In this document: piece after piece, positions 1 through 64,000 of the stretch | Layout: each line of letters opens with the position of its first letter | Numbering within the stretch: position 1 is the stretch's first letter | From: an uncultured Bacteroidales bacterium | GTDB lineage: Bacteria; Bacteroidota; Bacteroidia; Bacteroidales; Paludibacteraceae | DNA length: 64,000 nt | Direction: 5' to 3' | NCBI GenBank assembly: GCA_900319105.1 | Contig: ONND01000003.1 | Coordinates: 62,001-126,000 of the forward strand | Translations under genes and position numbers: made by a program | Notes under the pieces: model-generated | Seen by the model: the letters and a program-made list of their open reading frames with translations, nothing else | Told to the model about the DNA's origin: nothing | The model's database searches: none

Positions 1-211
1 AGCACATACCGCATATACCCTCACGGCAGTCGTGATCATAGGTAACAGGGTCTTTATGCTCCGCAACGAGTTGCTCGTTGAGAATATCAATCATCTCCAG
101 GAACGAAGCGCCTTGGAAGACGTGCTTCAGGTCATACGTCTCGAAATGACCTTGTGCCTTAGGTCCTGCTTGTCTCCAAACACGAACCTTAATATCAATG
201 TATTGATCCAT
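1..211 (-). CDS. sdhB: Succinate dehydrogenase/fumarate reductase iron-sulfur subunit (partial)
   Basis: The N-terminal 70 residues of the iron-sulfur subunit are present; the gene runs off the left edge of the window. The protein would carry electrons between the flavin of SdhA and the membrane cytochrome b subunit. The visible part starts MDQYIDIKVRVWRQ and reaches CREGICGMC, the first cysteine cluster (2Fe-2S ligands) of this family. The ATG lies 2 bases downstream of the sdhA stop, which fits the CAB operon order known for Bacteroidota fumarate reductase/succinate dehydrogenase. Direction of catalysis (fumarate reduction in an anaerobe) is inference. Confidence 0.93.
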   Translation of the reverse strand, partial: MDQYIDIKVRVWRQAGPKAQGHFETYDLKHVFQGASFLEMIDILNEQLVAEHKDPVTYDHDCREGICGMC

Positions 212-213
212 AA

Positions 214-2373
214 TTAATTCTTGTAGTTACGTGTTTTACGTTCCGTGAATTCGTAGTCAAGCGGCTCTTTGATGAGTTCGGGTTCGCTGTCCTCGCCGGT
301 GTATTTCCAGCAGCCGACATACGAGAACTTGTCATCCTGACGGAGCGCCTCACCTTCCGGCGTCTGGTATTCCTCGCGGAAGTGACCACCGCAGGACTCC
401 TCACGATGGAGGGCATCAACTGCCATCAGACGGCCGATCTCGATGAAATCAGCCAGACGAAGCGCTTTCTCCAACTCGTTATTGAGCGAGTTAGCCTCAC
501 CCGGGATATAGACGTTGGTCCAGAACTCTTTCTTGATCGCGTCGATCTTCTTGATACCTTCCTTCAAGCCTTCTGCAGTACGTCCCATGCCGACGAAGTC
601 CCACATGATGAGACCCAGTTCCTTATGAATCGAATCCACCGAACGCTTACCTTGGATAGACATCAGTTTGTCAATCTTAGCCTGTACCGCCTTCTCCGCC
701 TCAGCGAACTCAGGCAGGTCGGTACTCATACGCGGTACGCCGATCTGGTCGGAGAGGTAGTTTTGAATCGTATAAGGCAGAACGAAATAACCGTCAGCGA
801 GACCTTGCATCAGCGCCGAAGCACCTAAGCGGTTTGCACCGTGGTCGGAGAAGTTCGCCTCACCGATACAGAACAGACCCTTGACGGATGTCTGGAGCTC
901 GTAGTCCACCCAGATACCACCCATCGTGTAGTGGATAGCCGGGAAAATCATCATCGGGTTCTCGTACGGGTTCTCGTCCACGATCTTCTCATACATCTGG
1001 AAGAGGTTACCGTATTTCTGCGCTACCACATCCTTGCCCAGACGCTGGATAGCATCGGAGAAGTCAAGGAACACTGCGAGGCCGGTGTTATTCACGCCGT
1101 AGCCCTTGTCGCAACGCTCTTTGGCAGCACGCGAAGCTACGTCACGCGGAACGAGGTTACCGAACGCAGGATAGCGACGCTCGAGATAGTAATCGCGATC
1201 TTCCTCAGGAATGTCGCGTCCCTTGATCTCGCCCGCTTGGAGACGTTTGGCGTCCTCCAGTTTCTTCGGAACCCAAATACGTCCGTCGTTACGGAGCGAC
1301 TCGGACATCAGGGTCAGTTTGGACTGGAAGTCTCCGTGCTTCGGGATACAGGTCGGGTGGATCTGTGCGTAGCAGGGGTTAGCGAAATAAGCTCCGTGGC
1401 GGTACATCTGCATAGCAGCCGAACCGTTGGACGCCATGGCGTTGGTAGAGAGGAAGAAGGTGTTTCCGTAACCTCCGGAACCCACTACCACTGCGTGCGC
1501 GAAGAAACGCTCGATGCGGCCGGTAACCAGGTTACGAGCGATGATACCACGCGCACGTTTCTCGCCGTTCTCATCTGCGATGAGGACGATATCGAGCATC
1601 TCGTAGCGGGTGTACATCTTCACTTTGCCCTTACCGATCTGGCGGCTCAATGCGCTATACGCGCCGAGGAGCAACTGCTGACCGGTCTGACCTTTTGCGT
1701 AGAACGTACGGGAAACCTGTGCGCCACCGAACGAACGGTTGTCCAGCAGACCTCCGTATTCGCGTGCGAAAGGCACACCCTGTGCTACACACTGGTCGAT
1801 GATGCTATTCGACACCTCCGCCAAACGATAGACGTTCGCCTCACGAGCGCGGTAGTCTCCACCTTTGATGGTATCGTAGTATAGACGATACACGGAGTCG
1901 CCGTCGTTCTGGTAGTTCTTCGCCGCATTGATACCACCCTGTGCAGCAATCGAGTGCGCACGGCGGGGCGAATCCTGGATACAGAAGTTCAGTACGTTGA
2001 ATCCCATCTCAGCGAGTGAAGCCGCAGCCGAAGCACCGGCGAGGCCGGTACCGATGACGATGATGTCGAGACGACGTTTGTTAGCGGGGTTCACCAGTTT
2101 CTGATGGTTCTTGTAATTCGTCCATTTGAGCTCCAGCGGACCTGCCGGAATCTTCGCCATCTCCGGCGTGATTACTTTCGCCTCTTTCTTGGCTGCCGGT
2201 TTAGCCTCTGCTTTAGGAGCTTCTGCCTGCGGAGCTTCTTTGGCGTTATCCAAAGCCTCTGCGGCCTTGTCCAGCACTTTTTCAGCAACGTCGATCGCTG
2301 CCTCAGCTGCCTTAACAGCTGCTTTCTTAACAGTCTTTTTCGCTGTTTCGATTATATCTTCTTTCTTTGCCAT
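214..2373 (-). CDS. sdhA: Succinate dehydrogenase/fumarate reductase flavoprotein subunit with Lys/Ala-rich N-terminal extension
   Basis: This is the catalytic flavoprotein that interconverts succinate and fumarate. The FAD-binding motif [15 protein letters not shown] lies near residue 107. The histidine used for FAD attachment in the family is in [15 protein letters not shown], and the substrate region includes HGANRLGAS. The product is 719 residues. In Bacteroides relatives, as recalled, the protein begins close to the [14 protein letters not shown] segment, which here follows a methionine at residue 72. The first 71 residues are an extra Lys/Ala/Glu-rich, low-complexity helical stretch ([16 protein letters not shown]). 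The extension has no stop and starts with a good ATG after a repeat-rich gap, so it may be translated; initiation at Met72 cannot be excluded. It sits between sdhC and sdhB. Confidence 0.95.
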
Positions 2374-2411
2374 AAGATCATTTACGATTTAGTCATTAAC
2401 CATTTTACCCA

Positions 2412-3104
2412 TTAGCAAAGCATGCCTATTCCCATGCCCAAATAGTAAAGCACTACGGCTGCGAACGGCAGAACTACGAGGGTAGCCATTACCGTGCTGA
2501 TCACCTCAACACGTTTTTGCCACTTGAGGTTGTTGAGTCCCATAGAGGTCATAGCCGAACCCACACCGTGATTGAGGTGCAACCAAAGTACAACGAACCA
2601 GAGCAGGTAAAGGACGCAGTACACTTGGCCCCATACAGGCTCGGTGAAGAGTGCTTTGACGTAAGCTGCTCCGTTCTGCGGATCGAAAGCGCCGGTCTCG
2701 ATGCCGGTGAGCTCTGCAAACTGCATCTTGTACCAGAAATTGTAGAGGTGCAAGCAAATGAAACCAAGGATGATGAGACCGAGAACAAGCATGTTCTCCG
2801 ACTCCCAGGTCACACCCTCTTTCTTGCCCGAGATAGCATAGCGGTCGTTACCGCGTGCTGCACGGTTCTGGATGGTCAGATACAGACCGTAGCAGAAATG
2901 TACCAACACCAGGAACGCAATACCGAGCGAACCGATGACGGCATACCAGTTTGCACCGAGGAAACGGCAAATGGCATTGTATGCCTCTTCGCTGAACACC
3001 AGTGCAAGGTTCATACACCCGTGGAACAGCAGGAAAAATACCAACGCGGCTCCACTCAAGGCCATAACGAACTTACGGCCGATAGATGAATCTTTTAACC
3101 ACAT
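2412..3104 (-). CDS. sdhC: Succinate dehydrogenase/fumarate reductase cytochrome b subunit (b558 type)
   Basis: A 230-residue membrane anchor that carries heme b and exchanges electrons with the quinone pool. The start MWLKDSSIGRKFVMALSGA and the segment LLFHGCMNL with a membrane histidine are typical of the single-subunit cytochrome b558 family. About five hydrophobic segments are visible, with further histidines in LVHFCYG, CLHLYNFWY and LHLNHGVGSA. It is the first gene of the CAB set and is preceded by an A/T-rich 40-base gap after trxB. Confidence 0.92.
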   Translation of the reverse strand: MWLKDSSIGRKFVMALSGAALVFFLLFHGCMNLALVFSEEAYNAICRFLGANWYAVIGSLGIAFLVLVHFCYGLYLTIQNRAARGNDRYAISGKKEGVTWESENMLVLGLIILGFICLHLYNFWYKMQFAELTGIETGAFDPQNGAAYVKALFTEPVWGQVYCVLYLLWFVVLWLHLNHGVGSAMTSMGLNNLKWQKRVEVISTVMATLVVLPFAAVVLYYLGMGIGMLC

Positions 3105-3144
3105 AGTTTAAATTTTTGATTGATGATTTATAATTGATAATTTG

Positions 3145-4110
3145 TTATAAGCTCTTGATATATTTGTCTGCTTCGATGGCAGCTTTGGCGCCTGAACCGG
3201 CAGCCACAATCGCCTGACGGTAATGCGGATCAGCGCAATCACCGGCAGCGAAGATACCGGGGAGGATTTGACATTTGTCATTTGACATTTGAGATTTATA
3301 ACACTGCGTGCTATTTCCTTCGGTGATGATATATCCTTCCGCATCGCGGGCGATGTAGTCCTTGAACAACTCCGTATTGGGATGATGGCCGATAGCAAGG
3401 AAGAAGCCATCGATATCAATATGCTTCATCGCCTCGTCGGGTTCGCCCTTGCGGTAGATAAGGTCCGCTCCTTGTACTTTGCCGTCGCCGGTGAGTTGAA
3501 GAGTATTATGCTCAAAGAGCACTTCTATCTTGGGGTTATTGAGGACACGTTGCTGCATGATCTCCGAGGCACGCAGGAAAGGCTTGCGGACGATCATATA
3601 TACTTTCTCGCAGAGTCCGGCGAGGTAGTTGGCTTCTTCGCACGCCGTGTCACCGCCGCCCACAACTGCTACGGTCTTCTTGCGGTAGAAGAATCCGTCG
3701 CAGGTAGCACAGGCACTCACGCCACGACCTTTGTAGGTACGCTCGGACTCGATACCGAGATACTTGGCACTCGCGCCGGTGGCGATGATGACAGCATCGG
3801 CTTCGTACAAGTCTGTGTCTTCTACCCACACTTTCTTCGGGGATACCGAGAAATCCACCTTGGTGACAATGCCGGAGACGAAGGTCGTACCGAAACGCTC
3901 TGCCTGGCGACGCATGTCATCCATCATCGTGAAGGGGTCGACACCATCCGGATAGCCGGGGAAGTTCTCCACCTCCGTGGTGGTCGTCAGTTGTCCGCCG
4001 AGTTGCGGTCCTTCAATGAGCACCGGTGCCAGGTTCGCACGACCGGCATAAATAGCCGCCGTGTAGCCCGCTGGGCCGGAACCGATAATCAAGCATTTTA
4101 CTTTATTCAT
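3145..4110 (-). CDS. trxB: Thioredoxin reductase with in-frame repeat insertion
   Basis: This NADPH- and FAD-dependent enzyme reduces thioredoxin; a TrxA is encoded at 44550-44864. The FAD motif GSGPAGYTAAIYAGRA is near residue 11, the redox-active pair is in CATCDGFF, the NADPH motif is VVGGGDTACEEA, and the second FAD motif is GIFAAGDCAD. The protein is 321 residues, slightly longer than usual. About 11-13 residues (YKSQMSNDKCQ) between GNSTQ and LPGIFAAGD are encoded by a copy of the TTTGACATTTG repeat at 3265-3302, which is found between genes elsewhere in the window. The reading frame stays open, so the enzyme is probably functional. Its start overlaps the end of the LolA-like gene by 4 bases. 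Confidence 0.94.
   Translation of the reverse strand: MNKVKCLIIGSGPAGYTAAIYAGRANLAPVLIEGPQLGGQLTTTTEVENFPGYPDGVDPFTMMDDMRRQAERFGTTFVSGIVTKVDFSVSPKKVWVEDTDLYEADAVIIATGASAKYLGIESERTYKGRGVSACATCDGFFYRKKTVAVVGGGDTACEEANYLAGLCEKVYMIVRKPFLRASEIMQQRVLNNPKIEVLFEHNTLQLTGDGKVQGADLIYRKGEPDEAMKHIDIDGFFLAIGHHPNTELFKDYIARDAEGYIITEGNSTQCYKSQMSNDKCQILPGIFAAGDCADPHYRQAIVAAGSGAKAAIEADKYIKSL
3265..3302. repeat. Family A iterated repeat inside trxB
   Basis: Four variants of a 9-10 base word (ATTTGACATTTG, GTCATTTGACATTTGAGATTT) follow one another. The same word occurs at 22240, 26124, 30803, 55891 and 60862. Here it lies within trxB and adds roughly a dozen residues without breaking the frame. Confidence 0.85.
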
Positions 4111-4676
4111 AGTCTCATATCATTTACGTACGTATTTTTACTGGGTTTGAGTACAAATATGTACTCGGGATTTGTTGGTATAAACTTCGGCTCTTTGAGT
4201 TTGAGCGTCGTACTCTTCTTACCCTCTTTCACCTCTACGGACAGCGGCATCAGATCGTCGTTTCGCACCTTGAGCACAAAGCGGTTGATCCCGATGGATT
4301 GATCTTTCGGAGTCAGCGTGATGATCGTTTGTTTACCATCATTCGCGGGTCTCTCCGTAACATTACATACACCGACGAGCGCCCGCGCGTAGCGAAAAGG
4401 ATTCACCTCTAATAGTTCCTGCTCGGTCGGGTTGGAGAGCGTTAGTTCGTCGGTCTGACCGGAGTACATATACATCGTTTTGCCGTCGTACGCCGCCTCT
4501 ATATCCATAGCCTCCAAGCGGAACTTATCGCCCTGCATGATGATCTCACCGGGGTAGTTCATCGGCGATGCAACCTCCTCCGAGACCGTGACTGTAAAAG
4601 CAGTGTGAAGCGTCTTCTGCTCGAGGTTCGAGAGGAACGAGGTTAGGACCGTTAGTATTATCAATAATGTCGACAT
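4107..4676 (-). CDS. LolA-like outer membrane lipoprotein carrier protein
   Basis: A 189-residue protein with an N-terminal hydrophobic segment (STLLIILTVLTSFL) that looks like a short signal sequence. The middle part, with YPGEIIMQGDKFRLEAMDIEAAYDGKTMYMY, matches the beta-strand pattern of LolA-type periplasmic chaperones, which carry lipoproteins to the outer membrane. Position directly downstream of ftsK is a common Bacteroidota arrangement. The gene overlaps trxB by 4 bases, so co-transcription with ftsK and trxB is likely. LolA assignment rests on this pattern and context. Confidence 0.75.
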   Translation of the reverse strand: MSTLLIILTVLTSFLSNLEQKTLHTAFTVTVSEEVASPMNYPGEIIMQGDKFRLEAMDIEAAYDGKTMYMYSGQTDELTLSNPTEQELLEVNPFRYARALVGVCNVTERPANDGKQTIITLTPKDQSIGINRFVLKVRNDDLMPLSVEVKEGKKSTTLKLKEPKFIPTNPEYIFVLKPSKNTYVNDMRL

Positions 4677-4717
4677 GTTTTTAGATTTCTAGACTTCTAG
4701 AGCTCTAGAGCTCTATA
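4677..4717. repeat. CTAG-word iterated repeat (family F)
   Basis: The gap between ftsK and the lolA-like gene holds several copies of a word with CTAGA/CTAGAG (TTCTAGACTTCTAGAGCTC). Related CTAG-rich runs are at 12770, 60104 and 61468. No gene or clear terminator lies in this gap. Confidence 0.7.
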
Positions 4718-4724
4718 TTTGCAG

Positions 4725-7313
4725 TTATTTCACTCCTAATTCTTCCAACAGATGTTCGAGTGCATCCAGGTCTGTGATCAGCACGTCACGGCCCTTAGGT
4801 CCTTTATTCGGTCCGACGATACCTGCCGCCTCCAGTTGGTCAGACAGTTTACCTGCGCGGTTATAACCGATCTCAAAGGCACGCTGCAGACGGGAAGTCG
4901 AACCTTCCTGCTTCGTTACTACGTAACGCGCTACGTCGCCGAACATCGGATCGAGGCGTTTCATGTCCACGCTGCCTGGCGCGAGCGCTTCGCCTTCACC
5001 GCCTTCGCCCACGTACTCAGGCAACTGATACGGCTCGGTATAACGCTGCTGCTTGGCAATGTGTCCGACGATCGCATCTACCTCCGGCGTATCAACGAAC
5101 GCACACTGCACACGAGTGATGCTGGCGTTGCCGGCATAGAGGCTGTCACCGCGACCGATGAGTTGTTCCGCTCCCTTGGCGTCGAGCACGGTACGCGAGT
5201 CGATGACGGACTGCGTGCGCAGCGCGATACGGGTCGGGATATTCGCCTTGATGACACCCGTGACGATATTCACAGACGGACGCTGGGTAGCAAGGATCAT
5301 GTGCATTCCCACGGCGCGCGCTTTCTGGGTGATTCGCGCGATCGGTGTCTCCACCTGCTTGCCGGCCTGCATGATGAAATCGCCGTACTCATCGATGATG
5401 ATGACGATGTATGGCAGGAACTGGTGATGCAGGCTGTCCGCCACTAACTTATTGGGGTTCAGCCGACGGCGAACGAACTTATCATTGTAGTCCTCAAGGT
5501 TGCGCACACCGGCATCCATGAGCAGCTTGTAGCGGTTCTCCATCTCTATCACGAGCGAGTTGAGCGTATTGACCACCTTGTCGCAGTCGGTAATAACGAT
5601 CTGCTCGGGATCGGTGTCCGGCATCGCCGCCAGATAGTGCTTGAGCAGCGGTTTATAGGGAGCGAACTCAACCATCTTCGGATCCACCATAACAAGTTTG
5701 AGCTCCGCCGGATGTTTCTTATAGAGCAGCGAAGTGATGATGGCGTTAATGGCAACCGATTTACCGGTTCCCGTAGCACCCGCGACGAGCAAGTGAGGCG
5801 TCTTCGCGAGGTCAAACATAAAGACCTCGTTGGTGATCGTACGTCCGTAAGCGATCGGCAGACGCATCTTCGTCTCCTCTTGGAACCGCTTGGAGGCTAT
5901 CACCGAGTGCATGGACACCACTTGCGGCTTCTCATTCGGCACTTCAATGCCGATTGTTCCCTTACCCGGCATCGGTGCGATGATACGGATTCCCGTAGCA
6001 GAAAGGGACATCATAATATCGTTCTCCAGCGCCTGAATCTTCGCCACGCGGATACCGGCTTTCGGCACAATCTCATAGAGCGTGACGGTCGGTCCGACAG
6101 TCGCTTTGATGGAGTCTATCTCAATGCCGTAGTTACGCAAGGTTGTCACGATACGGGCTCCGTTATTGCGTTGCTCGTCCTCATCGATCACTGGAGCCGC
6201 CTCGTTGTCATACACCTTGAGCAGATTGAGAGAAGGGAACTTAAAGAACTCCAGGTCCTTACGCGGATCGTACGGACCGAGTTTCTCAAGTAGTTTGTCC
6301 GGATCTTTGGAATACAGTTCATCCTCTTTGACGTCTTCTATCTCCAAGGCTGTGTCCTCCGGTTCTTTCTTCTCTTCCGGTTCCTCCATCGGCAGCGGTG
6401 CGTCGCCCAACGGTTCGTCATCATCGTCCAGCGTTGGAAGGGGTTCGGGCTCCGGTTCCGGTTCAGGATCCGGCTCTTGCTCCACAGCCGGCTCAATTGT
6501 AAAGGTCACTTCGTCAGATGGCTCCGGATTTTCAGCAGTAACTACTGATTCTTCCGTGAGCGGAATATCGATAGTGAGTTCATCGCCCGGTTCACCCGTC
6601 GGCAACGGTTCCGCCACCTCCTTCGGTTTTCTTGTAAAGAGTTTCGCTACCCACGCACCGAAAGCCTTGCAGCGTTCCGTAAAACGCGGGTCTGTTACAA
6701 TCAGGAAGATAACAAGAAGCGCCAAAAGGATAAGGATCGTTCCGGTTATATTGACATAACTCGACAGCCAGGCTGCCGCCCAAGTACCGAACTTACCGCC
6801 CCAACTGAACGCGCCCTGATGAATCATCTGTTGCGCAAAACCGAGCACAACAGATCCCCAGAGCACCCAGAACGTCGTTCCGCAGAACAGGAGAATAGCG
6901 CGAATATCGCGGAATACATGCATCAGCCGAAGACCATAGATAGCGAGCATGAACACCAACAGGATGGACACAAAGCCAAAACTGCCGTCGATCATGAACT
7001 GCGCCAGTTCTGCTCCCGGCAGACCCAACATATTCCGTACGGTCAGACGATTCGCCACACGCTCCGCATGGTCGAGCGAGAGAACCGATTGATCATAGAT
7101 TCCCGTAAACAAGAAACTGATATACGAAAGCAAGGCAATCACCGCGAACAACGTCAACAACACACCGAAGATCATCCTCGTCCTGCGGTCCAGAAAGAAA
7201 TCCCGTATCGTCTCCAGCCAGTTCGTACGCTCTACACGAATCGCACGTTCCGGCATCGAATCCGCCTCTATACTATTTTTCAATTTTCCACTTGTTCTGG
7301 GCATAGTACACAC
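4725..7313 (-). CDS. ftsK: DNA translocase FtsK
   Basis: This septal DNA pump moves chromosome dimers and termini through the closing division site. Four membrane segments occupy about residues 40-225. They are followed by an acidic, proline- and glutamate-rich linker with EPDPEPEPEPEP (about 240-345), then the motor. Walker A is GATGTGKSVAINAI and Walker B VIIIDEYGDF. The C-terminal gamma winged helix, which reads polar DNA sequences, ends the protein (TSRLQRAFEIGYNRAGKL). At 862 residues it is a normal Bacteroidota FtsK. It heads a minus-strand run with lolA and trxB. Confidence 0.96.
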   Translation of the reverse strand: MCTMPRTSGKLKNSIEADSMPERAIRVERTNWLETIRDFFLDRRTRMIFGVLLTLFAVIALLSYISFLFTGIYDQSVLSLDHAERVANRLTVRNMLGLPGAELAQFMIDGSFGFVSILLVFMLAIYGLRLMHVFRDIRAILLFCGTTFWVLWGSVVLGFAQQMIHQGAFSWGGKFGTWAAAWLSSYVNITGTILILLALLVIFLIVTDPRFTERCKAFGAWVAKLFTRKPKEVAEPLPTGEPGDELTIDIPLTEESVVTAENPEPSDEVTFTIEPAVEQEPDPEPEPEPEPLPTLDDDDEPLGDAPLPMEEPEEKKEPEDTALEIEDVKEDELYSKDPDKLLEKLGPYDPRKDLEFFKFPSLNLLKVYDNEAAPVIDEDEQRNNGARIVTTLRNYGIEIDSIKATVGPTVTLYEIVPKAGIRVAKIQALENDIMMSLSATGIRIIAPMPGKGTIGIEVPNEKPQVVSMHSVIASKRFQEETKMRLPIAYGRTITNEVFMFDLAKTPHLLVAGATGTGKSVAINAIITSLLYKKHPAELKLVMVDPKMVEFAPYKPLLKHYLAAMPDTDPEQIVITDCDKVVNTLNSLVIEMENRYKLLMDAGVRNLEDYNDKFVRRRLNPNKLVADSLHHQFLPYIVIIIDEYGDFIMQAGKQVETPIARITQKARAVGMHMILATQRPSVNIVTGVIKANIPTRIALRTQSVIDSRTVLDAKGAEQLIGRGDSLYAGNASITRVQCAFVDTPEVDAIVGHIAKQQRYTEPYQLPEYVGEGGEGEALAPGSVDMKRLDPMFGDVARYVVTKQEGSTSRLQRAFEIGYNRAGKLSDQLEAAGIVGPNKGPKGRDVLITDLDALEHLLEELGVK

Positions 7314-7423
7314 AAATTAGCATGCAAAATTACAAATAATAATCGAGAATGTAAAATGAAAAATTAAAAAATTGCTCTTTTGTAGCAAAAATGACACTTT
7401 TTCTAAAAAAAACGCGCGCGCCC

Positions 7424-7454
7424 TTGCGTATATAGTTTTTTTTTCGTATCTTTG
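7424..7454 (+). promoter_or_regulatory. Promoter of rseC (TTG-N20-TATCTTTG)
   Basis: The -33 element TTG at 7424-7426 is followed by CGTATATAG, and the -7 box TATCTTTG lies at 7447-7454, 20 bases away. This is the Bacteroidota sigma consensus. The rseC ATG at 7473 follows after 18 bases. Confidence 0.8.
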
Positions 7455-7472
7455 CACCCGCTTTTTGTGATT

Positions 7473-7886
7473 ATGGATGAATTGATTAGACATATGGGAG
7501 TTGTAACGGGTGTCAACGGCGAGTTGGCACACGTCATGATCACGCAGACCAGCGCTTGTTCTGCCTGCAAGGCTCGTAGCATGTGTATGTCGAGTGAGAG
7601 TCAGGCGAAAGAGATGGATGCCATCATGCTTGAGCCGATGAAAGCGGGCGATCAAGTGGAGGTAGAGGTACGCGAGCGGCTGGCATGGAAAGCGGTGTTA
7701 TTAGCCTATATCATGCCTTTCTTTGTGATGCTCGGTATCATCGTCGCGCTAGATTTTTTAACGCCATGGCCGGAGGCGGTCGTCGGAACCCTTTCCCTCT
7801 GCGGCATTGCGCTGTATTACATCGTACTGAGTTTTTTCAAGGGCCGGCTGCAAAAGCAGTTCACCTTCACGGCAAGAAAGGTATAA
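7473..7886 (+). CDS. rseC: SoxR-reducing system protein RseC family
   Basis: A 137-residue membrane protein. It begins with a small domain carrying a four-cysteine motif (ACSACKARSMC), followed by two transmembrane helices (LLAYIMPFFVMLGIIVAL and VVGTLSLCGIALYYIVLSFF). This architecture is the RseC/MucC family, commonly found beside rnf genes in Bacteroidota and thought to help deliver electrons or assemble the complex. The ATG at 7473 is preferred; an upstream TTG in frame lies inside the -7 box and cannot be the start. It is divergent from ftsK and precedes the Rnf operon. Confidence 0.88.
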   Translation: MDELIRHMGVVTGVNGELAHVMITQTSACSACKARSMCMSSESQAKEMDAIMLEPMKAGDQVEVEVRERLAWKAVLLAYIMPFFVMLGIIVALDFLTPWPEAVVGTLSLCGIALYYIVLSFFKGRLQKQFTFTARKV

Positions 7887-8042
7887 AAAATGTACGATTA
7901 TTAAGATTTTTGCCTTCAGAGGAGGCACGGGGGCATCTCGAGGTCTTGTCGGGGGCAATAGCTGGTTATCAGCTATGCAAAAAAAGTACTATTTTTAAGA
8001 TTCTATAATTAACAATAACAAACATTTAAAAACAATCCAAAC

Positions 8043-8450
8043 ATGAATTTAATTCTGATTTCAATGGGAGTTCTGGGTGTGATTGCATTCTTGGCAGCCT
8101 GCCTGCTGTATGTCGTCAGCCTGTACTTCAAAGTGGAAGAAGATCCGCGCATTGACCTTGTGACCGCTGTGTTACCGGGCGCTAACTGCGGCGGATGTGG
8201 ATTCGCCGGATGCCGTAACTTTGCGGAAGCATGTGTGAAAGCTGGCGGTATCGACGGTTTGGCCTGCCCTGTAGGCGGTGAACCAACCATGGAACAAGTC
8301 AAACTCATTCTCGTTCCGACGGATGAGGCAACGGAAGCACCGGCTGCCGAAGGTGGTGAAAAGAAAGGCTTTGACCCTGCTATCGCAGCGAAGATCAAAG
8401 CGCTCGCTACGCCGAGAGCTATATTCCCGCTCGCGTTGGGAATAAAATGA
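8043..8450 (+). CDS. rnfB: Rnf complex subunit RnfB, truncated (no ferredoxin domains)
   Basis: RnfB normally receives electrons from ferredoxin through several iron-sulfur clusters. Here the N-terminal membrane helix (ISMGVLGVIAFLAACLLYVVS) and the first 4Fe-4S motif (NCGGCGFAGC with a fourth Cys in LACPVGG) are intact. The protein then ends after 135 residues. The roughly 150 residues with two ferredoxin-type clusters known in the family are missing, and no remnant is found before rnfC. The last codons form a short hairpin (TTCCC, loop, GGGAA, 8422-8440), and the stop abuts an iterated AAATGGT repeat. Loss at a repeat boundary is therefore suspected. Whether the product works is unknown. 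Confidence 0.85.
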   Translation: MNLILISMGVLGVIAFLAACLLYVVSLYFKVEEDPRIDLVTAVLPGANCGGCGFAGCRNFAEACVKAGGIDGLACPVGGEPTMEQVKLILVPTDEATEAPAAEGGEKKGFDPAIAAKIKALATPRAIFPLALGIK

Positions 8451-8503
8451 CCAAATGGTCCGATAAATGGTAAATGGTAAATGACCAAATGGTAAATGGA
8501 ATT
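8449..8503. repeat. Family B iterated repeat (AAATGGTAAATGACC)
   Basis: About five tandem variants of AAATGGTAAATG / GACCAAATGGT fill the rnfB-rnfC gap and supply an in-frame alternative ATG for rnfC. Related runs are at 2383, 12129, 24088 and 30905. Confidence 0.85.
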
Positions 8504-9850
8504 ATGAGAACATTTAAAATAGGCGGAGTTCATCCGCATGACAACAAACAATTCTCCGCACACCAGCCTATCACGGCGTGCCCGCTGCCGAAACAAGCAA
8601 TTATTCCGCTGGTTCAGCATATCGGTGCACCGGCACAGGCGGTAGTAGAAGTCGGAGCGAAAGTAAAAGTAGGCGAACTGCTGGCGAAAGCCGGTGGATT
8701 CGTGAGTGCGAACATCTGCTCGCCGGTAAGTGGAACCGTAACAAAGATCGGTGATTGGACAGACGCTTGGGGCGCACCGGGACAGGCTATCTACATTGAT
8801 GTAGAGGGCGACGAGTGGATGCCGGAGATTGACCGCACGCCGGAGATTAACCGTCAGTGCACGCTGGAGCCGAAAGCCATCATCGACAAGATTGCCGCTG
8901 CAGGTATCGTAGGTCTCGGTGGTGCGTGCTTCCCGACGCATGTCAAACTGATGCCCCCTCCCGGCAAGAAAGCCGAAGTGCTGATTGTCAACGGTGTTGA
9001 GTGCGAGCCGTACTTGACTTGCGACCATCAATTGATGATGGAGCACGGCGAGGAGATTATCGTCGGTATTCAGATTCTGAAGAAAGCTCTCGGCGTAGAG
9101 CGCGCCATCATCGGTATTGAGAACAACAAACCAGATGCTATCGCTCACATGCGCGAGCTGGCAGAGAAACAGCTCGGTATTGAGGTAATGCCGCTCAAAC
9201 TGCGTTACCCGCAGGGCGGTGAGAAACAGCTCATCGACGCATGTATCGGTCGTCAGGTACCGAGCGGCGCACTACCTATCGAGGTGGGAGCGGTAGTAGA
9301 TAACGTAGCTACCATCTATGCGGTATATGAAGCCGTTCAAAAGAACAAACCGCTCGTCAGCCGCGTCATGACCGTAACCGGTAAAAACGTAGCTAAACCG
9401 GGTAACTACCTCGTTCGTTTCGGTACACCGATTGAGGAAGTGATTGCCCTTGCCGGCGGTGTTCCTGTGGATACCGGTAAGATCATCGGCGGCGGTCCGA
9501 TGATGGGTCGCGCGATGGATCATATCGAAGGTATGCCGGCTAACAAACGTCTGTCGGGTCTGCTGTTCCTCCCCGAAGCGGAATCTATCCGTCCGGAGGA
9601 AGACAACTGTATCCGTTGCGGCAAATGTGTTCAGGCTTGTCCGATGGGTCTCGAGCCTTACCTGCTCCAACGATTGAGCCAACTCGAGATGTGGGAGGAA
9701 TGCGAGAAGCACGATGTAATGGATTGTATCGACTGCGGTTGCTGTGTCTTTACCTGTCCTGCGCATCGCCGTCTGCTCGATGGTATTCGTCCCGCTAAAG
9801 CGAAAGTCGGTGCCATCCTCCGCGAGCGCGCCGCAGCGGCAAAGAAGTGA
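8504..9850 (+). CDS. rnfC: Rnf electron transport complex subunit RnfC
   Basis: A peripheral subunit that passes electrons between NAD(H) and the rest of the Rnf ion pump. Visible are the biotinyl/lipoyl-like N-terminal domain (GGFVSANICSPVSGTV), the nucleotide/FMN-binding region around GLGGACFPTHVK, and two 4Fe-4S motifs, CIRCGKCVQACP and CIDCGCCVFTCP, at about residues 370 and 410. The start chosen is MRTFKIGGVHPHDNK, the family start. The earlier in-frame ATG at 8474 only adds residues encoded by the AAATGGT repeat. Length (448) is normal. Confidence 0.95.
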   Translation: MRTFKIGGVHPHDNKQFSAHQPITACPLPKQAIIPLVQHIGAPAQAVVEVGAKVKVGELLAKAGGFVSANICSPVSGTVTKIGDWTDAWGAPGQAIYIDVEGDEWMPEIDRTPEINRQCTLEPKAIIDKIAAAGIVGLGGACFPTHVKLMPPPGKKAEVLIVNGVECEPYLTCDHQLMMEHGEEIIVGIQILKKALGVERAIIGIENNKPDAIAHMRELAEKQLGIEVMPLKLRYPQGGEKQLIDACIGRQVPSGALPIEVGAVVDNVATIYAVYEAVQKNKPLVSRVMTVTGKNVAKPGNYLVRFGTPIEEVIALAGGVPVDTGKIIGGGPMMGRAMDHIEGMPANKRLSGLLFLPEAESIRPEEDNCIRCGKCVQACPMGLEPYLLQRLSQLEMWEECEKHDVMDCIDCGCCVFTCPAHRRLLDGIRPAKAKVGAILRERAAAAKK

Positions 9851-9884
9851 TTTGATGATTTGAATATTTGAAAATTTGAAAGAT
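9851..9884. repeat. TTTGATGATTTGAAT iterated repeat
   Basis: The short rnfC-rnfD gap consists of four variants of a TTTGA(A/T)(A/T)A word, related in composition to family A. Confidence 0.6.
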
Positions 9885-10889
9885 ATGAAACAATTAATTG
9901 TAGCTCCGGCTCCTCACGCCCACAGCGGTGACAGTGTACGCCGGAATATGCTCTTGGTCATTCTCGCGCTGCTGCCTGCTTACGTGGTATCGGTGTTGGA
10001 ATTCGGCTGCGGAGCACTGATTACGGCTGCTATCTCGGTCATCGCTTGCGTTTGCACCGAGTGGGTCATCAGCCGTTACCTGCTCAAAGAGCAGCGTCAG
10101 ACCATAGGCGACCTCTCGGCTGTGCTGACCGGTCTGCTGTTAGCCTTCAACCTGCCGTCGAGCATCGACTGGTGGATTGTAATCATCGGCGCAGTTGTAG
10201 CCATCGGCGTTGGTAAAATGACTTTCGGCGGCTTGGGACAGAACCCCTTCAACCCCGCTTTGGTAGGTCGTGTATTCCTCTTGATCTCTTTCCCGGCTCA
10301 GATGACAACATGGCCGGTAGCCAAAGGTTTTGCAACGAGTTATGTCGATGCAGAGACCGGCGCTACCCCGCTCTATTATCTGAAGCACATGCTCAAAGCC
10401 GGCGACAGCTCTGTCATCGACCAGCTGCCTGCCCTCAAGGATGCTTTCTTAGGTGCGATGGGCGGTTCGCTCGCTGAGGTTTGCGCATTGGCACTCATCA
10501 TCGGCGGTCTGTTCCTGATCTGCACAAAAGTGATCACATGGCATATACCGGTTAGCATCATCGCTACGGTGGCGCTCTTCGCTGCTTGCACAGGATGGGT
10601 TGGCGCACTGCCCGAAGGAATGACTACCTGCAGTTATGTCGGATACGAGCTCCTGACCGGTGGTCTGATGCTCGGTGCGTTCTTCATGGCGACGGATTAT
10701 GTTACCAGCCCGATGAGCGCTTGGGGTAAGATCATCTTCGGTATCGGTATCGGCTTCATCATGATGGTCATCCGTACATGGGGTAACTATCCGGAAGGTA
10801 TGTCCTTCGCTATTCTGATCATGAACGCTTGCGTTCCATTGTTGAACAAGATTCGTCCGCAACGTTTCGGCGAGCCTAAAAAAGCATAA
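9885..10889 (+). CDS. rnfD: Rnf electron transport complex subunit RnfD
   Basis: An integral membrane subunit with about eight to ten helices that binds FMN covalently. The attachment motif TGATPLYYL, with the modified threonine, is present near residue 165. The N-terminus VAPAPHAHSGDSVRRNM and the segment FGGLGQNPFNPALVGRVFL are typical. The ATG at 9885 is chosen because the earlier TTG lies in a repeat. The stop is followed by an AAGGAGGT purine run 13 bases before rnfG. Confidence 0.95.
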   Translation: MKQLIVAPAPHAHSGDSVRRNMLLVILALLPAYVVSVLEFGCGALITAAISVIACVCTEWVISRYLLKEQRQTIGDLSAVLTGLLLAFNLPSSIDWWIVIIGAVVAIGVGKMTFGGLGQNPFNPALVGRVFLLISFPAQMTTWPVAKGFATSYVDAETGATPLYYLKHMLKAGDSSVIDQLPALKDAFLGAMGGSLAEVCALALIIGGLFLICTKVITWHIPVSIIATVALFAACTGWVGALPEGMTTCSYVGYELLTGGLMLGAFFMATDYVTSPMSAWGKIIFGIGIGFIMMVIRTWGNYPEGMSFAILIMNACVPLLNKIRPQRFGEPKKA

Positions 10890-10901
10890 GGAGGTACGAT
10901 C

Positions 10902-11540
10902 ATGGCAAAATTAGAAAGTACATTCAAAAACATGGTGCTTAGCCTGGTTATCATTTCGATGGTAGCCGCAGGAGCTTTGGCAGGCGTCTATACCCTTACA
11001 GAGGCTACTATTGCCAAACAAGAGGCACAGAAACAACAGGCCGCTATCCTCGCCGTACTGCCGGAAGGCTGCACTATTGCAGAACCCGAGCAGGCGGAGG
11101 GTGTAACCATCTACAAAGCCTATATCAACAACGAGTGGGTAGCAACCGCAGTAGAGACCTCCGAGGTAGGTTTCGACGGTCCGCAAGTGATCATGGTAGG
11201 CTTAGATGCCGAAGGTCAGGTATTGGACTACGTGGTGCTCAAGCAAACCGAGACTCCGGGTCTGGGTGCACATATCGACCACTGGTTCAAAGATGCAGTA
11301 GGCAACCGCTCCATCATCGGCAAGAAAGCCGGCGCACTGACCGTTAACAAGGACGGCGGAGACGTAGATGCTATCACGGCCGCTACTATCTCTTCCCGCG
11401 CGTTCCTCAAGGCGATCAACAAAGCCTATGCAGCTATCGCCGCACAGGAGGTGGAGGCCGCTACCGGCGCAAGCCAACTGCAAGCCGCAGAGCAACCGGC
11501 TGAAGCAAATGAAGTACAACCCGCAGAAAAGGAGGAATAA
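10902..11540 (+). CDS. rnfG: Rnf electron transport complex subunit RnfG
   Basis: A 212-residue subunit with one N-terminal membrane helix (NMVLSLVIISMVAAGALAGV) and a periplasmic FMN-binding domain. The covalent FMN motif appears as DAITAATISS; most relatives have a glycine where the first A of TAAT is. The threonine accepting the flavin is kept. The last 30 residues are Ala/Glu/Gln-rich and probably disordered. It is preceded by a clear Shine-Dalgarno-like AAGGAGG, which is unusual for this window, and followed 2 bases later by rnfE. Confidence 0.93.
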   Translation: MAKLESTFKNMVLSLVIISMVAAGALAGVYTLTEATIAKQEAQKQQAAILAVLPEGCTIAEPEQAEGVTIYKAYINNEWVATAVETSEVGFDGPQVIMVGLDAEGQVLDYVVLKQTETPGLGAHIDHWFKDAVGNRSIIGKKAGALTVNKDGGDVDAITAATISSRAFLKAINKAYAAIAAQEVEAATGASQLQAAEQPAEANEVQPAEKEE

Positions 11541-11542
11541 TT

Positions 11543-12130
11543 ATGAATAACGCAATGAAAACATTGACCAACGGTATTCTCAAGGAGAATCCTACTTTTG
11601 CGTTGGTTCTTGGTATGTGCCCTACGCTGGCTACTACCACCAGTGCCGTTAACGGTATGTCCATGGGCTTGGCTACCCTGTTCGTGCTCGTTTGCTCGAA
11701 CGTGGTGATCTCGCTTCTGAAAAATCTCATCCCCGATAAAGTACGTATCCCGGCGTTCATCGTTGTGATTGCTACTTTCGTGACGATGGTACAGCTGGCG
11801 ATGCAGGCTTACCTGCCGGCAATCTACGACGTGCTGGGTCTCTTTATCCCGCTGATTGTAGTGAACTGTATTGTGCTCGGCCGTGCCGAAGCGTTTGCAG
11901 CGAAGAACACCGTAGGTCTCTCCGCTCTCGACGGACTGGGAATGGGGCTCGGATTTACCCTCTCGCTGACCGTACTGGGTATAATCCGTGAGTTCCTGGG
12001 AGCAGGTACTATCTTCGGTTTGACTATCTATAGCAGCCAGTTTGCTGCGCTGATTTTCGTACTCGCTCCGGGTGCGTTCATCTGCCTCGCTTACCTCATG
12101 GCAGCTGTCAACAAACTGCAGAAGAAATGA
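11543..12130 (+). CDS. rnfE: Rnf electron transport complex subunit RnfE
   Basis: A six-helix membrane protein of 195 residues, homologous to RnfA. Characteristic segments are NPTFALVLGMCPTLATTT near the start, VNCIVLGRAEAFAAKN in the middle, and GLGFTLSLTVLGIIREFLGAG. RnfA and RnfE together hold a 2Fe-2S cluster in the membrane; a candidate ligand is the Cys in LGMCPTLA. It is tightly linked to rnfG (ATG 2 bases after the stop). Confidence 0.94.
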   Translation: MNNAMKTLTNGILKENPTFALVLGMCPTLATTTSAVNGMSMGLATLFVLVCSNVVISLLKNLIPDKVRIPAFIVVIATFVTMVQLAMQAYLPAIYDVLGLFIPLIVVNCIVLGRAEAFAAKNTVGLSALDGLGMGLGFTLSLTVLGIIREFLGAGTIFGLTIYSSQFAALIFVLAPGAFICLAYLMAAVNKLQKK

Positions 12131-12164
12131 ACAAATGGTAAATGACTAAATTGTAAATAGCTTT
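12129..12164. repeat. Family B iterated repeat
   Basis: Three variants of AAATGGTAAATGACTAAATTG fill the rnfE-rnfA gap. Confidence 0.75.
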
Positions 12165-12767
12165 ATGGTATATTTTCTGATATTTATCTCTGCAATATTC
12201 GTAAACAATATTGTATTGAGCCAGTTCTTGGGCATCTGTCCGTTCCTGGGTGTAAGTAAGAAGATTGACACCGCTCTGGGTATGGGTGCAGCCGTTACGT
12301 TCGTGCTCACGCTCGCTACGGTAGTTACCTACCTTCTGCAGAAACTGTTAGTCCTCTGGGGCATAGAGTTCCTACAGACGATCCTCTTCATCCTCGTCAT
12401 CGCCGCTCTTGTGCAGATGATTGAGATCATGCTGAAGAAAGTGTCGCCGGCACTCTATCAGGCACTGGGTGTGTTCCTGCCGTTGATTACCACCAACTGC
12501 TGTATTCTGGGTGTAGCTCTTATCGTAGCAGACCAACAGAAACTGCTGGCTAAACTGCCGCTCGGCGCTGACTACGGTCTGCTGTCCGGTACTATTTACG
12601 CCTTTGCAACCGCAGTAGGTTTCGCTCTCGCACTGATCCTTTTCGCCGGTATCCGCGAGCAACTCGCTTTGGCGAAAGTGCCGGAGGCAATGAAAGGCAC
12701 GCCTATTGCATTGCTGACCGCCGGTCTGCTCGCCATGGCGTTCATGGGCTTCAGCGGCGTAGTATAA
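12165..12767 (+). CDS. rnfA: Rnf electron transport complex subunit RnfA
   Basis: A 200-residue, six-helix membrane subunit. It starts [20 protein letters not shown] and contains [12 protein letters not shown] with the cysteine expected to bind the shared 2Fe-2S cluster, and [13 protein letters not shown]. It closes the BCDGEA operon. With RnfB-G it forms the Rnf pump that couples ferredoxin:NAD+ oxidoreduction to Na+ or H+ transport. The cation is not deducible here. Confidence 0.95.
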
Positions 12768-12769
12768 TA

Positions 12770-12813
12770 GCCCTAGGATCCTAGTAACCTGGTATCCTAG
12801 TTTCCTAGTCCCC
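12770..12813. repeat. CTAG-word iterated repeat (family F)
   Basis: After rnfA come four variants of CCTAGGATCCTAGTAACCTG, the CTAG-containing word also found at 4677, 60104 and 61468. Confidence 0.75.
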
Positions 12814-12819
12814 TTTAGG

Positions 12820-12862
12820 CATACATGCGCGCGTACTTATTTAAGGTACGCGCGTATGTTGT
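12820..12862. other. Long GC-rich hairpin after the Rnf operon
   Basis: An inverted repeat ACATGCGCGCGTAC ... GTACGCGCGTATGT with a loop of about 10 bases. It lies in the 311-base gap between rnfA and gpx and could stabilise or end the rnf transcript. No T-run follows, so a classical intrinsic terminator is not supported. Confidence 0.6.
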
Positions 12863-12958
12863 TATCTATCCTTCTTTTCTGGCAGAATTACGGTCGGCAT
12901 TACTCATGTATTTAATAATTTACTTCCTCTCATTAAGAAAATGCACTATTTTTAGATA

Positions 12959-13020
12959 TGTCGCTTGCGATATTAAAATATTTGTTGTACTTTTGCTCTC
13001 GATTTCAGTCGCGAGCGACA
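12959..13020 (+). promoter_or_regulatory. gpx promoter flanked by a 12-base inverted repeat (candidate operator)
   Basis: -33 TTG at 12965-12967 and -7 TACTTTTG at 12988-12995 have 20-base spacing. TGTCGCTTGCGA at 12959-12970 overlaps the -33, and its near-complement TCGCGAGCGACA lies at 13009-13020 just past the likely start of transcription. Their placement suggests a repressor or looping site. The OhrR-like regulator downstream is an obvious candidate, but this is inference. Confidence 0.55.
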
Positions 13021-13078
13021 CAAATCATACCTCCCCGTCTGCGCACAAACAGAAAATAACTCTAAAACAGATAAAATT

Positions 13079-13617
13079 ATGAATATCTATGATTTTACGG
13101 TGCTGGACACCAAGAAGAATGAAGTCAAATTAGACGAGTACAAAGGCAAAGTCCTTTTAGTAGTTAATACCGCCACCGGTTGCGGATTTACGCCGCAGTA
13201 CGAGGCGCTCGAAAACCTCTATAAGAAATACGCGGACAAGGGTCTGGTGATCCTTGACTTTCCTTGCAACCAGTTCGGTCAGCAGGCTCCGGGTACGGAC
13301 GAAGAGATCGTTTCTTTCTGCCAACTCAAATACAAAGTATCCTTCCCGCAGTTCTCGAAAATCGAGGTCAACGGAGAGAACGAGAGTCCGCTCTTCACAT
13401 ACCTCAAGGAGAATGGTCCCGAGGAGAAATACGAAGGCCTGAAAGCCAAAGCTACCGCTACGATGCTCAAAGGCATCAGCAAGACCTTTAAGAAAGAGAA
13501 CGACATCCGTGGAACTTCACCAAGTTCCTTGTCGATCGCGAGGGTAACGTAGTGGGACGCTATGCGCCGACCACCAAACCCGAGGACATTGAGGCAGAGA
13601 TCCTGAAACTATTGTAA
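13079..13617 (+). pseudogene. gpx: Glutathione peroxidase family protein, single-base frameshift
   Basis: Thiol peroxidase of the glutathione peroxidase family; such enzymes in bacteria usually use thioredoxin. The N-terminal part reads normally to KKENDI. It contains NTATGCGFTPQY with the peroxidatic Cys and DFPCNQFGQQ with the catalytic Gln. At about 13510 one base is missing. The expected continuation [21 protein letters not shown], with the conserved Trp-Asn, is found intact in the next frame and ends at 13617. Either the gene is freshly broken or the base was lost in sequencing. The peptide actually encoded would be 157 residues with a wrong tail. Confidence 0.85.
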
Positions 13618-13629
13618 TTAACTTTTAAA

Positions 13630-14812
13630 ATGGATCGACGGCGAAGTATATCGCAACTCCCTATTATCGTGCAGGTTTTCCTCGCGATGTTTTTGGGCAT
13701 GTCACAAGGCTGGTTTATGCCGGCTTGGTTTATCCGCATCTTTGAATGATTTCTTCGGACAATTTATAGGATTCCTTGTACCGCTGATTATCTTGGCGTT
13801 GGTAACAGCCTCTATCGCCAACTCGCAACATGGTGCCGGCAGAATGCTGCGCGTCACTATGGCAGTTGTGCTGCTGAGTACTTTTCTGGCGGGAGTCGCC
13901 TCTATGGGCGTTAGCGAATGGATTATTCCGATGTTTGTCACCTCCGGAGAAGAGGTCGTGCTGGCGCCCCGGGGAGGCGAAGAGTTGACACCCTTCTTCT
14001 CCCTCCAGTTGCCTCCTGCCTTGGATGTCATGAGTGCGTTGATGATGGCGCTGATGCTGGGATTAGGTATGCGTGCTGTCAAGGCTGATTCGCTGCGCAA
14101 AGGTATATCCGAACTCCAGAAACTGGTGATGCTTTCTATCGAGAAAGCGATTATTCCCTTGCTGCCGGTATATATCTTCGGCGTTTTTCTGAAGATGTCT
14201 GCTTCTGGCGGTATAATAGAGTTGGCTAGTGATTTTCTTTGGGTAATTCTGTTGGTGATTGCCATGTTGGTGGTATGGACATTGTTCCTGTACGGCATAG
14301 CCGGCCTTCTCGCGCACCGCAATCCGTTCAAGTTGTTATGGGCGATGATGCCTGCCGGTATGGTCGCTTTTGCCACCTGTTCTTCGGCGGCTACCATTCC
14401 TGTTTCGCTCGAAAGAGCCAAACACCTGACACGCGATGAGAACACCGCTTCGTTCGTCATTCCGCTGTGCGCCAACCTGCATATCCCTTCTGTCAGCATA
14501 CATTTTGTCATCTGCGCTATCGCGGTGATGATGATGGTCGGGCAACCTGTAGAACTGGGATCGTTCATCCCCTATATGATTATGCTGACGATGACTTGTG
14601 TCGCTGTGCCGGGCGTACCCGGAGGCGTAGTGGCGGTCTTGCCGGTTATGGCAAGTATGCTCGGCTTCACGCCGGAGATGCAGGCATTGTGCCTCTCATT
14701 GGGCGTGTTGCTGGACGCTCCGCTTACGGCTATGAATGTCCTCTGCGACGGAGCGGTATGTACTATTGTTGATAATCGGGTAAATAGACCGCCGCTCTCG
14801 GCTTCGTGCTGA
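13630..14812 (+). pseudogene. Dicarboxylate/amino acid:cation symporter (DAACS family), frameshifted near start
   Basis: Membrane carrier of the glutamate/dicarboxylate:cation symporter fold. The first 38 codons (from MDRRRSISQLPIIVQVF) run in one frame to a stop at 13747-13749. The rest (LNDFFGQFIGFLVPLIIL onward) continues in the +1 frame from 13742 without gap, so one frameshift near 13741 separates them. The re-entrant loop motif appears as CSSAATIPVSLE, and DAPLTAMNVLCDGA matches the family's last transport motif. The usual NMDGTA segment is replaced by NLHIPSVSI, so the substrate may differ. It lies between gpx (also frameshifted) and the ohrR-like gene. Confidence 0.75.
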
Positions 14813-14845
14813 TGATGGTTCTCGATGTAGTATTAGGATAACAAT

Positions 14846-15277
14846 ATGTACGAACAACTGAAATTAGATAACCAACTCTGCTTCCGCCTCTATACGGCGG
14901 CGCGGTTGATTGCCGGTGCGTACGGTCCCTGTTTCGAGACCTTGGGGATCACGTACCCGCAGTACTTGGTTCTGCTTGTCCTTTGGGAAAAAGACCGTCA
15001 GCCGGTGAACGACATCGCCAAGCGTCTTCATCTGGAGACGAATACTGTCACGCCGCTCCTGCAACGGATGGAGCGTCAGGGATTAGTGACGCGTGTCAAA
15101 GGAGAAGTGGATACGCGGCAACGCATCGTTTGCTTGACCAACGCCGGCAAAGCGATGGAGGAACAAGCCAAAGACATCCCGAACCGATTAGGCGCCGAAG
15201 TCACCAAGCATGTGTCCATAGAGGAACTCACCTCACTCATCCACTCCCTCGACAAACTAATCGAAGGACTCAAGTAA
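14846..15277 (+). CDS. MarR-family regulator, OhrR-like
   Basis: A 143-residue winged-helix repressor. The N-terminal LDNQLCFRLYTAARL carries the cysteine that senses organic hydroperoxides in OhrR proteins. The DNA-binding part includes NDIAKRLHLETNTVTPLLQRME and the wing VDTRQRIVCLT. Its place 1.3 kb after a peroxidase gene, with a candidate inverted-repeat operator on the gpx promoter, suggests control of peroxide defence. That link is inference. Confidence 0.85.
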   Translation: MYEQLKLDNQLCFRLYTAARLIAGAYGPCFETLGITYPQYLVLLVLWEKDRQPVNDIAKRLHLETNTVTPLLQRMERQGLVTRVKGEVDTRQRIVCLTNAGKAMEEQAKDIPNRLGAEVTKHVSIEELTSLIHSLDKLIEGLK

Positions 15278-15335
15278 GGAAAAGGAGACAATGGACAAAG
15301 AAAAGTACAAAAATACAAGAAAATGGCACTTAAAT

Positions 15336-15366
15336 TTGCAAGTGTCATTTTTTTTGTGTAATTTTG
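15336..15366 (+). promoter_or_regulatory. Promoter upstream of tRNA-Ala
   Basis: TTG at 15336-15338 and TAATTTTG at 15359-15366 are 20 bases apart. The tRNA starts 88 bases further on. The stretch between (15367-15453) shows no gene. Confidence 0.6.
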
Positions 15367-15453
15367 CATCGAATTTTCTTTTCCACTCTACGTTGGAACA
15401 GAAGTAAATGATAACAGGAGGAATGTCACCGGCAGCTTAAAAGCTGCAAAATT

Positions 15454-15527
15454 GGGGTATTAGCTCATCTGGCTAGAGCGCAACACTGGCAGTGTTGAGG
15501 TGAGCGGTTCGAGTCCGCTATACTCCA
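15454..15527 (+). tRNA. tRNA-Ala (anticodon GGC)
   Basis: A complete cloverleaf: acceptor GGGGTAT paired with ATACTCC, D arm GCTC/GAGC, anticodon stem CAACA/TGTTG with loop CTGGCAG, and T arm AGCGG/CCGCT with TTCGAGT. CCA is not encoded (the strand continues ACAAG). The last part of the gene plus 3 flanking bases (15510-15530) is repeated exactly at 15604-15624. Confidence 0.95.
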
Positions 15528-15603
15528 CAAGATTACGTATCGCGTACTCTCCCGCTACGGGTTCTTAACCTTAAAGGGTACGATTATTGCCTGAAGCAAT
15601 TTA

Positions 15604-15624
15604 CGAGTCCGCTATACTCCACAA
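15604..15624 (+). repeat. Direct repeat of the tRNA-Ala 3' end (att-like)
   Basis: 21 bases, CGAGTCCGCT followed by ATACTCCACAA, are identical to 15510-15530, the T-arm and acceptor end of tRNA-Ala. Such duplications are the hallmark of integration at a tRNA gene. The two copies here are only 94 bases apart, and no integrase gene is visible nearby. Confidence 0.8.
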
Positions 15625-15640
15625 AAAACAACAAACAGTC

Positions 15641-18600
15641 ATGACAACCATTAAACGTTTTTTAACTTTATTTCTAATCGCCACGATTAGTGCGTTCAGT
15701 GTGCAGGTGTGGAGTGCAGAGAATGATACGCATGACTTTAGTCAAAGTATATCACAATTGCTCAACAACAACAATTCCATTTCGAGCATCAATATTGCAG
15801 ATCAGGGATATCCTATCAAGTCAATAGAGATTACTTGCAGATATAATAAAGATATTGATCCGGCTGTGACAATTGAAGTTCTAGTTGGAGGTGCATCCTA
15901 TGCAACCACTCAAAACGTAGGTAACAATTTTAATAGTACTAAAACATTTACTGGAAATGCTACCGGCGCAGTTCAAATAAATTTTACCAATTTAACGGGA
16001 AATGGCTCCGGCCATGGCACTTTTTATGTCACTAACGTTCGTTTAACAGAAGGTGCTTCTGCTTCTTGTGCCAAGGAATTAACTATTTCTGCTGGTAGTA
16101 CTTCCCATGGTACATTTGATTTGAATAAAACTGGAGCGCAAAAGACCTGTAGCGGCTTAGTTGTCACCGTTACCGATATTGATCCTGATGATGGTTATAA
16201 ATTTGATCATATAGAACAGAGCGGAGTTGCTGCAGGCAATGTAACTATTAATAATGCAGCAAAAACCGTTACCTATGCAGCAGATGTTACCGGTACTTCT
16301 TCTATCACTGCTGTATTCTCGGAAGTCGTTAGCAAAACATTTGAACTTGTTACTAACGCAAGTGACTTAGAAGAAGGCGCTGAAATCGTCATGACGAATA
16401 ATGGTGTAACATATGCCATGGGGGCTCAAACTTCTAACAACCGTAGTACAACAGATGATTTTACAAAAAACGGGACAAGTACGACGGTTACTGTAGAGGA
16501 AGGTAGCGATGTTCAAATATTGACTTTAGGCAAGTCCAATGACCATTGGACTTTCTATGATAGCAATTTAGATGGCTACCTATACGCTGCAAGTAGCAGT
16601 AGTAACTACCTAAGGACACAAAGTTCGAACGATGCGAATGGAGAATGGGAAATTAGTATTACCGATGATGTGGCTACTATTGAAGCTCAGGGTACAAATA
16701 CCAATAACCTATTGAAATATAATGGTAGTAATTTCATTTTCTCTTGCTATGGTTCAGGACAACAAGCTGTAAAGATTTTCCAAAAATCCACAGGTCCGAC
16801 GATTTCCACATCAGGAACACTCACTACCTTCAACTATAACTTAGGAGAGGGGCCGAGTGCTTCACAAACCTTCACTGTTAGAGGAAGTAACCTAACCGGT
16901 AATCTTACTGTTACGGCTCCGGCAAACTATCAAGTTAGCCTGGATGGTAGTTCTTGGGCGGGTTCGCAAACATTAACCGCTACCGCAGGTAAAGTTAATA
17001 GCACAACTATCTATGTGCACCTCGTTGCGGGCCTCTCTGTCAATACCTACAATGGTAACATCACTATATCCGGAGGAGGTGCAACCGATAAGAATGTAGC
17101 CGTTAGTGGTTCTGTAACCATCGAGTGTACCACTCCTACTCTTGCGTTTGAAGGAAGTGTTTCTTCTGTGGATAAAGTGTTAGGTAGCGGTAAATTTACA
17201 ATTGCAGCTTCGGCTACAGGCAACACATTAGGCGCTACAATCTCTTATAGCAGTAGTAATACAGACAAAGCAACTATTGATGAAAATACCGGTGAAGTAA
17301 CTCTAGTTCAAGCTACCGGTAGTGGTTCGCCGGTTACTATCACGGCAACCTTAGCAGCTATAAATACAGGTGTAGCATGCCAAAATGAAGTAACAACTTC
17401 TTACACGTTAACTATCTACAATAAAGTGACTTGGCTGGTGAATGACGAAGAACATACGGCCGGTTCACCTGCTCCTACTACACGGACATTGCAGGGCGGG
17501 CAAATCACACAGTTGCCGAGCAATCCGGATGGTGCGTCTGTTTGTGGAGGCAAAGTGTTTATCGGTTGGACAGACCACGCAGTGATTGATCCGGTAGATG
17601 TTGTCCCAACACCGATGTATAAGAAAGTTAGCGACATGTCGAGTGTATACATCAATAGTAATAAGGAATTCTACGCGGTATTCGCTTCTGCAAGCGCTGC
17701 TGCAGGAAGTGGCAACTACTTGTTGGTAGCTTCCGATCCCGGTGAAGCAAACTGGGCTGGTGATTATCTGATTGCCTATGACGACGAGACTTTCGCGGAT
17801 GGTCGAATTGGAGGCACGGATGCAGGTGGTATAGGAGCACAAGATGTGAGCGTTAACCCTGGCACAAACTTAAGTGGTACCACCGTGGATGGTACATGGG
17901 GAGACACATATAACGTTACTATCTCGAAAATCGGTAGTACCAACACGTATCTGTTACAAACGAAAGACGGAAAATATAATTATCGAACCGCAAATAATAA
18001 TGGTCTGGATTGTTCGGCAAATGCCACAACGGCAGATGACTACCCACTAACCATAGAATTTCAGAGTGCCAGTGATATTGAAATATCAGTACCTGCAGGT
18101 CCTGTATTCCATTACAATCCAAGCGGATATTTTAGATTCTATAAAAATAGTGGACAAGAAGCTGTTTACTTGTACAAGAAAGATGGCGGAGGAACCACCT
18201 ATTCCGACTACTCTACCGTTTGCGGAACATGTCTTCCTGCACCTACATCTCCAACGGTTACTCCAAAATCGGATAGAGCAACTATTACTTGGACAGCTGT
18301 TCCTGACGCAACAGGTTATACGGTGACATGCACCGGAGGAGTTACTAGTGTAGATGGCACAACCGCTACCATTACCGGTTTAGCAAGCGAAACAAGTTAT
18401 GATTTCACGATTCGGTCCCAAGGTAGCGATCCCTATTCTTGCTTCCCTGCATACCATGGCTCGTTTACCACAACGCCTTGTGAAGATTCGCCAGTATTAG
18501 GTATCGTTACTGTTACTACGACGACTGCTACCATTACTTGGACGTGCGAGGCCGCCACTGCAACCATCCGCGTATATGAAGATGCGGAATGCAACACGCA

Positions 18601-21496
18601 AGTTGGTTCAGACCACACATCTTGTACTTCACCTTATACGGTTAATGCTTTGACGAGTAATACTACCTACTATTATAAAGTATGGGCTGGAGGTACGTGT
18701 GTATCCGCATTAGGTTCATTCACAACAGAAGAGATCAAGTTGGATATTGCAGAATGGCAGACAGATGCTGTAGTCGTTAGTTTCAATGGTGATGCTGATT
18801 TAACGCTCACGACCTTTACCGAAGAGACGCATGGTGACCCGCATGCTAACGTAGCTGACGATATCTTCTTTAGCAAGTATTTCGAGGCGGCAGCAAGCGT
18901 AAAGTTATTAGCAATATTTAATGGTACCTTAAATACCGTTGACCTCTCCAACTACAAATTAGGTCAGGCGCAAGCCGGTAAAGGTACCTCTGAAACACCC
19001 GCCTTTTCATTCACGAAATTCTCTGACATTACAAAAAAATCAGGAGAGCACTTAACTGCGGATGAGTTAGAGCTTCAATCTAATGAGGAGTTAATCCTTA
19101 TTACATACACAGCTGCTAGTGAGGATGATGAAATCATAGCCTGCGCACGCGACGATGAAGAACATTCTAAATTCAGCACATACATCCGTATTTCTTCTCC
19201 GGAACTCAAATTCAACGGAGATGATGGCATCATGTTATTAAATCCCGATGGAGACCCGATTGACTTAATCGGCGCAGGAACCAAAGCTGGAGGTTTAACT
19301 CGTTTAGGTGCTAGTTTTGAGTCCTTCTCAAGCGGATATGATCATAATGGCTTTATGGATCAGCCGGGCGGATGGTACACCACCGAGGGATATCAGGCCA
19401 ACACGGACAATACAGAGACATTCCCCTATGCGCTTTCTACCAACCGCTGTCTGCTAATCCGCCGAAAGTTTGTTAAGTCTGGCCATGCTGCTGTAGCACT
19501 AAACGCCACCGATTTCGTCACATTAAGCGCATACTCCTATGATGCTGATGAGGATGGTACGCCGGAGGATTATGAAGGCGAATGGAAGGGCGTACAAATT
19601 CCCGGATCTACTACGGTTTACCCATATGCCGCTATGTCAAATTCATGTACAGGATTTGCAGTCGTAGGTGGATATAACTACAACGACTACTATATCGATT
19701 TTGAACCAGTAGGCGGTTCTACTACTTTTGACGACCTCAAGAGCAGCCCGTTTGATGGCACGTATGTCATTCCTGTCGCCGAGTTGTACGACAAAGCATG
19801 TACTATGGTACGCATCGAGCTCAAGGATGGCAGTGACAACTTGGTTATCCGCAAAGATGTCAAAGTTCCTATTATGATTACGGGTGATAAGAATACCACT
19901 GACGACATATTCCATACTCACTACAAAGATGCTACTATTTGTCGCGCTTGTGATGTGGTAGTCCTGAGTGGAGGTACATTAACAAAAGCTGCAGACGGAA
20001 CAACGAATGATATTGACGAAGTACGTGATCTAAAGATATATCAGGGTGGTAAATTGATTGTACCAAGCGAGACGAATTATACAGTTAATACCCTTGCATT
20101 CCGTCGTCAAGAAGATGCTGTTTCTTCTGCAAATATTCAAGGCAACATAACGGTTAATGAGACGGATGGTGTTTATTTTGACATGCGTGTTGATCCGACA
20201 AATTGGCACTATTTCTCGTTGCCATATGATTGCAATGTAAGCGATATCACCTTCTCTACCGGTGACCCGGCAACCCTTGGTACAGACTACTTAATCAAAT
20301 GGTATGATGGTGCGAAACGTGCCGCAACGCAGGCCGGTGGTTGCTGGGAGATGGTACCTGCCGGGGCTACTCTCAAGAAGGGTCTGGGATATATCTTTGC
20401 GCTTCCAGGAGATGGAAAGGTGAAGAAAGAATTCCGCTTCCCGATGTCCAATACCATTATCAACCAAGAGAAGGATCCTGCAGGTAAAGATGTTTCCGGC
20501 ATCTATGCGTACGGTGGAGATAAGAGTATGACCGAAGTACGTGCCAACCACAGAGGCTGGAACTTATTGGGTAATCCTTACTTGCTTTCTTACACATCCG
20601 ATATCGCAGACCCGATAATGACCGGCTATATTGTGGAAGACCATAGTACCGATCCTTGGGATGGTCATTATAAGTTTGCAGAAGACTCGCGTTCTACTTT
20701 ACGTTATATCGTTGAACCTCAGGATAATGGATGGTCAGAATATAAACAAAAGGCTATTATTGATTATTCTATGAAGCCGTTCACCTGCTATTTTGTGCAA
20801 GTAGGAGGCAATCCGAGTGATGAACAGGGAGTGCATTTCAACCTGGCTAAAGTTAACCGCAGTCCTGTACGCCGCGCGCCGGAGGAATATGAAGACGTAG
20901 AAGACACTCACCCCGTTTGGTGTGCAGTTGATCTGACGAACTCGAAAGGCGAACAAGATGAGACGACGCTGCTGATCTCCAATGATTTCACGGATGATTA
21001 CGACATCATGAACGACTTGGTGAAGATGCGTGGCGATTATTACCAATACGCACAAATCACCACCAAACCGGTTTTGGCAAGCCGAAACAATGAAGGAGAG
21101 ATGGCATTCAATGCACTCCCCGACTCCAGTGCGGTAGCGGGTGTTCCGTTGAATTTCTTCTCCGCTTATTCCGGCTCTTACACTATCGCATACAACAATA
21201 AGTTTGATCGCGACAATGAGGTAAAGGAAGTGAAGTTGCTCGATGCGAAAACCAATAAATGGTATGACCTGATGAGCGCACCATATGAGTTCACTTCCGA
21301 CCGTGTGAACAATACTGATCGTTTCGTTCTGTCTGTTCGCGTTGAGCGCAAACAGAAACAAATCGCTACAGGACTGGACGATATCGGCGCGTATAAGGGT
21401 GACAAACCGAGAAAAGTACTTCTTAACGACCACGTCTATATCCAGCGTGGCGGTGCGATCTACGATGTAACGGGCAAAGAAGTGTTTAACTTTTAA
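15641..21496 (+). CDS. Very large secreted multidomain surface protein (1951 residues)
   Basis: A signal peptide (TTIKRFLTLFLIATISAFSV, cleavage probably after WSA) starts at ATG 15641. Visible domains include an early beta-sandwich, an InlB-like beta repeat (KELTISAGSTSHGTFDL), several Ig-like segments with VTAPANYQVSLDGSSW, and two fibronectin type III repeats (ATITWTAVPDATGYTV, TATITWTCEAATATI) near residues 885-1030. A lamin-tail-like region follows. The C-terminus ends VYIQRGGAIYDVTGKEV, similar to the tail of the 801-residue protein at 61563 and to type IX secretion-type tails. The first two thirds look more A/T-rich than neighbouring genes. Function is probably adhesion or glycan binding; not established. 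Confidence 0.75.
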   Translation: MTTIKRFLTLFLIATISAFSVQVWSAENDTHDFSQSISQLLNNNNSISSINIADQGYPIKSIEITCRYNKDIDPAVTIEVLVGGASYATTQNVGNNFNSTKTFTGNATGAVQINFTNLTGNGSGHGTFYVTNVRLTEGASASCAKELTISAGSTSHGTFDLNKTGAQKTCSGLVVTVTDIDPDDGYKFDHIEQSGVAAGNVTINNAAKTVTYAADVTGTSSITAVFSEVVSKTFELVTNASDLEEGAEIVMTNNGVTYAMGAQTSNNRSTTDDFTKNGTSTTVTVEEGSDVQILTLGKSNDHWTFYDSNLDGYLYAASSSSNYLRTQSSNDANGEWEISITDDVATIEAQGTNTNNLLKYNGSNFIFSCYGSGQQAVKIFQKSTGPTISTSGTLTTFNYNLGEGPSASQTFTVRGSNLTGNLTVTAPANYQVSLDGSSWAGSQTLTATAGKVNSTTIYVHLVAGLSVNTYNGNITISGGGATDKNVAVSGSVTIECTTPTLAFEGSVSSVDKVLGSGKFTIAASATGNTLGATISYSSSNTDKATIDENTGEVTLVQATGSGSPVTITATLAAINTGVACQNEVTTSYTLTIYNKVTWLVNDEEHTAGSPAPTTRTLQGGQITQLPSNPDGASVCGGKVFIGWTDHAVIDPVDVVPTPMYKKVSDMSSVYINSNKEFYAVFASASAAAGSGNYLLVASDPGEANWAGDYLIAYDDETFADGRIGGTDAGGIGAQDVSVNPGTNLSGTTVDGTWGDTYNVTISKIGSTNTYLLQTKDGKYNYRTANNNGLDCSANATTADDYPLTIEFQSASDIEISVPAGPVFHYNPSGYFRFYKNSGQEAVYLYKKDGGGTTYSDYSTVCGTCLPAPTSPTVTPKSDRATITWTAVPDATGYTVTCTGGVTSVDGTTATITGLASETSYDFTIRSQGSDPYSCFPAYHGSFTTTPCEDSPVLGIVTVTTTTATITWTCEAATATIRVYEDAECNTQVGSDHTSCTSPYTVNALTSNTTYYYKVWAGGTCVSALGSFTTEEIKLDIAEWQTDAVVVSFNGDADLTLTTFTEETHGDPHANVADDIFFSKYFEAAASVKLLAIFNGTLNTVDLSNYKLGQAQAGKGTSETPAFSFTKFSDITKKSGEHLTADELELQSNEELILITYTAASEDDEIIACARDDEEHSKFSTYIRISSPELKFNGDDGIMLLNPDGDPIDLIGAGTKAGGLTRLGASFESFSSGYDHNGFMDQPGGWYTTEGYQANTDNTETFPYALSTNRCLLIRRKFVKSGHAAVALNATDFVTLSAYSYDADEDGTPEDYEGEWKGVQIPGSTTVYPYAAMSNSCTGFAVVGGYNYNDYYIDFEPVGGSTTFDDLKSSPFDGTYVIPVAELYDKACTMVRIELKDGSDNLVIRKDVKVPIMITGDKNTTDDIFHTHYKDATICRACDVVVLSGGTLTKAADGTTNDIDEVRDLKIYQGGKLIVPSETNYTVNTLAFRRQEDAVSSANIQGNITVNETDGVYFDMRVDPTNWHYFSLPYDCNVSDITFSTGDPATLGTDYLIKWYDGAKRAATQAGGCWEMVPAGATLKKGLGYIFALPGDGKVKKEFRFPMSNTIINQEKDPAGKDVSGIYAYGGDKSMTEVRANHRGWNLLGNPYLLSYTSDIADPIMTGYIVEDHSTDPWDGHYKFAEDSRSTLRYIVEPQDNGWSEYKQKAIIDYSMKPFTCYFVQVGGNPSDEQGVHFNLAKVNRSPVRRAPEEYEDVEDTHPVWCAVDLTNSKGEQDETTLLISNDFTDDYDIMNDLVKMRGDYYQYAQITTKPVLASRNNEGEMAFNALPDSSAVAGVPLNFFSAYSGSYTIAYNNKFDRDNEVKEVKLLDAKTNKWYDLMSAPYEFTSDRVNNTDRFVLSVRVERKQKQIATGLDDIGAYKGDKPRKVLLNDHVYIQRGGAIYDVTGKEVFNF

Positions 21497-21514
21497 TACA
21501 GGAGGAAGAGCACT

Positions 21515-22198
21515 ATGAACCCCGTACAAATAGTTAAATATAAACAGCGGAAGAAACTCATTATCGGTTTGGGAGTCGTCTTTGGCGGCCTATGGTTGCT
21601 GTTGGTTTTCTATTGGTTAACCGGCAATAAACAAACTATTCCGTCCGTTCCTGCTGCACAGGTAACCGTTCATGCACCTTCGCCTGTAGCGACGGGAAGT
21701 ACGCCTGCGGCGACCTTCCGCAGTTCGCGCAGAGTAGCTCCGCTGATCCATCACAGTGCGGCAACACCATCATGGTCGTACGTTCAGAGTGCGCCCAAAG
21801 CAACGATGGGAAGTACGTCCATACGTATCCATCTGACGAGCAGCGCAACAGTGCACTCCATCGGCGGTGGAGGTGGTGGAGGCGCACTTTATACCACCAG
21901 CGGAGGCGGTAACAGCGGGAAAGGTATTCGTACTACTTCTTCGTCTATCAGTTTCGGAGGAAACTTGGTTGCACTCTCTGCTTCGACGGCTATCACTTCA
22001 CCCGGAGCCAAAGAGGCTAGCAGCCTTGCTTCTACGACCGCGGTATCCGGAAGCCTAGAGAGACCGGGTCGCATAAAGACAGTAAACGGTGACCCGAAGG
22101 ATCCATTCTTGGACCCGGTGGGCGATGTAGCATGGGGATGGATGCTACTACTTACCATTGCTTGGTGCGTACGAGTCCGCCTAAGCAAACGGCAATAA
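21515..22198 (+). CDS. Small Gly/Ser/Thr-rich protein with two membrane segments
   Basis: 227 residues of unknown function. A transmembrane helix (LIIGLGVVFGGLWLLLVFYW) lies near the N-terminus. A long Ser/Thr/Ala-rich region with a glycine tract (SIGGGGGGGALY) follows. A PVGDVAWGWMLLLTIAWCV helix ends the protein just before a basic tail, RVRLSKRQ. The short motif + helix + basic residues at the C-terminus resembles sorting-type anchors. The start is 18 bases after the large secreted protein and has AGGAGGAAG upstream, so the two are likely co-expressed. Its last 47 bases overlap the convergent AroA-GT gene. Confidence 0.6.
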   Translation: MNPVQIVKYKQRKKLIIGLGVVFGGLWLLLVFYWLTGNKQTIPSVPAAQVTVHAPSPVATGSTPAATFRSSRRVAPLIHHSAATPSWSYVQSAPKATMGSTSIRIHLTSSATVHSIGGGGGGGALYTTSGGGNSGKGIRTTSSSISFGGNLVALSASTAITSPGAKEASSLASTTAVSGSLERPGRIKTVNGDPKDPFLDPVGDVAWGWMLLLTIAWCVRVRLSKRQ

Positions 22199-24107
22199 TA
22201 TAGAAAGGATAGAGGAACTCCAATAGCAAAGCTATGGAGAGATTTGAGATTTGAGATTCGAGATTTGAGATTCGAGATTTTTGCTCCCTCATTTGCCGCT
22301 GGCGGATGAGGGAGTACTCTATCGGGAACTTGATCAGTATGATCAAGGGACAGAGGATTTGAAGGAGGTTGACTGCTACGACCAAAGCGCCGCAACGGAT
22401 GATGTCCGGGTCGGTGTATTTGGGTGCTTTACCCGCCCATCGCATTCGTTGGCGGAAGAACGCACGCCACGTGGAGGCAGGACGGACGACGGCGGTGAAG
22501 TCGGGTTCGTCGATGACGGAGATCTTGTAGCCGCGTTTTTTCATGGCTTCCAAGAGAAACATATCATCGCCGGATGGGATTTCCGGATGGAGGTCTGGTT
22601 CACAGGCAAGCCATGCTTCGCGACGGACGATGAGGTTCGCACCGGAACACATGACGGCATGACCTGCTTTAGCCGTGCGCATGGTTAACTCCTGGATAGC
22701 GGCGTATTCGGCAATCTGTAAGCCCCCTCCGACTCCCCCCTGAAGGGGGAGAGAAACCATGCGGAGGGGAAGGATGATGAGGTCGGCGTTTGGTATTAGA
22801 CCGCCTTGCTGTAAGACCGTTTCACTGTAAGACCGCTGCGCTGTAAGACCGGCGCGATGCGCCTGTAGGATAGGCGGCCAAAGGACGTCGTCATCGTGGA
22901 GCCAGACGTATTCGGTAGTGGCGGCGTGAATGAGTTTGGAGAGGGCGTGTTTTTTGCCCATATTGTCATCATTGATGCCCTTTTTGGGGGTGATATGGGT
23001 AACCGACGGCATCTGTTTCTCGTACTGACACTGTCTGTCGTTGCCGTGTCGTTGCCGTGTCGTTACCGTGTGAACCTCTACAAACTCAGGAAAACTCTTC
23101 GCAATACATCCCTGTTCCTGTTCAGAAACGGGAAAATCCGCACACATCAGCGCCATCGCCATTCGGTGGTCGTTACGGACTTCGTGGAGCCGGACGGCTT
23201 CGAGACGGTCGGATTCTTTAAAACGGAGACGGTCGGTACCTGTGGCGCGGAGGGTGATGCCGAGGCGTTCACAGGTGAGGGCGATTGCCGGATAGAGGTC
23301 GGGAATTCTCTCAAAATTGAGAGAGACCGCCTTCGGCTGACGGATTAAAGACCGCCCTGCGGGCTGACAGACCGCTTCGCTGACAGACCGAATTACTGCC
23401 CCATTTTCTACAAACTCCGTTTGGACGCCGAAGTGGGTGGCGTAGAGGTCTGCGACGATGCGGTCGCCTTGGAGGGAGTCGGGTTTGAGGCCTTCGAGGA
23501 GTAACTCGCCGCCATGAATAGCGATGTACTCGTACCAGAAGGCAGCGGAAGACCAGTCGGGTTCTAACAGACCGGCTACGCCTGTAAGACCGCTTCGCTG
23601 TAAGACCGTTTCACTGTAAGACCGCTCACGTAGTTCGCTGTAAGATTCCCTTATGCGGCGGCTCATGGTGATATAGGGAGATTCGTCGGGAGAGACGGGG
23701 ATGGGTTCTCCGTGGAGAATGAGAGCAGAGGTGGTTTGGGTCGTGGGTGCCCCATTACGCTCCATAAGACGCGGGTCACCGGTGAGGGTGATTGGTGCGC
23801 CCGGGTAACATTTGGCGATATGGACTTGCAAGAAGCGGAGGGCGGTACCGCAGTTTTTCAAAGAGAGCCCCAAGCCCCCCTCGGTCCCCCCATGAAGGGG
23901 GGAAGAAGGAGAAGATGCATATGCTTCAGGCGTGCCGAAGATGTCACGGATTTGTTGAAGGGCGTCATGAAGGACGATGACATCGTCCGGCATATCCGAA
24001 GAGACCCGCATAAGCGGATCTCCATGGATAGCCTGCAATAGAAGGATTCTATTGGCTATAGATTTAGAAATTGGCAAATGAATATGTACCATTTGGTCAT
24101 TTACCAT
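22152..24107 (-). CDS. Fusion of EPSP synthase (AroA) and an N-terminally truncated GT2 glycosyltransferase
   Basis: Residues about 7-345 are 3-phosphoshikimate 1-carboxyvinyltransferase, which makes EPSP in the shikimate pathway. It retains the residues expected at the active site: LPISKSIANR, TTQTTSAL, RIPDLYPA, KESDRLEA, NDHRMAMA and AKSFPEF. Two loops are shortened and three repeat copies are inserted (about 65-79, 153-181, 236-255). An iterated ACGGCAACGAC stretch (about 345-361) then leads straight into a family 2 glycosyltransferase. That part starts at QMPSVTHITPKKG, keeps LHDDDVLWPP and RMRW, but lacks the usual first 70 or so residues. It carries four more repeat-derived patches and C-terminal membrane helices. 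The first codons (MVNDQ) come from an AAATGGT repeat; Met7 may be the true start. Confidence 0.8.
   Translation of the reverse strand: MVNDQMVHIHLPISKSIANRILLLQAIHGDPLMRVSSDMPDDVIVLHDALQQIRDIFGTPEAYASSPSSPLHGGTEGGLGLSLKNCGTALRFLQVHIAKCYPGAPITLTGDPRLMERNGAPTTQTTSALILHGEPIPVSPDESPYITMSRRIRESYSELRERSYSETVLQRSGLTGVAGLLEPDWSSAAFWYEYIAIHGGELLLEGLKPDSLQGDRIVADLYATHFGVQTEFVENGAVIRSVSEAVCQPAGRSLIRQPKAVSLNFERIPDLYPAIALTCERLGITLRATGTDRLRFKESDRLEAVRLHEVRNDHRMAMALMCADFPVSEQEQGCIAKSFPEFVEVHTVTTRQRHGNDRQCQYEKQMPSVTHITPKKGINDDNMGKKHALSKLIHAATTEYVWLHDDDVLWPPILQAHRAGLTAQRSYSETVLQQGGLIPNADLIILPLRMVSLPLQGGVGGGLQIAEYAAIQELTMRTAKAGHAVMCSGANLIVRREAWLACEPDLHPEIPSGDDMFLLEAMKKRGYKISVIDEPDFTAVVRPASTWRAFFRQRMRWAGKAPKYTDPDIIRCGALVVAVNLLQILCPLIILIKFPIEYSLIRQRQMREQKSRISNLESQISNLSIALLLEFLYPFYIIAVCLGGLVRTKQW
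22213..22315. repeat. Family A repeat plus variable hairpins in the GT2 C-terminal region
   Basis: 22240-22281 holds five GAGATTTGAGATT/C variants. They are flanked by two inverted repeats, TCCAATAGC/GCTATGGA (22213-22235) and CTCCCTCAT/ATGAGGGAG (22284-22313). All of it is read through as protein (ISNLESQISNL). Confidence 0.75.
22720..22756. repeat. Family D repeat (CCCCC...GGGGG stem-loop) in the GT2 part
   Basis: CCCCCCTGAAGGGGGGAG-type stem with a flanking half copy (AGCCCCCTCCGACT). It encodes LPLQGGVGGGL in frame. Confidence 0.75.
22798..22865. repeat. Family C 16-base iterated repeat in the GT2 part
   Basis: Four units of CTGTAAGACCG followed by variable bases that can form a tiny stem (CTGCG, GCGCGATGCGC). 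It encodes AQRSYSETVLQQGGL. Confidence 0.85.
23025..23073. repeat. Iterated GTTGCCGTGTC repeat at the AroA-GT2 joint
   Basis: Three to four copies of an 11-base word (GTCGTTGCCGT) lie exactly where AroA homology ends and glycosyltransferase homology begins. Confidence 0.8.
23341..23400. repeat. Family C variant (CTGACAGACCG) inside AroA
   Basis: Three units of GCTGACAGACCG with variable mini-stems (CCCTGCGGG, GCTTCGC). It encodes RSVSEAVCQPAGRS within AroA. Confidence 0.8.
23565..23650. repeat. Family C 16-base iterated repeat inside AroA
   Basis: Five units of CTGTAAGACCGCTTCG and variants. It encodes about 28 residues including RSYSETVLQRSGL inserted before LLEPDWSSAAFW. Confidence 0.85.
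23869..23911. repeat. Family D repeat inside AroA
   Basis: CCCCCC-ATGAA-GGGGGG stem with flanking GCCCCCCTCGG. It encodes SSPLHGGTEGGL within AroA. Confidence 0.8.
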
Positions 24108-24136
24108 GTACCATTTATTGAATCATTTAGCCATTT
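24086..24136. repeat. Family B iterated repeat at the AroA start
   Basis: ACCATTTGGTCATTTACCATG and further ATTTA/CCATTTA variants span the gap between the peptidase and AroA genes. They supply the first ATG of the AroA fusion. Confidence 0.8.
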
Positions 24137-26148
24137 TAATTGACATCGGGTAGCGGCGAGTAGTCGCGGGAGTAACGGAGATGTTGCTCAACGTAGCCTT
24201 CCGTGAAGTCAATCTTGACGTCGGTGATGTTGCCTTCCGCGTCACGAACGGCGGTATAGACGGGGTTCACGAAACCTTTGTAGGGCGCGAGGTTGAGTTT
24301 CTTATAGCGCTCCAAGACTTCTTTATGGAGGTCTTTGTTGACCTTGACCGCGTATTTCTCCACCATCTCTTTGGCGGCCGCGTAGTCGCCTTCGGAAGTG
24401 ATGCGCTGGATCTCCGCGAGGAGTTCGCCGTATAGACGACGCAGCCCTTCGTAGTCATTGATCTGCAAGTAGTGTTTACCATTGCGGACGATGATCTCCA
24501 CCTCTTTATTGGTGGCGTGCTCATAGACCCAGTTGGCAATGAGTTGGCGGTTACGCATATGCGCCTCCTCGATGTCTTTTCCCGGTTCGATACGTACGAG
24601 TTGGGTCATGAGGCCGTTCATCTGCTGCTGGTAATAGCCGGCTTTGTATGCCTCTGCGTTGGGAAGAAGACCCAGTTCAACCAGTTTCGGATCACCGAGG
24701 AAATAAAGACCGAAGAGATCTGCACGGGCTTCTTCGATGGTGGAGGCGTGCTCCTTGAGGGCATCCTTGGTCACTCCCGGCAGGAGTTTGCCGGAACCAT
24801 GACCGACACACTCATGGAGGTCGGTATGGAGGTCGCCGCAGAGGGCACCGTATTTCTCATAGAGGCTGCGGATCTCATCGTCTATCATGAACTCCTCGTT
24901 GAAGCCGTTACCCTTCGCCGCCTCGTTATAGGCGTGCATGAGGTTATCGATAGTAACGGATTTGGAGCCGTACTCTTTGCGAATCCAGTTGGCGTTCGGC
25001 AGGTTGATGCCGATAGGCGTCGCAGGATAACAATCACCGGCAAGGATAGCTGCGGTGATAACTTTGGCGGTAACTCCTTTAACCTCCTCTTTCTTGTATT
25101 TGGGATCGGTCGTCGAGTGGTCCTCAAACCACTGTGCGTTGGAAGAGATGAGTTGGGTGCGCTTGGTAGCAGCGAGGTCTTTGAAGTTGACCATAGACTC
25201 CCATGTACCGGTGATGCCGAGCGGGTCAGAATAGGTCTCGGTGAAGCCGTTGACGTAGTCCACGCGGCTGTCGAGATCCTTGACCCAGGCGATGCAGTAC
25301 TCGTTGAAAGTCTTGAGGTCACCCGTTTCGTTGAAAGATATCATCTTCTCGATAGCCAGTTTCTGGGCATCGTTTTCCGCATATTGGAGAGCTTGCTTGA
25401 GCCAATAAACGACGTGTTCGAGGGCTTCTCCATAAAGGCCACCCACCTTATAGACACGCTCCACAATCTCGCCGTTTTCGTTCTTGACGAGTTGCGAGTT
25501 GAGACCGATCCACATGGGTTCAGGGCTGTCATCTTTGTGCGCTGCATACCATGCCTCCGCCTCGGCTTGGGTTACTCCTTCACCGTAGTAATTGCCGGCA
25601 GAGTTAGCCACGAGATCGACGCCATCCTGGGCGGTCGTACGCTTCGGCATAACCGTCGGATCAAACATGACAGGGAGGATAGCCGGGTCGTAGGTCACAC
25701 CTGCTTCAGCACAAGCGTTTACGAACCACTCCTGACTGAACTCCGGCATGAACTTATCCTCGGAATAGTGATGGTGAATGCCGTTGGAGAACCAGACACG
25801 TTTAAGGTATTTCTCGAAGAATAGAAACTCTACAGAGTTTCGCATTTGCTCGTTTTCGGGTTTTCTCATTTGCTCATAGAGCGCTTCCAGCGTACGACGG
25901 ATACGGAGGTTGTAACGTCCGTTCTGGTCAAAAAGGATGTCGCGCCCCCAGAGGGCAGCCTCTGAGAGACAATACACGAGCTGCTTCTGCTGCAGGGTTA
26001 ATGAATCGAACTCCGGCACATCGTACCGAAGGATTTCCAGGTCATAAAACTTATCCACGTTGTATTGGAAAGCAGATTGCTGCTTTGGCTGGCAAGCACA
26101 AAGCACCGCAGCCCAAAGCAGCAATATTTGATATTTGATATTTGACAT
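24136..26148 (-). CDS. Dipeptidyl peptidase III family metallopeptidase, lipoprotein
   Basis: A 670-residue zinc exopeptidase of family M49, which removes N-terminal dipeptides. The zinc motif HEXXGH appears as HECVGHGSGK near residue 445, and the third ligand Glu is in EEARADLFGLYF. The N-terminus MSNIKYQILLLWAAVLCACQ is a lipoprotein signal with the acylated Cys in LCAC. Its first codons, including the ATG, lie in a family A repeat. Another repeated word (GAGCAAATGAGA) encodes residues 89-102 (EQMRKPENEQMR). It follows the nucleoside phosphorylase by 14 bases. Surface or periplasmic peptide use is inferred. Confidence 0.87.
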   Translation of the reverse strand: MSNIKYQILLLWAAVLCACQPKQQSAFQYNVDKFYDLEILRYDVPEFDSLTLQQKQLVYCLSEAALWGRDILFDQNGRYNLRIRRTLEALYEQMRKPENEQMRNSVEFLFFEKYLKRVWFSNGIHHHYSEDKFMPEFSQEWFVNACAEAGVTYDPAILPVMFDPTVMPKRTTAQDGVDLVANSAGNYYGEGVTQAEAEAWYAAHKDDSPEPMWIGLNSQLVKNENGEIVERVYKVGGLYGEALEHVVYWLKQALQYAENDAQKLAIEKMISFNETGDLKTFNEYCIAWVKDLDSRVDYVNGFTETYSDPLGITGTWESMVNFKDLAATKRTQLISSNAQWFEDHSTTDPKYKKEEVKGVTAKVITAAILAGDCYPATPIGINLPNANWIRKEYGSKSVTIDNLMHAYNEAAKGNGFNEEFMIDDEIRSLYEKYGALCGDLHTDLHECVGHGSGKLLPGVTKDALKEHASTIEEARADLFGLYFLGDPKLVELGLLPNAEAYKAGYYQQQMNGLMTQLVRIEPGKDIEEAHMRNRQLIANWVYEHATNKEVEIIVRNGKHYLQINDYEGLRRLYGELLAEIQRITSEGDYAAAKEMVEKYAVKVNKDLHKEVLERYKKLNLAPYKGFVNPVYTAVRDAEGNITDVKIDFTEGYVEQHLRYSRDYSPLPDVN

Positions 26149-26156
26149 TTGATAAT
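26124..26156. repeat. Family A iterated repeat supplying a start codon
   Basis: ATATTTGATATTTGATATTTGACATTTG variants. Read on the minus strand it gives the ATG and first nine codons of the DPP III-like peptidase. Confidence 0.85.
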
Positions 26157-26162
26157 GGGAAT

Positions 26163-27041
26163 TTATATTCTCTCAAGTACGGTCTTGACCAATTCTTTGA
26201 TGCGGGGTTTGTAGTCGGTATTGGCAGCTTCGATCTTCCGCTGTGCGATGACGCAGCAGACAGTCATAGCGCGGTGTCCCATATGAAGGGCGAGGCCGGC
26301 GATACACGAACCTTCCATCTCGTAGTTCGTGATCCGCTGTCCCTCATAACGGAAAGCGGTGATCTTCTCATTGATGTCCGGCACGGCGAGATCAACACGG
26401 AGGACACGTCCTTGCGGGCCGTAAAAACCATTCGCAGCGATGGTACATCCGCGCATCATATCGTCGCGCGCTATACGATCCACGAGTTCGGGATTAGCGG
26501 CTACGACATAGGGAACGGCTGCTTTCTTGGGATAACCAGTGAACTCCACAAACGCCTTCTCAAAACCGAGGTCAGCAATCTTATCGCGGTCATGATAGAA
26601 AGCGAGCACACCGTCGAAACCGATGGATTTTTGCGAAACGAGGAAGGTACCCAGAGGGATATCCTCCTGCATGCCGCCACACGTACCGATCCGTACGATG
26701 TCGAGGCAACGCTTGGTCTGTTTCTCCGTACGGGTAGCGAAATCGATATTCGCGAGGGCGTCAATCTCATTCATGACGATGTCGCAGTTGTCGGTTCCGA
26801 TACCGGTAGAGATACAGGATATACGTTTGCCCTGGAACTTACCGGTGATAGTATGGAACTCACGGGATTGAACGTTACACTCGATAGATCCTTCATCAAA
26901 GAAAGAAGCTACCATGTTTACACGGTCCTGGTCACCGACGAGGATCACTTTATCTGCCAAGAACTCGGGTTTCAAGTGCAGATGGAACGCAGAACCATCG
27001 GCATTGATGATTAACTGCGATGCTGGAAAAACTTTACTCAT
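26163..27041 (-). CDS. Nucleoside phosphorylase (uridine phosphorylase-like)
   Basis: A 292-residue enzyme of the PNP/UDP phosphorylase superfamily, which splits nucleosides with phosphate for salvage. Seen are VGDQDRVNMVASFFDEG near the start, the phosphate/ribose motif STGIGTDNCDIVMNEIDAL, RIGTCGGMQ, and NYEMEGSCIAGLA with the catalytic Glu-Met-Glu. The start MSKVFPASQL is preferred; an earlier in-frame ATG at 27071 adds only an unlikely leader. Uracil phosphoribosyltransferase is encoded at 36543, which completes a uracil salvage route. Substrate choice is inferred. Confidence 0.88.
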   Translation of the reverse strand: MSKVFPASQLIINADGSAFHLHLKPEFLADKVILVGDQDRVNMVASFFDEGSIECNVQSREFHTITGKFQGKRISCISTGIGTDNCDIVMNEIDALANIDFATRTEKQTKRCLDIVRIGTCGGMQEDIPLGTFLVSQKSIGFDGVLAFYHDRDKIADLGFEKAFVEFTGYPKKAAVPYVVAANPELVDRIARDDMMRGCTIAANGFYGPQGRVLRVDLAVPDINEKITAFRYEGQRITNYEMEGSCIAGLALHMGHRAMTVCCVIAQRKIEAANTDYKPRIKELVKTVLERI

Positions 27042-27077
27042 AGTATTAAATTTTAATGTACGATTAATCAAATTATT

Positions 27078-27383
27078 TTAGGCTTCTCCGCCGGTGAAGG
27101 TGAGGGGAAGGGTGGAGCCATGAGTGGGAGCTCCGATCGGGTTGATCGTACCGAATTTCTGCTCATACTGGCCAATGTTATTCTGCAGTGCGCCGAGGAT
27201 TTTCTTTGCCTGATCCGGCGTTACCACAACGCGTGCGACTACATTCGCCTGCTGAATACCGGGCATGAGTTGCGCGAAATCGAGAACGAACTCCGTAGGA
27301 GTATGCGCTATGAGCGCGAGGTTTGCAAACACGCCCTGTGCTTTATCGGGGGCGATGTTGATTTTCAATTCTTGCTTTTCCAT
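27078..27383 (-). CDS. DUF3467 domain protein
   Basis: A 101-residue protein with the DUF3467 pattern: INIAPDKAQGVFANLALIAHT, FVLDFAQLMPG and VVVTPDQAKKILGALQNNI. The family is common in Bacteroidota, and its function is unknown to me. It lies between a nucleoside phosphorylase and a glycosyltransferase on the same strand. Confidence 0.85.
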   Translation of the reverse strand: MEKQELKINIAPDKAQGVFANLALIAHTPTEFVLDFAQLMPGIQQANVVARVVVTPDQAKKILGALQNNIGQYEQKFGTINPIGAPTHGSTLPLTFTGGEA

Positions 27384-27446
27384 ATTATTTATCGTTAAAG
27401 AGTTAAAAAGTTAAAATGGTTTTCTCTCCAAGAAAACGTTATACAG

Positions 27447-28667
27447 TTACCATTTGTTGCTTCTTTTGGGGAGAATAAGCATCCAGAGGTTGATGAGGGG
27501 CAGGACGATATCGAACCAAAGGATGCTGAACATATTAAATCCTTTCAGTCCCATCCGGCGGGCAGATATATTGATCACCGCCGTCTGGATGATCCAGCGG
27601 AGGGCAAATAGCCCCAAAGCGAGGAGAAGGACAAAAACCCCTCCCTGCCCCTCCCCACAAGGGAGGGAGTAAAGATAATATATAATTGCTCCTAATACTG
27701 TGGCGTAGAAGAGGCCACGTGTGATGGGTTCGAACGCCAAGCGGGCTTTGGTCTCCGGTCTATAGGAAGGCGAGACGGAGAGATGGCGGCGTTTCTGTTG
27801 CAGCCATTCGCGGAGATTCGTTTTTGCGAGCGACCATACATAACTATTGCGGGACAGGACGACGGCGGTGTTCTGAGGCGTCGCTACACGATTGACGAAG
27901 AGATCATCGTCTCCGGCTATGTTGGTCATCAGATGGGTGAAGCCACCCGACTCAAAGAAGAGTTCTTTGCGGTACGCCAAGTTCCGCCCGACGCCCATAT
28001 AGGGATGTCCGCAGAGGGCTGCTCCCAAATAATGGAGTCCGTTAAAGAGGGTATCAAAACGCACAAGGCGGTTGATATGTCCTTTCGTACAGAAATAGGG
28101 GCTGAAGCCAAGGACGATTTGGGCGGGCTGTTCGCCATTAGCCATTGGCTGTTGGCCTTCAAATCCTGCCATCATCTCATGAATCCAATGATTGCTTTCG
28201 GGCACACAATCGGCGTCGGTCAGCAGGAGGTAGTCGTACTTCGCTGCTTTTGCTCCCAGCGTAAGGGCCAGTTTCTTCGTAGAACGCACCCTTGCGCCGT
28301 AAGGCACAAAGGTCATGCGCAAACGCGGGTCATTGACCATATAACTCTCCACGATAGCGCGTGTCTCATCTTCGGAGCCATCGTCCACGACGATCACCTC
28401 GTAGGTAGGCCAGTCCTGAGAAAGGAGCGCCTGGAGGTATTGGGAGAGATTGTATCTCTCGTTATGGGCGGCAATTATTACGGAAACACCCGGTTTTTCC
28501 GCAGAGTTGTTAGCCGTTTGCTTTTGGCTATTAGCTTTTTTATCTCTGCGGATGAGGCGAGCGGGGGCGGCCATGTAGCGGGCATAGAAATAGAGTTGCG
28601 CTAAAAAGAGCAATCCCAGTGCACCCAGCAATACATAATCGGTGGTATTTAAATCCAGAACGAGCAT
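27447..28667 (-). CDS. Membrane GT2 family glycosyltransferase with repeat insertions
   Basis: A processive-type family 2 glycosyltransferase, 406 residues. An N-terminal membrane helix (LLGALGLLFLAQLYFYARYM) precedes the GT-A domain with VSVIIAAHNERYNL, VVDDGSEDET, LLTDADCVPES, AGDDDLFVNR and a QQKRRHL motif. Two or three more helices end the protein. Three patches match repeats: residues about 42-54 (NSQKQTANNS, from TTAGCC/TTTGGC words), 170-180 (QQPMANGEQPA) and 332-343 (LPCGEGQGGV, family D). All remain in frame and lie in linkers or loops. Its acceptor is unknown. Confidence 0.85.
   Translation of the reverse strand: MLVLDLNTTDYVLLGALGLLFLAQLYFYARYMAAPARLIRRDKKANSQKQTANNSAEKPGVSVIIAAHNERYNLSQYLQALLSQDWPTYEVIVVDDGSEDETRAIVESYMVNDPRLRMTFVPYGARVRSTKKLALTLGAKAAKYDYLLLTDADCVPESNHWIHEMMAGFEGQQPMANGEQPAQIVLGFSPYFCTKGHINRLVRFDTLFNGLHYLGAALCGHPYMGVGRNLAYRKELFFESGGFTHLMTNIAGDDDLFVNRVATPQNTAVVLSRNSYVWSLAKTNLREWLQQKRRHLSVSPSYRPETKARLAFEPITRGLFYATVLGAIIYYLYSLPCGEGQGGVFVLLLALGLFALRWIIQTAVINISARRMGLKGFNMFSILWFDIVLPLINLWMLILPKRSNKW
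27638..27672. repeat. Family D repeat inside GT2
   Basis: CCCCTCCCTGCCCCTCCCC / AAGGGAGGG, a stem with a flanking half copy, translated as SLPCGEGQGG in the membrane part of the glycosyltransferase. Confidence 0.7.
28126..28158. repeat. GCCATTAGCCATTGGC iterated repeat (family E) inside GT2
   Basis: Three variants of GGCTGTTCGCCATTAGCCAT. Related runs are at 28506-28542 in the same gene and 28876-28900 in the PCMD gene. Confidence 0.7.
28506..28542. repeat. Family E repeat inside GT2 linker
   Basis: TTAGCCGTTTGCTTTTGGCTATTAGC-type words encode a polar linker after the first membrane helix of the glycosyltransferase. Confidence 0.7.
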
Positions 28668-28673
28668 CCTCTA

Positions 28674-29756
28674 TTACGAAACGATTTTGATCTTGTAAGT
28701 ATGGGTAGAAGAACCATCTTCCGCCTTGACGGTAATGATCCAAGGCTTACCGTTGATCTCGCCGGGGACGACGGTCATTTCGGAGTTATCCAGTTTGCGG
28801 CCGTTGAACTTCGCCTTGTAGCCCTTGATATTCGTAAGCGTACCGATGCCACGGAAGGCTTGGATAGCTATTGACTCTTTGCTATTAGCCTTTAGCTTAA
28901 ACGTTTGCACCTTCTCCGTATTGGGGTTGAACGCTTTCCATTCTTCACCGTTGATGACGATTTTGTCGATTTTGGAGGAATAGATCAGCTCTACATCATC
29001 GACATAGAGGGCGTTGCCATCGTAGAGTCCGTCGTTCGCACGGAAAGCGGGATAGTTACCGGCAGAGAAGATGACATTACACATCGTCGGTTTGGCGTCC
29101 GACTTGTAGAAAACAGGCACTTTGAGCAGCGTCCATTCGTCGTATTTGGCGCGGGTCCGCAGCCATCCTTCAGCCACCTGCTTGCCTGCCTGATCGGTGG
29201 TACACTCATTGCCATCGGTAGCCAGACGGATATCGGACTCCTCGTTCGTACGCTCGGTATAAGTACATCCGCCTTTCTTATTCTTATATTCGCTACCTTT
29301 TGCGGTACCCACCCACGAATAGTAGAGCAGATGAAAATCCTCTTTGTCGGTATGCGGCCCCACGCGCTTGACCCAAACGGCCATGGTATCCGGACGATGC
29401 TTCCACACAATGCCTCCTTCAGTGCCCGCGGTAGCTCCATTGACATTCAAGCCCTTGAGGAACTGCCAGGGATAGCCAAGGGACATATAACCCGGTCCGG
29501 TGGCGCCTATCTTGAGTTTGGGGATGCCCACAAACCGATCCACCACATAGGCACAATACCCGGTGCGTCCGGGTTTCCGATACATAAATGTAAATTTCTG
29601 TCCTACCTGATTCACATTGCTGCCATGCCAGTCCTTGAGTTGCGGATCATCCTTGAATTTATCCGACCAGTTCTCAAAATGCGGGTCCGGCAACTGCTGT
29701 GCTTGCACGGCAATCATGGCACCTAACGCCAGTAAGACTAATAACGATTTCTTCAT
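28674..29756 (-). CDS. PCMD domain secreted protein
   Basis: A 360-residue exported protein. The signal peptide KKSLLVLLALGAMIAVQAQ begins at ATG 29756; an upstream in-frame ATG lies before the promoter and is not used. The body has PDPHFENWSDKF at the start, GATGPGYMSLGYPW, MAVWVKRVG and NALYVDDVELIYSS, as in the Bacteroidota putative carbohydrate-metabolism domain. Such proteins are usually surface-exposed in glycan loci. About nine residues (LKANSKESI) near residue 285-293 come from a family E repeat. It is the promoter-proximal gene of a minus-strand run ending with AroA-GT. Confidence 0.78.
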   Translation of the reverse strand: MKKSLLVLLALGAMIAVQAQQLPDPHFENWSDKFKDDPQLKDWHGSNVNQVGQKFTFMYRKPGRTGYCAYVVDRFVGIPKLKIGATGPGYMSLGYPWQFLKGLNVNGATAGTEGGIVWKHRPDTMAVWVKRVGPHTDKEDFHLLYYSWVGTAKGSEYKNKKGGCTYTERTNEESDIRLATDGNECTTDQAGKQVAEGWLRTRAKYDEWTLLKVPVFYKSDAKPTMCNVIFSAGNYPAFRANDGLYDGNALYVDDVELIYSSKIDKIVINGEEWKAFNPNTEKVQTFKLKANSKESIAIQAFRGIGTLTNIKGYKAKFNGRKLDNSEMTVVPGEINGKPWIITVKAEDGSSTHTYKIKIVS

Positions 29757-29783
29757 TTTAAACCTATTTTTCCATTTTCGCCG

Positions 29784-29814
29784 CAAAGGTACTAAAAAAA
29801 AACGACATATGCAA
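29784..29814 (-). promoter_or_regulatory. Promoter of the PCMD gene run
   Basis: On the minus strand TTGCATATGTCG carries the -33 TTG (29812-29814), and TACCTTTG is the -7 box (29784-29791), with 20-base spacing. The PCMD ATG is 28 bases downstream. Confidence 0.8.
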
Positions 29815-29830
29815 GAAAAATCAAAGATTT

Positions 29831-29865
29831 TTTGGACAGAGGACAGAGGACAATGGACAATGGAC
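29831..29865. repeat. GGACAATGGACA iterated repeat (family H)
   Basis: TTGGACAGAGGACAGAGGAC and AATGGACAATGGACA words lie between the small-lipoprotein terminator and the PCMD promoter. Confidence 0.7.
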
Positions 29866-29899
29866 AAAAAAAATAGGCCACTCGTGCGAGTGACCTATT
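29866..29899 (-). terminator. Intrinsic terminator of the small lipoprotein gene
   Basis: On the minus strand AATAGGTCACTCG-CACGAGTGGCCTATT forms a hairpin followed by eight T residues. It begins 17 bases after the stop of the 71-residue lipoprotein gene. Confidence 0.9.
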
Positions 29900-29915
29900 G
29901 TCAGAGATCCAGCAA

Positions 29916-30131
29916 TTACTTGCATTTAACTTCATGGTCATAACCCATTGCTGCCATAGTTGCCTCCAATGCATCCTCTACAGCGTCACAATCATCAAGA
30001 CCAGCGCTCTTGTTCAACTCAACTTTCGTAGTCTCTTTAGTTACTTGGTCAGTACATTTACATTTCTTTTTACAAGAAGTAAAAGTGCAAGCAGCTACGA
30101 GAACTGCAGCCAGGAATAATACCTTTTTCAT
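29916..30131 (-). CDS. Small Cys/Lys-rich lipoprotein (71 residues)
   Basis: The signal peptide KKVLFLAAVLVAACTFTSC has a lipobox at TFTSC. The mature part is about 50 residues and starts CKKKCKCTDQVTKET, with further Cys in DDCDAV and VKCK. It has its own strong promoter and an intrinsic terminator, so it is a monocistronic and probably abundant product. I do not recognise a family; the paired cysteines could form disulfides in the periplasm or at the surface. Confidence 0.8.
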   Translation of the reverse strand: MKKVLFLAAVLVAACTFTSCKKKCKCTDQVTKETTKVELNKSAGLDDCDAVEDALEATMAAMGYDHEVKCK

Positions 30132-30188
30132 TGTAGTAAAAATTTATTGTTAATAAAAAAAATAATTGTTCGTAAACAAAATCGGCGG

Positions 30189-30219
30189 CAAAGGTACAAC
30201 TAATATTTGATATACGCAA
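30189..30219 (-). promoter_or_regulatory. Promoter of the small lipoprotein gene
   Basis: Minus strand: TTGCGTATATCAA (-33 at 30217-30219) and TACCTTTG (-7 at 30189-30196), 20-base spacing, about 58 bases before the ATG. Confidence 0.8.
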
Positions 30220-30236
30220 ATATTTTAGCAAAAATT

Positions 30237-30821
30237 TTACATTTTTATGCGTTTTTTCAATATTTCGTACACTTTATGTACCGGAAATCCCATTACATTG
30301 AAGTAAGAACCGTGCATGGATGTACATGCCACATATCCGATCCACTCCTGTACGCCATAGGAGCCGGCTTTATCAAACGGGCGGTATTTGGCGACGTAAT
30401 AGCGGATCTCTTCGTCGGAGAGTTCAGCAAAAGTAACGTCGGTCTTGTCCACTATTGTCTCCATCTCTCTCCCCTTTTCAGCAAAGGTGACAGCCGTGAA
30501 GACCTGATGCGTTTTGCCGCTCAGGGCACGAAGCATAGCGAAAGCTTCGGCTTCGTCATGTGGTTTGCCAAGCATGTGTCCGTCGAGCCAGACGATGGTA
30601 TCGGCGGTAATGAGGAGTTGGTTTTCGGTAAGGTTAGGCGCGTACGCCTGCGCTTTCGCGCGCGAGATATAATAAGGAATATCGCCGGCCTTGAGATCAG
30701 CAGGATAAGACTCATCGGCATCAATCGTGATTGCCGTAAAGGGTATATCTAAACCTTCGAGCAGCGCACGCCTTCTTGGCGATGCGCTGCCCAGCAGTAT
30801 ATCATATTTTATATTTGACAT
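30237..30821 (-). CDS. maf: Maf-like nucleotide pyrophosphatase
   Basis: A 194-residue house-cleaning enzyme that hydrolyses non-canonical nucleoside triphosphates. The signature LLGSASPRRRALLEGL opens the protein; ITADTIVWLDGHMLGKP and GSYGVQEWIGY follow, as usual. The ATG and first codons (MSNIKYD) lie inside a family A repeat, so the native N-terminus has been replaced or provided by the repeat. It follows parC by 14 bases and is the last gene of that run. Confidence 0.92.
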   Translation of the reverse strand: MSNIKYDILLGSASPRRRALLEGLDIPFTAITIDADESYPADLKAGDIPYYISRAKAQAYAPNLTENQLLITADTIVWLDGHMLGKPHDEAEAFAMLRALSGKTHQVFTAVTFAEKGREMETIVDKTDVTFAELSDEEIRYYVAKYRPFDKAGSYGVQEWIGYVACTSMHGSYFNVMGFPVHKVYEILKKRIKM

Positions 30822-30839
30822 TTGAGATTTGAGATTTAG
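30803..30839. repeat. Family A iterated repeat at the maf start
   Basis: ATATTTTATATTTGACATTTGAGATTTGAG variants span from within maf to the parC stop. Confidence 0.85.
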
Positions 30840-33484
30840 AAGAGATCCAATTGGGTGTCGGCGGGCTTTTCGAAGGTCATCTTGACGCCTTCGACCTCAA
30901 TGGAGTCATTTACTATTTGTCCATTTACCATTTGATCATTTATTGGATCATTGGACATTGTGTCATTCTCCTCCGGCTCTTGTTCTTCCAACTCCGGTTC
31001 TTCAATTACTGGCTCGGGTGTGATGTCTTCGAAAGAGGCAATCTCGAGGGTGGATATACGTTTGCCTTTCGCCTTGGCGGATTTCTCGTCAATGAAATCC
31101 TCCATGACGATATCGAGGTCGGGTTTGTTTTCATCCGCGAAATGTACCCGGAAAGTAGCTTCCGCTTGATCAGAGAGAAGGACGATACGGGAGTCCTTGT
31201 CTTCGCCTAACATTGACTGGATCTTCGCATTCGCGTCATCCAGTTTGAAACGCTTGCCGTAGTAATACTTGAGTTCGCCGTTCCATTGGATGAGCGACCA
31301 TACCTTATCGGCATCGAGTTTCTCAATACGAAGGATATTATCCTCAAAATGCGCCGTAAGATCAAAGGTCGTGGTGTAATAATCGCCGTCGGTGGTGATG
31401 ACGAGGATGCGGTCCTCGTCCCAGAACTCGCCGAGATAGATTCCGTGTTCGTCGTAGTTGACGCGCAACACGTCGGCATCGAACCACACCTTGCGTCCGC
31501 CGAGGGTCGAATGGCCTTTCTGCTTAAGCGTAATAGATTTGACTTCAAACTTAGTCAGCACATTTCCCCGTGCCGTACGGGACTTTACCGCCAGTTCGGA
31601 GAGATCCTTGCAGACCTCGAGTTTTTTGAGATGCAACTGCGGTTTGAGCGTCACCTTGATCACCTCCGCCTCGCCGTTAGGGTTCGCCGTGAAATAGACG
31701 ATTTTCGATCCGGGTTTGCCTTGGGTCAAATCGTATTCCTTATCTTTCGCCACCCCGGTGACGTTGAAGCGCTTCATGAAATAGGTGCCCTTCTTGCCAT
31801 CGCGATAGACGACATTATAGACAGTGCGTTCGTCGCCACGCTGAAAGACCGCTATATGAAGGATGTCCGTTCCGACGAAGAGTTTATCCGCGACCTTCAT
31901 GACCTTATACCGTCCGTCCTTATGGAAGACGATGATATCATCGATATCGGAGCAATCGAAGAGGTACTCATCTTTCTTGAGTCCCGTTCCCACGAAGCCT
32001 TCCTCGCGATTGATATAGAGTTTTTCGTTATTCTCCACCACCGCCTTAACGTTGATCGCGCCAAAATTGCGCACCTCGGTGCGACGCGGGTACGCCTCGC
32101 CGTACTTGGCTTTGAGCATCTCAAACCAAGCGATCGTATAATCCGTAAGATGATTGAGATTCTTGATACAAGCCTTGATCTTCTTCTCCAGTTCCTTCAT
32201 CAGTTCGTCCGCTTTCTTGGAGTCGAACTTGGTGATACGAATCATGCGGATGTCGAATAGCTTCTCGATATCCTCGGTGCGTACCTCTCGGATGAGTTGC
32301 GGTTTGAAGGGCGTGAGGGCTTGATCCACGAACTCGATGAGTTTCTCCTTGTCCGGCGCAGTCTCATAGCCTTCCTGCTTATAGATGCGATTCTCAATAA
32401 AGATTTTCTCCAGCGAGGTATAGAAATACTTCTCCTCCAACTCGGCTTTCTCGATCTCCAGCTCCCATTTGAGCAGCGATTTGGTATTATCGCACGAAAG
32501 CTTAAGCAGATTGCTGACGGTGGTGAAGATCGGTTTTTTATTCTCCACGACACAGCAGTTAGGAGATATATTGACCTCGCAATCCGTGAAGGCATAGAGG
32601 GCATCGATGGCTTTGTCGGACGACGAGCCCGGAGCCAGCTGCACTACGATGCGCGCCGTATCCGCCGTAAAATCGTCAATCTTCTTGATTTTGATTTTGC
32701 CTTTCTGGTTCGCCTTGAGGATCGTCTCTATGATCTTGGAGGTCGTGGTCCCATACGGGATCTCGGTGATGACAAGGGTTTTGTTGTCATCCGCCTTGGT
32801 GATACGCGCCCGGATTTTCACCGAGCCGCCTCGCTCTCCGTCGTTATAGCGGGTGACATCAATGACGCCGCCCGTGGGGAAATCCGGGAAGAGAGAGAAA
32901 TCCTGGTTACGCAGATACGCCAACGAAGCATCACAGAGTTCATTGAAATTATGCGGCAGGATCTTGGAATTCAGACCCACCGCAATACCTTCTACGCCTT
33001 GCGCCAGAAGGAGCGGGAACTTAACCGGCAGATGAATCGGCTCGTTCTTACGTCCGTCATAGGACTTCATCCACTCGGTCGTCTTGGGATTGAAAACCGT
33101 CTCGAGGGCGAACTTGGAAAGCCGCGCCTCTATATAACGGGGAGCCGCAGCTCCATCGCCGGTAAGAATATTTCCCCAGTTACCCTGACAATCGATGAGC
33201 AGATCTTTCTGCCCGAGCTGAACGAGGGCATCGCCGATAGAGGCATCGCCGTGAGGATGGTATTGCATGGTCTGACCGACGATATTGGCAACCTTGTTGT
33301 ACTTGCCGTCATCGACCGTCTTCATGGCATGTAAAATGCGGCGCTGTACCGGCTTGAGACCATCCTCAATCGCCGGTACAGCACGTTCCAATATCACATA
33401 CGAAGCATAATCCAGGAACCAGTCCTGGTACATGCCGGTAAGATGATACTTTACAGCATCATTAAATCCCCCTTGGCCCGCCAT
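30836..33484 (-). CDS. parC: DNA topoisomerase IV subunit A
   Basis: A type II topoisomerase A subunit that decatenates daughter chromosomes. The N-terminal breakage-reunion domain shows YASYVILERAVPAIEDGLKPVQRRIL and QYHPHGDASIGDALV. The catalytic tyrosine is in AAAPRYIEARLSKFA near residue 120. A C-terminal beta-propeller region follows. At 882 residues it fits Bacteroidota ParC. Near residues 840-860 a family B repeat encodes NDPINDQMVNGQIVNDS in the acidic tail. It lies 8 bases after a 54-residue membrane protein and before maf. ParE is not in the window. Confidence 0.92.
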   Translation of the reverse strand: MAGQGGFNDAVKYHLTGMYQDWFLDYASYVILERAVPAIEDGLKPVQRRILHAMKTVDDGKYNKVANIVGQTMQYHPHGDASIGDALVQLGQKDLLIDCQGNWGNILTGDGAAAPRYIEARLSKFALETVFNPKTTEWMKSYDGRKNEPIHLPVKFPLLLAQGVEGIAVGLNSKILPHNFNELCDASLAYLRNQDFSLFPDFPTGGVIDVTRYNDGERGGSVKIRARITKADDNKTLVITEIPYGTTTSKIIETILKANQKGKIKIKKIDDFTADTARIVVQLAPGSSSDKAIDALYAFTDCEVNISPNCCVVENKKPIFTTVSNLLKLSCDNTKSLLKWELEIEKAELEEKYFYTSLEKIFIENRIYKQEGYETAPDKEKLIEFVDQALTPFKPQLIREVRTEDIEKLFDIRMIRITKFDSKKADELMKELEKKIKACIKNLNHLTDYTIAWFEMLKAKYGEAYPRRTEVRNFGAINVKAVVENNEKLYINREEGFVGTGLKKDEYLFDCSDIDDIIVFHKDGRYKVMKVADKLFVGTDILHIAVFQRGDERTVYNVVYRDGKKGTYFMKRFNVTGVAKDKEYDLTQGKPGSKIVYFTANPNGEAEVIKVTLKPQLHLKKLEVCKDLSELAVKSRTARGNVLTKFEVKSITLKQKGHSTLGGRKVWFDADVLRVNYDEHGIYLGEFWDEDRILVITTDGDYYTTTFDLTAHFEDNILRIEKLDADKVWSLIQWNGELKYYYGKRFKLDDANAKIQSMLGEDKDSRIVLLSDQAEATFRVHFADENKPDLDIVMEDFIDEKSAKAKGKRISTLEIASFEDITPEPVIEEPELEEQEPEENDTMSNDPINDQMVNGQIVNDSIEVEGVKMTFEKPADTQLDLF
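30905..30965. repeat. Family B iterated repeat inside parC
   Basis: Six variants of ATTTACCATTTGATC / ATTTACTATTTGTCC in frame near the parC 3' end. Confidence 0.85.
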
Positions 33485-33491
33485 GCCTCAG

Positions 33492-33656
33492 TTACGCTTT
33501 CTTGTTGATAAAGATATAAGCGAAGATACCTGCCACTTCGAGTACCATAGCGCTGACGAGCAGCCAGTTCTCAGGAACAGCAAACTTATACATCACGAGG
33601 CAGAGAACGCCCAGCAAAATGAGCACAACGCCCAAATACTTCTTAAATCCGTCCAT
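33492..33656 (-). CDS. 54-residue membrane protein upstream of parC
   Basis: A small gene with sequence MDGFKKYLGVVLILLGVLCL followed by a second helix NWLLVSAMVLEVAGIFAYIF and ending INKKA. Two membrane helices with a short loop are predicted. It starts 52 bases after a good -7 box and ends 8 bases before parC, so it is the first gene of the parC-maf unit. Similar small proteins occur in Bacteroidota as far as I recall; function unknown. Confidence 0.75.
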   Translation of the reverse strand: MDGFKKYLGVVLILLGVLCLVMYKFAVPENWLLVSAMVLEVAGIFAYIFINKKA

Positions 33657-33690
33657 TTTCAGTTATCAGTTTTCAGTTATCAGTATTCCG
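33657..33690. repeat. CAGTTATCAGTTTTCAGTTATC iterated repeat
   Basis: Four variants of TCAGTTATCAGTTTTCAG sit between the promoter and the ATG of the 54-residue protein, i.e. in its 5' leader. Confidence 0.75.
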
Positions 33691-33707
33691 TTTTTTGAAA
33701 CCGGCTG

Positions 33708-33738
33708 CAAAGTTACGAAAAAAATTGGATATATGCAA
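33708..33738 (-). promoter_or_regulatory. Promoter of the 54-residue protein-parC-maf unit
   Basis: Minus strand: TTGCATATATCC (-33 at 33736-33738) and TAACTTTG (-7 at 33708-33715), 20-base spacing. Confidence 0.8.
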
Positions 33739-33747
33739 ATTTAATTG

Positions 33748-35154
33748 TTATTTTGCAGCATTTTCTTGAATAGCAGTCTTGATTAAGGGCACTAATTCGG
33801 TATTATCATGCCATCCGGAGAAACTCGGGGCCCCTGCGCCGATCGCAAAAACAGGCACTGCGTGCGCCGAGTGTGCACGAGTCGTCCAGCCGACATGTGC
33901 TTTCTTATCGAGCAGCGCTATTCCGGCATCGCCTAAGCTGTTGATGGTTTTATACATGGTTTTGACGTCTTTGGACTTATGCTTGCACGCCGCTTTATAA
34001 GCCGCTTTGAGTTCGCACTCTTCCTCCGCCGTTATTTTGACTGTATTCCAAAATCCGAGTTGCTCGCGATAGATAGTCTGCACTTGTTTCCACGTCGGTT
34101 TCTTATTCTCTTTGAACAGGTTCTGGAAGAGATCCGAGAGCACCCATGCGGAGCATTGCTGGTTCTTGAGTTGGTCCAGATAGAGCGTATAATCGCTATT
34201 GCCGAGCGCCATACCGCCTGTCTCATGATCGGCGGTGACAAGGATGAGCGTCTCGTCGGGATGAGCGAGGTAGAACTCATACGCTACCCGCATCGCCTCA
34301 TCCATATCCCAGACCTCGCCGATGGAGGTAGCCGCATCATCGCTATGGCAGGCATAATCGATCATACCGCCCTCCACCATCATGAAGAAACGGTCATAGC
34401 GGGCGCTCAAGAAAGGAATAGCGGTGCTCACGATCTGCGTAAGAGTCAGATCTCCCTCCTTGCGATCAATCGCATAAGGCAGGTTATCGCCATGCTTAGG
34501 TCCCTGATCATCGGTTGACTGAACGAGAATCATTTTTTTGCAATCCATATTTGCCTGTGCTTCCGCGTAGCCATGTGCGATGGTATAGTCTGCTTGCTCG
34601 GCAAGGCGGTATAGATTGACGGACTTGTCGTCCTTTTTACCCTGCGGGTAATGGAAACCGGCTCCGCCAAAGAAATCAAAATTACTCTCCGCCAACTGCT
34701 GACCTATCTCGTAGTACATTCCGCGTTCGGGCACATGGCCGTAGAAAGCACCCGGCGTAGCATGGTCAATCGCAACGGTCGTCATGATGCCGACCCCCCA
34801 TCCTTGCGCCTTCAGTTCCTCGGCGATGGTAGTGAGTCGGGCACTGTCCTGATCGAGCCCCAACATTCCGTTTTTGGTCTTCGTGCCAGTCGCCAGACAT
34901 GTACCTGCCGCCGCCGAATCGGTGATACCGTTGGATTTAGAGAAGGTCGAAGCATGGCCGCTATACGGGAAAGTGGTCATGAGCGTCTGGACGCGCCCCA
35001 GGGGAACACCCTGGAGAGCCGAGCGGTACATCTCAGCCGAGAGGACCTGATTATCCCCCATTCCATCACCGATGAAATAGAAGACATACTTCAGTTCCGC
35101 AGATACGGATAAATAAAAGACTAAAGATAAAAGACAAAAGACAAGTCGTTTCAT
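33748..35154 (-). CDS. Alkaline phosphatase
   Basis: A 468-residue secreted metal-dependent phosphatase. Conserved motifs are FIGDGMGDNQV, GITDSAAAGTCLATG with the nucleophilic Ser, MVEGGMIDYACHSDD, VTADHETGG and GWTTRAHSAHAVP, which together supply the zinc and magnesium ligands. The signal peptide KRLVFCLLSLVFYLSVSA starts at ATG 35154. Its first 14 codons coincide with an iterated GTCTTTTATCTTTA repeat. It is the last gene of a run after DUF5063 and the exonuclease. Periplasmic phosphate release is the likely role. Confidence 0.93.
   Translation of the reverse strand: MKRLVFCLLSLVFYLSVSAELKYVFYFIGDGMGDNQVLSAEMYRSALQGVPLGRVQTLMTTFPYSGHASTFSKSNGITDSAAAGTCLATGTKTKNGMLGLDQDSARLTTIAEELKAQGWGVGIMTTVAIDHATPGAFYGHVPERGMYYEIGQQLAESNFDFFGGAGFHYPQGKKDDKSVNLYRLAEQADYTIAHGYAEAQANMDCKKMILVQSTDDQGPKHGDNLPYAIDRKEGDLTLTQIVSTAIPFLSARYDRFFMMVEGGMIDYACHSDDAATSIGEVWDMDEAMRVAYEFYLAHPDETLILVTADHETGGMALGNSDYTLYLDQLKNQQCSAWVLSDLFQNLFKENKKPTWKQVQTIYREQLGFWNTVKITAEEECELKAAYKAACKHKSKDVKTMYKTINSLGDAGIALLDKKAHVGWTTRAHSAHAVPVFAIGAGAPSFSGWHDNTELVPLIKTAIQENAAK
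35110..35152. repeat. AAAGACAAAAGAC iterated repeat (family G) encoding a signal peptide
   Basis: AAAAGACTAAAGATAAAAGAC and AAAAGACAAG variants (5 units). Read on the minus strand they encode most of the hydrophobic core of the alkaline phosphatase signal peptide. A related run is at 50462. Confidence 0.85.
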
Positions 35155-35158
35155 ACTA

Positions 35159-35959
35159 TTATTGTTTTTTTTGTTTTTTAGCAGATTGACGCTGACGTTT
35201 GCGTTTGCGGGCTTCACGGCGTTTTTGCGCCTGATGCGCTTCCCGCTCTTCCAGCGTCATATGAGGCGGCGGTTCGATACCCTGCTCACGCAGACGCTGG
35301 TCCTGGATCTCCTGCTGATGCTCAATCATCCGTTCTTTCTCCTCGCGCTTGAGCGATTCCACCTCGGCATTTGCCAAGGGCTCGTGCGCCAACAGATCCT
35401 CGTAGATAAGAAGCGTCGCCCAAGCATCCGTTGAAGCGTACCGCGCTTGTTCTGGCGTGAGGTGCGAGTTCTCCCAGTTGGTCAACTGCTGCGATTTGGA
35501 GATCTTCTTTCCGAAACAGATAGCGAAAATCTTCTGCAACCCCAGATCGAGGATGCCATACCGCGCCACCATGGACTGGATGTCAATACAATTGGCCGGC
35601 GTGAAATTACGGCGGCGGCGAAGACCATTGATATCATCCTTGAAGGCGAGCCCCACTTTGCAAATAGCCGGGTTGGCAAAAATATCCGCAAGGGCTTGCG
35701 GCATACCGATATGCGTGAGGCGGAAGAGATAACAACGCTCGTGGGTGGCTATCTGGACCAACGCCGTCGGGTAATGAATACCGCGCTGAAAACTCGGCCG
35801 CGACTCCGTATCCACGCCCAACACCGGCTGTGCGCTCAGATAAGCCACCGCCTCCTGTATCTGTTCCTCCTTATCGACGACGATCACTTCGCCCTCAAAA
35901 GCGGCCACCGGCATCCATTGGAGGAGGTCCTTGTTAATATGATGTATTGGGTATGGCAT
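35159..35959 (-). CDS. 3'-5' exonuclease, RNase D-like
   Basis: A 266-residue DEDD-type exonuclease domain protein: motif I LGVDTESRPSF, motif II region GLAFKDDINGL, and motif III YASTDAWATL. No HRDC domain follows. Instead there is a charged coiled-coil-like tail ending in a very basic stretch (RREARKRKRQRQSAKKQK) that probably binds RNA. It overlaps the DUF5063 gene by 26 bases, a pairing I recall from Bacteroidota. Role in tRNA or other RNA 3' trimming is inferred. Confidence 0.87.
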   Translation of the reverse strand: MPYPIHHINKDLLQWMPVAAFEGEVIVVDKEEQIQEAVAYLSAQPVLGVDTESRPSFQRGIHYPTALVQIATHERCYLFRLTHIGMPQALADIFANPAICKVGLAFKDDINGLRRRRNFTPANCIDIQSMVARYGILDLGLQKIFAICFGKKISKSQQLTNWENSHLTPEQARYASTDAWATLLIYEDLLAHEPLANAEVESLKREEKERMIEHQQEIQDQRLREQGIEPPPHMTLEEREAHQAQKRREARKRKRQRQSAKKQKKQ

Positions 35960-36443
35960 GTAATGCGCGTAAAACAGCTAATAGTTTTTGTCCCCAATGC
36001 GCATCGAACGCTTCGCGGCATAGTACCACGGCATCGTGCATGATGGGTTGCTCGCCCGTCTGGAAAGCCGCAGCCAGGTCCTTGAGTTCCTGATAGATAT
36101 CGGCGATTCCTTCGGATATATAGGCAGTCTGGACCTCGTCGGTATAAACACCCTGATCGACGAAGACGTCGAGATACGCATCGTCCGCTCCTAATAATTC
36201 GCGTACGCCCACGAGCACGTAGTTATAATCCGTCTCGGTAACAAACCGCTGGGGCTCGTCCTCCATCATCGTCTCTTCGCGGGCAACCAGCCGCGTACGG
36301 AGATACAGAACCGGCAATAAACGCAATGCTTGCTCAATCCACTCGGCGCGATCGTGCTCCGAGGCCTTCTCCACCAGCAGACAAGTCTGCGCCGCTGCCG
36401 TCACAAAAGCGATGGTCGATTCCTGATAAACAAAGCTTTCCAT
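35934..36443 (-). CDS. DUF5063 domain protein
   Basis: A 169-residue helical protein starting MESFVYQESTIAFVTAAAQT. The helices with LLPVLYLRTRL, YNYVLVGVRELLGADDAYLDVF and GIADIYQELKDLAAAFQTG match DUF5063 as I recall it. It directly precedes and overlaps an RNase D-like gene and is divergent from upp. Function unknown. Confidence 0.8.
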   Translation of the reverse strand: MESFVYQESTIAFVTAAAQTCLLVEKASEHDRAEWIEQALRLLPVLYLRTRLVAREETMMEDEPQRFVTETDYNYVLVGVRELLGADDAYLDVFVDQGVYTDEVQTAYISEGIADIYQELKDLAAAFQTGEQPIMHDAVVLCREAFDAHWGQKLLAVLRALHAIPNTSY

Positions 36444-36466
36444 GTATATTTTTCTAAAAAATCGTG

Positions 36467-36514
36467 CAAAGTTAGTAAAAATTTTGCATATATGCAATTT
36501 TTTTTGTACCTTTG
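36467..36514. promoter_or_regulatory. Back-to-back promoters of DUF5063 (-) and upp (+) sharing one -33 palindrome
   Basis: The palindrome TTGCATATATGCAA at 36484-36497 provides the -33 TTG to both strands. Rightward -7 TACCTTTG is at 36507-36514, and leftward -7 TAACTTTG at 36467-36474 (minus). Both spacings are exactly 20. Confidence 0.85.
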
Positions 36515-36542
36515 TGCCAAATTTACGAAAAATTATTGATTT

Positions 36543-37223
36543 ATGAAAGTAATTAACCTTTCCGAGCAGAACAGTGTGCTCAATCAGTTTCTTCGCGAGA
36601 TCCGCGACGTGAATATTCAGAAGGACCCTCTTCGTTTCCGCCGTAATATCGAGCGCATCGGTATGGTGATGGCCATGGAGATGAGTAAAACGCTGAACTA
36701 CGAGGTTACGGACGTACAGACTCCGCTGGGTGTGGCGAAGGTAAATACCATCTCCGACCATCTCGTTTTAGCTACTATCTTACGTGCTGGATTGTCGATG
36801 CATCAGGGATTTTTGGATGTGTTCGACCATGCGGAGAATGCCTTTTTGAGTGCCTATCGCCGCGTGAATGCCAAAGGCGAATTAGAAATCATCGCGGAGT
36901 ACATGGCTGCGCCGGCTATCGAAGGCAAGACTCTGATCGTTGTGGATCCCATGTTAGCGACAGGCATGTCGATGGAGGTGGGTTATCTGGCGCTACTCAA
37001 ACACGGCAAACCGAGCCACACGCATTTATGCTGCACGATTGCCACTCCGCAAGCGATTGATTCTGTGCGCGAGCAGCTGAAGGACAGCCCGGACGTGACG
37101 CTATGGTGTGGAGCGATTGATCCGATTCTGAACGAAAAGAAATATATTGTTCCGGGGTTGGGTGATGCCGGCGATTTATGCTACGGAACCAAAATACATC
37201 TGTCCGATCGCTCCGCTTCATAA
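36543..37223 (+). CDS. upp: Uracil phosphoribosyltransferase
   Basis: Converts uracil and PRPP to UMP. At 226 residues it shows the UPRTase PRPP-binding segment VVDPMLATGMSMEVGYLALL and TILRAGLSMHQGFLDVF; the uracil-binding end is around LGDAGDLCYGTK. The start MKVINLSEQNSVL follows a strong promoter 28 bases upstream. With the nucleoside phosphorylase at 26163 it completes uridine/uracil salvage. The end overlaps the beginning of dprA. Confidence 0.94.
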   Translation: MKVINLSEQNSVLNQFLREIRDVNIQKDPLRFRRNIERIGMVMAMEMSKTLNYEVTDVQTPLGVAKVNTISDHLVLATILRAGLSMHQGFLDVFDHAENAFLSAYRRVNAKGELEIIAEYMAAPAIEGKTLIVVDPMLATGMSMEVGYLALLKHGKPSHTHLCCTIATPQAIDSVREQLKDSPDVTLWCGAIDPILNEKKYIVPGLGDAGDLCYGTKIHLSDRSAS

Positions 37224-38274
37224 CATCGCACTGAGTTTTCTTTACCGCACTCGATTGAGAAAACAACTGATGTTGCTGGACCAATACGGTTCAGCAACTG
37301 AAGTTTGGCGTCATGTGGACGAACCGGGCATGGACGAAGCGATGGAGCGGGCGAAGCAGGAATGCGAATGGATCGCGGAGCATGGTATCCGCGTATGGAC
37401 GATTGAAGACGAGGACTACCCTATTCGCTTGAAGCAATGCACCGACCGGCCGACAGTGCTCTATAGCAAAGGTCACGTCGATTTAGGGAAAGGCCATTTC
37501 GTAAGTATCGTCGGAACGCGTCGCCCGACCGAACGGGGCAAAGAGTTGACAAGCCTTTTCGTGCGCGAGTTACACGAGCAGTTGGAGCAACTGACTATCG
37601 TCAGCGGCGGAGCGTACGGCATTGACATAGCGGCGCATCGAGCGGCTATCGAATGTGGTATTCCGACGATTATAGTGCCGGCACACGGATTAGACAGGAT
37701 CTACCCGTACGTGCATCGCCAAGATGCCATCAAGGCCTTGGAGCATGGCGGATTACTGACGGAGTTCATGTCCGGTACAGAACCTATCGCACCGAATTTC
37801 GTACAACGCAACCGGATCGTTGCGGGGTTGTCGGAAGCCACGGTAGTGGTGGAGAGTCGCGAACGCGGAGGCAGTCTGATCACCGCCCGCATGGCAGTGG
37901 ATTATAACCGTGCCTTGTTCGCTTTCCCGGGCCGCCCCAACGATGAGTCATCGCGAGGATGCAACCGGTTGATACAGAGCCGTCACGCACAACTCATCAA
38001 CAATGCCGCAGATCTGATCAACGCCATGGAGTGGACCACTCGCGCGACGCACAAGACACCCGTTCAAACAAAGATAGTGGGGTTATTGGACAACCTGAGC
38101 CCTTCGCAGCAACTGCTGCTCGGCAAGATACAGGAAGCCGAAGAGGGTATGCACATCAATCATCTTGTCATGGAGACGGAGATGCCGTACGGCGATGTGT
38201 CATCCGATCTGATGATGCTGGAGATGCAGGGTCTGATACGCGCGATACCCGGAGGATTCTACCGCATCCAATAA
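37165..38274 (+). CDS. dprA: DNA processing protein DprA
   Basis: A DprA/Smf family protein that loads RecA on incoming single-stranded DNA in competent cells. The Rossmann-like core has VSIVGTRRPTERG, VSGGAYGIDIAAHRAAI, FPGRPNDESSRGCNRLI and ALFAFPGRP; a C-terminal winged helix (DNLSPSQQLLLGKI) follows. The true start is uncertain. The homologous region LHNIALSFLYRTRL begins around 37215 with no ATG near, so the start codon (37165 or 37147) must lie inside upp, a 59-base or larger overlap in another frame. Confidence 0.85.
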   Translation: MPAIYATEPKYICPIAPLHNIALSFLYRTRLRKQLMLLDQYGSATEVWRHVDEPGMDEAMERAKQECEWIAEHGIRVWTIEDEDYPIRLKQCTDRPTVLYSKGHVDLGKGHFVSIVGTRRPTERGKELTSLFVRELHEQLEQLTIVSGGAYGIDIAAHRAAIECGIPTIIVPAHGLDRIYPYVHRQDAIKALEHGGLLTEFMSGTEPIAPNFVQRNRIVAGLSEATVVVESRERGGSLITARMAVDYNRALFAFPGRPNDESSRGCNRLIQSRHAQLINNAADLINAMEWTTRATHKTPVQTKIVGLLDNLSPSQQLLLGKIQEAEEGMHINHLVMETEMPYGDVSSDLMMLEMQGLIRAIPGGFYRIQ

Positions 38275-38280
38275 CAAGAC

Positions 38281-38320
38281 AAAAACAAGAGACGCCCCTA
38301 TGCGAGGCGTCTCTTGTTTT
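38281..38320. terminator. Bidirectional terminator between dprA and glgP
   Basis: AAAACAAGAGACGCC / GGCGTCTCTTGTTTT, a 15-base perfect stem with an 8-base loop and A/T runs on both sides, between convergent genes. Confidence 0.92.
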
Positions 38321-38352
38321 AACTGATCCGGATCGGACAGACCGAACCGGGA

Positions 38353-40911
38353 TTAAAGCCAGCGTACATAGCAGAAGTCCATGCGGTGGGGCAGGAGTTC
38401 ATTATGCGGATACATACGCAAAGCGAACTTCATGCCGCCGGCATAATCGAGCTGATAGGTGTTCTCAAAGAAAAGGTGGCTGCCCTCTGAACGCTTCAAC
38501 AGAAGCGGTTCTACTTCATAGAGCTTATCGTTATTGTGGATAGAGGTACGAACCGCTACGAGTTCTACGCCGATACCCTTGTCGTTCAGACCCTTGGTAT
38601 CCAGCTCTACCGCCACTTTGAACTTGTCACCCACGTTGAAGTTGGTCATATCTACATTAGACTTGCTGACAACCTCAATCTCATCCCAGTGCGCTGCGAT
38701 ATTCTCTTTCCAAGCGGCAATCTCCTTGGCTACCTTGTAGTTATCCGCCATGAGGAGGCCGTGACGCTTCGCGAGTTTGTTGTAGAACTTGGTGAAGTAG
38801 TCATCCATCATACGTTTCATGGTGAAACGCGGAGTGATCTTCGTTACCGAGTTCTTGATATACTGAATCCACTCGGGGCTATAGCCCTTGGAGTTCTTCG
38901 CATAGTAGAGCGGAATAATCTCATGCTCAAGCATGGTGTATATCGTAGCCGCATCGAGTTGATCCTGGTGCGCTTGGTTCTCGTAGGTGCGTTTCTCGGT
39001 CAGTGCCCATCCTGCGCCCTCTACATAGCCCTCGTACCACCAACCATCCTTGACGGAGAAGTTGAGCACGCCGTTCATCTGCGCTTTCTCTCCGGATGTA
39101 CCGGAAGCCTCGAGCGGACGGGTAGGCGTGTTGAGCCAGATATCCACACCGGAGACGAGACGCTTAGCAAGACGCATATCATAGTTCTCGAGGAAGATGA
39201 TCTTACCGAGGAACTGCGGCATACGGCTGATCTCGATGATACGCTTGATCAATCCCTGTCCGCCACCGTCAGCAGGGTGTGCCTTACCGGAGAAGAGGAA
39301 CTGAACGGGATAGTTCGGGTTGTTCACCAGTTTGTCCAGACGGTCGAGATCGGTGAAGAGGAGGTGCGCACGCTTATAGGTGGCGAAACGACGACCGAAA
39401 CCGATAATGAGGTTATTGGGGTTCATCTCGCTCAGCGCCTGAACGATACGACCCGGGTCACCCTGGCTCTTCATCCAGTCCTCGCGGAATTTCTCCTTGA
39501 TAAAATCCATCATCTTGCGCTTCAGACCGATACGCGTAGCCCAGATCTCTGCATCCGGAATCTCTGCGTACGGCTTCCACATATCGAGGTTGGATTGGTC
39601 GTTCTTCCATCCCTTCGGCAGGTATTTGTTGTACACTTTTTTCCAGTCGGAGGCAGCCCAAGTAGGCATGTGTACACCGTTGGTGACATAGTCCACGTGC
39701 AGCTCCTCGGGGAAATAGCCGGGCCAAACGGGGCTGAACATCTTCTTCGATACCTCGCCGTGCAGCCACGATACACCGTTAGCCTCCTGGCAGGTGTTGA
39801 GGGCGAAGACGGACATCGAGAATTTCTCTGCGTTGTCGTCGGGGTTGGTACGACCCATACCGATGAGGTCATGCCACTCGATACCGAGTTTTCCGGCATA
39901 CTCGCTCATGTATTTATGGAACAGGCCTTCCTCGAAATAGTCGTGTCCTGCGGGTACCGGCGTATGGCAGGTATAGAGACCCGAAGCACGAACGATCTCC
40001 TTCGCCTGGTTGAAAGTAAGGCCTTCTTCCTGCACGAGATCCACCAGACGCTGGAGTCCCATGAGTGCTGCGTGACCCTCGTTGCAATGGTAAACATCCT
40101 TCTTGATGCCGAGTTTCTTGAGGGCAAGCATACCACCGATACCGAGCAATATCTCCTGCTTGATACGGTTCTCCCAGTCGCCGCCATAGAGCTGGTGGGT
40201 GATCTGGCGATCCCACTCGCTATTGAGCTCGTTATCGGTGTCCAGGAGATAGAGGTTCATACGGCCTACTGCCACTTTCCAGAGGTAAGCCTTCACGATA
40301 CGACCCGGGTAGGGCACCTCAACAATCATGTTCGAGCCGTCCTTCTCCTTCATCTGGGTGATAGGCAGGTTCGCGAAGTTCTGCGCCTCATAGTTGGCAA
40401 TCTGCTGACCTTCCGGAGAGAGTGTTTGGGTGAAATAGCCGTAGCGATAGAGGAAACCGATAGCCGTCATATCGACGTTGCAATCCGAAGCCTCCTTGAT
40501 ATAGTCGCCGGCGAGGATACCCAGACCGCCCGAATAAATCTTCAGAACATGGGTCAGACCGTACTCCATCGAGAAATAAGCGATAGTCGGTTTTTTCTTG
40601 TCTTTCGGAGTATCCATGTATGCGCGGAACTCATCATAGACTTTGTTCAAGTTAGCCATGAAAGCGGCATCCTTGGATAATTCCACCATCCGGTCGTAGC
40701 TGATGATATTGAGCAGCAGGATCGGGTTCGAGTCTGCGCGATGCCATGCCTCGGTGTCAATGAAACGGAACAGGTCTTTTGCCTCGCCATTCCAGCTCCA
40801 CCACAAATTGTAGGCAAGCTCTTGCAGTTTGCTCAACTCGGCAGGAAGGGTAGCATGAACGTTACATTCCTTCCAACTCGGTTGATTTACATTACTTACT
40901 TTAATTTTCAT
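38353..40911 (-). CDS. glgP: Alpha-glucan (glycogen) phosphorylase
   Basis: A GT35 enzyme releasing glucose-1-phosphate from glycogen. The short, archaeal/bacterial-type form has 852 residues: [18 protein letters not shown] at the start, [45 protein letters not shown] and the PLP site [16 protein letters not shown]-terminal domain of about 100 residues follows. It is transcribed alone from a promoter shared back-to-back with the RNase R-like gene. The glycogen cluster at 49176-53774 provides synthesis and debranching partners. Confidence 0.94.
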
Positions 40912-41005
40912 ATTATATAGTATTGTTTTATTTTTGTCACCAAAATAAAGCGGTATTCCGAAAAGACGGAACGCCGGAATTGCGCTTTCTTACTGAAAAA
41001 GCGCA

Positions 41006-41053
41006 CAAAATTACTGCTTTTTTTTGATATATGCAAGATTTTTTGTAATTTTG
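41006..41053. promoter_or_regulatory. Back-to-back promoters of glgP (-) and the RNase R-like gene (+)
   Basis: TTGATATATGCAA at 41024-41036 serves as -33 for both. Rightward -7 TAATTTTG is at 41046-41053 (19-base spacing); leftward TAATTTTG is at 41006-41013 on the minus strand (20-base spacing). Same layout as 36467-36514. Confidence 0.8.
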
Positions 41054-41093
41054 CACCGGTTTTTACAAATTTTTGTACTGAATTTAGCAATCC

Positions 41094-42422
41094 ATGTTCA
41101 TGCAAAACGAAATACAGAACGAGATAGTTCGCCGTCGCGACATGCGCGATGTGTTCACGTTCACGATTGATCCGGCGGATGCCAAGGACTTCGATGATGC
41201 CCTTTCATTTGAGGTAGTCAAATGCGACGATAGCACTGTGGTAAACTATCGGATCGGTGTCCATATTGCGGATGTGAGTTATTATGTCCGTCCGGGCACG
41301 AAGGTCGATGATGAGGCCTACCAACGCGGAACATCGGTCTATCTGGTAGACCGTGTCCTGCCGATGCTGCCCGAGGAGTTATGCAACGATAAATGTTCCC
41401 TCCGTCCCAACGAAGACAAGCTCTGTATGTCCGTCATCTTTACCATGGATAGCGACGCGCATGTACTGAAACATAAGATTTGCCGTACGGTCATTTGTTC
41501 CAACGCGCGCCTCAATTACGACGAGGCACAGGAGATCATTGAGAATGTACGAAAGAGCGATGAACGATGTACAAAGGCGATACAGGTTCTCAACACCCTC
41601 GCTCAGAAACTTCGGGCCGAACGTATATCTAAAGGCGCACTCACCATCGAGCAGGACGAAATGCGTTTTAAACTGGACGAAAAAGGTCATCCGACGGATA
41701 TCTATTTCGAGTCGCCTAACGAAGCACACCATCTGATTGAGGAGTTCATGCTTCTCGCCAACCGTACCGTTGCCACCTCCGTCGGATCCGGCAAGCCCTT
41801 CGTCTATCGCGTACACGACCTGCCCGATGCCGACAAACTGGCCGAAGTGGAGCAGTTCAAGCGACAGTTCAAAGCACATAAGACCTCCCGCTATTCCGCC
41901 AAATCATCCGAGGGATTTAAGCGCGCCATCGATATCCTCACCATCCGGGCACAGGCAAAAGCCGTATATTCGACCTATAACATAGGCCATTACGGGCTGG
42001 CTTTCTCCCATTATACGCATTTCACATCGCCCATACGCCGGTACCCCGACCTGATGGTTCACCGATTGGTGGAGAAATACATTCTGACCGGCAAAAAGGT
42101 CAGCCTTACCCGCGAGGAACTGGAGATGATGTGTGAGCATTGCTCGGCATGCGAGCAAGAGGCTGCGCAGGCGGAGCGTGAGTCCGTCAAACTCTTCCAG
42201 GCCATGTGGATGAATGATCATATCGGTGAAATTCACACCGGCTATGTATCCGGCATCACCGATTTTGGCCTCTTTATCCAACTGGACGAAAGCCGCTGCG
42301 AGGGGCTCATTCATATCTCCAAGATCGGAGATATCAAAAAGTACAGTTTAGGCGATGCAGTGACCGTCAAAGTGGTACGTGCTGATGTTGACAAGAGCCA
42401 AATTGACTTCGAGTTTGCATAA
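41094..42422 (+). CDS. RNase II/R family ribonuclease lacking the N-terminal half
   Basis: A 442-residue protein that begins directly with the RNB catalytic domain (FTIDPADAKDFDDALS, VGVHIADVSYYV-like GVHIADVSYYVRPG) and continues through HFTSPIRRYPDLMVHR. It ends with an S1 RNA-binding domain (IGEIHTGYVSGITDFGLFIQ). RNase R is normally above 700 residues with a winged helix and two cold-shock domains before RNB; these are absent. The gene has its own promoter 41-70 bases upstream of the ATG, so the short form is the transcribed form and not a window artefact. The catalytic aspartates are kept, so activity without the RNA-guiding domains is plausible. Confidence 0.85.
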   Translation: MFMQNEIQNEIVRRRDMRDVFTFTIDPADAKDFDDALSFEVVKCDDSTVVNYRIGVHIADVSYYVRPGTKVDDEAYQRGTSVYLVDRVLPMLPEELCNDKCSLRPNEDKLCMSVIFTMDSDAHVLKHKICRTVICSNARLNYDEAQEIIENVRKSDERCTKAIQVLNTLAQKLRAERISKGALTIEQDEMRFKLDEKGHPTDIYFESPNEAHHLIEEFMLLANRTVATSVGSGKPFVYRVHDLPDADKLAEVEQFKRQFKAHKTSRYSAKSSEGFKRAIDILTIRAQAKAVYSTYNIGHYGLAFSHYTHFTSPIRRYPDLMVHRLVEKYILTGKKVSLTREELEMMCEHCSACEQEAAQAERESVKLFQAMWMNDHIGEIHTGYVSGITDFGLFIQLDESRCEGLIHISKIGDIKKYSLGDAVTVKVVRADVDKSQIDFEFA

Positions 42423-42436
42423 AAATGACAGATTAT

Positions 42437-42467
42437 TTGCATATATGCAAAAAAAGCAGTAAATTTG
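42437..42467 (+). promoter_or_regulatory. Promoter of the outer-membrane-type protein and RHH gene
   Basis: TTGCATATATGCAA (-33 TTG at 42437-42439) and TAAATTTG (42460-42467), 20-base spacing; ATG at 42499. The same perfect palindrome as at 36484, but no leftward -7 box is present. Confidence 0.8.
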
Positions 42468-42498
42468 CACCCGAAAACCCAAGAATATACTCACCGGT

Positions 42499-43236
42499 AT
42501 GAAAAAAATTCTCTTTTTAACCGTTCTTTGCCTTGCATCTCTATGCGCGCACGCGGAAACAATAATACTGCGTACGGGCGCGCGCCTGATAGGAACGATC
42601 ATTATGCAGAATGACGATGTAGTCATCATCCGCAATGCCGAAGGTGCCCGGTTCCAATATCCGCGCGCAGATGTACAGGAGATTCTCAAAGAGGATGTCC
42701 CCGCTGTGGACGAAAAAACGCAAGAATCCGAAGAGCAGGAGAGTTCGACAACAAAGCGCGTGTCTGTCATATTGGAGATCGGAGGAGGTGCAGCAATTAA
42801 CCCGAACGAAGCTACCGGAGGAGCAGTGAGTGCCAACCTTATTATCGGATCGCACCATATTGGAGAGCGTCATATATTTATCGGCGGCGGATTGGGATAT
42901 CACGGTTTATTCTTCAAAGGCGAGAAATTGAATTTTCTGCCTATCCAGGCTACCCTGCGTATGCCATTCATCGAAGCCACCCACGCGCCGGTCTTCGGTG
43001 TCGCACTCGGATACGGCATTGCTCTAAGTAAGGACTATACCGGCGGTCTGTATGCCGGGATCGAATTCGGGTATCGCTACCAGATTAACGCTAAAACAGC
43101 CTTGGCAGTCGTGGCTTTTGCACAATTCCAGCAAGCGAAAGTGAACGTCGTAGAGACGATTGACGGCATCGAATTTACCAATAAAACCGGTCGCAATTTC
43201 TTGACGTCAGGCATCAAGTTATCGCTCTATTTCTAA
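42499..43236 (+). CDS. Predicted outer membrane beta-barrel protein
   Basis: 245 residues with signal peptide KKILFLTVLCLASLCAHA. A small N-terminal part (ETIILRTGARLIGTIIMQND) looks like the short beta-rich segment seen before many Bacteroidota barrel proteins. An acidic linker (EKTQESEEQESS) and alternating beta-strands follow, with AVVAFAQFQQAKVNV and a terminal aromatic LSLYF. The ending Phe is typical of outer membrane barrels. Specific function unknown. It is followed 7 bases later by a ribbon-helix-helix gene. Confidence 0.7.
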   Translation: MKKILFLTVLCLASLCAHAETIILRTGARLIGTIIMQNDDVVIIRNAEGARFQYPRADVQEILKEDVPAVDEKTQESEEQESSTTKRVSVILEIGGGAAINPNEATGGAVSANLIIGSHHIGERHIFIGGGLGYHGLFFKGEKLNFLPIQATLRMPFIEATHAPVFGVALGYGIALSKDYTGGLYAGIEFGYRYQINAKTALAVVAFAQFQQAKVNVVETIDGIEFTNKTGRNFLTSGIKLSLYF

Positions 43237-43243
43237 TTCTTTT

Positions 43244-43426
43244 ATGGCGAAAAAGTCATCCCGTGAACATAGAATATCCATCTTGCTCAATGAGAGCGAA
43301 CGCAAAACATTAGAGCGTTATTGCGAGCAATACGGTGTCGCTAACCGCAGTCGTCTCATTCGCGAGACGCTCATGCGAGCCATCCTCAAGCGGATGGATA
43401 ACGACCAACCCACCCTCTTCGACTAA
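43244..43426 (+). CDS. Ribbon-helix-helix type small protein
   Basis: 60 residues: a basic start (AKKSSREHR), a beta strand RISILLN, and two helices ESERKTLERYCEQYGV and RSRLIRETLMRAILKRM. This is the CopG/Arc-like layout for DNA binding as a dimer. No toxin gene is beside it. Co-transcription with the barrel protein gene is likely, so autoregulation of that gene is conceivable. Confidence 0.65.
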   Translation: MAKKSSREHRISILLNESERKTLERYCEQYGVANRSRLIRETLMRAILKRMDNDQPTLFD

Positions 43427-43444
43427 ATCATACATAACACATAA

Positions 43445-43475
43445 AAAACGCCTCCTGGAAGGGAGGCGTTATCAT
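43445..43475. terminator. Bidirectional terminator between the RHH gene and rpoD
   Basis: AACGCCTCC-TGGAAG-GGAGGCGTT stem-loop preceded by an A run and followed by TATC, between convergent genes. Confidence 0.85.
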
Positions 43476-43482
43476 TCACTCG

Positions 43483-44343
43483 TTATCCGAGATATGTCTG
43501 GAGTATGTGACTCCGCTGGCCGGTATTCAGCTTCTTAATAGCTTTTTCCTTGATTTGGCGCACACGCTCGCGCGTAAGATGTAACTCATCGCCAATCTCC
43601 TCCAAGGTCTTCTCGGGAGTACCGATACCGAAGAACTTACGAAGGATATCTGCCTCACGCGGTGTCAGCGTAGCTAATGCACGACTAACCTCCGTGGAGA
43701 GCGATTCGTTAATCAGACCTCTGTCCGCATTCGGCGAATCTTCGTTGACCATCACATCGATCAAACTGTTATCCTCTCCTTCTACGAACGGAGCATCCAC
43801 GCTCACATGACGACCCGACATCTTCAGCGTCTCGGCAATCTTATCTACCGGGATGTCCAGCATCTCTGCCAACTCCTCAGCACTCGGCTTACGCTCGTTC
43901 TCTTGCTCAAAACGTTGGAAAGCTTTGTTGATCTTATTCATCGATCCTACCTGGTTCAGCGGCAAACGTACAATACGAGCCTGTTCAGCCAACGCCTGCA
44001 GAATCGATTGACGAATCCACCAAACAGCATAGGAGATGAACTTGAAACCACGCGTCTCATCGAATTTCTCTGCTGCCTTAATTAAGCCTAAGTTGCCTTC
44101 GTTAATCAGGTCCGGTAAACTCAAACCCTGATTCTGATACTGTTTTGCGACAGAGACGACGAAGCGCAGGTTACTACGAACCAACTCCTCCAATGCGGTA
44201 CGGTCACCATTGCGAATACGACCGGCCAATTCTACTTCACGATCCACTGTAATCAGCTCCTCTCGTCCGATCTCCTGGAGATACTTGTCAAGACTCGCAG
44301 ACTCACGGTTCGTGATAGATTTTGTAATTTTTAATTGACGCAT
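43483..44343 (-). CDS. rpoD: Primary RNA polymerase sigma factor (RpoD/SigA)
   Basis: The 286-residue sigma-70 factor lacks region 1.1, as usual in Bacteroidota. Region 1.2 is [16 protein letters not shown]; region 2 includes [30 protein letters not shown] and [15 protein letters not shown]. Region 3 has [13 protein letters not shown], and region 4 ends with [17 protein letters not shown]. It is the factor expected to read the TTG / TAnnTTTG promoters listed here. It is transcribed behind tRNA-Arg. Confidence 0.96.
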
Positions 44344-44361
44344 ATACTATAATATGGTTTG

Positions 44362-44435
44362 TGATCCGGTCGGGATTCGAACCCGAGACCCACAGCTTAG
44401 AAGGCTGTTGCTCTATCCAGCTGAGCTACCGGACC
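44362..44435 (-). tRNA. tRNA-Arg (anticodon TCT)
   Basis: Minus-strand cloverleaf: acceptor GGTCCGG with CCGGATC (one G-T pair), D arm GCTC/GAGC, anticodon stem ACAGC/GCTGT with loop CTTCTAA, and T arm TCGGG/CCCGA with TTCGAAT. It lies 19 bases upstream of rpoD. Confidence 0.95.
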
Positions 44436-44482
44436 GCGCCTAATGGCGCACAAAAGCGTGCCCATTAGGGCAAATTAGGGCG

Positions 44483-44513
44483 CAAAGGTACTGCTTTTTT
44501 TTGAATTATGCAA
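44483..44513 (-). promoter_or_regulatory. Promoter of tRNA-Arg-rpoD
   Basis: Minus strand: TTGCATAATTC (-33 at 44511-44513) and TACCTTTG (-7 at 44483-44490), 20-base spacing, 48 bases before the tRNA. It lies within the trxA-tRNA gap. Confidence 0.8.
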
Positions 44514-44549
44514 GAAAAAAGTGATTTTTATGCCTTTTTACCCGCATTT

Positions 44550-44864
44550 TTAGAGCAGAGTGTCGAAAAGTTGCGCCAAATCTTGCTTGCGACATGCACC
44601 GACATGACGATTTACCAACTCTCCATTCTGGAAGAAAAGCATAGTCGGGATATTCATGATACCGTACTCTTCACACGTATCAGGATTGTCATCCACATTC
44701 AGTTTGCCTACTACCACTTTGCCTTCGTATTCGTTCGACAACTCCTCCAGAATAGGAAGCATCATCTTACATGGGCCGCACCACGCTGCCCAGAAATCTA
44801 CTACTACCGGTTTGCCTGACGCAATCACATCCTTGATGTTAGCGTCCGTGATTTCTACTGTCAT
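44550..44864 (-). CDS. trxA: Thioredoxin
   Basis: A 104-residue thioredoxin with the active site AAWCGPCKMMLPILEEL, the cis-proline segment GIMNIPTMLFFQNG, and a normal length. It donates electrons to ribonucleotide reductase, peroxidases and others and is reduced by TrxB (3145-4110). It overlaps clpC by 4 bases. Confidence 0.96.
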   Translation of the reverse strand: MTVEITDANIKDVIASGKPVVVDFWAAWCGPCKMMLPILEELSNEYEGKVVVGKLNVDDNPDTCEEYGIMNIPTMLFFQNGELVNRHVGACRKQDLAQLFDTLL

Positions 44865-47143
44865 ACTTGTTGTTTTATTGTTTTTAATGTGATTCGTTTT
44901 TGGTTGGGTTTACGCAATAAGATCTCCGTCAGCGGGTCCTCCAGATAGGTCTGCACCGCGCGCTTGACAGGTCTCGCTCCGTTCTTGGTATCGTAACTCT
45001 TGTCCACCAGTTGATCGATCATCTCCGGCGCTACACTCAGCTTATGTCCTTGCGTCTTAAGACGCTGCTGGAGCAAACCGATCTCGATACGTACAATCTG
45101 ACCGATTGTGTCTTTGCTCAGTGGTTCAAAAGTAACTACATTATCGATACGATTGACGAACTCAGGCGGGAACTGCTTCTGCAACGCTTTGAGGAGCATC
45201 TTGTTGGTCTCTTTCTGATCCATCTGTCCGGCACTGAAACCAACGCCGCTACCGAACTCCTGCAACTGACGCGTTCCTACGTTACTCGTGAGCACGATGA
45301 TCGTGTTGCGAAAATCGACATTATGTCCCTGACGGTCGGTCAAACGGCCTTCGTCCAATACCTGTAACAGGATATTGAAGATATCCGGATGGGCTTTCTC
45401 AATCTCGTCAAAAAGGATGATTGAGTATGGTTTGCGGCGCACGGCCTCTGTCAGCTTGCCGCCGTCCTCATGTGCCACATATCCCGGAGGAGCTCCTACC
45501 AGCAGACTCACCGTGTGCTTCTCCATATATTCCGACATATCGAATCGTATCAGCGCCTCTTTGCTGCCGAACATCTCCTCCGCCAGACATTGCGCAAGAT
45601 AGGTCTTGCCGACGCCCGTCTGCCCCAGGAAGAAGAACGTACCGATTGGTCGCTTCGGGTCGCGCAGACCCAAGCGGCTGCGCTGGATAGCCTTAACTAC
45701 CGTGTCAACGGCTTTGTCCTGACCGATGATCTTATGACGCAGGGTCTCCCCTAAGGTACGCAGCCTTTCGTTCTCTGCCGTAGCTACGCGCTGAACGGGA
45801 ACACCGCTCATCATGCTGACTACTCCCGCGACATCTTCGGTCGTGATTGTATAGGCATCTTTCGGTTCCTCGGCTCCTTGCTGCCGCGCATGGCTCCGTG
45901 CGCCTACCTCGTCCATGACATCTATCGCCTTGTCCGGGAAAGCACGGTCCGTGAGGTATCGTTCGCTCAGCCCCACACACGCTTTCAACACTTCGCGTGT
46001 ATAGATGACGTGATGATAATGTGCATAATGCTCGCTCAGGTGCGTCAATATATCAAAGGTCTCATCGCCCGTCGTCGGACGGACCTGCACTTTCTGGAAA
46101 CGACGCTCCAATGCACCATCTTTCTCAATCGACTTGGCGAACTCCGCCGTTGTGGTAGCACCGATACATTGTACCTCGCCGCGCGCCAATGCCGGCTTTA
46201 GGATATTCGCGGCATCCAGTGATCCCGAAGCATTGCCGGCGCCGATGATCGTATGGATCTCGTCGATAAAAAGGATGATCTCCGGGTGTTCGCGCAGTTC
46301 GGTGATGACGTTCTTCATGCGCTCTTCGAACTGGCCGCGGTATGTCGTACCGGCTACCATCGATGCGATATCCAAGGTCACGATACGCTTGCCGTGCAGC
46401 GCACCCGTTTGATCGTTCATGATACGCAGTGCCAGCCCCTCTACGATAGCGGACTTACCTACCCCCGGCTCACCAATCAGGATAGGATTGTTCTTCTTGC
46501 GGCGGCTCAGGATCTGCACCACACGCTCTATCTCCACCTCGCGTCCTACTACCGGATCCAACTGACCGCTTTCCGCCAGTTTGGTCAGGTCGCGACCAAA
46601 CTTATCCAAAGCAGACGTATTGCTTTTTTTGCCTTTCTTCTGCGGTGCTTCGGCTTGCCAGTTCGGTTCGTTCACATCGCCTAACTGGTTATTGCCGTTA
46701 GTCGGTACCTCTCCGCTGTAATGCGGCTGGCCGTATAGTTCCACTAATTGGTCAAAACTGATTCCCCATGCCTCTTCCAGATACGAAGCCACCGGATTGA
46801 TCTGCTCGCGCATGATCGCTAACAGCAGGTGAACCGAGTTAACAGCGTCCGACTGATACTCACGGCTGATTCCCTCTGCGATATGCAGGATACGATCCGC
46901 CTGGATGGTACGTTGCTGCGGTGTGCCGGAGATAACTGATAGGTTGCGTAATTGCTGCTCAAAATAAGCCTTACCTTCCTCCGGTCGGAAGGAAGTACGG
47001 AGCAGCAGGTCATATGCCGAGCATTCCACTAACCGTAGAATGGCCAGCATAAAATGCGCAATATCCGTTTTGTTGCTCTGCAGACGTTCTGCTTCCTCTT
47101 GCGCATAAACGATGATTCGATTCAAATTTTGTGTAATAACCAT
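44861..47143 (-). CDS. clpC: ATP-dependent Clp protease ATP-binding subunit, ClpC-type
   Basis: A 760-residue AAA+ unfoldase. Two Clp-N repeats (about residues 1-140) are followed by a linker. The first ATPase has [18 protein letters not shown] and [14 protein letters not shown]; a short middle domain follows; the second ATPase has [15 protein letters not shown] and [13 protein letters not shown]. No ClpP-docking tripeptide was checked beyond the GF context (SGVGFSAG), which is compatible. The middle domain looks shorter than in ClpB, so ClpA/C type is preferred over the disaggregase. Co-transcribed with trxA. Confidence 0.9.
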
Positions 47144-47168
47144 ATATCTTTCCTCTGTTATCTTTCTT

Positions 47169-49121
47169 CTAATTATAAAAATGCCATGCCACGCCGGCGC
47201 GGAAGATATCGCGGTTCGTCGGATAGTCCGGCATAGCCAGGTAGTTTGTGTTCTTTTGCATGAATAGTCGGTTCAGGTGTTGGTAGTGCGCAAAGAAGCG
47301 CAGACGGATAGAGCGTACATAGAAACTGGCGTACGCACTCATCCATGGATAATTGCCGATAGTAGCGTCCTGCTGGGTGGCAAACAGACCCGTTGCCGGA
47401 CACAAAACCGGCGCTTGATAGCGTGTGAAATAACGCAGGTCCACACCGATCTGCGCATCCATTGCACGCTTGAACCAGGAGCCGTGGTAATACAACCGGT
47501 GTTGCAGGATCACCAGCGGCACAGGTAGCACCTCGCTGTTGGTGGTATGCTGGATGACCACGCGGTTCTCCAGATTGATCCACGGCGTTGTGATGTCGGC
47601 GGTGATATCGCCCGTGATGATCTGGACACTGCCGCCGTACTGATACGGCTTCCAGTCCGCGGCAGAGACATAAATAGGATGGGTTCGGTTCTCAAAACTG
47701 AAATCAATACGAGGCTTGAACCACTTGGTCGGATACGCGATAGCCGCGCCGCCTAAGAAACGGTACGTGAATCCGAAATCATTCTGCCATTGGAGGTGGT
47801 TGGAACTGAAATTCTCCAGATACGGATTCGGAGTAATACTCTTGGCTACCGCCCGTGCACTGATCTGCAGTTCGTTACCGCCCACTTTGAACTTGGTATC
47901 AATCTTACCATGTACATCAAACTCTCCGATTTTACGTCCCACTACGCATACCTGACCTTCTACATGATACAACACATGCGCGCCGCTGTGCTTGTGGATG
48001 GCTCCGCCAACAAATGTGCTGTTATACCATTTATAGGCATACGGTTTGTCGATGTCGTAACATAGAGAATCGCGCAGAAAACGCTGACACTCATTCATCG
48101 CGAAGACCGATACGCCGAACTTCAGTTTGGTATTGAACGCCTCGGTCAGCGTCACCGCCAGACTATTCCGGATTGTCAGTACATCCGTCGTGTCTCTGGT
48201 GCTGATGGTGTCGAAATAAGTATGCTCGTAGAACTCCCGCTCGGCGTTTTGTTCGATATATGCGCGGTTGGAGTTGTTCACCTCGAAGACGTGCGAGAAC
48301 GTGATCAGCGGGATGTGCTGGATCTTGACGGTATCTTTCTTGACGCGTCGTCCGTCCTCCACTACCTCGATGGAGTCAATATACTCGCGTTCCTTGGTGA
48401 TGGCATATTGGTTGTGCAGATACCCGCTCAGATACCGGTAAGCGGTCATACCTTTCATCCGAACCGGTATATCCTCTGCATGTAACTTACCCTCCAGGTC
48501 CGCCAGGTCCTTGATTCCTCCGTTACTGAACGATTTGAGGCGGGTCCAACTGAAAGCTCCGTGCATGCTATAGTGCTTGCCGTCGTAACTGCCCCACACG
48601 GTTCCGCGGAAATCCTTACCCGATGTATTGGCATAATGACCTGCCGAATGAAGATATTCCATCTCCACGCCTAAGTTGATCTGGCGGTTCAAGTTGCCGG
48701 TAAAAAGGAAACTGACGTCGTTCTCATCATGACCGTTGATAAAACTGCGCTTGTACGCAATAGACGAATACGGTGTAGTCGTATTGAAATAGCGCTGTTG
48801 CTGTGGCGTCACGACGTAAGGGGTCCAACACCATGCGAACGGATCGTCAATCGTATATTGCCGCTCCTGAACGATACGGGACTCGATCGGAGACACCAGC
48901 ACATTGCTGTTCATGGCGTTGCTCATCGAGTAGCGGGACTCGATATCCAAGTCGTAATAATTGAGCATCACCGTATCCCGGCCAAACGGAACTGTATCGG
49001 CCACAGCAGCAGACGTAGGCATGGTCCACGTCTTCACTACCGTTCGCGTACGGGGCGGCTTGGCAGCGGCCATAATGGTCGCTGCCAACAGCACTAATAC
49101 TATGAATATCCGTCTATTCAA
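47169..49121 (-). CDS. Putative porin (Bacteroidota outer membrane family)
   Basis: A 650-residue outer membrane protein with signal peptide RRIFIVLVLLAATIMAAA. The N-terminal part with DTVMLNYYDLDIESRYSMSN and TPYSSIAYKRSF matches the Bacteroidota putative porin family. Alternating hydrophobic beta-strands run to the end (RDIFRAGVAWHFYN), with a terminal aromatic-Asn. Substrate unknown. It precedes clpC by 25 bases and follows the GH57 gene. Confidence 0.8.
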   Translation of the reverse strand: MNRRIFIVLVLLAATIMAAAKPPRTRTVVKTWTMPTSAAVADTVPFGRDTVMLNYYDLDIESRYSMSNAMNSNVLVSPIESRIVQERQYTIDDPFAWCWTPYVVTPQQQRYFNTTTPYSSIAYKRSFINGHDENDVSFLFTGNLNRQINLGVEMEYLHSAGHYANTSGKDFRGTVWGSYDGKHYSMHGAFSWTRLKSFSNGGIKDLADLEGKLHAEDIPVRMKGMTAYRYLSGYLHNQYAITKEREYIDSIEVVEDGRRVKKDTVKIQHIPLITFSHVFEVNNSNRAYIEQNAEREFYEHTYFDTISTRDTTDVLTIRNSLAVTLTEAFNTKLKFGVSVFAMNECQRFLRDSLCYDIDKPYAYKWYNSTFVGGAIHKHSGAHVLYHVEGQVCVVGRKIGEFDVHGKIDTKFKVGGNELQISARAVAKSITPNPYLENFSSNHLQWQNDFGFTYRFLGGAAIAYPTKWFKPRIDFSFENRTHPIYVSAADWKPYQYGGSVQIITGDITADITTPWINLENRVVIQHTTNSEVLPVPLVILQHRLYYHGSWFKRAMDAQIGVDLRYFTRYQAPVLCPATGLFATQQDATIGNYPWMSAYASFYVRSIRLRFFAHYQHLNRLFMQKNTNYLAMPDYPTNRDIFRAGVAWHFYN

Positions 49122-49136
49122 TTTTACTACTCATCC

Positions 49137-49172
49137 CTATCCCCCTCCTTTTAGGGAGGGGTTAGGGGTAGG
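49137..49172. repeat. Family D repeat between the porin and GH57 genes
   Basis: CCCCCTCCTTTTAGGGAGGG stem followed by the half copy GTTAGGGGTAGG, in the non-coding gap. This form of the repeat is intergenic. Confidence 0.8.
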
Positions 49173-49175
49173 CTT

Positions 49176-50441
49176 TTATTTTTTCTTCTTCAGCTTAGCC
49201 TGCAGCTCCTGAATCTCTTCTTCCTGGTTACGGATCGTCTTGAGCAACTCGTTCAACTCCTCATTCTCAATCGTCGTCGGGTATTGCTCCTCTACACTCT
49301 GCAGGAAATCGGACAGCACATTCATATAGTTGATGAATGCGTCGTAAGCCGATTCATACTGCGTCTCGCCTTGGTCGATATGATTCATGTTATGCAGATA
49401 GTTCACATCTTGCAGGCGAAGCCAGTTGGTCTTCAGGTTCTTGTCTTGGCAAAGATGCACACGCTCTGCCACGGCATACAGTTTATGGATAGCCTCTTGC
49501 TGCAAGTCATTGCCGGCATAAACGCTCAGGTCTTTTGCCTCGCCGCTCCAGGTCAGCGGATACGGACTGGACAGCACATCCTCCGCAGCCAGTTTCTTGG
49601 CAGCCTCAGCCGGCGTCATGAAGCCCATCTCGCGCTCCAATACATAGTACGGCAATGCCTTGAGGAAATCGAAGATACCGGTACCGGCATTCTGGCGAAC
49701 ACCGAACGTCTCGGCACCTACCCATATATTGATGATGTCCTCGCCTTCCGGAAGAGCCTGCAGCTGGTTCGCATATTTCTCTGCATCCATCGGGAAATTG
49801 CCCCAGTTCGGATCCGAGAAATGGAAACTCAACTCATCGCTAAGGTTCGCATTGCGCAACAGCACTTTCATCTTCGGAGCACCCGCAGACTGATAAACCT
49901 TGTTCGAGGTCTTCCAACTCAGCACATGCTTAGCGCCTTCGGTCATGATCGTCTTGTAACCCATCTTGTTCAAGTTATAAGCCGTCTCGTCCGTGTACAG
50001 CAACTCGGTATTCCATACCGTCTGTGCCTTCACTCCAAGGATAGACTCCAATAACTCGCCTTGTTTCTTGAGCTGGCTCTTGAATTCATCCCAGTTGTAC
50101 TCTGAAGCTAATGAATAGCTGTACGGCGTAGCGGTGAACTCAACGCATTTGGTAGCCGCCAGTTCCTTGAGGATATCAATCATCTCAGGATTGAACTGCT
50201 CGAACATCTCAATCATCGTACCACTGACGCTAAGGGCGCAATGGAACTTACCCTTACTCAGGTTGATCATGTCCTTGATCGTGTTGCACAACGGCAGATA
50301 AGAGGTATTAACCAGCCAGTTTACATGTTCCTCAGTGGTCATGTCGTCATAGTAGTAATGATCATGACCGATTTCAAAGAAACGATAGCGCTTCAGACGA
50401 TACGGCACATGCATCTGGAAGCAAAAACATATATTTTTCAT
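49176..50441 (-). CDS. GH57 family alpha-amylase-like glycoside hydrolase
   Basis: A 421-residue (beta/alpha)7-barrel protein of family GH57, part of the glycogen cluster. Seen are CFCFQMHVPYRLKRY at the start, VWNTELLY with the expected nucleophilic Glu, and ETFGVRQNAGTGIFDFLKALP. As I recall the family, the last motif is usually D-x-E-T-F-G with Asp as acid/base; here the position is Gly (WVGAETFG). The C-terminus is a charged coiled coil (NQEEEIQELQAKLKKKK). It may be a debranching, branching or transferase enzyme, or a catalytically weakened homologue. Confidence 0.82.
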   Translation of the reverse strand: MKNICFCFQMHVPYRLKRYRFFEIGHDHYYYDDMTTEEHVNWLVNTSYLPLCNTIKDMINLSKGKFHCALSVSGTMIEMFEQFNPEMIDILKELAATKCVEFTATPYSYSLASEYNWDEFKSQLKKQGELLESILGVKAQTVWNTELLYTDETAYNLNKMGYKTIMTEGAKHVLSWKTSNKVYQSAGAPKMKVLLRNANLSDELSFHFSDPNWGNFPMDAEKYANQLQALPEGEDIINIWVGAETFGVRQNAGTGIFDFLKALPYYVLEREMGFMTPAEAAKKLAAEDVLSSPYPLTWSGEAKDLSVYAGNDLQQEAIHKLYAVAERVHLCQDKNLKTNWLRLQDVNYLHNMNHIDQGETQYESAYDAFINYMNVLSDFLQSVEEQYPTTIENEELNELLKTIRNQEEEIQELQAKLKKKK

Positions 50442-50461
50442 ACTATTAATTTTTAATTCTT

Positions 50462-50522
50462 AATAATCTTTTGTCTTTGAGCTCGCGCCATGCGAGCGGT
50501 CTTTTGTCTTTAAGCGAAGCGG
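50462..50522. repeat. Hybrid of family G and family C repeat
   Basis: TCTTTTGTCTTTGAG, a hairpin CTCGC-GCCAT-GCGAG, GGTCTTTTGTCTTTAAGCG and AAGCGGTC. It combines the GTCTTTT word with the variable mini-hairpin of family C. It fills the GT4-GH57 gap. Confidence 0.75.
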
Positions 50523-50523
50523 T

Positions 50524-51786
50524 CTACAAGGTATGATTAATCACTCCGTCATAAATGCGGCGGACCTTGAGTCCTGCGTCAGACCATTTGATGTTATTCA
50601 CCTCTTCGCGGCCTAACTCATGCAGACTCTTGTACATCGCCGGATACTTGACGATCGCGTAGATAGCGTCCGCCATTGCGTCAATATCCCAGTAGTCGGT
50701 TTTGATGGCGTGTTGCAGGATTTCCGCGCAGCCGGACTGATGGCTGATGATCGACGGACATCCTACCTGCATCGCCTCCAACGGACTGATTCCGAACGGC
50801 TCACTCACACTCGGCATGATATAGACGTCGCTCATCGCTAACATCTCCTGTACCTGTTTGCCGCGCATGAAACCCGGGAAGTGGAACTTGTCGGCGATAC
50901 CGCGTTTGGCTACGAGGTCTATCATCTCCGTCATCTTGTCGCCCGAACCGGCCATGACGAAACGGACACCGTCCGTCTTGCTCAGTACGCGCGCTGCTGC
51001 TTCAACGAAATACTCCGGACCTTTCTGCATCGTGATACGACCAAGGAAAGTAACCAACTTGTCCTTGCGCTCCGGTTTCTTGAACTCCTCCGGATGAGCC
51101 AAAGGCTCTACGGCGTTGTGTACGGTGCTCACTTTGCGCGGGTCTATACCGTATTTCTCAATCACCGTGTTACGCGTCAGGTTACTAACACATATGATAT
51201 GATCAGCTATGTCCATACCGCGTTTCTCAATCGCATATACCGTCGGATTCACATTGCCGCGGCTGCGGTCGAAATCCGTTGCATGCACATGGATCACGAG
51301 CGGTTTGCCGCTGATCTGCTTCGCAAACACACCCGCCGGATAAGTCAACCAGTCGTGGCTGTGGATAATATCGAAATCCAGACTATGCGCCAGCACACTC
51401 GCTACGGCTTCGTAGTTACCAATCTCTTCAATCAGGTTGTCCGGATAGCGACCCGAGAATCCTACGCAACCCAGGTCATCCGTTCCGATTCGGCGGTAGT
51501 CATAACGAATACCATCGCGCAAGTGATAGTACTCCTCCGGACTCATCTTACCTTCCATCCGTTGCTTGACGTAGTTATAGTCCGCGTCTTTCCAGACAAT
51601 AGGTACACTGTTGGCGCCGATGATACGCAAGAATGACTGATCTTCATCACCCCACGGCTTCGGGATGACGAACGTAATCTCCATGTCCGGCTGTTGCGCC
51701 ATACCGCGGGTCAGACCGTAACTGGCGGTTCCTAAACCTCCTAAGATATGAGGAGGAAACTCCCATCCAAACATTAACGCTTTCAT
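50524..51786 (-). CDS. GT4 family glycosyltransferase of the glycogen cluster
   Basis: A 420-residue GT-B glycosyltransferase: MFGWEFPPHILGGLGTASYGL (donor-loop glycine motif), SHDWLTYPAG, IHVHATDFDRSRG, GRITMQKGPEYFVEAA and SVSEPFGISPLEAMQVG (the E-x7-E motif). Members of this type sit beside GH57 and debranching enzyme in Bacteroidota and are annotated as glycogen synthases. It overlaps the debranching gene by 4 bases. The donor sugar nucleotide is not determinable by eye. Confidence 0.87.
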   Translation of the reverse strand: MKALMFGWEFPPHILGGLGTASYGLTRGMAQQPDMEITFVIPKPWGDEDQSFLRIIGANSVPIVWKDADYNYVKQRMEGKMSPEEYYHLRDGIRYDYRRIGTDDLGCVGFSGRYPDNLIEEIGNYEAVASVLAHSLDFDIIHSHDWLTYPAGVFAKQISGKPLVIHVHATDFDRSRGNVNPTVYAIEKRGMDIADHIICVSNLTRNTVIEKYGIDPRKVSTVHNAVEPLAHPEEFKKPERKDKLVTFLGRITMQKGPEYFVEAAARVLSKTDGVRFVMAGSGDKMTEMIDLVAKRGIADKFHFPGFMRGKQVQEMLAMSDVYIMPSVSEPFGISPLEAMQVGCPSIISHQSGCAEILQHAIKTDYWDIDAMADAIYAIVKYPAMYKSLHELGREEVNNIKWSDAGLKVRRIYDGVINHTL

Positions 51787-53774
51787 TTGTCTGCCTCCTT
51801 TCCTTCGCTTTCAGCTTTCGACTTTTCGCTTTCTTCTAATTGATATTTCTTGAGGGTGTCCATTACGCTGATCACGGCTGCCACGCTTGGAGCGAAACTC
51901 ATACCGCCGTGGCCTTTATAGGGCGGGTTTCCGTCGTACATCTCATTGAGGGTACCAATCGTCAACTCGTCCATCTCGGCCTCAAATCCGACCAACAGAC
52001 GCTCCATGAAACTGATACCGCTATACTTATAGACGTTCATGTAAGCACGCGCATAAGCTGCGATGGTGAACGGCCATACAGGACCGTTATGGAAGTTACG
52101 GTCGCGCTCTTGCTGACCGCCGCGGTAGTTCGGACGGTAGTCGCCGCTCTTCGGGCTCAGCGTACGCAAACCCTTCGGCGTCAACAACTCCTTGGTACAG
52201 ATATCCACCACTGCCTTCTGCTGTTTCTTATCCAGCGGGCTGTACGGCAGACCAGCCGCCCATATCTGGTTGGGTCGTACCTCGCGGTTCTCATAGCCGT
52301 CCAGGACGTAGTCATTCAGATAAACGCCGTTCCAGAAAGTCTTCACAAATGCGTCTTTGGTGATCTCTGCTTGGTATTCCATCAGGTCGGCACTCGTCTC
52401 TTTACCCATCTCGCGTAACATCTCTGCCGTAAATCGCATCGCGTTATACCAAAGCGCATTGATCTCCACTACATACCCGGTACGCGGGGTGATCGGCCAT
52501 CCGTTCTCCGTCGCGTTCATCCAGGTCGCCGGACGCTGGGTTCCATCGACCCACAGCAGACCGTTTTGATGCAGCTTGGCACGAGGATGATTCTGCTTGC
52601 GGTAATATTGGATAATATCCTTGCATAATTCGCCGTACAGCTCTGCAGCTTCGCGAACGGTGTATTTATGGGCGTATTTTTGTGTCGCACGGATGAACCA
52701 TAGCAACGCGTCCGGCTCATCCATCCCGGTCATCTTGATATCATAAATATGACCACTCATGAAATTCAGAATCTCTTCGATAGCCGTCTTGTTGATGATG
52801 GCATCCCAGTATTCCGGACGGTCTATATCCAGCGTACAACTCGGCGTTGCAAAGAACGCATTACGGGCATCTGCGTGGAACCACGGGAAACCGGCCAAAA
52901 GATAGCATTTGTCACCTTCACGTTTGTAGAACTGGCTTGCGCTGTTCTTCAGCGTGGAGAACATATCCAGCCGTTTGTTGCGGCGCTCCAGTTCTTTCTT
53001 CCAGGTCGCCTTCAGCGTCGAGGTCTTCACCTCCGTCACTCCGGCTGCGAATATAACACTCTCGCCTTTTCGCATCGGCAACTCGAAATAACCCGGTACC
53101 AGCAGATCTTCCTTATACGCATAGCCGCGCTCACGCTCCTTACGGTACTCGATATCTTTGTACCATTGCGGGTCGTGGTGGTATTCCACCGCCTTGCTGA
53201 ACTGCATGTACAGATTCGGGAAACCCGGATACATCCGGTTGAACCGACCGTTCTCGCAGTCGTCCATGTTCGGATTGGCCAACGGGTTCTCGTGCGTCAA
53301 CTCATTCACGCTTCTAAAAGCCAGGAACGGACGGAAACGTAATGTCGTCGGACTGCCACTCTCCAGTAGCGTGTAGCGAATCAGCACGCGGGGCTCGAAG
53401 CTCACCAGCATACGCTCTTTCTCCAGTACCATTGCACCTACGCGGTAAACGGTCTTGGAAATCAACTCGCAATCAAACTCGCGGATGTACTTGTGTCCGT
53501 TGGGACTGAAATGATTCTCGCTGTATTCGTGCAGACCCAAATTGAACTCTGCACCGTGTTGAATCACCGTCTCGTCCAGAGAACTGAGCAGCACATAGTT
53601 GTCATCCCCCAGCTCCGGAATCGGCATCACCAACTGACCGTGGTACTTACGTGTATTACAATCGACGAGTGTCGTCGAGTTGTACACACCTGCACGGTTG
53701 GTTCGAATCATCTCTTTCTGAAGCGAACGCTCCAGATTAACAAGCACCGTCTTGTCAAAATTCAGATAACTCAT
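51783..53774 (-). CDS. Glycogen debranching enzyme (amylo-1,6-glucosidase type)
   Basis: A 663-residue protein. The N-terminal beta-domain has RAGVYNSTTLVDCNTRKYHG (typical glycogen debranching N-domain), and an alpha/alpha barrel follows (FPWFHADARNAFFATPSCTL, VEINALWYNAMRF, FHNGPVWPFTIAAY). A segment RPATWMNATENGW corresponds to the place where family members usually have TWMD, the Asp being catalytic in eukaryotic debranching enzymes as I recall; here it reads Asn. It is the first gene of the GDE-GT4-GH57 operon. It removes alpha-1,6-linked glucose from phosphorylase-limit glycogen. Confidence 0.87.
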   Translation of the reverse strand: MSYLNFDKTVLVNLERSLQKEMIRTNRAGVYNSTTLVDCNTRKYHGQLVMPIPELGDDNYVLLSSLDETVIQHGAEFNLGLHEYSENHFSPNGHKYIREFDCELISKTVYRVGAMVLEKERMLVSFEPRVLIRYTLLESGSPTTLRFRPFLAFRSVNELTHENPLANPNMDDCENGRFNRMYPGFPNLYMQFSKAVEYHHDPQWYKDIEYRKERERGYAYKEDLLVPGYFELPMRKGESVIFAAGVTEVKTSTLKATWKKELERRNKRLDMFSTLKNSASQFYKREGDKCYLLAGFPWFHADARNAFFATPSCTLDIDRPEYWDAIINKTAIEEILNFMSGHIYDIKMTGMDEPDALLWFIRATQKYAHKYTVREAAELYGELCKDIIQYYRKQNHPRAKLHQNGLLWVDGTQRPATWMNATENGWPITPRTGYVVEINALWYNAMRFTAEMLREMGKETSADLMEYQAEITKDAFVKTFWNGVYLNDYVLDGYENREVRPNQIWAAGLPYSPLDKKQQKAVVDICTKELLTPKGLRTLSPKSGDYRPNYRGGQQERDRNFHNGPVWPFTIAAYARAYMNVYKYSGISFMERLLVGFEAEMDELTIGTLNEMYDGNPPYKGHGGMSFAPSVAAVISVMDTLKKYQLEESEKSKAESEGKEADK

Positions 53775-53838
53775 GATGTGTGATTTAATATTAAGTAATG
53801 TTATTTATTGTCGTTGCGTTACCGCCATGTTGGGCGGA

Positions 53839-55071
53839 TTAGTTATACCGCCCCTCAAACCGGCTCTGGGCATCGGCTACGAATTGCTTGATCCGTTGCT
53901 CCTCGCTTTTCTTGCAAACCAGCAGCACATTGCCCTGCTCGGCTATGATCATATCCTCTACGCCTTGTACCACCGCTAATTTACCCGGCTCCAAGGTCAC
54001 GATATTCTTCTCCGCCTCGTAGAAAAGCGCACTGCTATGCAGACTTACATTGCCCTGTTGGTCCTTCTCGCTCAATTCGTACAGGCTGCCCCAGGTGCCT
54101 AAATCGCTCCAGCCGAAACTCGACGGCAGAACGAATACATTCTCCGCCTTCTCCATGATGCCGTAATCCACGGATATGCTCGGGCATTTCGGGAAGATCT
54201 CCTCAATGAACGCTTCCTCTTTCTCGGTACCCATCAGCAGCTCTCCTTCGCGGAAATGGTCTGCCACTTCCGGCAGCAAATAACGGAAAGCCTCGCTGAT
54301 GGTCTTCAGATTCCAGATGAAAATACCGCTGTTCCAAAGGAAATCACCGCTCTCCAGGAACACCTTCGCCATCTCCAGATTCGGCTTCTCCGTAAATGTC
54401 TTCACCGGATAAATCCCATCATTAATCTGTGCTCTGTCAGCGTAGCGGTCTTTCAAATACTGAATATACCCATACCCCGTCTCCGGCCGCGTTGGCTGCA
54501 TTCCCAAGGTAGCAATCGCATCATGCGTACTCACAAAATCAAACGCCTTGCTGATCGTCTCGCGGAACTTGTCCTCCTCCAAAATCAAATGGTCACTCGC
54601 CGCTACTACGATATTCGCCTGCATCTCCGGCTTGGTCCAGTCAATGTCCTGGTATTTGGGCAGATCTGTGTTCCCCTTCATACTTCCTTCCTTCGTGTAG
54701 CCCTCATACTTCGTACATTCGTCCTTGGTCAGCCCGTAGGCCCGTTGCAGACACAATGCACGGATATGAGCGGTCGCATACGCGATACACGGCGCTGTGT
54801 TTCTCCGCGCCGGCTCGCAAAGAATCTGACCTTCGCCCAAATCCGGAATCTGCTCCAAGATCATCTGTTTGTACGCTACGTTCGTCACAATAAATACATT
54901 CTCTATCGGAACTATAGGACGAAAACGGTCCACCGTCATCTGCAGTAAACTTCTACCCGTGCCGAAGAAATCCAGAAACTGCTTCGGCTTGCTCTCTCTA
55001 CTGAACGGCCAAAAGCGACTTCCTACGCCGCCGGCCATTATTACGCAATAGTTATTTTTCTTGTCTGTCAT
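53839..55071 (-). CDS. manC: Mannose-1-phosphate guanylyltransferase
   Basis: Makes GDP-mannose for surface polysaccharides. The nucleotidyltransferase signature VIMAGGVGSRFWPFSRESKPKQ opens the protein after MTDKKNNY. VAASDHLILEEDKF, FTEKPNLEMAKVFLESGDFLWNSGIF and GWSDLGTWGSLYEL follow. At 410 residues it lacks the C-terminal isomerase domain of bifunctional forms. Compared with relatives there are about 30 extra residues around TKYEGYTKEGSMKGN (114-133), where the DNA shows an iterated TACGAAG(G)-like word. Own promoter. Confidence 0.92.
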   Translation of the reverse strand: MTDKKNNYCVIMAGGVGSRFWPFSRESKPKQFLDFFGTGRSLLQMTVDRFRPIVPIENVFIVTNVAYKQMILEQIPDLGEGQILCEPARRNTAPCIAYATAHIRALCLQRAYGLTKDECTKYEGYTKEGSMKGNTDLPKYQDIDWTKPEMQANIVVAASDHLILEEDKFRETISKAFDFVSTHDAIATLGMQPTRPETGYGYIQYLKDRYADRAQINDGIYPVKTFTEKPNLEMAKVFLESGDFLWNSGIFIWNLKTISEAFRYLLPEVADHFREGELLMGTEKEEAFIEEIFPKCPSISVDYGIMEKAENVFVLPSSFGWSDLGTWGSLYELSEKDQQGNVSLHSSALFYEAEKNIVTLEPGKLAVVQGVEDMIIAEQGNVLLVCKKSEEQRIKQFVADAQSRFEGRYN

Positions 55072-55093
55072 AGTTGAATATCTAAAAAGTGCA

Positions 55094-55124
55094 CAAAGAT
55101 ACAACATTTTTTTAATATACGCAA
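55094..55124 (-). promoter_or_regulatory. Promoter of manC
   Basis: Minus strand: TTGCGTATATTAA (-33 at 55122-55124) and TATCTTTG (-7 at 55094-55101), 20-base spacing, 22 bases before the ATG. Confidence 0.8.
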
Positions 55125-55178
55125 GCGCGCACGTACTTTTTTTATAAAAAAGTGCTTTTTTGTGCAAAAAAGAAAAAA

Positions 55179-55211
55179 ATATCAATTATCAATTATCAAT
55201 TATCAATTATT
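55179..55211. repeat. ATCAATTATCAATT iterated repeat
   Basis: Four exact ATCAATT units occupy the place where a -33 element would be expected for the gldD promoter. Confidence 0.8.
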
Positions 55212-55216
55212 TTTCG

Positions 55217-55224
55217 TACCTTTG
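55217..55224 (+). promoter_or_regulatory. -7 box of gldD promoter
   Basis: TACCTTTG, 20 bases before the ATG. No TTG is found 20 bases upstream, because the ATCAATT repeat covers that site. Confidence 0.6.
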
Positions 55225-55243
55225 TGCCGTAATTTGGAGTAAA

Positions 55244-55888
55244 ATGGACTTTTGGCAAAAAAATACACTACACACCGTACACCGTACACTGTACACCGTA
55301 CACCTTACACTATACACCATAGTGTTGATAACATGTGTTGCCTGCAACAATGTTTCAACGCCCAAACCCTACGGCTATTACCGCATCGCCGTACCCGACA
55401 CTTCCTACATCGATTTTGCGACATCCCGCCTCTCCCCCTCCATAGGGGAGCCGGAGGGGGCCTACCCCTATACCTTCGCCCTTTCGCGTAATGCCGTCGT
55501 CAAACCGCGGGCAGAAGAACCTTACTGGATCGACCTCTATTATCCCGCGCTGGATGCCACAATCCATTGCTCCTACAAACCCGTTCGTTCAAACCTCCGC
55601 GAGCTGACCAACGACGCACTCGAGTTTGTCTATCGCAATGCCTCGTTTGCCAATGCGATTCCTGAGCGGGAATATAATCACCCGGAGGCGAAGGTTTATG
55701 GCGTACTCTTTGATTTGGAGGGAAATACGGCTTCGTCATGCCAGTTCTTTATTACCGATTCCACGCATCATTTCTTCCGTGCTTCGGTCTATTGTAACTG
55801 CCAGCCGAACGCAGACTCACTCGCCCCGGTATATAACTACCTCCGCACAGACGTCATCAAAATGGTAGAAACCTTCCGCTGGAATTGA
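55244..55888 (+). CDS. gldD: Gliding motility/type IX secretion lipoprotein GldD
   Basis: A 214-residue lipoprotein of the gliding and type IX secretion machinery. The mature part has PKPYGYYRIAVPDTSYIDF, YWIDLYYPALDATIHCSYKPV and LFDLEGNTASSCQFFITDSTHHFFRASVY, all typical of GldD. The signal peptide (TLHTVHRTLYTVHLTLYTIV, then LITCVAC with the lipid-modified Cys) is encoded almost entirely by an iterated ACACCGTACACCGT repeat. A family D repeat encodes about residues 63-75 (SPSIGEPEGA). It starts the plus-strand run ending with the BASS transporter. Confidence 0.9.
   Translation: MDFWQKNTLHTVHRTLYTVHLTLYTIVLITCVACNNVSTPKPYGYYRIAVPDTSYIDFATSRLSPSIGEPEGAYPYTFALSRNAVVKPRAEEPYWIDLYYPALDATIHCSYKPVRSNLRELTNDALEFVYRNASFANAIPEREYNHPEAKVYGVLFDLEGNTASSCQFFITDSTHHFFRASVYCNCQPNADSLAPVYNYLRTDVIKMVETFRWN
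55266..55325. repeat. ACACCGTACACTGT iterated repeat encoding the GldD signal peptide
   Basis: Seven variants of a 7-8 base CGTACAC/CTATACAC word. Codons 8-27 of gldD, the hydrophobic signal core, lie within it. Confidence 0.88.
55432..55470. repeat. Family D repeat inside gldD
   Basis: CTCCCCCTCCATAGGGGAG followed by GGAGGGGGC, in frame in gldD. Confidence 0.7.
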
Positions 55889-55890
55889 TT

Positions 55891-55926
55891 AAATGTCAAA
55901 TAACAAATATCAAATATCAAATATCC
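55891..55926. repeat. Family A iterated repeat supplying the GGGP synthase start
   Basis: AAATGTCAAATAACAAATATC and two more CAAATAT units. The first ATG and codons 2-10 of the fusion gene lie in it. Confidence 0.85.
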
Positions 55927-57113
55927 CAAAGGGATTAGCGCTTCTTCTCGATCCTGAGAAAGCGGACCTCTCCGCATTGCCTTTCTCCGAAGACTGCCTT
56001 CCCGATTATATTTTCGTCGGCGGTTCCACCGGCGGTGATCCCACCGCTTTCGTCCGTGCCCTCAGAGAGAAACTGTCATCCACCTCTTCCCCCCTTCACG
56101 GGGGGATCGAGGGGGGCCTTCCCATCATCCTCTTCCCCGGCTCTGCCGACCAGTTTACACCCGAAGCAGACGCCATCCTGTACCTCTCGTTGCTCTCAGG
56201 ACGAAACCCAGAATATCTTGTAGATCAGCAGGTTAGATCGGCAAGAGCCATACATGACTCGTCCGTAACCGTCATCCCTACCGCCTACATCCTCATCGAC
56301 GGTGGAGTAGAGACTTCCACCATGCGCGTGACGGGTACCCCCCCCCTCTCTCCCTCAGATCTCCCTACCATCATCGACACCTGTATAGCAGCGGAATTGA
56401 TGGGCAAGAAAGCGATCTATCTCGAAGCCGGATCGGGTGCCAAGACTCCCGTCTCGCCGGAGATCATACGCGAGGTACGGAAAAACACCTCCGTCACCCT
56501 CATCGTCGGTGGCGGAATACGCACTCCCGAAGCGATGCAAGCCGCTTATTCCGCCGGAGCTGACATCGTCGTCATCGGCAATCATTTCGAGTCCCATCCC
56601 GAGGACCTGAATAGTTTTCTTACAGCGAAGCGGTCTTACAGCGAAGCGGTCCTACAGCAGAGCGGTCTTACAGCGCAGCAGTCAGCCGACGAGCGCTTCA
56701 TGCGCCTCGCCCTCGCAGAGGCGCAAAAAGCGCTCTCCGCCAACGAGATCCCCATCGGATGTGTCATCGTCTCTCAAAACCGGATCATCGGTCGCGGACA
56801 TAACCTCACCGAGACCCTGGCAGACGTCACGGCGCATGCAGAGATACAGGCGATTACCGCCGCTACGCAAACGGTCGGAGGCAAATACCTCCCCGACGCT
56901 ACCCTATACGTCACCGTCGAACCCTGCACGATGTGTGCAGGTGCCATAGGATGGGCGCAGATAAGCCGCATCGTCTATGGCGCACCCGATCCCAAACGTG
57001 GCTATGCCACCTACGCACCGCGCGCCTTCCATCCCAAAGCGACGGTTACATCGGGGGTACTCGAAGCGGAATGTCGCGAACTCATGCAAGAATTTTTTAA
57101 AACGAAACGGTAA
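55893..57113 (+). CDS. Fusion of geranylgeranylglyceryl phosphate synthase-family protein and tRNA adenosine deaminase TadA
   Basis: Residues about 11-240 match the GGGPS/PcrB prenyltransferase family that links a polyprenyl chain to glycerol-1-phosphate: LALLLDPEKADL, DYIFVGGSTGGDP, YLEAGSGAKTPVS, LIVGGGIRTPEAMQAAYSAGADIVVIGN. Residues about 266-406 are TadA, which makes inosine-34 in tRNA: THAEIQAI-type TAHAEIQAI and EPCTMCAGAI zinc/catalytic motifs. The two are joined by 24 residues encoded by a family C repeat (KRSYSEAVLQQSGLTAQQ). No stop or new start codon for TadA is conserved, except a Met at FMRLALAEAQ. A family D repeat lies near residues 65-78. The products may act as one polypeptide, or TadA may reinitiate at that Met. 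Confidence 0.87.
   Translation: MSNNKYQISNIPKGLALLLDPEKADLSALPFSEDCLPDYIFVGGSTGGDPTAFVRALREKLSSTSSPLHGGIEGGLPIILFPGSADQFTPEADAILYLSLLSGRNPEYLVDQQVRSARAIHDSSVTVIPTAYILIDGGVETSTMRVTGTPPLSPSDLPTIIDTCIAAELMGKKAIYLEAGSGAKTPVSPEIIREVRKNTSVTLIVGGGIRTPEAMQAAYSAGADIVVIGNHFESHPEDLNSFLTAKRSYSEAVLQQSGLTAQQSADERFMRLALAEAQKALSANEIPIGCVIVSQNRIIGRGHNLTETLADVTAHAEIQAITAATQTVGGKYLPDATLYVTVEPCTMCAGAIGWAQISRIVYGAPDPKRGYATYAPRAFHPKATVTSGVLEAECRELMQEFFKTKR
56088..56125. repeat. Family D repeat inside the GGGP synthase part
   Basis: CCCCCC-TTCAC-GGGGGG stem with trailing ATCGAGGGGGGCC, encoding SSPLHGGIEGGL. Confidence 0.85.
56619..56688. repeat. Family C 16-base repeat forming the GGGPS-TadA linker
   Basis: Four units of CTTACAGCGAAGCGGT (variable part GCGAAGC, GCGAAGC, GCAGAGC, GCGCAGC). 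It is read in three successive frames as TAKRSY, SEAVLQ, QSGL. Confidence 0.9.
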
Positions 57114-59026
57114 TGAAAAATCTTTTCTCATCTTTCTTTTCCTCGCTTTCCTCGAAAAACGGAGGCATCGTTTGGCGCCTCGGCATTTTTGTCGTGCTGG
57201 CGGTATTTGTCGTGCTGCTTTTTCCGCGCTATAACAACACTTTCCGCTATCATTTCGAGGTGGGCAAACCTTGGGGCTACGCCAAGCTGACCGCCGATTT
57301 TGACTTCCCGATTTATAAAACCGACGAACAGATGGCGAGCGAGCAGGCCAAACTTCTCTCCACCTTCATGCCGACTTACCGGTATATTAAAGGCACCCAG
57401 CGACAGGTGCTGGTCATGCCCCTTTCCGAACTCGAATGGGCGGAATCGGAGAACTACGGACGCGTTTCGGTCTTGCAGGGAAGAGTCGCCAAATCCTATA
57501 TGCTCTCCGAGATATACACGCCCAAAACCGCTTTCGAACGCTACGGCTACGACTGTGCGGTCAACCTCGTGCGCGACACAGCCCTCACGCAGGCCGACCG
57601 CGAGAAACTCCTGGCTACAATGACACCCACGCAGGGGCTCGTCCAGAAAGATGAGAAAATTATTGATTACGGAGATATAGTCACCGAGCGGAGCTACCAG
57701 ATCCTCCAATCCCTGCGACGAGCCTATGACGACGAATCGCTCGGCACGAGGCAACGCACCCTCTCGATTATCGGACAAACGATATTAGTACTGCTATTCC
57801 TCTGTTTATTAGTCGTTTATCTGTACGTCTTCCGGCTCAATTATCTACGTTCGCTATCGACCGACCTCTTCTTCTGTCTGGTCATGTTCATCGTCATCGC
57901 CTTGGCGTGTCTCGCTTTGCGGTTCGGACTCTCGGTCTATCTCATCCCCTTCGCATGGGTACCTATCATGACGCGCGTCTTCTTCGATTCGCGTACCGCC
58001 CTCTTCCTGCATTTCACGACGATCCTCATCGTCTCCATCATTGTACCGACGCCGGTGGAGTTCTTCTTCATCCAGATTGCCGCTGGTATGATTGCGGTCT
58101 CCTCACTCGGGGACATGACACGACGCGCACAACTCTTCCAGACCGCCGGATGGATCCTGCTCGCGCAATCCGTCTCGTATGCCGCCATCTCGTTTGCACA
58201 GACGGGCGAGTGGAACTCGATTGACCCGTGGATGTATTTCTATTTTCTCATCTGCGCGCTGCTCACCGTCGCTTGCTACGGTCTGATTTATACCTTCGAG
58301 AAACTCTTCCGCTTCGTCTCGTCGATCACACTGATCGAACTGACCGACCTCAACTCTGAGCTGCTCCATACACTCGCGGAAAAAGCACCGGGAACCTTCC
58401 AGCATTCGATCCAAGTCTCCAATCTGGCGTCTGAGGCTGCGAAAACGATCGGAGCCAACGCGCTACTCGTGCGCACAGGAGCCCTCTATCATGATATAGG
58501 AAAGATGGCGAACCCGATTTATTTTATTGAGAATCAGCAGGGTACGGAGAACCCGTTACTCGCAATGGACCCGCGTGATGCAGCGCAAGTGATTATCTCG
58601 CATGTGACGGAAGGCGAAAAGATTGCACGGCGCCATCACCTACCCGAAGCCCTCATACAGTTCATTACCACCCACCATGGAACCTCGCTCGTGCGCTATT
58701 TCTATAATACGTATTGTAACGCGCACCCGGGAGAGAAAGTGGACGAATCGCTCTTCCGCTATCCGGGCAGCCGGCCTACTACCGTGGAAGGAGCCGTTCT
58801 CATGATGGCAGATGCTATCGAAGCGCGTTCGCGTAGCCTCACGGACTACTCGGAGGCCTCCATCGCTGAAGCCGTTAATCAGATGATTGACAGCCAGATA
58901 GCCGATAACCAATTCGCAGAAACGAAGCTCTCTTTCAAGGATGTAGAGGATATCCGTCGTGTCTTCACCTCCCGCCTCACCGCCATGAACCATCATCGTA
59001 TATCCTACCCCACCCTGAATAAGTAA
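57113..59026 (+). CDS. 7TM-HD family phosphodiesterase (PgpH/YqfF-like)
   Basis: A 637-residue membrane protein. An N-terminal helix and extracytoplasmic domain with conserved PRYNNTFRYHFEVGKPW precede about seven membrane helices (residues 220-430). A cytoplasmic HD domain follows, with TFQHSIQVSNLASEAAKTIG, TGALYHDIGKMANP, THHGT and MMADAIEARSRSL. In Firmicutes such proteins hydrolyse cyclic di-AMP; that role is inferred here. The ATG overlaps the TadA stop (TAATG), and its own stop overlaps dusB the same way. Confidence 0.9.
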   Translation: MKNLFSSFFSSLSSKNGGIVWRLGIFVVLAVFVVLLFPRYNNTFRYHFEVGKPWGYAKLTADFDFPIYKTDEQMASEQAKLLSTFMPTYRYIKGTQRQVLVMPLSELEWAESENYGRVSVLQGRVAKSYMLSEIYTPKTAFERYGYDCAVNLVRDTALTQADREKLLATMTPTQGLVQKDEKIIDYGDIVTERSYQILQSLRRAYDDESLGTRQRTLSIIGQTILVLLFLCLLVVYLYVFRLNYLRSLSTDLFFCLVMFIVIALACLALRFGLSVYLIPFAWVPIMTRVFFDSRTALFLHFTTILIVSIIVPTPVEFFFIQIAAGMIAVSSLGDMTRRAQLFQTAGWILLAQSVSYAAISFAQTGEWNSIDPWMYFYFLICALLTVACYGLIYTFEKLFRFVSSITLIELTDLNSELLHTLAEKAPGTFQHSIQVSNLASEAAKTIGANALLVRTGALYHDIGKMANPIYFIENQQGTENPLLAMDPRDAAQVIISHVTEGEKIARRHHLPEALIQFITTHHGTSLVRYFYNTYCNAHPGEKVDESLFRYPGSRPTTVEGAVLMMADAIEARSRSLTDYSEASIAEAVNQMIDSQIADNQFAETKLSFKDVEDIRRVFTSRLTAMNHHRISYPTLNK

Positions 59027-60105
59027 TGCAAGAATATCTTACAGCGAAGCGGTCAGAGCGCAACGCGCTCTATTTAGCTCCCATGGAGGACGTCACAGAC
59101 CCCGCCTTCCGCATGCTCTGCAAACGCTACGGAGCCGACCGAGTCTATACCGAGTTCGTCAATGCCGACGCGCTTGTACGGGACGTCTCCTCCACTACAC
59201 GCAAACTGACCATCCATGACGAAGAACGACCTGTCGCTATACAGATCTACGGACGCGAACCGGAAGCCATGCGGGACGCGGCGATCATCGTCGAACAAGC
59301 CAAACCCGACTTCATCGACATCAATTTTGGCTGCCCCGTGAAGAAAGTAGCGGGCAAAGGGGCCGGCGCAGGACTCCTTCGAGACGTACCTAAGATGCTC
59401 GAGATCACCAAAGCCGTCGTGAACGCCGTTCACACTCCCGTCACCGCCAAGACCCGCCTCGGCTGGGATGAACCGTCGTTATACCTGAGTGACGGCACGC
59501 CGTTCATCGTCGATCTCGCCGAGCGGCTTCAGGACTGCGGCATCGCCGAACTCGCCATACATGGACGCACCCGCAGCCAGATGTACCGCGGAGAAGCCGA
59601 CTGGACGCTCATCGGTGAGGTCAAGAACAACCCGCGCATGCGCATACCTATTATAGGTAACGGGGACGTGTGTACGCCCGAACGCGCACGCGAGTGTTTC
59701 GATCGTTACGGCGTGGATGCCATCATGATCGGACGTGCCACCTTTGGTGCCCCTTGGCTCTTCGCCGAAATGAAAGAATATCTATCTGGTAATTCGGTCT
59801 GTCAGTCCGAAGGACGGTCTGTCAGCAACGCGGTCTGTCAGCAACGCGGTCTGTCAGCGGCTCCGCCGCGGTCTATGGCGGAAAAGGTCGCCGTTCTGAA
59901 AGAACACGTACTTTCCGCCATACAATGGTGTGGCAATGACGAGCGAAAAGGCATCGTCCATTCGCGCCGCCATTTTGCCGCCTCGCCGGTCTTCAAAGGT
60001 CTCGATAACTTCAAGCAAACACGCATAGCCCTCCTTCGTGCCGACACCCTCGCCGAGGTCTTCGCCATCATGGATGACATCGTCGCCAAATGGGGTGACA
60101 ACTAG
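59026..60105 (+). CDS. dusB: tRNA-dihydrouridine synthase (DusB-like) with repeat insertion
   Basis: A flavoenzyme that reduces uridines in tRNA D-loops. Core motifs are LYLAPMEDVTDPAFRML, YGREPEAMRDAA, DINFGCPVKKVAGKGAGAGLL and HGRTRSQMYRGEADW; MIGRATFGAPWLF follows. Two repeat-derived patches are seen: residues about 5-15 (LTAKRSERNAL) before the core, and about 257-283 (CQSEGRSVSNAVCQQRGL and on) between the barrel and the C-terminal helical domain, at the hinge. Both keep the frame. It follows the HD-phosphodiesterase with TAATG overlap. Confidence 0.9.
   Translation: MQEYLTAKRSERNALYLAPMEDVTDPAFRMLCKRYGADRVYTEFVNADALVRDVSSTTRKLTIHDEERPVAIQIYGREPEAMRDAAIIVEQAKPDFIDINFGCPVKKVAGKGAGAGLLRDVPKMLEITKAVVNAVHTPVTAKTRLGWDEPSLYLSDGTPFIVDLAERLQDCGIAELAIHGRTRSQMYRGEADWTLIGEVKNNPRMRIPIIGNGDVCTPERARECFDRYGVDAIMIGRATFGAPWLFAEMKEYLSGNSVCQSEGRSVSNAVCQQRGLSAAPPRSMAEKVAVLKEHVLSAIQWCGNDERKGIVHSRRHFAASPVFKGLDNFKQTRIALLRADTLAEVFAIMDDIVAKWGDN
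59038..59071. repeat. Family C repeat at the DusB N-terminus
   Basis: TCTTACAGCGAAGCGGTCAG followed by AGCGCAACGCGCTC, one full unit and a mini-hairpin. Confidence 0.75.
59796..59876. repeat. Family C variant repeat (GTCTGTCAG) inside dusB
   Basis: Four units of GTCTGTCAG plus mini-stems TCCGAAGGA, CAACGCG, CAACGCG and GCGGCTCCGCCGC, all ending GGTC. The stem part varies while keeping self-complementarity in two units. Confidence 0.85.
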
Positions 60106-60147
60106 ATAAACTAGTTATACTAGTTAAACTAGATCTACTAGATAACA
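60104..60147. repeat. CTAG-word iterated repeat (family F)
   Basis: Five variants of ACTAGATAAACTAGTTATACTAG fill the dusB-BASS gap. Confidence 0.85.
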
Positions 60148-60150
60148 ACA

Positions 60151-61215
60151 ATGAGAAAATTCTTTGACTCCAACGCCCTCTGGCTCTCGATGCTTATCGG
60201 AGCTCTGGGATACCAACTCTTCCTTCCCCTCAAGCCAACGCTCCCTTGGCTCATTTTCTTTATGCTTTTCTTCACCTTCTGCAAGGTGAATCCCCTCGAC
60301 TTACGCCTTCATCGCTGGCATTGGGCAGTACTGATCACCCAACTTGTCCTTAGTTTCCTCACCTATACCCTGGTCCTGTATTTCACCGGCAATCCGATCC
60401 TCGCGCAAGGACTACTCATGTGTTTCATCATGCCTACAGCCACCGCGGCACCGATCATAGCAGGTAAGATGGGTGGTTCTATCCAAAACCTCACCACCTT
60501 CACCCTCCTCTCTAATTTTGCGACGGCTATCATCGTTCCGGCTACTTTCCCGCTCATCAATCCGGCAGCTGACATGACTTTCCTCCCTGCTTTCTTGCTC
60601 ATCCTCTCCCGCGTCGCACCTCTCCTCTTGGGTCCTTTCTTCTCCGCTTGGCTCCTCCGTATAGGCTATAACTACTACTATCGCCGCCAATATCTATCAG
60701 CGAAGCGGTCCTACAGCGCAAGCGGTCCTACAGCGCAGCGGTCTAACAGCCCGCAGGGCGGTCAAAAGGAGTTTGTGCTGCCCCAAAGCTGGGCACAAAC
60801 GCCCTTTTATTTGTGGGTCGCTTCCATAGTCGTCCTAACAGCCGTTGTCACGGAAACAACCATCTCAAATTTCAAATTTCAAATCTCAAATATACTAATT
60901 CTATTAGTATTCTCTTTCCTCGCTTGCCTCATCCAGTTCGCCCTCGGCAAACTCATCGGCTACCTTATGCCGGCTCCCTCGAAGGGCACCGACTATCAGG
61001 ATGTACTCATCAATCCCGCTGCGGCACCTACAACGATGGCCGAGGTCTCTTCCATTACCGCCGGACAAGCCTTCGGACAAAAGAACACCTCCCTCGGTGT
61101 ATGGATGGCGCAGACCTACCTCTCTCCCTTGGCTGCTCTTGGTGCCGCAGCCTATATAATCTGGCAGAACATCTTCAATTCCGTCCAACTCTTCGTCGTC
61201 GCCCATAAGAAATGA
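60151..61215 (+). CDS. Bile acid:sodium symporter (BASS) family transporter with two repeat insertions
   Basis: A 354-residue membrane protein with eight to nine helices. Typical segments are FCKVNPLDLRLHRWHW, LLMCFIMPTATAAPIIAGKMGG, and near the end AFGQKNTSLGVWMAQTYLSP. The substrate in Bacteroidota is not known to me; organic anion transport with Na+ is inferred. About 24 residues (181-204; SAKRSYSASGPTAQRSNSPQ) from a family C repeat lie in a loop after YNYYYRRQ. Ten residues (237-247; SNFKFQISN) from a family A repeat lie just before the next membrane helix. Neither breaks the frame. Confidence 0.85.
   Translation: MRKFFDSNALWLSMLIGALGYQLFLPLKPTLPWLIFFMLFFTFCKVNPLDLRLHRWHWAVLITQLVLSFLTYTLVLYFTGNPILAQGLLMCFIMPTATAAPIIAGKMGGSIQNLTTFTLLSNFATAIIVPATFPLINPAADMTFLPAFLLILSRVAPLLLGPFFSAWLLRIGYNYYYRRQYLSAKRSYSASGPTAQRSNSPQGGQKEFVLPQSWAQTPFYLWVASIVVLTAVVTETTISNFKFQISNILILLVFSFLACLIQFALGKLIGYLMPAPSKGTDYQDVLINPAAAPTTMAEVSSITAGQAFGQKNTSLGVWMAQTYLSPLAALGAAAYIIWQNIFNSVQLFVVAHKK
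60693..60764. repeat. Family C repeat inside the BASS transporter
   Basis: TCAGCGAAGCGGTCCTACAG and three further units, with mini-stems GCGCAAGC, GCGCAGC and CCCGCAGGG, each followed by GGTC. Confidence 0.85.
60862..60893. repeat. Family A repeat inside the BASS transporter
   Basis: ATCTCAAATTTCAAATTTC and AAATCTCAAAT units in frame. Confidence 0.8.
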
Positions 61216-61407
61216 TATTTTTAATTAGCTTCGGATGTTTTTTATGTTTATGTTCTTTTATTTATAAGCCTCGGTGCTTATAAAACCGAAGGATCACCCA
61301 ATCATTACCCAAGGATTACCCAAGGATAACTCCACAAAAATGCTGTAAAACATACGTTTACTATATATATACATAGTATATATATACTTTTTTTGTATTT
61401 TTTTTAT

Positions 61408-61438
61408 TTGCGTATATCAAAAAAAAGTTGTAACTTTG
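61408..61438 (+). promoter_or_regulatory. Promoter of the 801-residue secreted protein
   Basis: TTGCGTATATCAA (-33 at 61408-61410) and TAACTTTG (61431-61438), 20-base spacing. The leader before the ATG is about 120 bases. Confidence 0.82.
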
Positions 61439-61467
61439 CGCCGGATTTTTGTGAAAATAGGAAAGAC

Positions 61468-61514
61468 ATGGTTCTACTAGTTTGGCTAGTTTACTAGTTC
61501 ACTAGTTCCACTAT
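61468..61514. repeat. CTAG-word iterated repeat in the 5' leader
   Basis: TTCTACTAGTTTGGCTAGTTT and ACTAGTTCACTAGTTCC units, within the transcribed leader. Confidence 0.8.
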
Positions 61515-61562
61515 AAAAATTTTTTATTAATTAACTTTTTGTTTAACTAAAATCATTAAAAC

Positions 61563-63968
61563 ATGAGAAAAATCTTTTCTTTGTTGGCTGCCGTGCTTTT
61601 CGCAGGCAGCATGATGGCTCAGGTAACAATCACTCCTGAAAATTCCAGTTGGACGTCAACTGCTGGCGCACAAACCGGAACGGTAGAGGGCGTTACTGTT
61701 GCCGTTACTAACGGCGTTACAGGATCGACGACTGCCGAAGGAGCAACAATGCGTATCTACAAAGATGCAACGCTGACCATTTCGTCTGCTTCGAACATTA
61801 CGAAGATTGTGTTTAATTGTGTAGCTAACAACACGACCAAATACGGTCCGGGTTGCTTTGGTGCGCAAGAAGGTTACTCCTATGATGCCAAAGTTGGTAC
61901 TTGGGAAGGAAGTGCTACTTCTGTTTCCTTTACCGCTTCTTCCGCACAGGTACGTGCTACTTCTATCGTAGTTACTCTTGCCGAAGGTGGCGATACTCCT
62001 GTTGACCCGGGTGACGAGCCGGTTGCTGAGTGGGCTGAGATTACGTTTACCAAGGCTACTGCTGCCGGTGTTTTCAATGACACAGTATTCACTGTAGAAG
62101 GCAGCGAGTTCTCGCTCAAGTGCGTGGATACAGACGGTAAACTCAAAACGACAGCTAACAACGCATCCTTCGGCACCGTAGAGGATCGTCACGATTATGC
62201 GTTCCGTCTCCAGACAGGCGGTAAGTCTTCTTCCAAGAACAACATGGAGCTGAATATCCCGGCTGACGGTCAACTCCGTTTCGCTGTTCGTACTGCTACT
62301 GCTTCTGACGAGACTCGTACGGTTGTCCTCGTTCAAGGCACAGATACTATCTACAACAAAGTTGCTGTGGATAAAGACACTGTTAAGGGTGCTTCCGATC
62401 CGAGAATCTTCAACTTCGCATATGTAAATGTAAAAGCAGGTAAAGTAGCTGTTTCCTATCCGGTTAACGGCGTTAACTTCTACTCCTTTGCATTCAAGGC
62501 TGATGTCGTTCCGCCGACACCTGAGCATACTTACACTGTTGCTGGTGCTCCAGCTACGCTCTTTGGTACCGCTTGGGCTCCGGCTAACGAAGCTAACGAC
62601 ATGAAGCCGATCACCGGTTCTAAGTACCTCTATGCATGGGAAAAAGATTCCGTTGCACTCACTGCTGGTGACATTGAGTTCAAGGTTTGCGAGGATCACG
62701 CTTGGACAAAAGCTTGGCCCGCACAGAACTACAAACTCAACATTGCCGAGGCTGGTCTCTACAAAGTATCTATCTTCTTCAATCCTGAGTTTGGTGATTC
62801 TGCAGTTTATGCTATGGCTGAGAAGAAGGGCGAGGCTAAAGTGCTCCCGAATATCATTCTCCATGGTAACTTCACCGGCACTTGGGCTGACACCGATCCG
62901 TTCGTAGCTGCTCAGGATTCGCTGACCGCTTCCCTGACGCTCGCTTTGGCTGCCGGTAACTATGAGTTCGGCTTCAAGTTCGATGGTACATGGAAAGCTA
63001 ATGGCGCTAACCTCACCCGTGAGGATAACACAGCTAACCTCTCTACCGGCGAGGGCAACATGCACATCACTGCTGACGTTCCGGGCAACTATGTATTTAC
63101 TTATACATATGAAACGCAAGGAGTAGTGGTTACTTATCCGGAACCGATCATCGTTCCTGACACGATCGATGTTACAATGAGTTCTCTCACCGCTCCGGGT
63201 TCACTGATTTGGGACGACGAAGTAACAACTGAAGGTTGGTGGCAGATCATGGGTGGTAATGACACCTGCGCATTCTCGCTCTCGAATGGTAACCAAATTA
63301 CTACAGCTGCCGGTACCTACACCGTTGATGATCTCGACGCTAAGTACTCCTATTTAACCATAGTGAAAGCTAACGATACCATCGAAGTCGCTTTCGTTGA
63401 CGGTTCTATTACTGTTGCTGTTGACGAGGTTGGCGTAGTAACTGTTGTAGGCGCACTCCTCGGCAATGATGGTAACGTATATAAGTTCAACCTCACTTAT
63501 GTTGAACCGAAGGCTGAGACGACGGTTAACGTAAACATTGCTGAAGGTAAGATGAATGACGTATATGCAGGCTATGGCCTGTACGGCGTTTATGGTACGG
63601 ACACAACGGCTAACGTATTTGTTCAACTCGCTATCTGGGCAGAGGATGGCTTCCAGGGTAACTTCACGGAGAAGGATCTGGACTTCAAGTATGTGGGTTC
63701 TGGTATCGTAGAGGGTCTGACAGCCCCGAAGATCTACACAGCTGCTATCACGGTTACTCCGGGCAACCTCGAGGGTGAGTATAGCATCACCGCTGATCTC
63801 CTCTGCTACAACAATACCTTGTACAAGGTTACAATGACCATCAGCGCTGCTCAAGGTATCGACGCTGTTGAGGCGGCTACAAAGGCTATCAAGTCTCTCC
63901 AAAACGGTATCCTTACCATTGAGAAGGCCGGCAAGACCTACAATGTTAACGGTACTCTGATTCGTTAA
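61563..63968 (+). CDS. Secreted multidomain beta-rich protein with C-terminal sorting-like tail
   Basis: An 801-residue exported protein. Signal peptide RKIFSLLAAVLFAGSMMAQ. The first domain ends near ATSIVVTLAEGG, followed by a PVDPGDEP linker. A second beta-sandwich follows (EITFTKATAAGVFNDT). Then comes a starch-binding-like module (YTVAGAPATLFGTAWAPANEANDM) and further Ig-like segments with NVNIAEGKMNDVYAGYGLYG. The C-terminus AIKSLQNGILTIEKAGKTYNV resembles the end of the 1951-residue protein. I infer export through type IX secretion (GldD is present). Carbohydrate binding is suggested only by the module type. Confidence 0.75.
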   Translation: MRKIFSLLAAVLFAGSMMAQVTITPENSSWTSTAGAQTGTVEGVTVAVTNGVTGSTTAEGATMRIYKDATLTISSASNITKIVFNCVANNTTKYGPGCFGAQEGYSYDAKVGTWEGSATSVSFTASSAQVRATSIVVTLAEGGDTPVDPGDEPVAEWAEITFTKATAAGVFNDTVFTVEGSEFSLKCVDTDGKLKTTANNASFGTVEDRHDYAFRLQTGGKSSSKNNMELNIPADGQLRFAVRTATASDETRTVVLVQGTDTIYNKVAVDKDTVKGASDPRIFNFAYVNVKAGKVAVSYPVNGVNFYSFAFKADVVPPTPEHTYTVAGAPATLFGTAWAPANEANDMKPITGSKYLYAWEKDSVALTAGDIEFKVCEDHAWTKAWPAQNYKLNIAEAGLYKVSIFFNPEFGDSAVYAMAEKKGEAKVLPNIILHGNFTGTWADTDPFVAAQDSLTASLTLALAAGNYEFGFKFDGTWKANGANLTREDNTANLSTGEGNMHITADVPGNYVFTYTYETQGVVVTYPEPIIVPDTIDVTMSSLTAPGSLIWDDEVTTEGWWQIMGGNDTCAFSLSNGNQITTAAGTYTVDDLDAKYSYLTIVKANDTIEVAFVDGSITVAVDEVGVVTVVGALLGNDGNVYKFNLTYVEPKAETTVNVNIAEGKMNDVYAGYGLYGVYGTDTTANVFVQLAIWAEDGFQGNFTEKDLDFKYVGSGIVEGLTAPKIYTAAITVTPGNLEGEYSITADLLCYNNTLYKVTMTISAAQGIDAVEAATKAIKSLQNGILTIEKAGKTYNVNGTLIR

Positions 63969-64000
63969 TCCAACGAATTTTATAAAAAAAATGGCATGCG

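Follow-up and report, generated by a model that had tools for sequence, protein, structure and literature searches.

The 64-kb window, by which we mean the whole stretch of 64,000 nucleotides analysed here, carries short words iterated in tandem with small changes, both in the gaps between genes and inside them. A CAAAT-type heptamer array lies in frame in the thioredoxin reductase gene (3266..3297, - strand; ORF 3145-4110, - strand), and an array of the 8-mer TTTCTAGA fills 90% of a 48-nt gap (4678..4720, + strand). Further along the + strand, a TAAATGG heptamer array spans the gap before rnfC and the called rnfC start (8464..8499), an array of the 8-mer GATTTGAA fills the gap after rnfC (9849..9889), and the gene for an Rnf-Nqr membrane subunit is preceded by a 15-nt AAATGAACAAATGGT array taking up 82% of a 34-nt gap (12125..12158) and followed by an array of the 8-mer CCTAGTAT (12772..12809). 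ORF 22152-24107, in which AroA-like and glycosyltransferase-like parts share one frame, holds five elements on the - strand: a CAAATCT-type heptamer array, in frame, near its end (22239..22280), a 16-mer mini-hairpin array in frame (22798..22851), an 11-mer array (TGTCGTTGCCG on the + strand) at the seam of the two parts (23036..23071) and, in frame in the AroA-like part, a second 16-mer mini-hairpin array (23569..23626) and the GC palindrome CCCCCTTCATGGGGGG (23886..23901). Also on the - strand, called gene starts coincide with a CAAATAT-type heptamer array (26124..26154) and a heptamer array reading TGGACAA on the + strand (29833..29867), a CAAAT-type heptamer array fills the 14-nt gap before a Maf-like gene (30804..30837), a TAACTGA-containing array with a 14-nt period lies in a gap (33656..33692), and a GTCTTTT heptamer array follows (35113..35144).

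The other elements are on the + strand. After a TATCAAT heptamer array (55180..55210), a GldD-like ORF has an ACACCGT heptamer array in its first part (55264..55321) and a GC-rich palindromic element in frame (55434..55462), and a CAAATAT heptamer array (55891..55925) separates the gldD-like and pcrB genes at a variable orthologous site (55877-55931). The PcrB loop site (56076..56120) holds a GC palindrome here and a 21-nt content in 31 of 56 species, and the linker that joins PcrB to a deaminase (56592..56693) holds four 16-mer hairpin units. A lone 16-mer copy marks the start of a dihydrouridine synthase (DusB-like) gene (59038..59053), which has an insert of hairpin units (59785..59880) at a site that is empty (18 nt) in 15 of 53 species, and a CTAGTT/CTAGAT array makes up 89% of the gap after this gene (60100..60145). 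Hairpin units recur at a membrane-protein site (60661..60801) that is empty (60 nt) in 29 of 46 species; next to it a CAAATTT heptamer site has a near-constant length (60865..60900; 36 nt in 43/46), followed by an array of the 11-mer ACCCAAGGATT (61285..61327) and a CTAGTT 8-mer array upstream of the next ORF (61475..61513). Two arrays are thus located at the seams of fused ORFs, and the palindromic elements in frame in genes belong to the hairpin and GC palindrome families only.

The original prediction of iterated words was borne out: arrays were found where it had placed them, and an ungapped period scan gave 20 arrays scoring at least 14 in the window versus a mean of 0.0 in five Markov shuffles, with a period of 7 nt in nine and of 16-17 nt in five. 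TRF, used with no shuffle control, returned 59 rows with a score of at least 30. A 347-kb sample of the same genome held 73 further arrays, 23 of them of period 7, so arrays are not confined to the window, and heptamer tandem words in window and sample are clearly above chance, the shuffles being free of arrays. Two words were taken through a distribution test; both are common in the window's genome and almost lacking from the rest of the order, and one is also common across the genus. Twelve words had been named. Eight exceed shuffle expectation (0.00-0.10) as exact words in the window, namely TTTGACATTTG (4 copies), AAATGGTAAATG (5), CTTACAGCGAAGCGGT (4), CCCCCTTCATGGGGGG (1), GCCATTAGCC (1), GGACAATGGACA (2), CAGTTATCAGTTTT (1) and GTTGCCGTGTC (2), three of these eight being represented by one exact copy each. 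The other four are not clearly enriched as bare words (CTAGTT, 13 observed vs 22 expected; GTCTTTT, 11 vs 7.9; CGTACAC, 8 vs 6.3; ATCAATT, 13 vs 11.8), and their iteration is local only. The statement that many gaps consist of nothing else was too strong: among gaps of 8-400 nt, 5 of 33 are at least 80% array and arrays cover 432 of 3,358 gap bases, a count based on 30 arrays picked by hand from the TRF and ungapped scan lists. The claim of at least 15 in-frame copies inside genes held, with 15 of the 20 window arrays and 28 of the 73 sample arrays placed within genes by our own ORF caller, which extends to the first possible start and therefore over-counts arrays at gene starts. The lexicon is one of at least ten unrelated families, comprising 7-, 8-, 9-, 11- and 15-nt words, 16-nt mini-hairpin units and GC palindromes. 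The families have no common sequence, and the heptamers, judged by eye, are neither palindromic nor bounded by inverted ends. The sites occupied are permissive ones, that is, gene gaps, gene seams and domain linkers, to which surface loops can probably be added.

Orthologous sites in housekeeping genes and gaps carry different word families in different species (up to 57 relatives), which speaks against old, static copies. We found 6 to 11 label classes per orthologous site across 46-58 species, with "empty" and "other" included as classes, and 11 classes in 58 species at the PcrB-deaminase linker. These labels come from hand-made patterns, and at least two labels are wrong (the L044 PcrB loop is in fact hairpin-like, and the L006 gap after dusB is a 198-nt non-array element). 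Between 46 and 58 of the 58 rows were used per site, with sites locatable at some loci and not at others; rows L057-L062, L064-L070 and L072-L080 did not contribute to the site comparisons, and among L081-L092 sites were located only in L081, L082 and L084, which were excluded from the flank-matched swap, identical-content, label, tree and frame counts because they duplicate the window or genomes that were in the set. The main sites form one ~5-kb stretch picked for its repeat richness, and all swap comparisons are between species-level MAGs, the collections holding one genome per species.

Turnover is visible between close relatives. In six pairs that are 94-96% identical in the neighbouring gene, three of them drawn from three genomes and so not independent, the family label differs in 25 of 42 site comparisons; seven close pairs together give 26 of 49. 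Some close pairs keep most of their labels (L036/L037, 6/7; L006/L008, L007/L012 and L015/L016, 4/7 each). Parsimony label changes on the neighbouring-gene tree approach those of shuffled labels (for example, 31 vs 32.8), and labels at most sites retain some phylogenetic signal. Across species, what changes at a site is a patch of ~20-140 nt, and the flanks on either side remain similar. At site 60865-60900 there was no abrupt swap: with both flanks required to be at least 80% identical, none of 19 pairs had contents below 60% identity. The thioredoxin reductase site, the only one at a separate locus, holds a plain 24-nt stretch in 23 of 29 rows of genus genomes and iterated or palindromic contents of three families in four, with a similar flank. 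This turnover of site contents points to fast, small-scale genome rewriting.

Length and reading frame are kept in genes; contents in gaps are not in frame. Lengths are multiples of three in 54/56, 55/58, 53/53, 46/46 and 44/46 species at the in-gene sites, so that each of these sites has between 0 and 3 exceptions, versus 9/54, 15/49 and 3/56 at the three gap sites. The PcrB-deaminase linker is in frame in 55 of 58 species, and in these 55, where the frame is open, the seam content is variable and usually iterated, with the family changing. Arrays at the seams of fused ORFs suggest a route to gene fusion.

Such arrays could also be RNA-level regulatory sites, recognized by the ribosome or an RNA-binding protein, as has been proposed for the TAACTGA repeats of Beggiatoaceae. 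Several arrays do lie at gene starts within operons, a TAACTGA array is present at 33656-33692, and the main in-gene families run in the sense direction (CAAAT 39/39, hairpin 22/23). The orientation is largely explained by stop codons, since only 61 of 162 contents would stay stop-free if reversed. The minor in-gene patterns have no sense bias (GACAT, 2 sense and 4 antisense), CAAAT arrays in gaps are 1 sense versus 12 antisense (a ratio affected by the ORF caller, which counts sense arrays at start sites as in-gene), the family at a given site changes freely, and the RNA GNRA rule fits only 6 of 24 GNNA hairpin loops. We regard regulation at the RNA level as very improbable; the repeats are most likely tolerated passengers, not regulators.

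Words are also found again at other sites and in other species. Among the 278 filled contents (empty sites and contents shorter than 21 nt were skipped), 139 have an exact 18-mer in common with a non-homologous site, 104 are common to the same site in another species, and 86 are neither within the sequences compared; 447 distinct 18-mers are present in the contents of at least two sites. In a coding control with neighbouring inserts masked and the exclusion zone widened, 30 of 16,345 18-mers were ectopic, all 30 at one of seven sites. The first, unmasked control had given 0.064 at two sites, falling to 0 at one and to nothing countable at the other in the masked rerun; site 60865-60900, with 0.082 ectopic 18-mers, is hardly above the unmasked control and has no masked control left. 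Among diverged species with identical contents (at least 40 nt in at least one row, N skipped), one comparison shows 56 of 56 nt identical within an exact match of 85 nt, with flanks at 84% and the neighbouring gene at 67%.

These counts bear on an alternative account, that the sites are ordinary hypervariable loops and spacers in which slippage creates and removes arrays independently at each site and interspecies homologous recombination spreads a few old alleles, with no movement between sites. Slippage favouring heptamers is a published hypothesis (PMC4692102), the 104 contents common to the same site in another species fit such an account, and interspecies recombination is visible at the membrane-protein site of L003/L010, where the flanks are 95-100% identical compared with 86% in the HDIG gene. 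It is harder to reconcile with the 139 contents carrying 18-mers of unrelated sites and the 447 18-mers found at two or more, with the replacement of heptamers by GC hairpins between species with ~95% similar flanks, which is beyond slippage, or with the five exact matches inspected between distant or differing genomes, which extend over 50-88 nt, not kilobases. This account is a possible but doubtful one.

Assembly is a further concern for swaps of repeat contents. Short-read assembly of repeats is risky, most records of the relatives carry MAG or uncultured in their titles, and the L045 PcrB loop content includes a run of N and breaks the frame, so that chimeric joins in metagenome assembly or binning might mimic replacement. 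That artefact would have to arise repeatedly in the same form: a near-identical PcrB loop is found in L004, L005 and L008, and a near-identical TCAATTG loop in L003, L006, L015 and L016, each across different projects (by record title). It would also have to preserve the frame at in-gene sites, and the swapped families have no obvious common sequence for mis-joining. We consider an artefact the least plausible source of the pattern, and a very remote one.

One family, the 16-mers, obeys the loop rule (GNA/GNNA) known from super-stable DNA mini-hairpins. Most units form a short stem capped by a G-N-A or G-N-N-A loop, with GNA in 129 of 173 triloops and GNNA in 24 of 31 tetraloops; among distinct cores with at least two pairs, the figures are 23 of 38 and 12 of 17. 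At least two stem pairs are present in 222 of 241 units, a count that includes G-T pairs and the outer G-C pair required by the search itself; not all of the pairs are G-C. Generic DNA folding of four hairpin arrays did not support a hairpin reading (z = 1.22, -1.44, -0.73 and 1.28), and even for the best-folding array 18 of 200 shuffles gave an equal or better fold; these energies count against the reading and are to be set beside the loop and compensation tests. The loop type of most units is that of the d(GCGAAGC) mini-hairpins (PMC4686876), which are described there as chosen oligonucleotides; here the units form genomic arrays. The family would be a natural genomic setting of a structure otherwise familiar to us from laboratory oligonucleotides. 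SbcD was considered and dropped as the basis of hairpin tolerance: 5 of 26 genomes, the window's not among them, have it above cut-off, hairpin copy number does not follow it (G024, with SbcD, has 46 hairpin words), and eight genomes without SbcD above cut-off have zero hairpin words.

Transposition of a RAYT/REP-like or MITE-like kind would be one way to move the words, and a RAYT-like enzyme had been suggested, with a search for such transposases or reverse transcriptases as a check. Some families are palindromic (GC palindromes, 16-mer hairpins), and 8 of 26 genus genomes have Y1_Tnp above cut-off. The window's genome contains 28 exact hairpin words but only a partial, sub-threshold Y1_Tnp match (20.6 vs 23 bits), and no reverse transcriptase (PF00078) was found in it, although this domain is above cut-off in 6 of 26 genus genomes; because the genome is ~91% complete, such absences are no proof. 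Neither search gave an enzyme fitting the window's genome. REP-type repeats would be palindromic and extragenic in all families, whereas the heptamers here show no palindromes or inverted ends by eye, many copies lie in genes, and the families are without common sequence. Transposition is very unlikely. Ku-based end joining was also discarded, Ku being absent in 26 of 26 genomes. DprA was detected in 24 of 26 genomes and the Pfam Competence domain in 23, compatible with DNA uptake; both are common in bacteria.

We favour, at a probability of roughly 0.55, local iteration and short-patch replacement acting on a shared lexicon and filtered by the reading frame. Replication slippage or template switching, our best guesses for the means of iteration, would multiply a word locally; the whole contents of a site could be replaced through short-patch recombination with single-stranded DNA, derived either from the cell's own genome or from DNA of relatives that had been taken up; and products that break the frame would be removed by selection, the three steps probably acting jointly. 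A dedicated transposase, RAYT or reverse transcriptase is not needed. The original prediction was partly supported: many unrelated families, spread genome-wide, sharing one mode and turning over between related species stand, while a process multiplying whatever short word is present does not as worded, since words also recur between sites and species. It is unlikely that the genus has a dedicated micro-cassette exchange system placing lexicon words into fixed permissive sites, fusing pcrB with the deaminase and the aroA-like with the glycosyltransferase-like gene, with mini-hairpins as substrates or priming ends.

Bacterial short tandem words have mostly been described from gaps. Heptamer direct repeats are reported in cyanobacteria, Beggiatoaceae and some Bacteroidetes (MacGregor, 2015, PMC4679880) and in Xanthomonas and Nostoc (PMC4692102), and they resemble ours in consisting of slightly varied 7-nt words in tandem that lie mainly in gaps and are often close to starts; the TAACTGA word of MacGregor (2015) is itself present here (33656..33692). 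According to these accounts (PMC4679880/PMC4692102), Microcystis mixes heptamers in one genome, two close Cyanothece strains differ mostly by 7-nt indels, and Xanthomonas species keep heptamer sites while length and sequence vary. In the Beggiatoa genome, repeats are mainly intergenic with one favoured word (PMC4679880); here, orthologous sites alternate among at least ten unrelated words, not heptamers alone, and often do so in frame within housekeeping genes, and 28 of the 73 sample arrays are in-gene.

Microdiversity loci (Touzain, 2010, PMC2884548) are similar in that short segments are replaced at fixed loci, as we see between species with similar flanks and with the frame kept in genes. 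Of those loci 35-55% are placed within genes with the frame kept, and both illegitimate recombination and the replacement of segments are invoked; loci with exactly two alternatives in a species form the largest category, and minisatellites account for only 2-4% in E. coli. Here, unlike those loci, contents are mostly iterated lexicon words, and across species a single site can show as many as 11 label classes. Rickettsia palindromic elements (PMC10969869) likewise comprise several unrelated families in frame in unrelated genes; they are ~150 bp, whereas the contents here are ~20-140 nt and usually iterated, with families interchanging at one site. PARCEL repeats (PMC2996958) share intragenic tandem palindromic repeats and a punctate distribution; they encode one 25-residue motif, whereas word and peptide here differ by family. 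No description of word swapping at orthologous sites was found in the literature searched, most subscription papers lying outside its scope, and it may be published.

Orthologous sites in dozens of related species form a natural record of word gain and loss. Ordinary enzymes keep their reading frame as words apparently come, go or give way entirely to others, so that the rate and the donors of short-patch rewriting could be measured directly. The hosts are a group of uncultured bacteria, many of them from ruminant guts.

The original prediction held that short words, each iterated with small changes, recur throughout this DNA, and an ungapped period scan bore this out, with 20 arrays in the window compared to 0.0 in shuffles. 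The repeats also extend through the rest of the genome, where 20 stretches (347,326 bases) contained 73 arrays and one shuffle contained 0. The density of arrays in this genome sample was 2.1 per 10 kb; it was lower in 11 Prevotella-type loci (1.33) and in 6 loci from other phyla (0.88). The 4.3 per 10 kb found in the loci of 55 relatives is biased upward, because these loci are centered on a repeat-rich region. Taxonomic distribution was checked for two words only. CAGCGAAGCGGTCT, with 28 copies in the window's genome, was found in 43 of 61 genomes of the genus (this one counted) and in 3 of 148 genomes elsewhere in the order, one copy each. GACCAAATGGTAAATGA, with 6 copies in the window's genome, was searched outside the genus only and found in 0 of the 148 other genomes of the order.

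We excised eight orthologous places from relatives using conserved peptide anchors. The word was found to differ by species at the PcrB loop (56076-56120), the PcrB-deaminase linker (56592-56693), the dihydrouridine synthase (DusB) insert (59785-59880), the membrane-protein insert (60661-60801), and the gaps. Among species, the words seen at the linker include hairpin 16-mers, AAATGG/AAATGACC, ATCTCG, CTAGTT, TAAGGAC, ACTCCGA, and GTCAATCG. Hand-made patterns assigned the contents of each site to 6 to 11 label classes, counting 'empty' and 'other' and including one PcrB class that is a mislabelled hairpin. The labels differ within close pairs as well. For seven such pairs, six with 94-96% identity across the neighboring HDIG gene and one with 88%, labels were unlike in 26 of 49 site comparisons (6, 6, 3, 3, 3, 4, and 1 of 7 per pair). 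The clearest pair is that of loci L004 and L006, which carry unrelated contents at six sites between 200-nt flanks that are 91-98% identical. Loci L012 and L023 have HDIG genes only 67% identical and 150-nt flanks averaging 84%, yet share a 56-nt content exactly. Their exact match spans 85 nt, from the left edge of the content to 29 nt inside the start of the dihydrouridine synthase gene, which is very conserved, and four further pairs have exact runs of 50, 58, 71, and 88 nt. In L005, L006, L018, L035, L039, and L054, the gaps around dusB hold elements of ~190-285 nt, AT-rich at both ends and possibly MITE-like, in place of the short arrays of other species.

Label changes on the HDIG protein tree, compared with 60 label shuffles, approach the shuffled values: 19 observed vs 21.8 at the PcrB loop, 33 vs 38.5 at the linker, 31 vs 32.8 at the DusB insert, 13 vs 16.3 at the membrane-protein insert, 25 vs 32.5 at the DusB start, 24 vs 26.9 in the next gap, and 26 vs 33.3 in the gap before pcrB. 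At most sites the observed number is at or below the lowest shuffle, and thus some descent signal persists; the exception is the DusB insert. A counter-example is the site at 60865-60900, which is 36 nt long in 43 of 46 species and where content was less than 60% identical in 0 of 19 pairs with similar flanks. Here the words seem to drift together rather than jump.

Words also recur between sites, with 447 distinct 18-mers present in the contents of at least two. Of 278 filled contents, 51 were shared with another species at the same site and were also ectopic (with an exact 18-mer match to a non-homologous site), 53 were shared only, 88 ectopic only, and 86 neither. In control upstream coding stretches with neighboring inserts masked, 30 of 16,345 18-mers were ectopic, all 30 at the membrane-protein site. 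A ATCGACCATGCATGGGCGAT-type palindromic element recurs at unrelated gaps in L007, L012, L015, L022, L023, L028, and L045. Heptamer arrays, in-frame palindromic elements, and variable segments are each already known; the literature searched yielded no description of the combination seen here, in which iterated words are interchangeable at orthologous in-frame sites.

The pattern fits local iteration together with short-patch replacement, by which words would be iterated at a site and contents would be exchanged in short patches. The RAYT-like enzyme originally suggested as one option for the copying was not borne out: searches of the window's genome (~91% complete) gave no Y1 transposase above cut-off. 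They gave no reverse transcriptase either. In the same genome, Y1_Tnp partially matches a 326-aa ORF (L001:1294-2274). Several relatives have partially matching open frames as well, 330-440 aa in length, and such ORFs may represent a divergent RAYT-like family. No Ku was found in the window's genome. DprA was present in 24 and a Competence domain in 23 of the 26 genus genomes searched, both being widespread among bacteria. Illegitimate recombination of short patches with single-stranded DNA has been described, and our literature search for it turned up general papers only. Heptamer excess has been hypothetically linked to the DNA stretch that the polymerase holds (PMC4692102).

The 16-mer units follow the pattern CAG-core-CGGTC, and their cores (241 units) form a short stem with a G-N-A loop in 129 of 173 triloops and G-N-N-A in 24 of 31 tetraloops. 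Such loops are what the rule for extra-stable DNA mini-hairpins given in PMC4686876 calls for; 6 of the 24 G-N-N-A tetraloops also follow the RNA GNRA rule. At least two extra pairs were found in 25 of 90 distinct cores, compared to 11.3 ± 2.4 (maximum 21 in 1000) when 3´ halves were swapped, counts that are not independent events, as the units are related by descent. Generic DNA fold energies of four hairpin arrays gave no support (z 1.22, -1.44, -0.73, and 1.28). SbcD, a hairpin nuclease subunit, was above cut-off in only 5 of 26 genus genomes, the window's genome not among them.

Content length was a multiple of three at in-gene sites in 54/56, 55/58 (linker), 53/53, 46/46, and 44/46 cases, and at three gap sites in 9/54, 15/49, and 3/56. 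In the three linker exceptions, L056, L063, and L071, a stop interrupts the frame, as would be expected of separate genes; the PcrB loop content of L045 contains a stretch of N. Among in-gene families, the main ones lie in sense orientation (CAAAT 39/39, hairpin 22/23, AAATG 19/19, TCAAT 28/31), with minor patterns at 2/6 (GACAT) and 0/2 (GGTTAG). This sense bias is largely due to stop codons, since only 61 of 162 contents are stop-free when reversed.

Two fused ORFs in the window have arrays at their seams. In one (55893-57113), pcrB and a deaminase gene, which we take to be tadA, are joined in frame via the repeat linker at 56592-56693. The frame is open in 55 species, with anchors at least 66 nt apart in 55/55 and usually iterated sequence between them, in a set enriched for fusions because the fused protein served as query; the two genes are apart in many genus genomes. 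The other is a single 651-aa ORF (22152-24107, minus strand) joining AroA-like and glycosyltransferase-like parts at an 11-mer array (23036-23071), the AroA-like match being under the NCBIfam cut-off and over that of Pfam. This ORF carries five further inserts, drawn from the hairpin (two arrays), GC palindrome (two), and CAAAT (one array) families.

A separate locus, thioredoxin reductase, was compared across the genus genomes. Of its 29 rows, 23 show just a plain stretch of 24 nt and two are longer without iteration. The remaining four, including the window's, are filled behind a similar 'TQCY/TRCY' flank with CAAAT heptamers, a CCGATAA/CCGCTCA heptamer array, or GC palindromes (two rows). 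Thus, one filled backbone holds differing contents.

The genes flanking the arrays are ordinary genes. The SdhA/FrdA flavoprotein and RnfC are above curated cut-offs, as is thioredoxin reductase, while an FtsK-like protein is under its cut-off; the dihydrouridine synthase is nearest to DusB, yet under the DusB cut-off. PcrB, the deaminase domain, and a GldD-like lipoprotein are also among them. The membrane protein (60151-61215), 'BASS' by our guess, matched nothing in Pfam or NCBIfam at E 1e-5. The MAG containing the window comprises 2.26 Mb in 30 contigs (~91% complete). The relatives with named records are all uncultured Bacteroidales; by title, several are Paludibacteraceae and many come from ruminant gut. 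The contents of two of them (L002 and L015) at the compared sites are also carried by genus genomes G022 and G021 (L082 and L084), and therefore at least some named relatives belong to the genus sampled.
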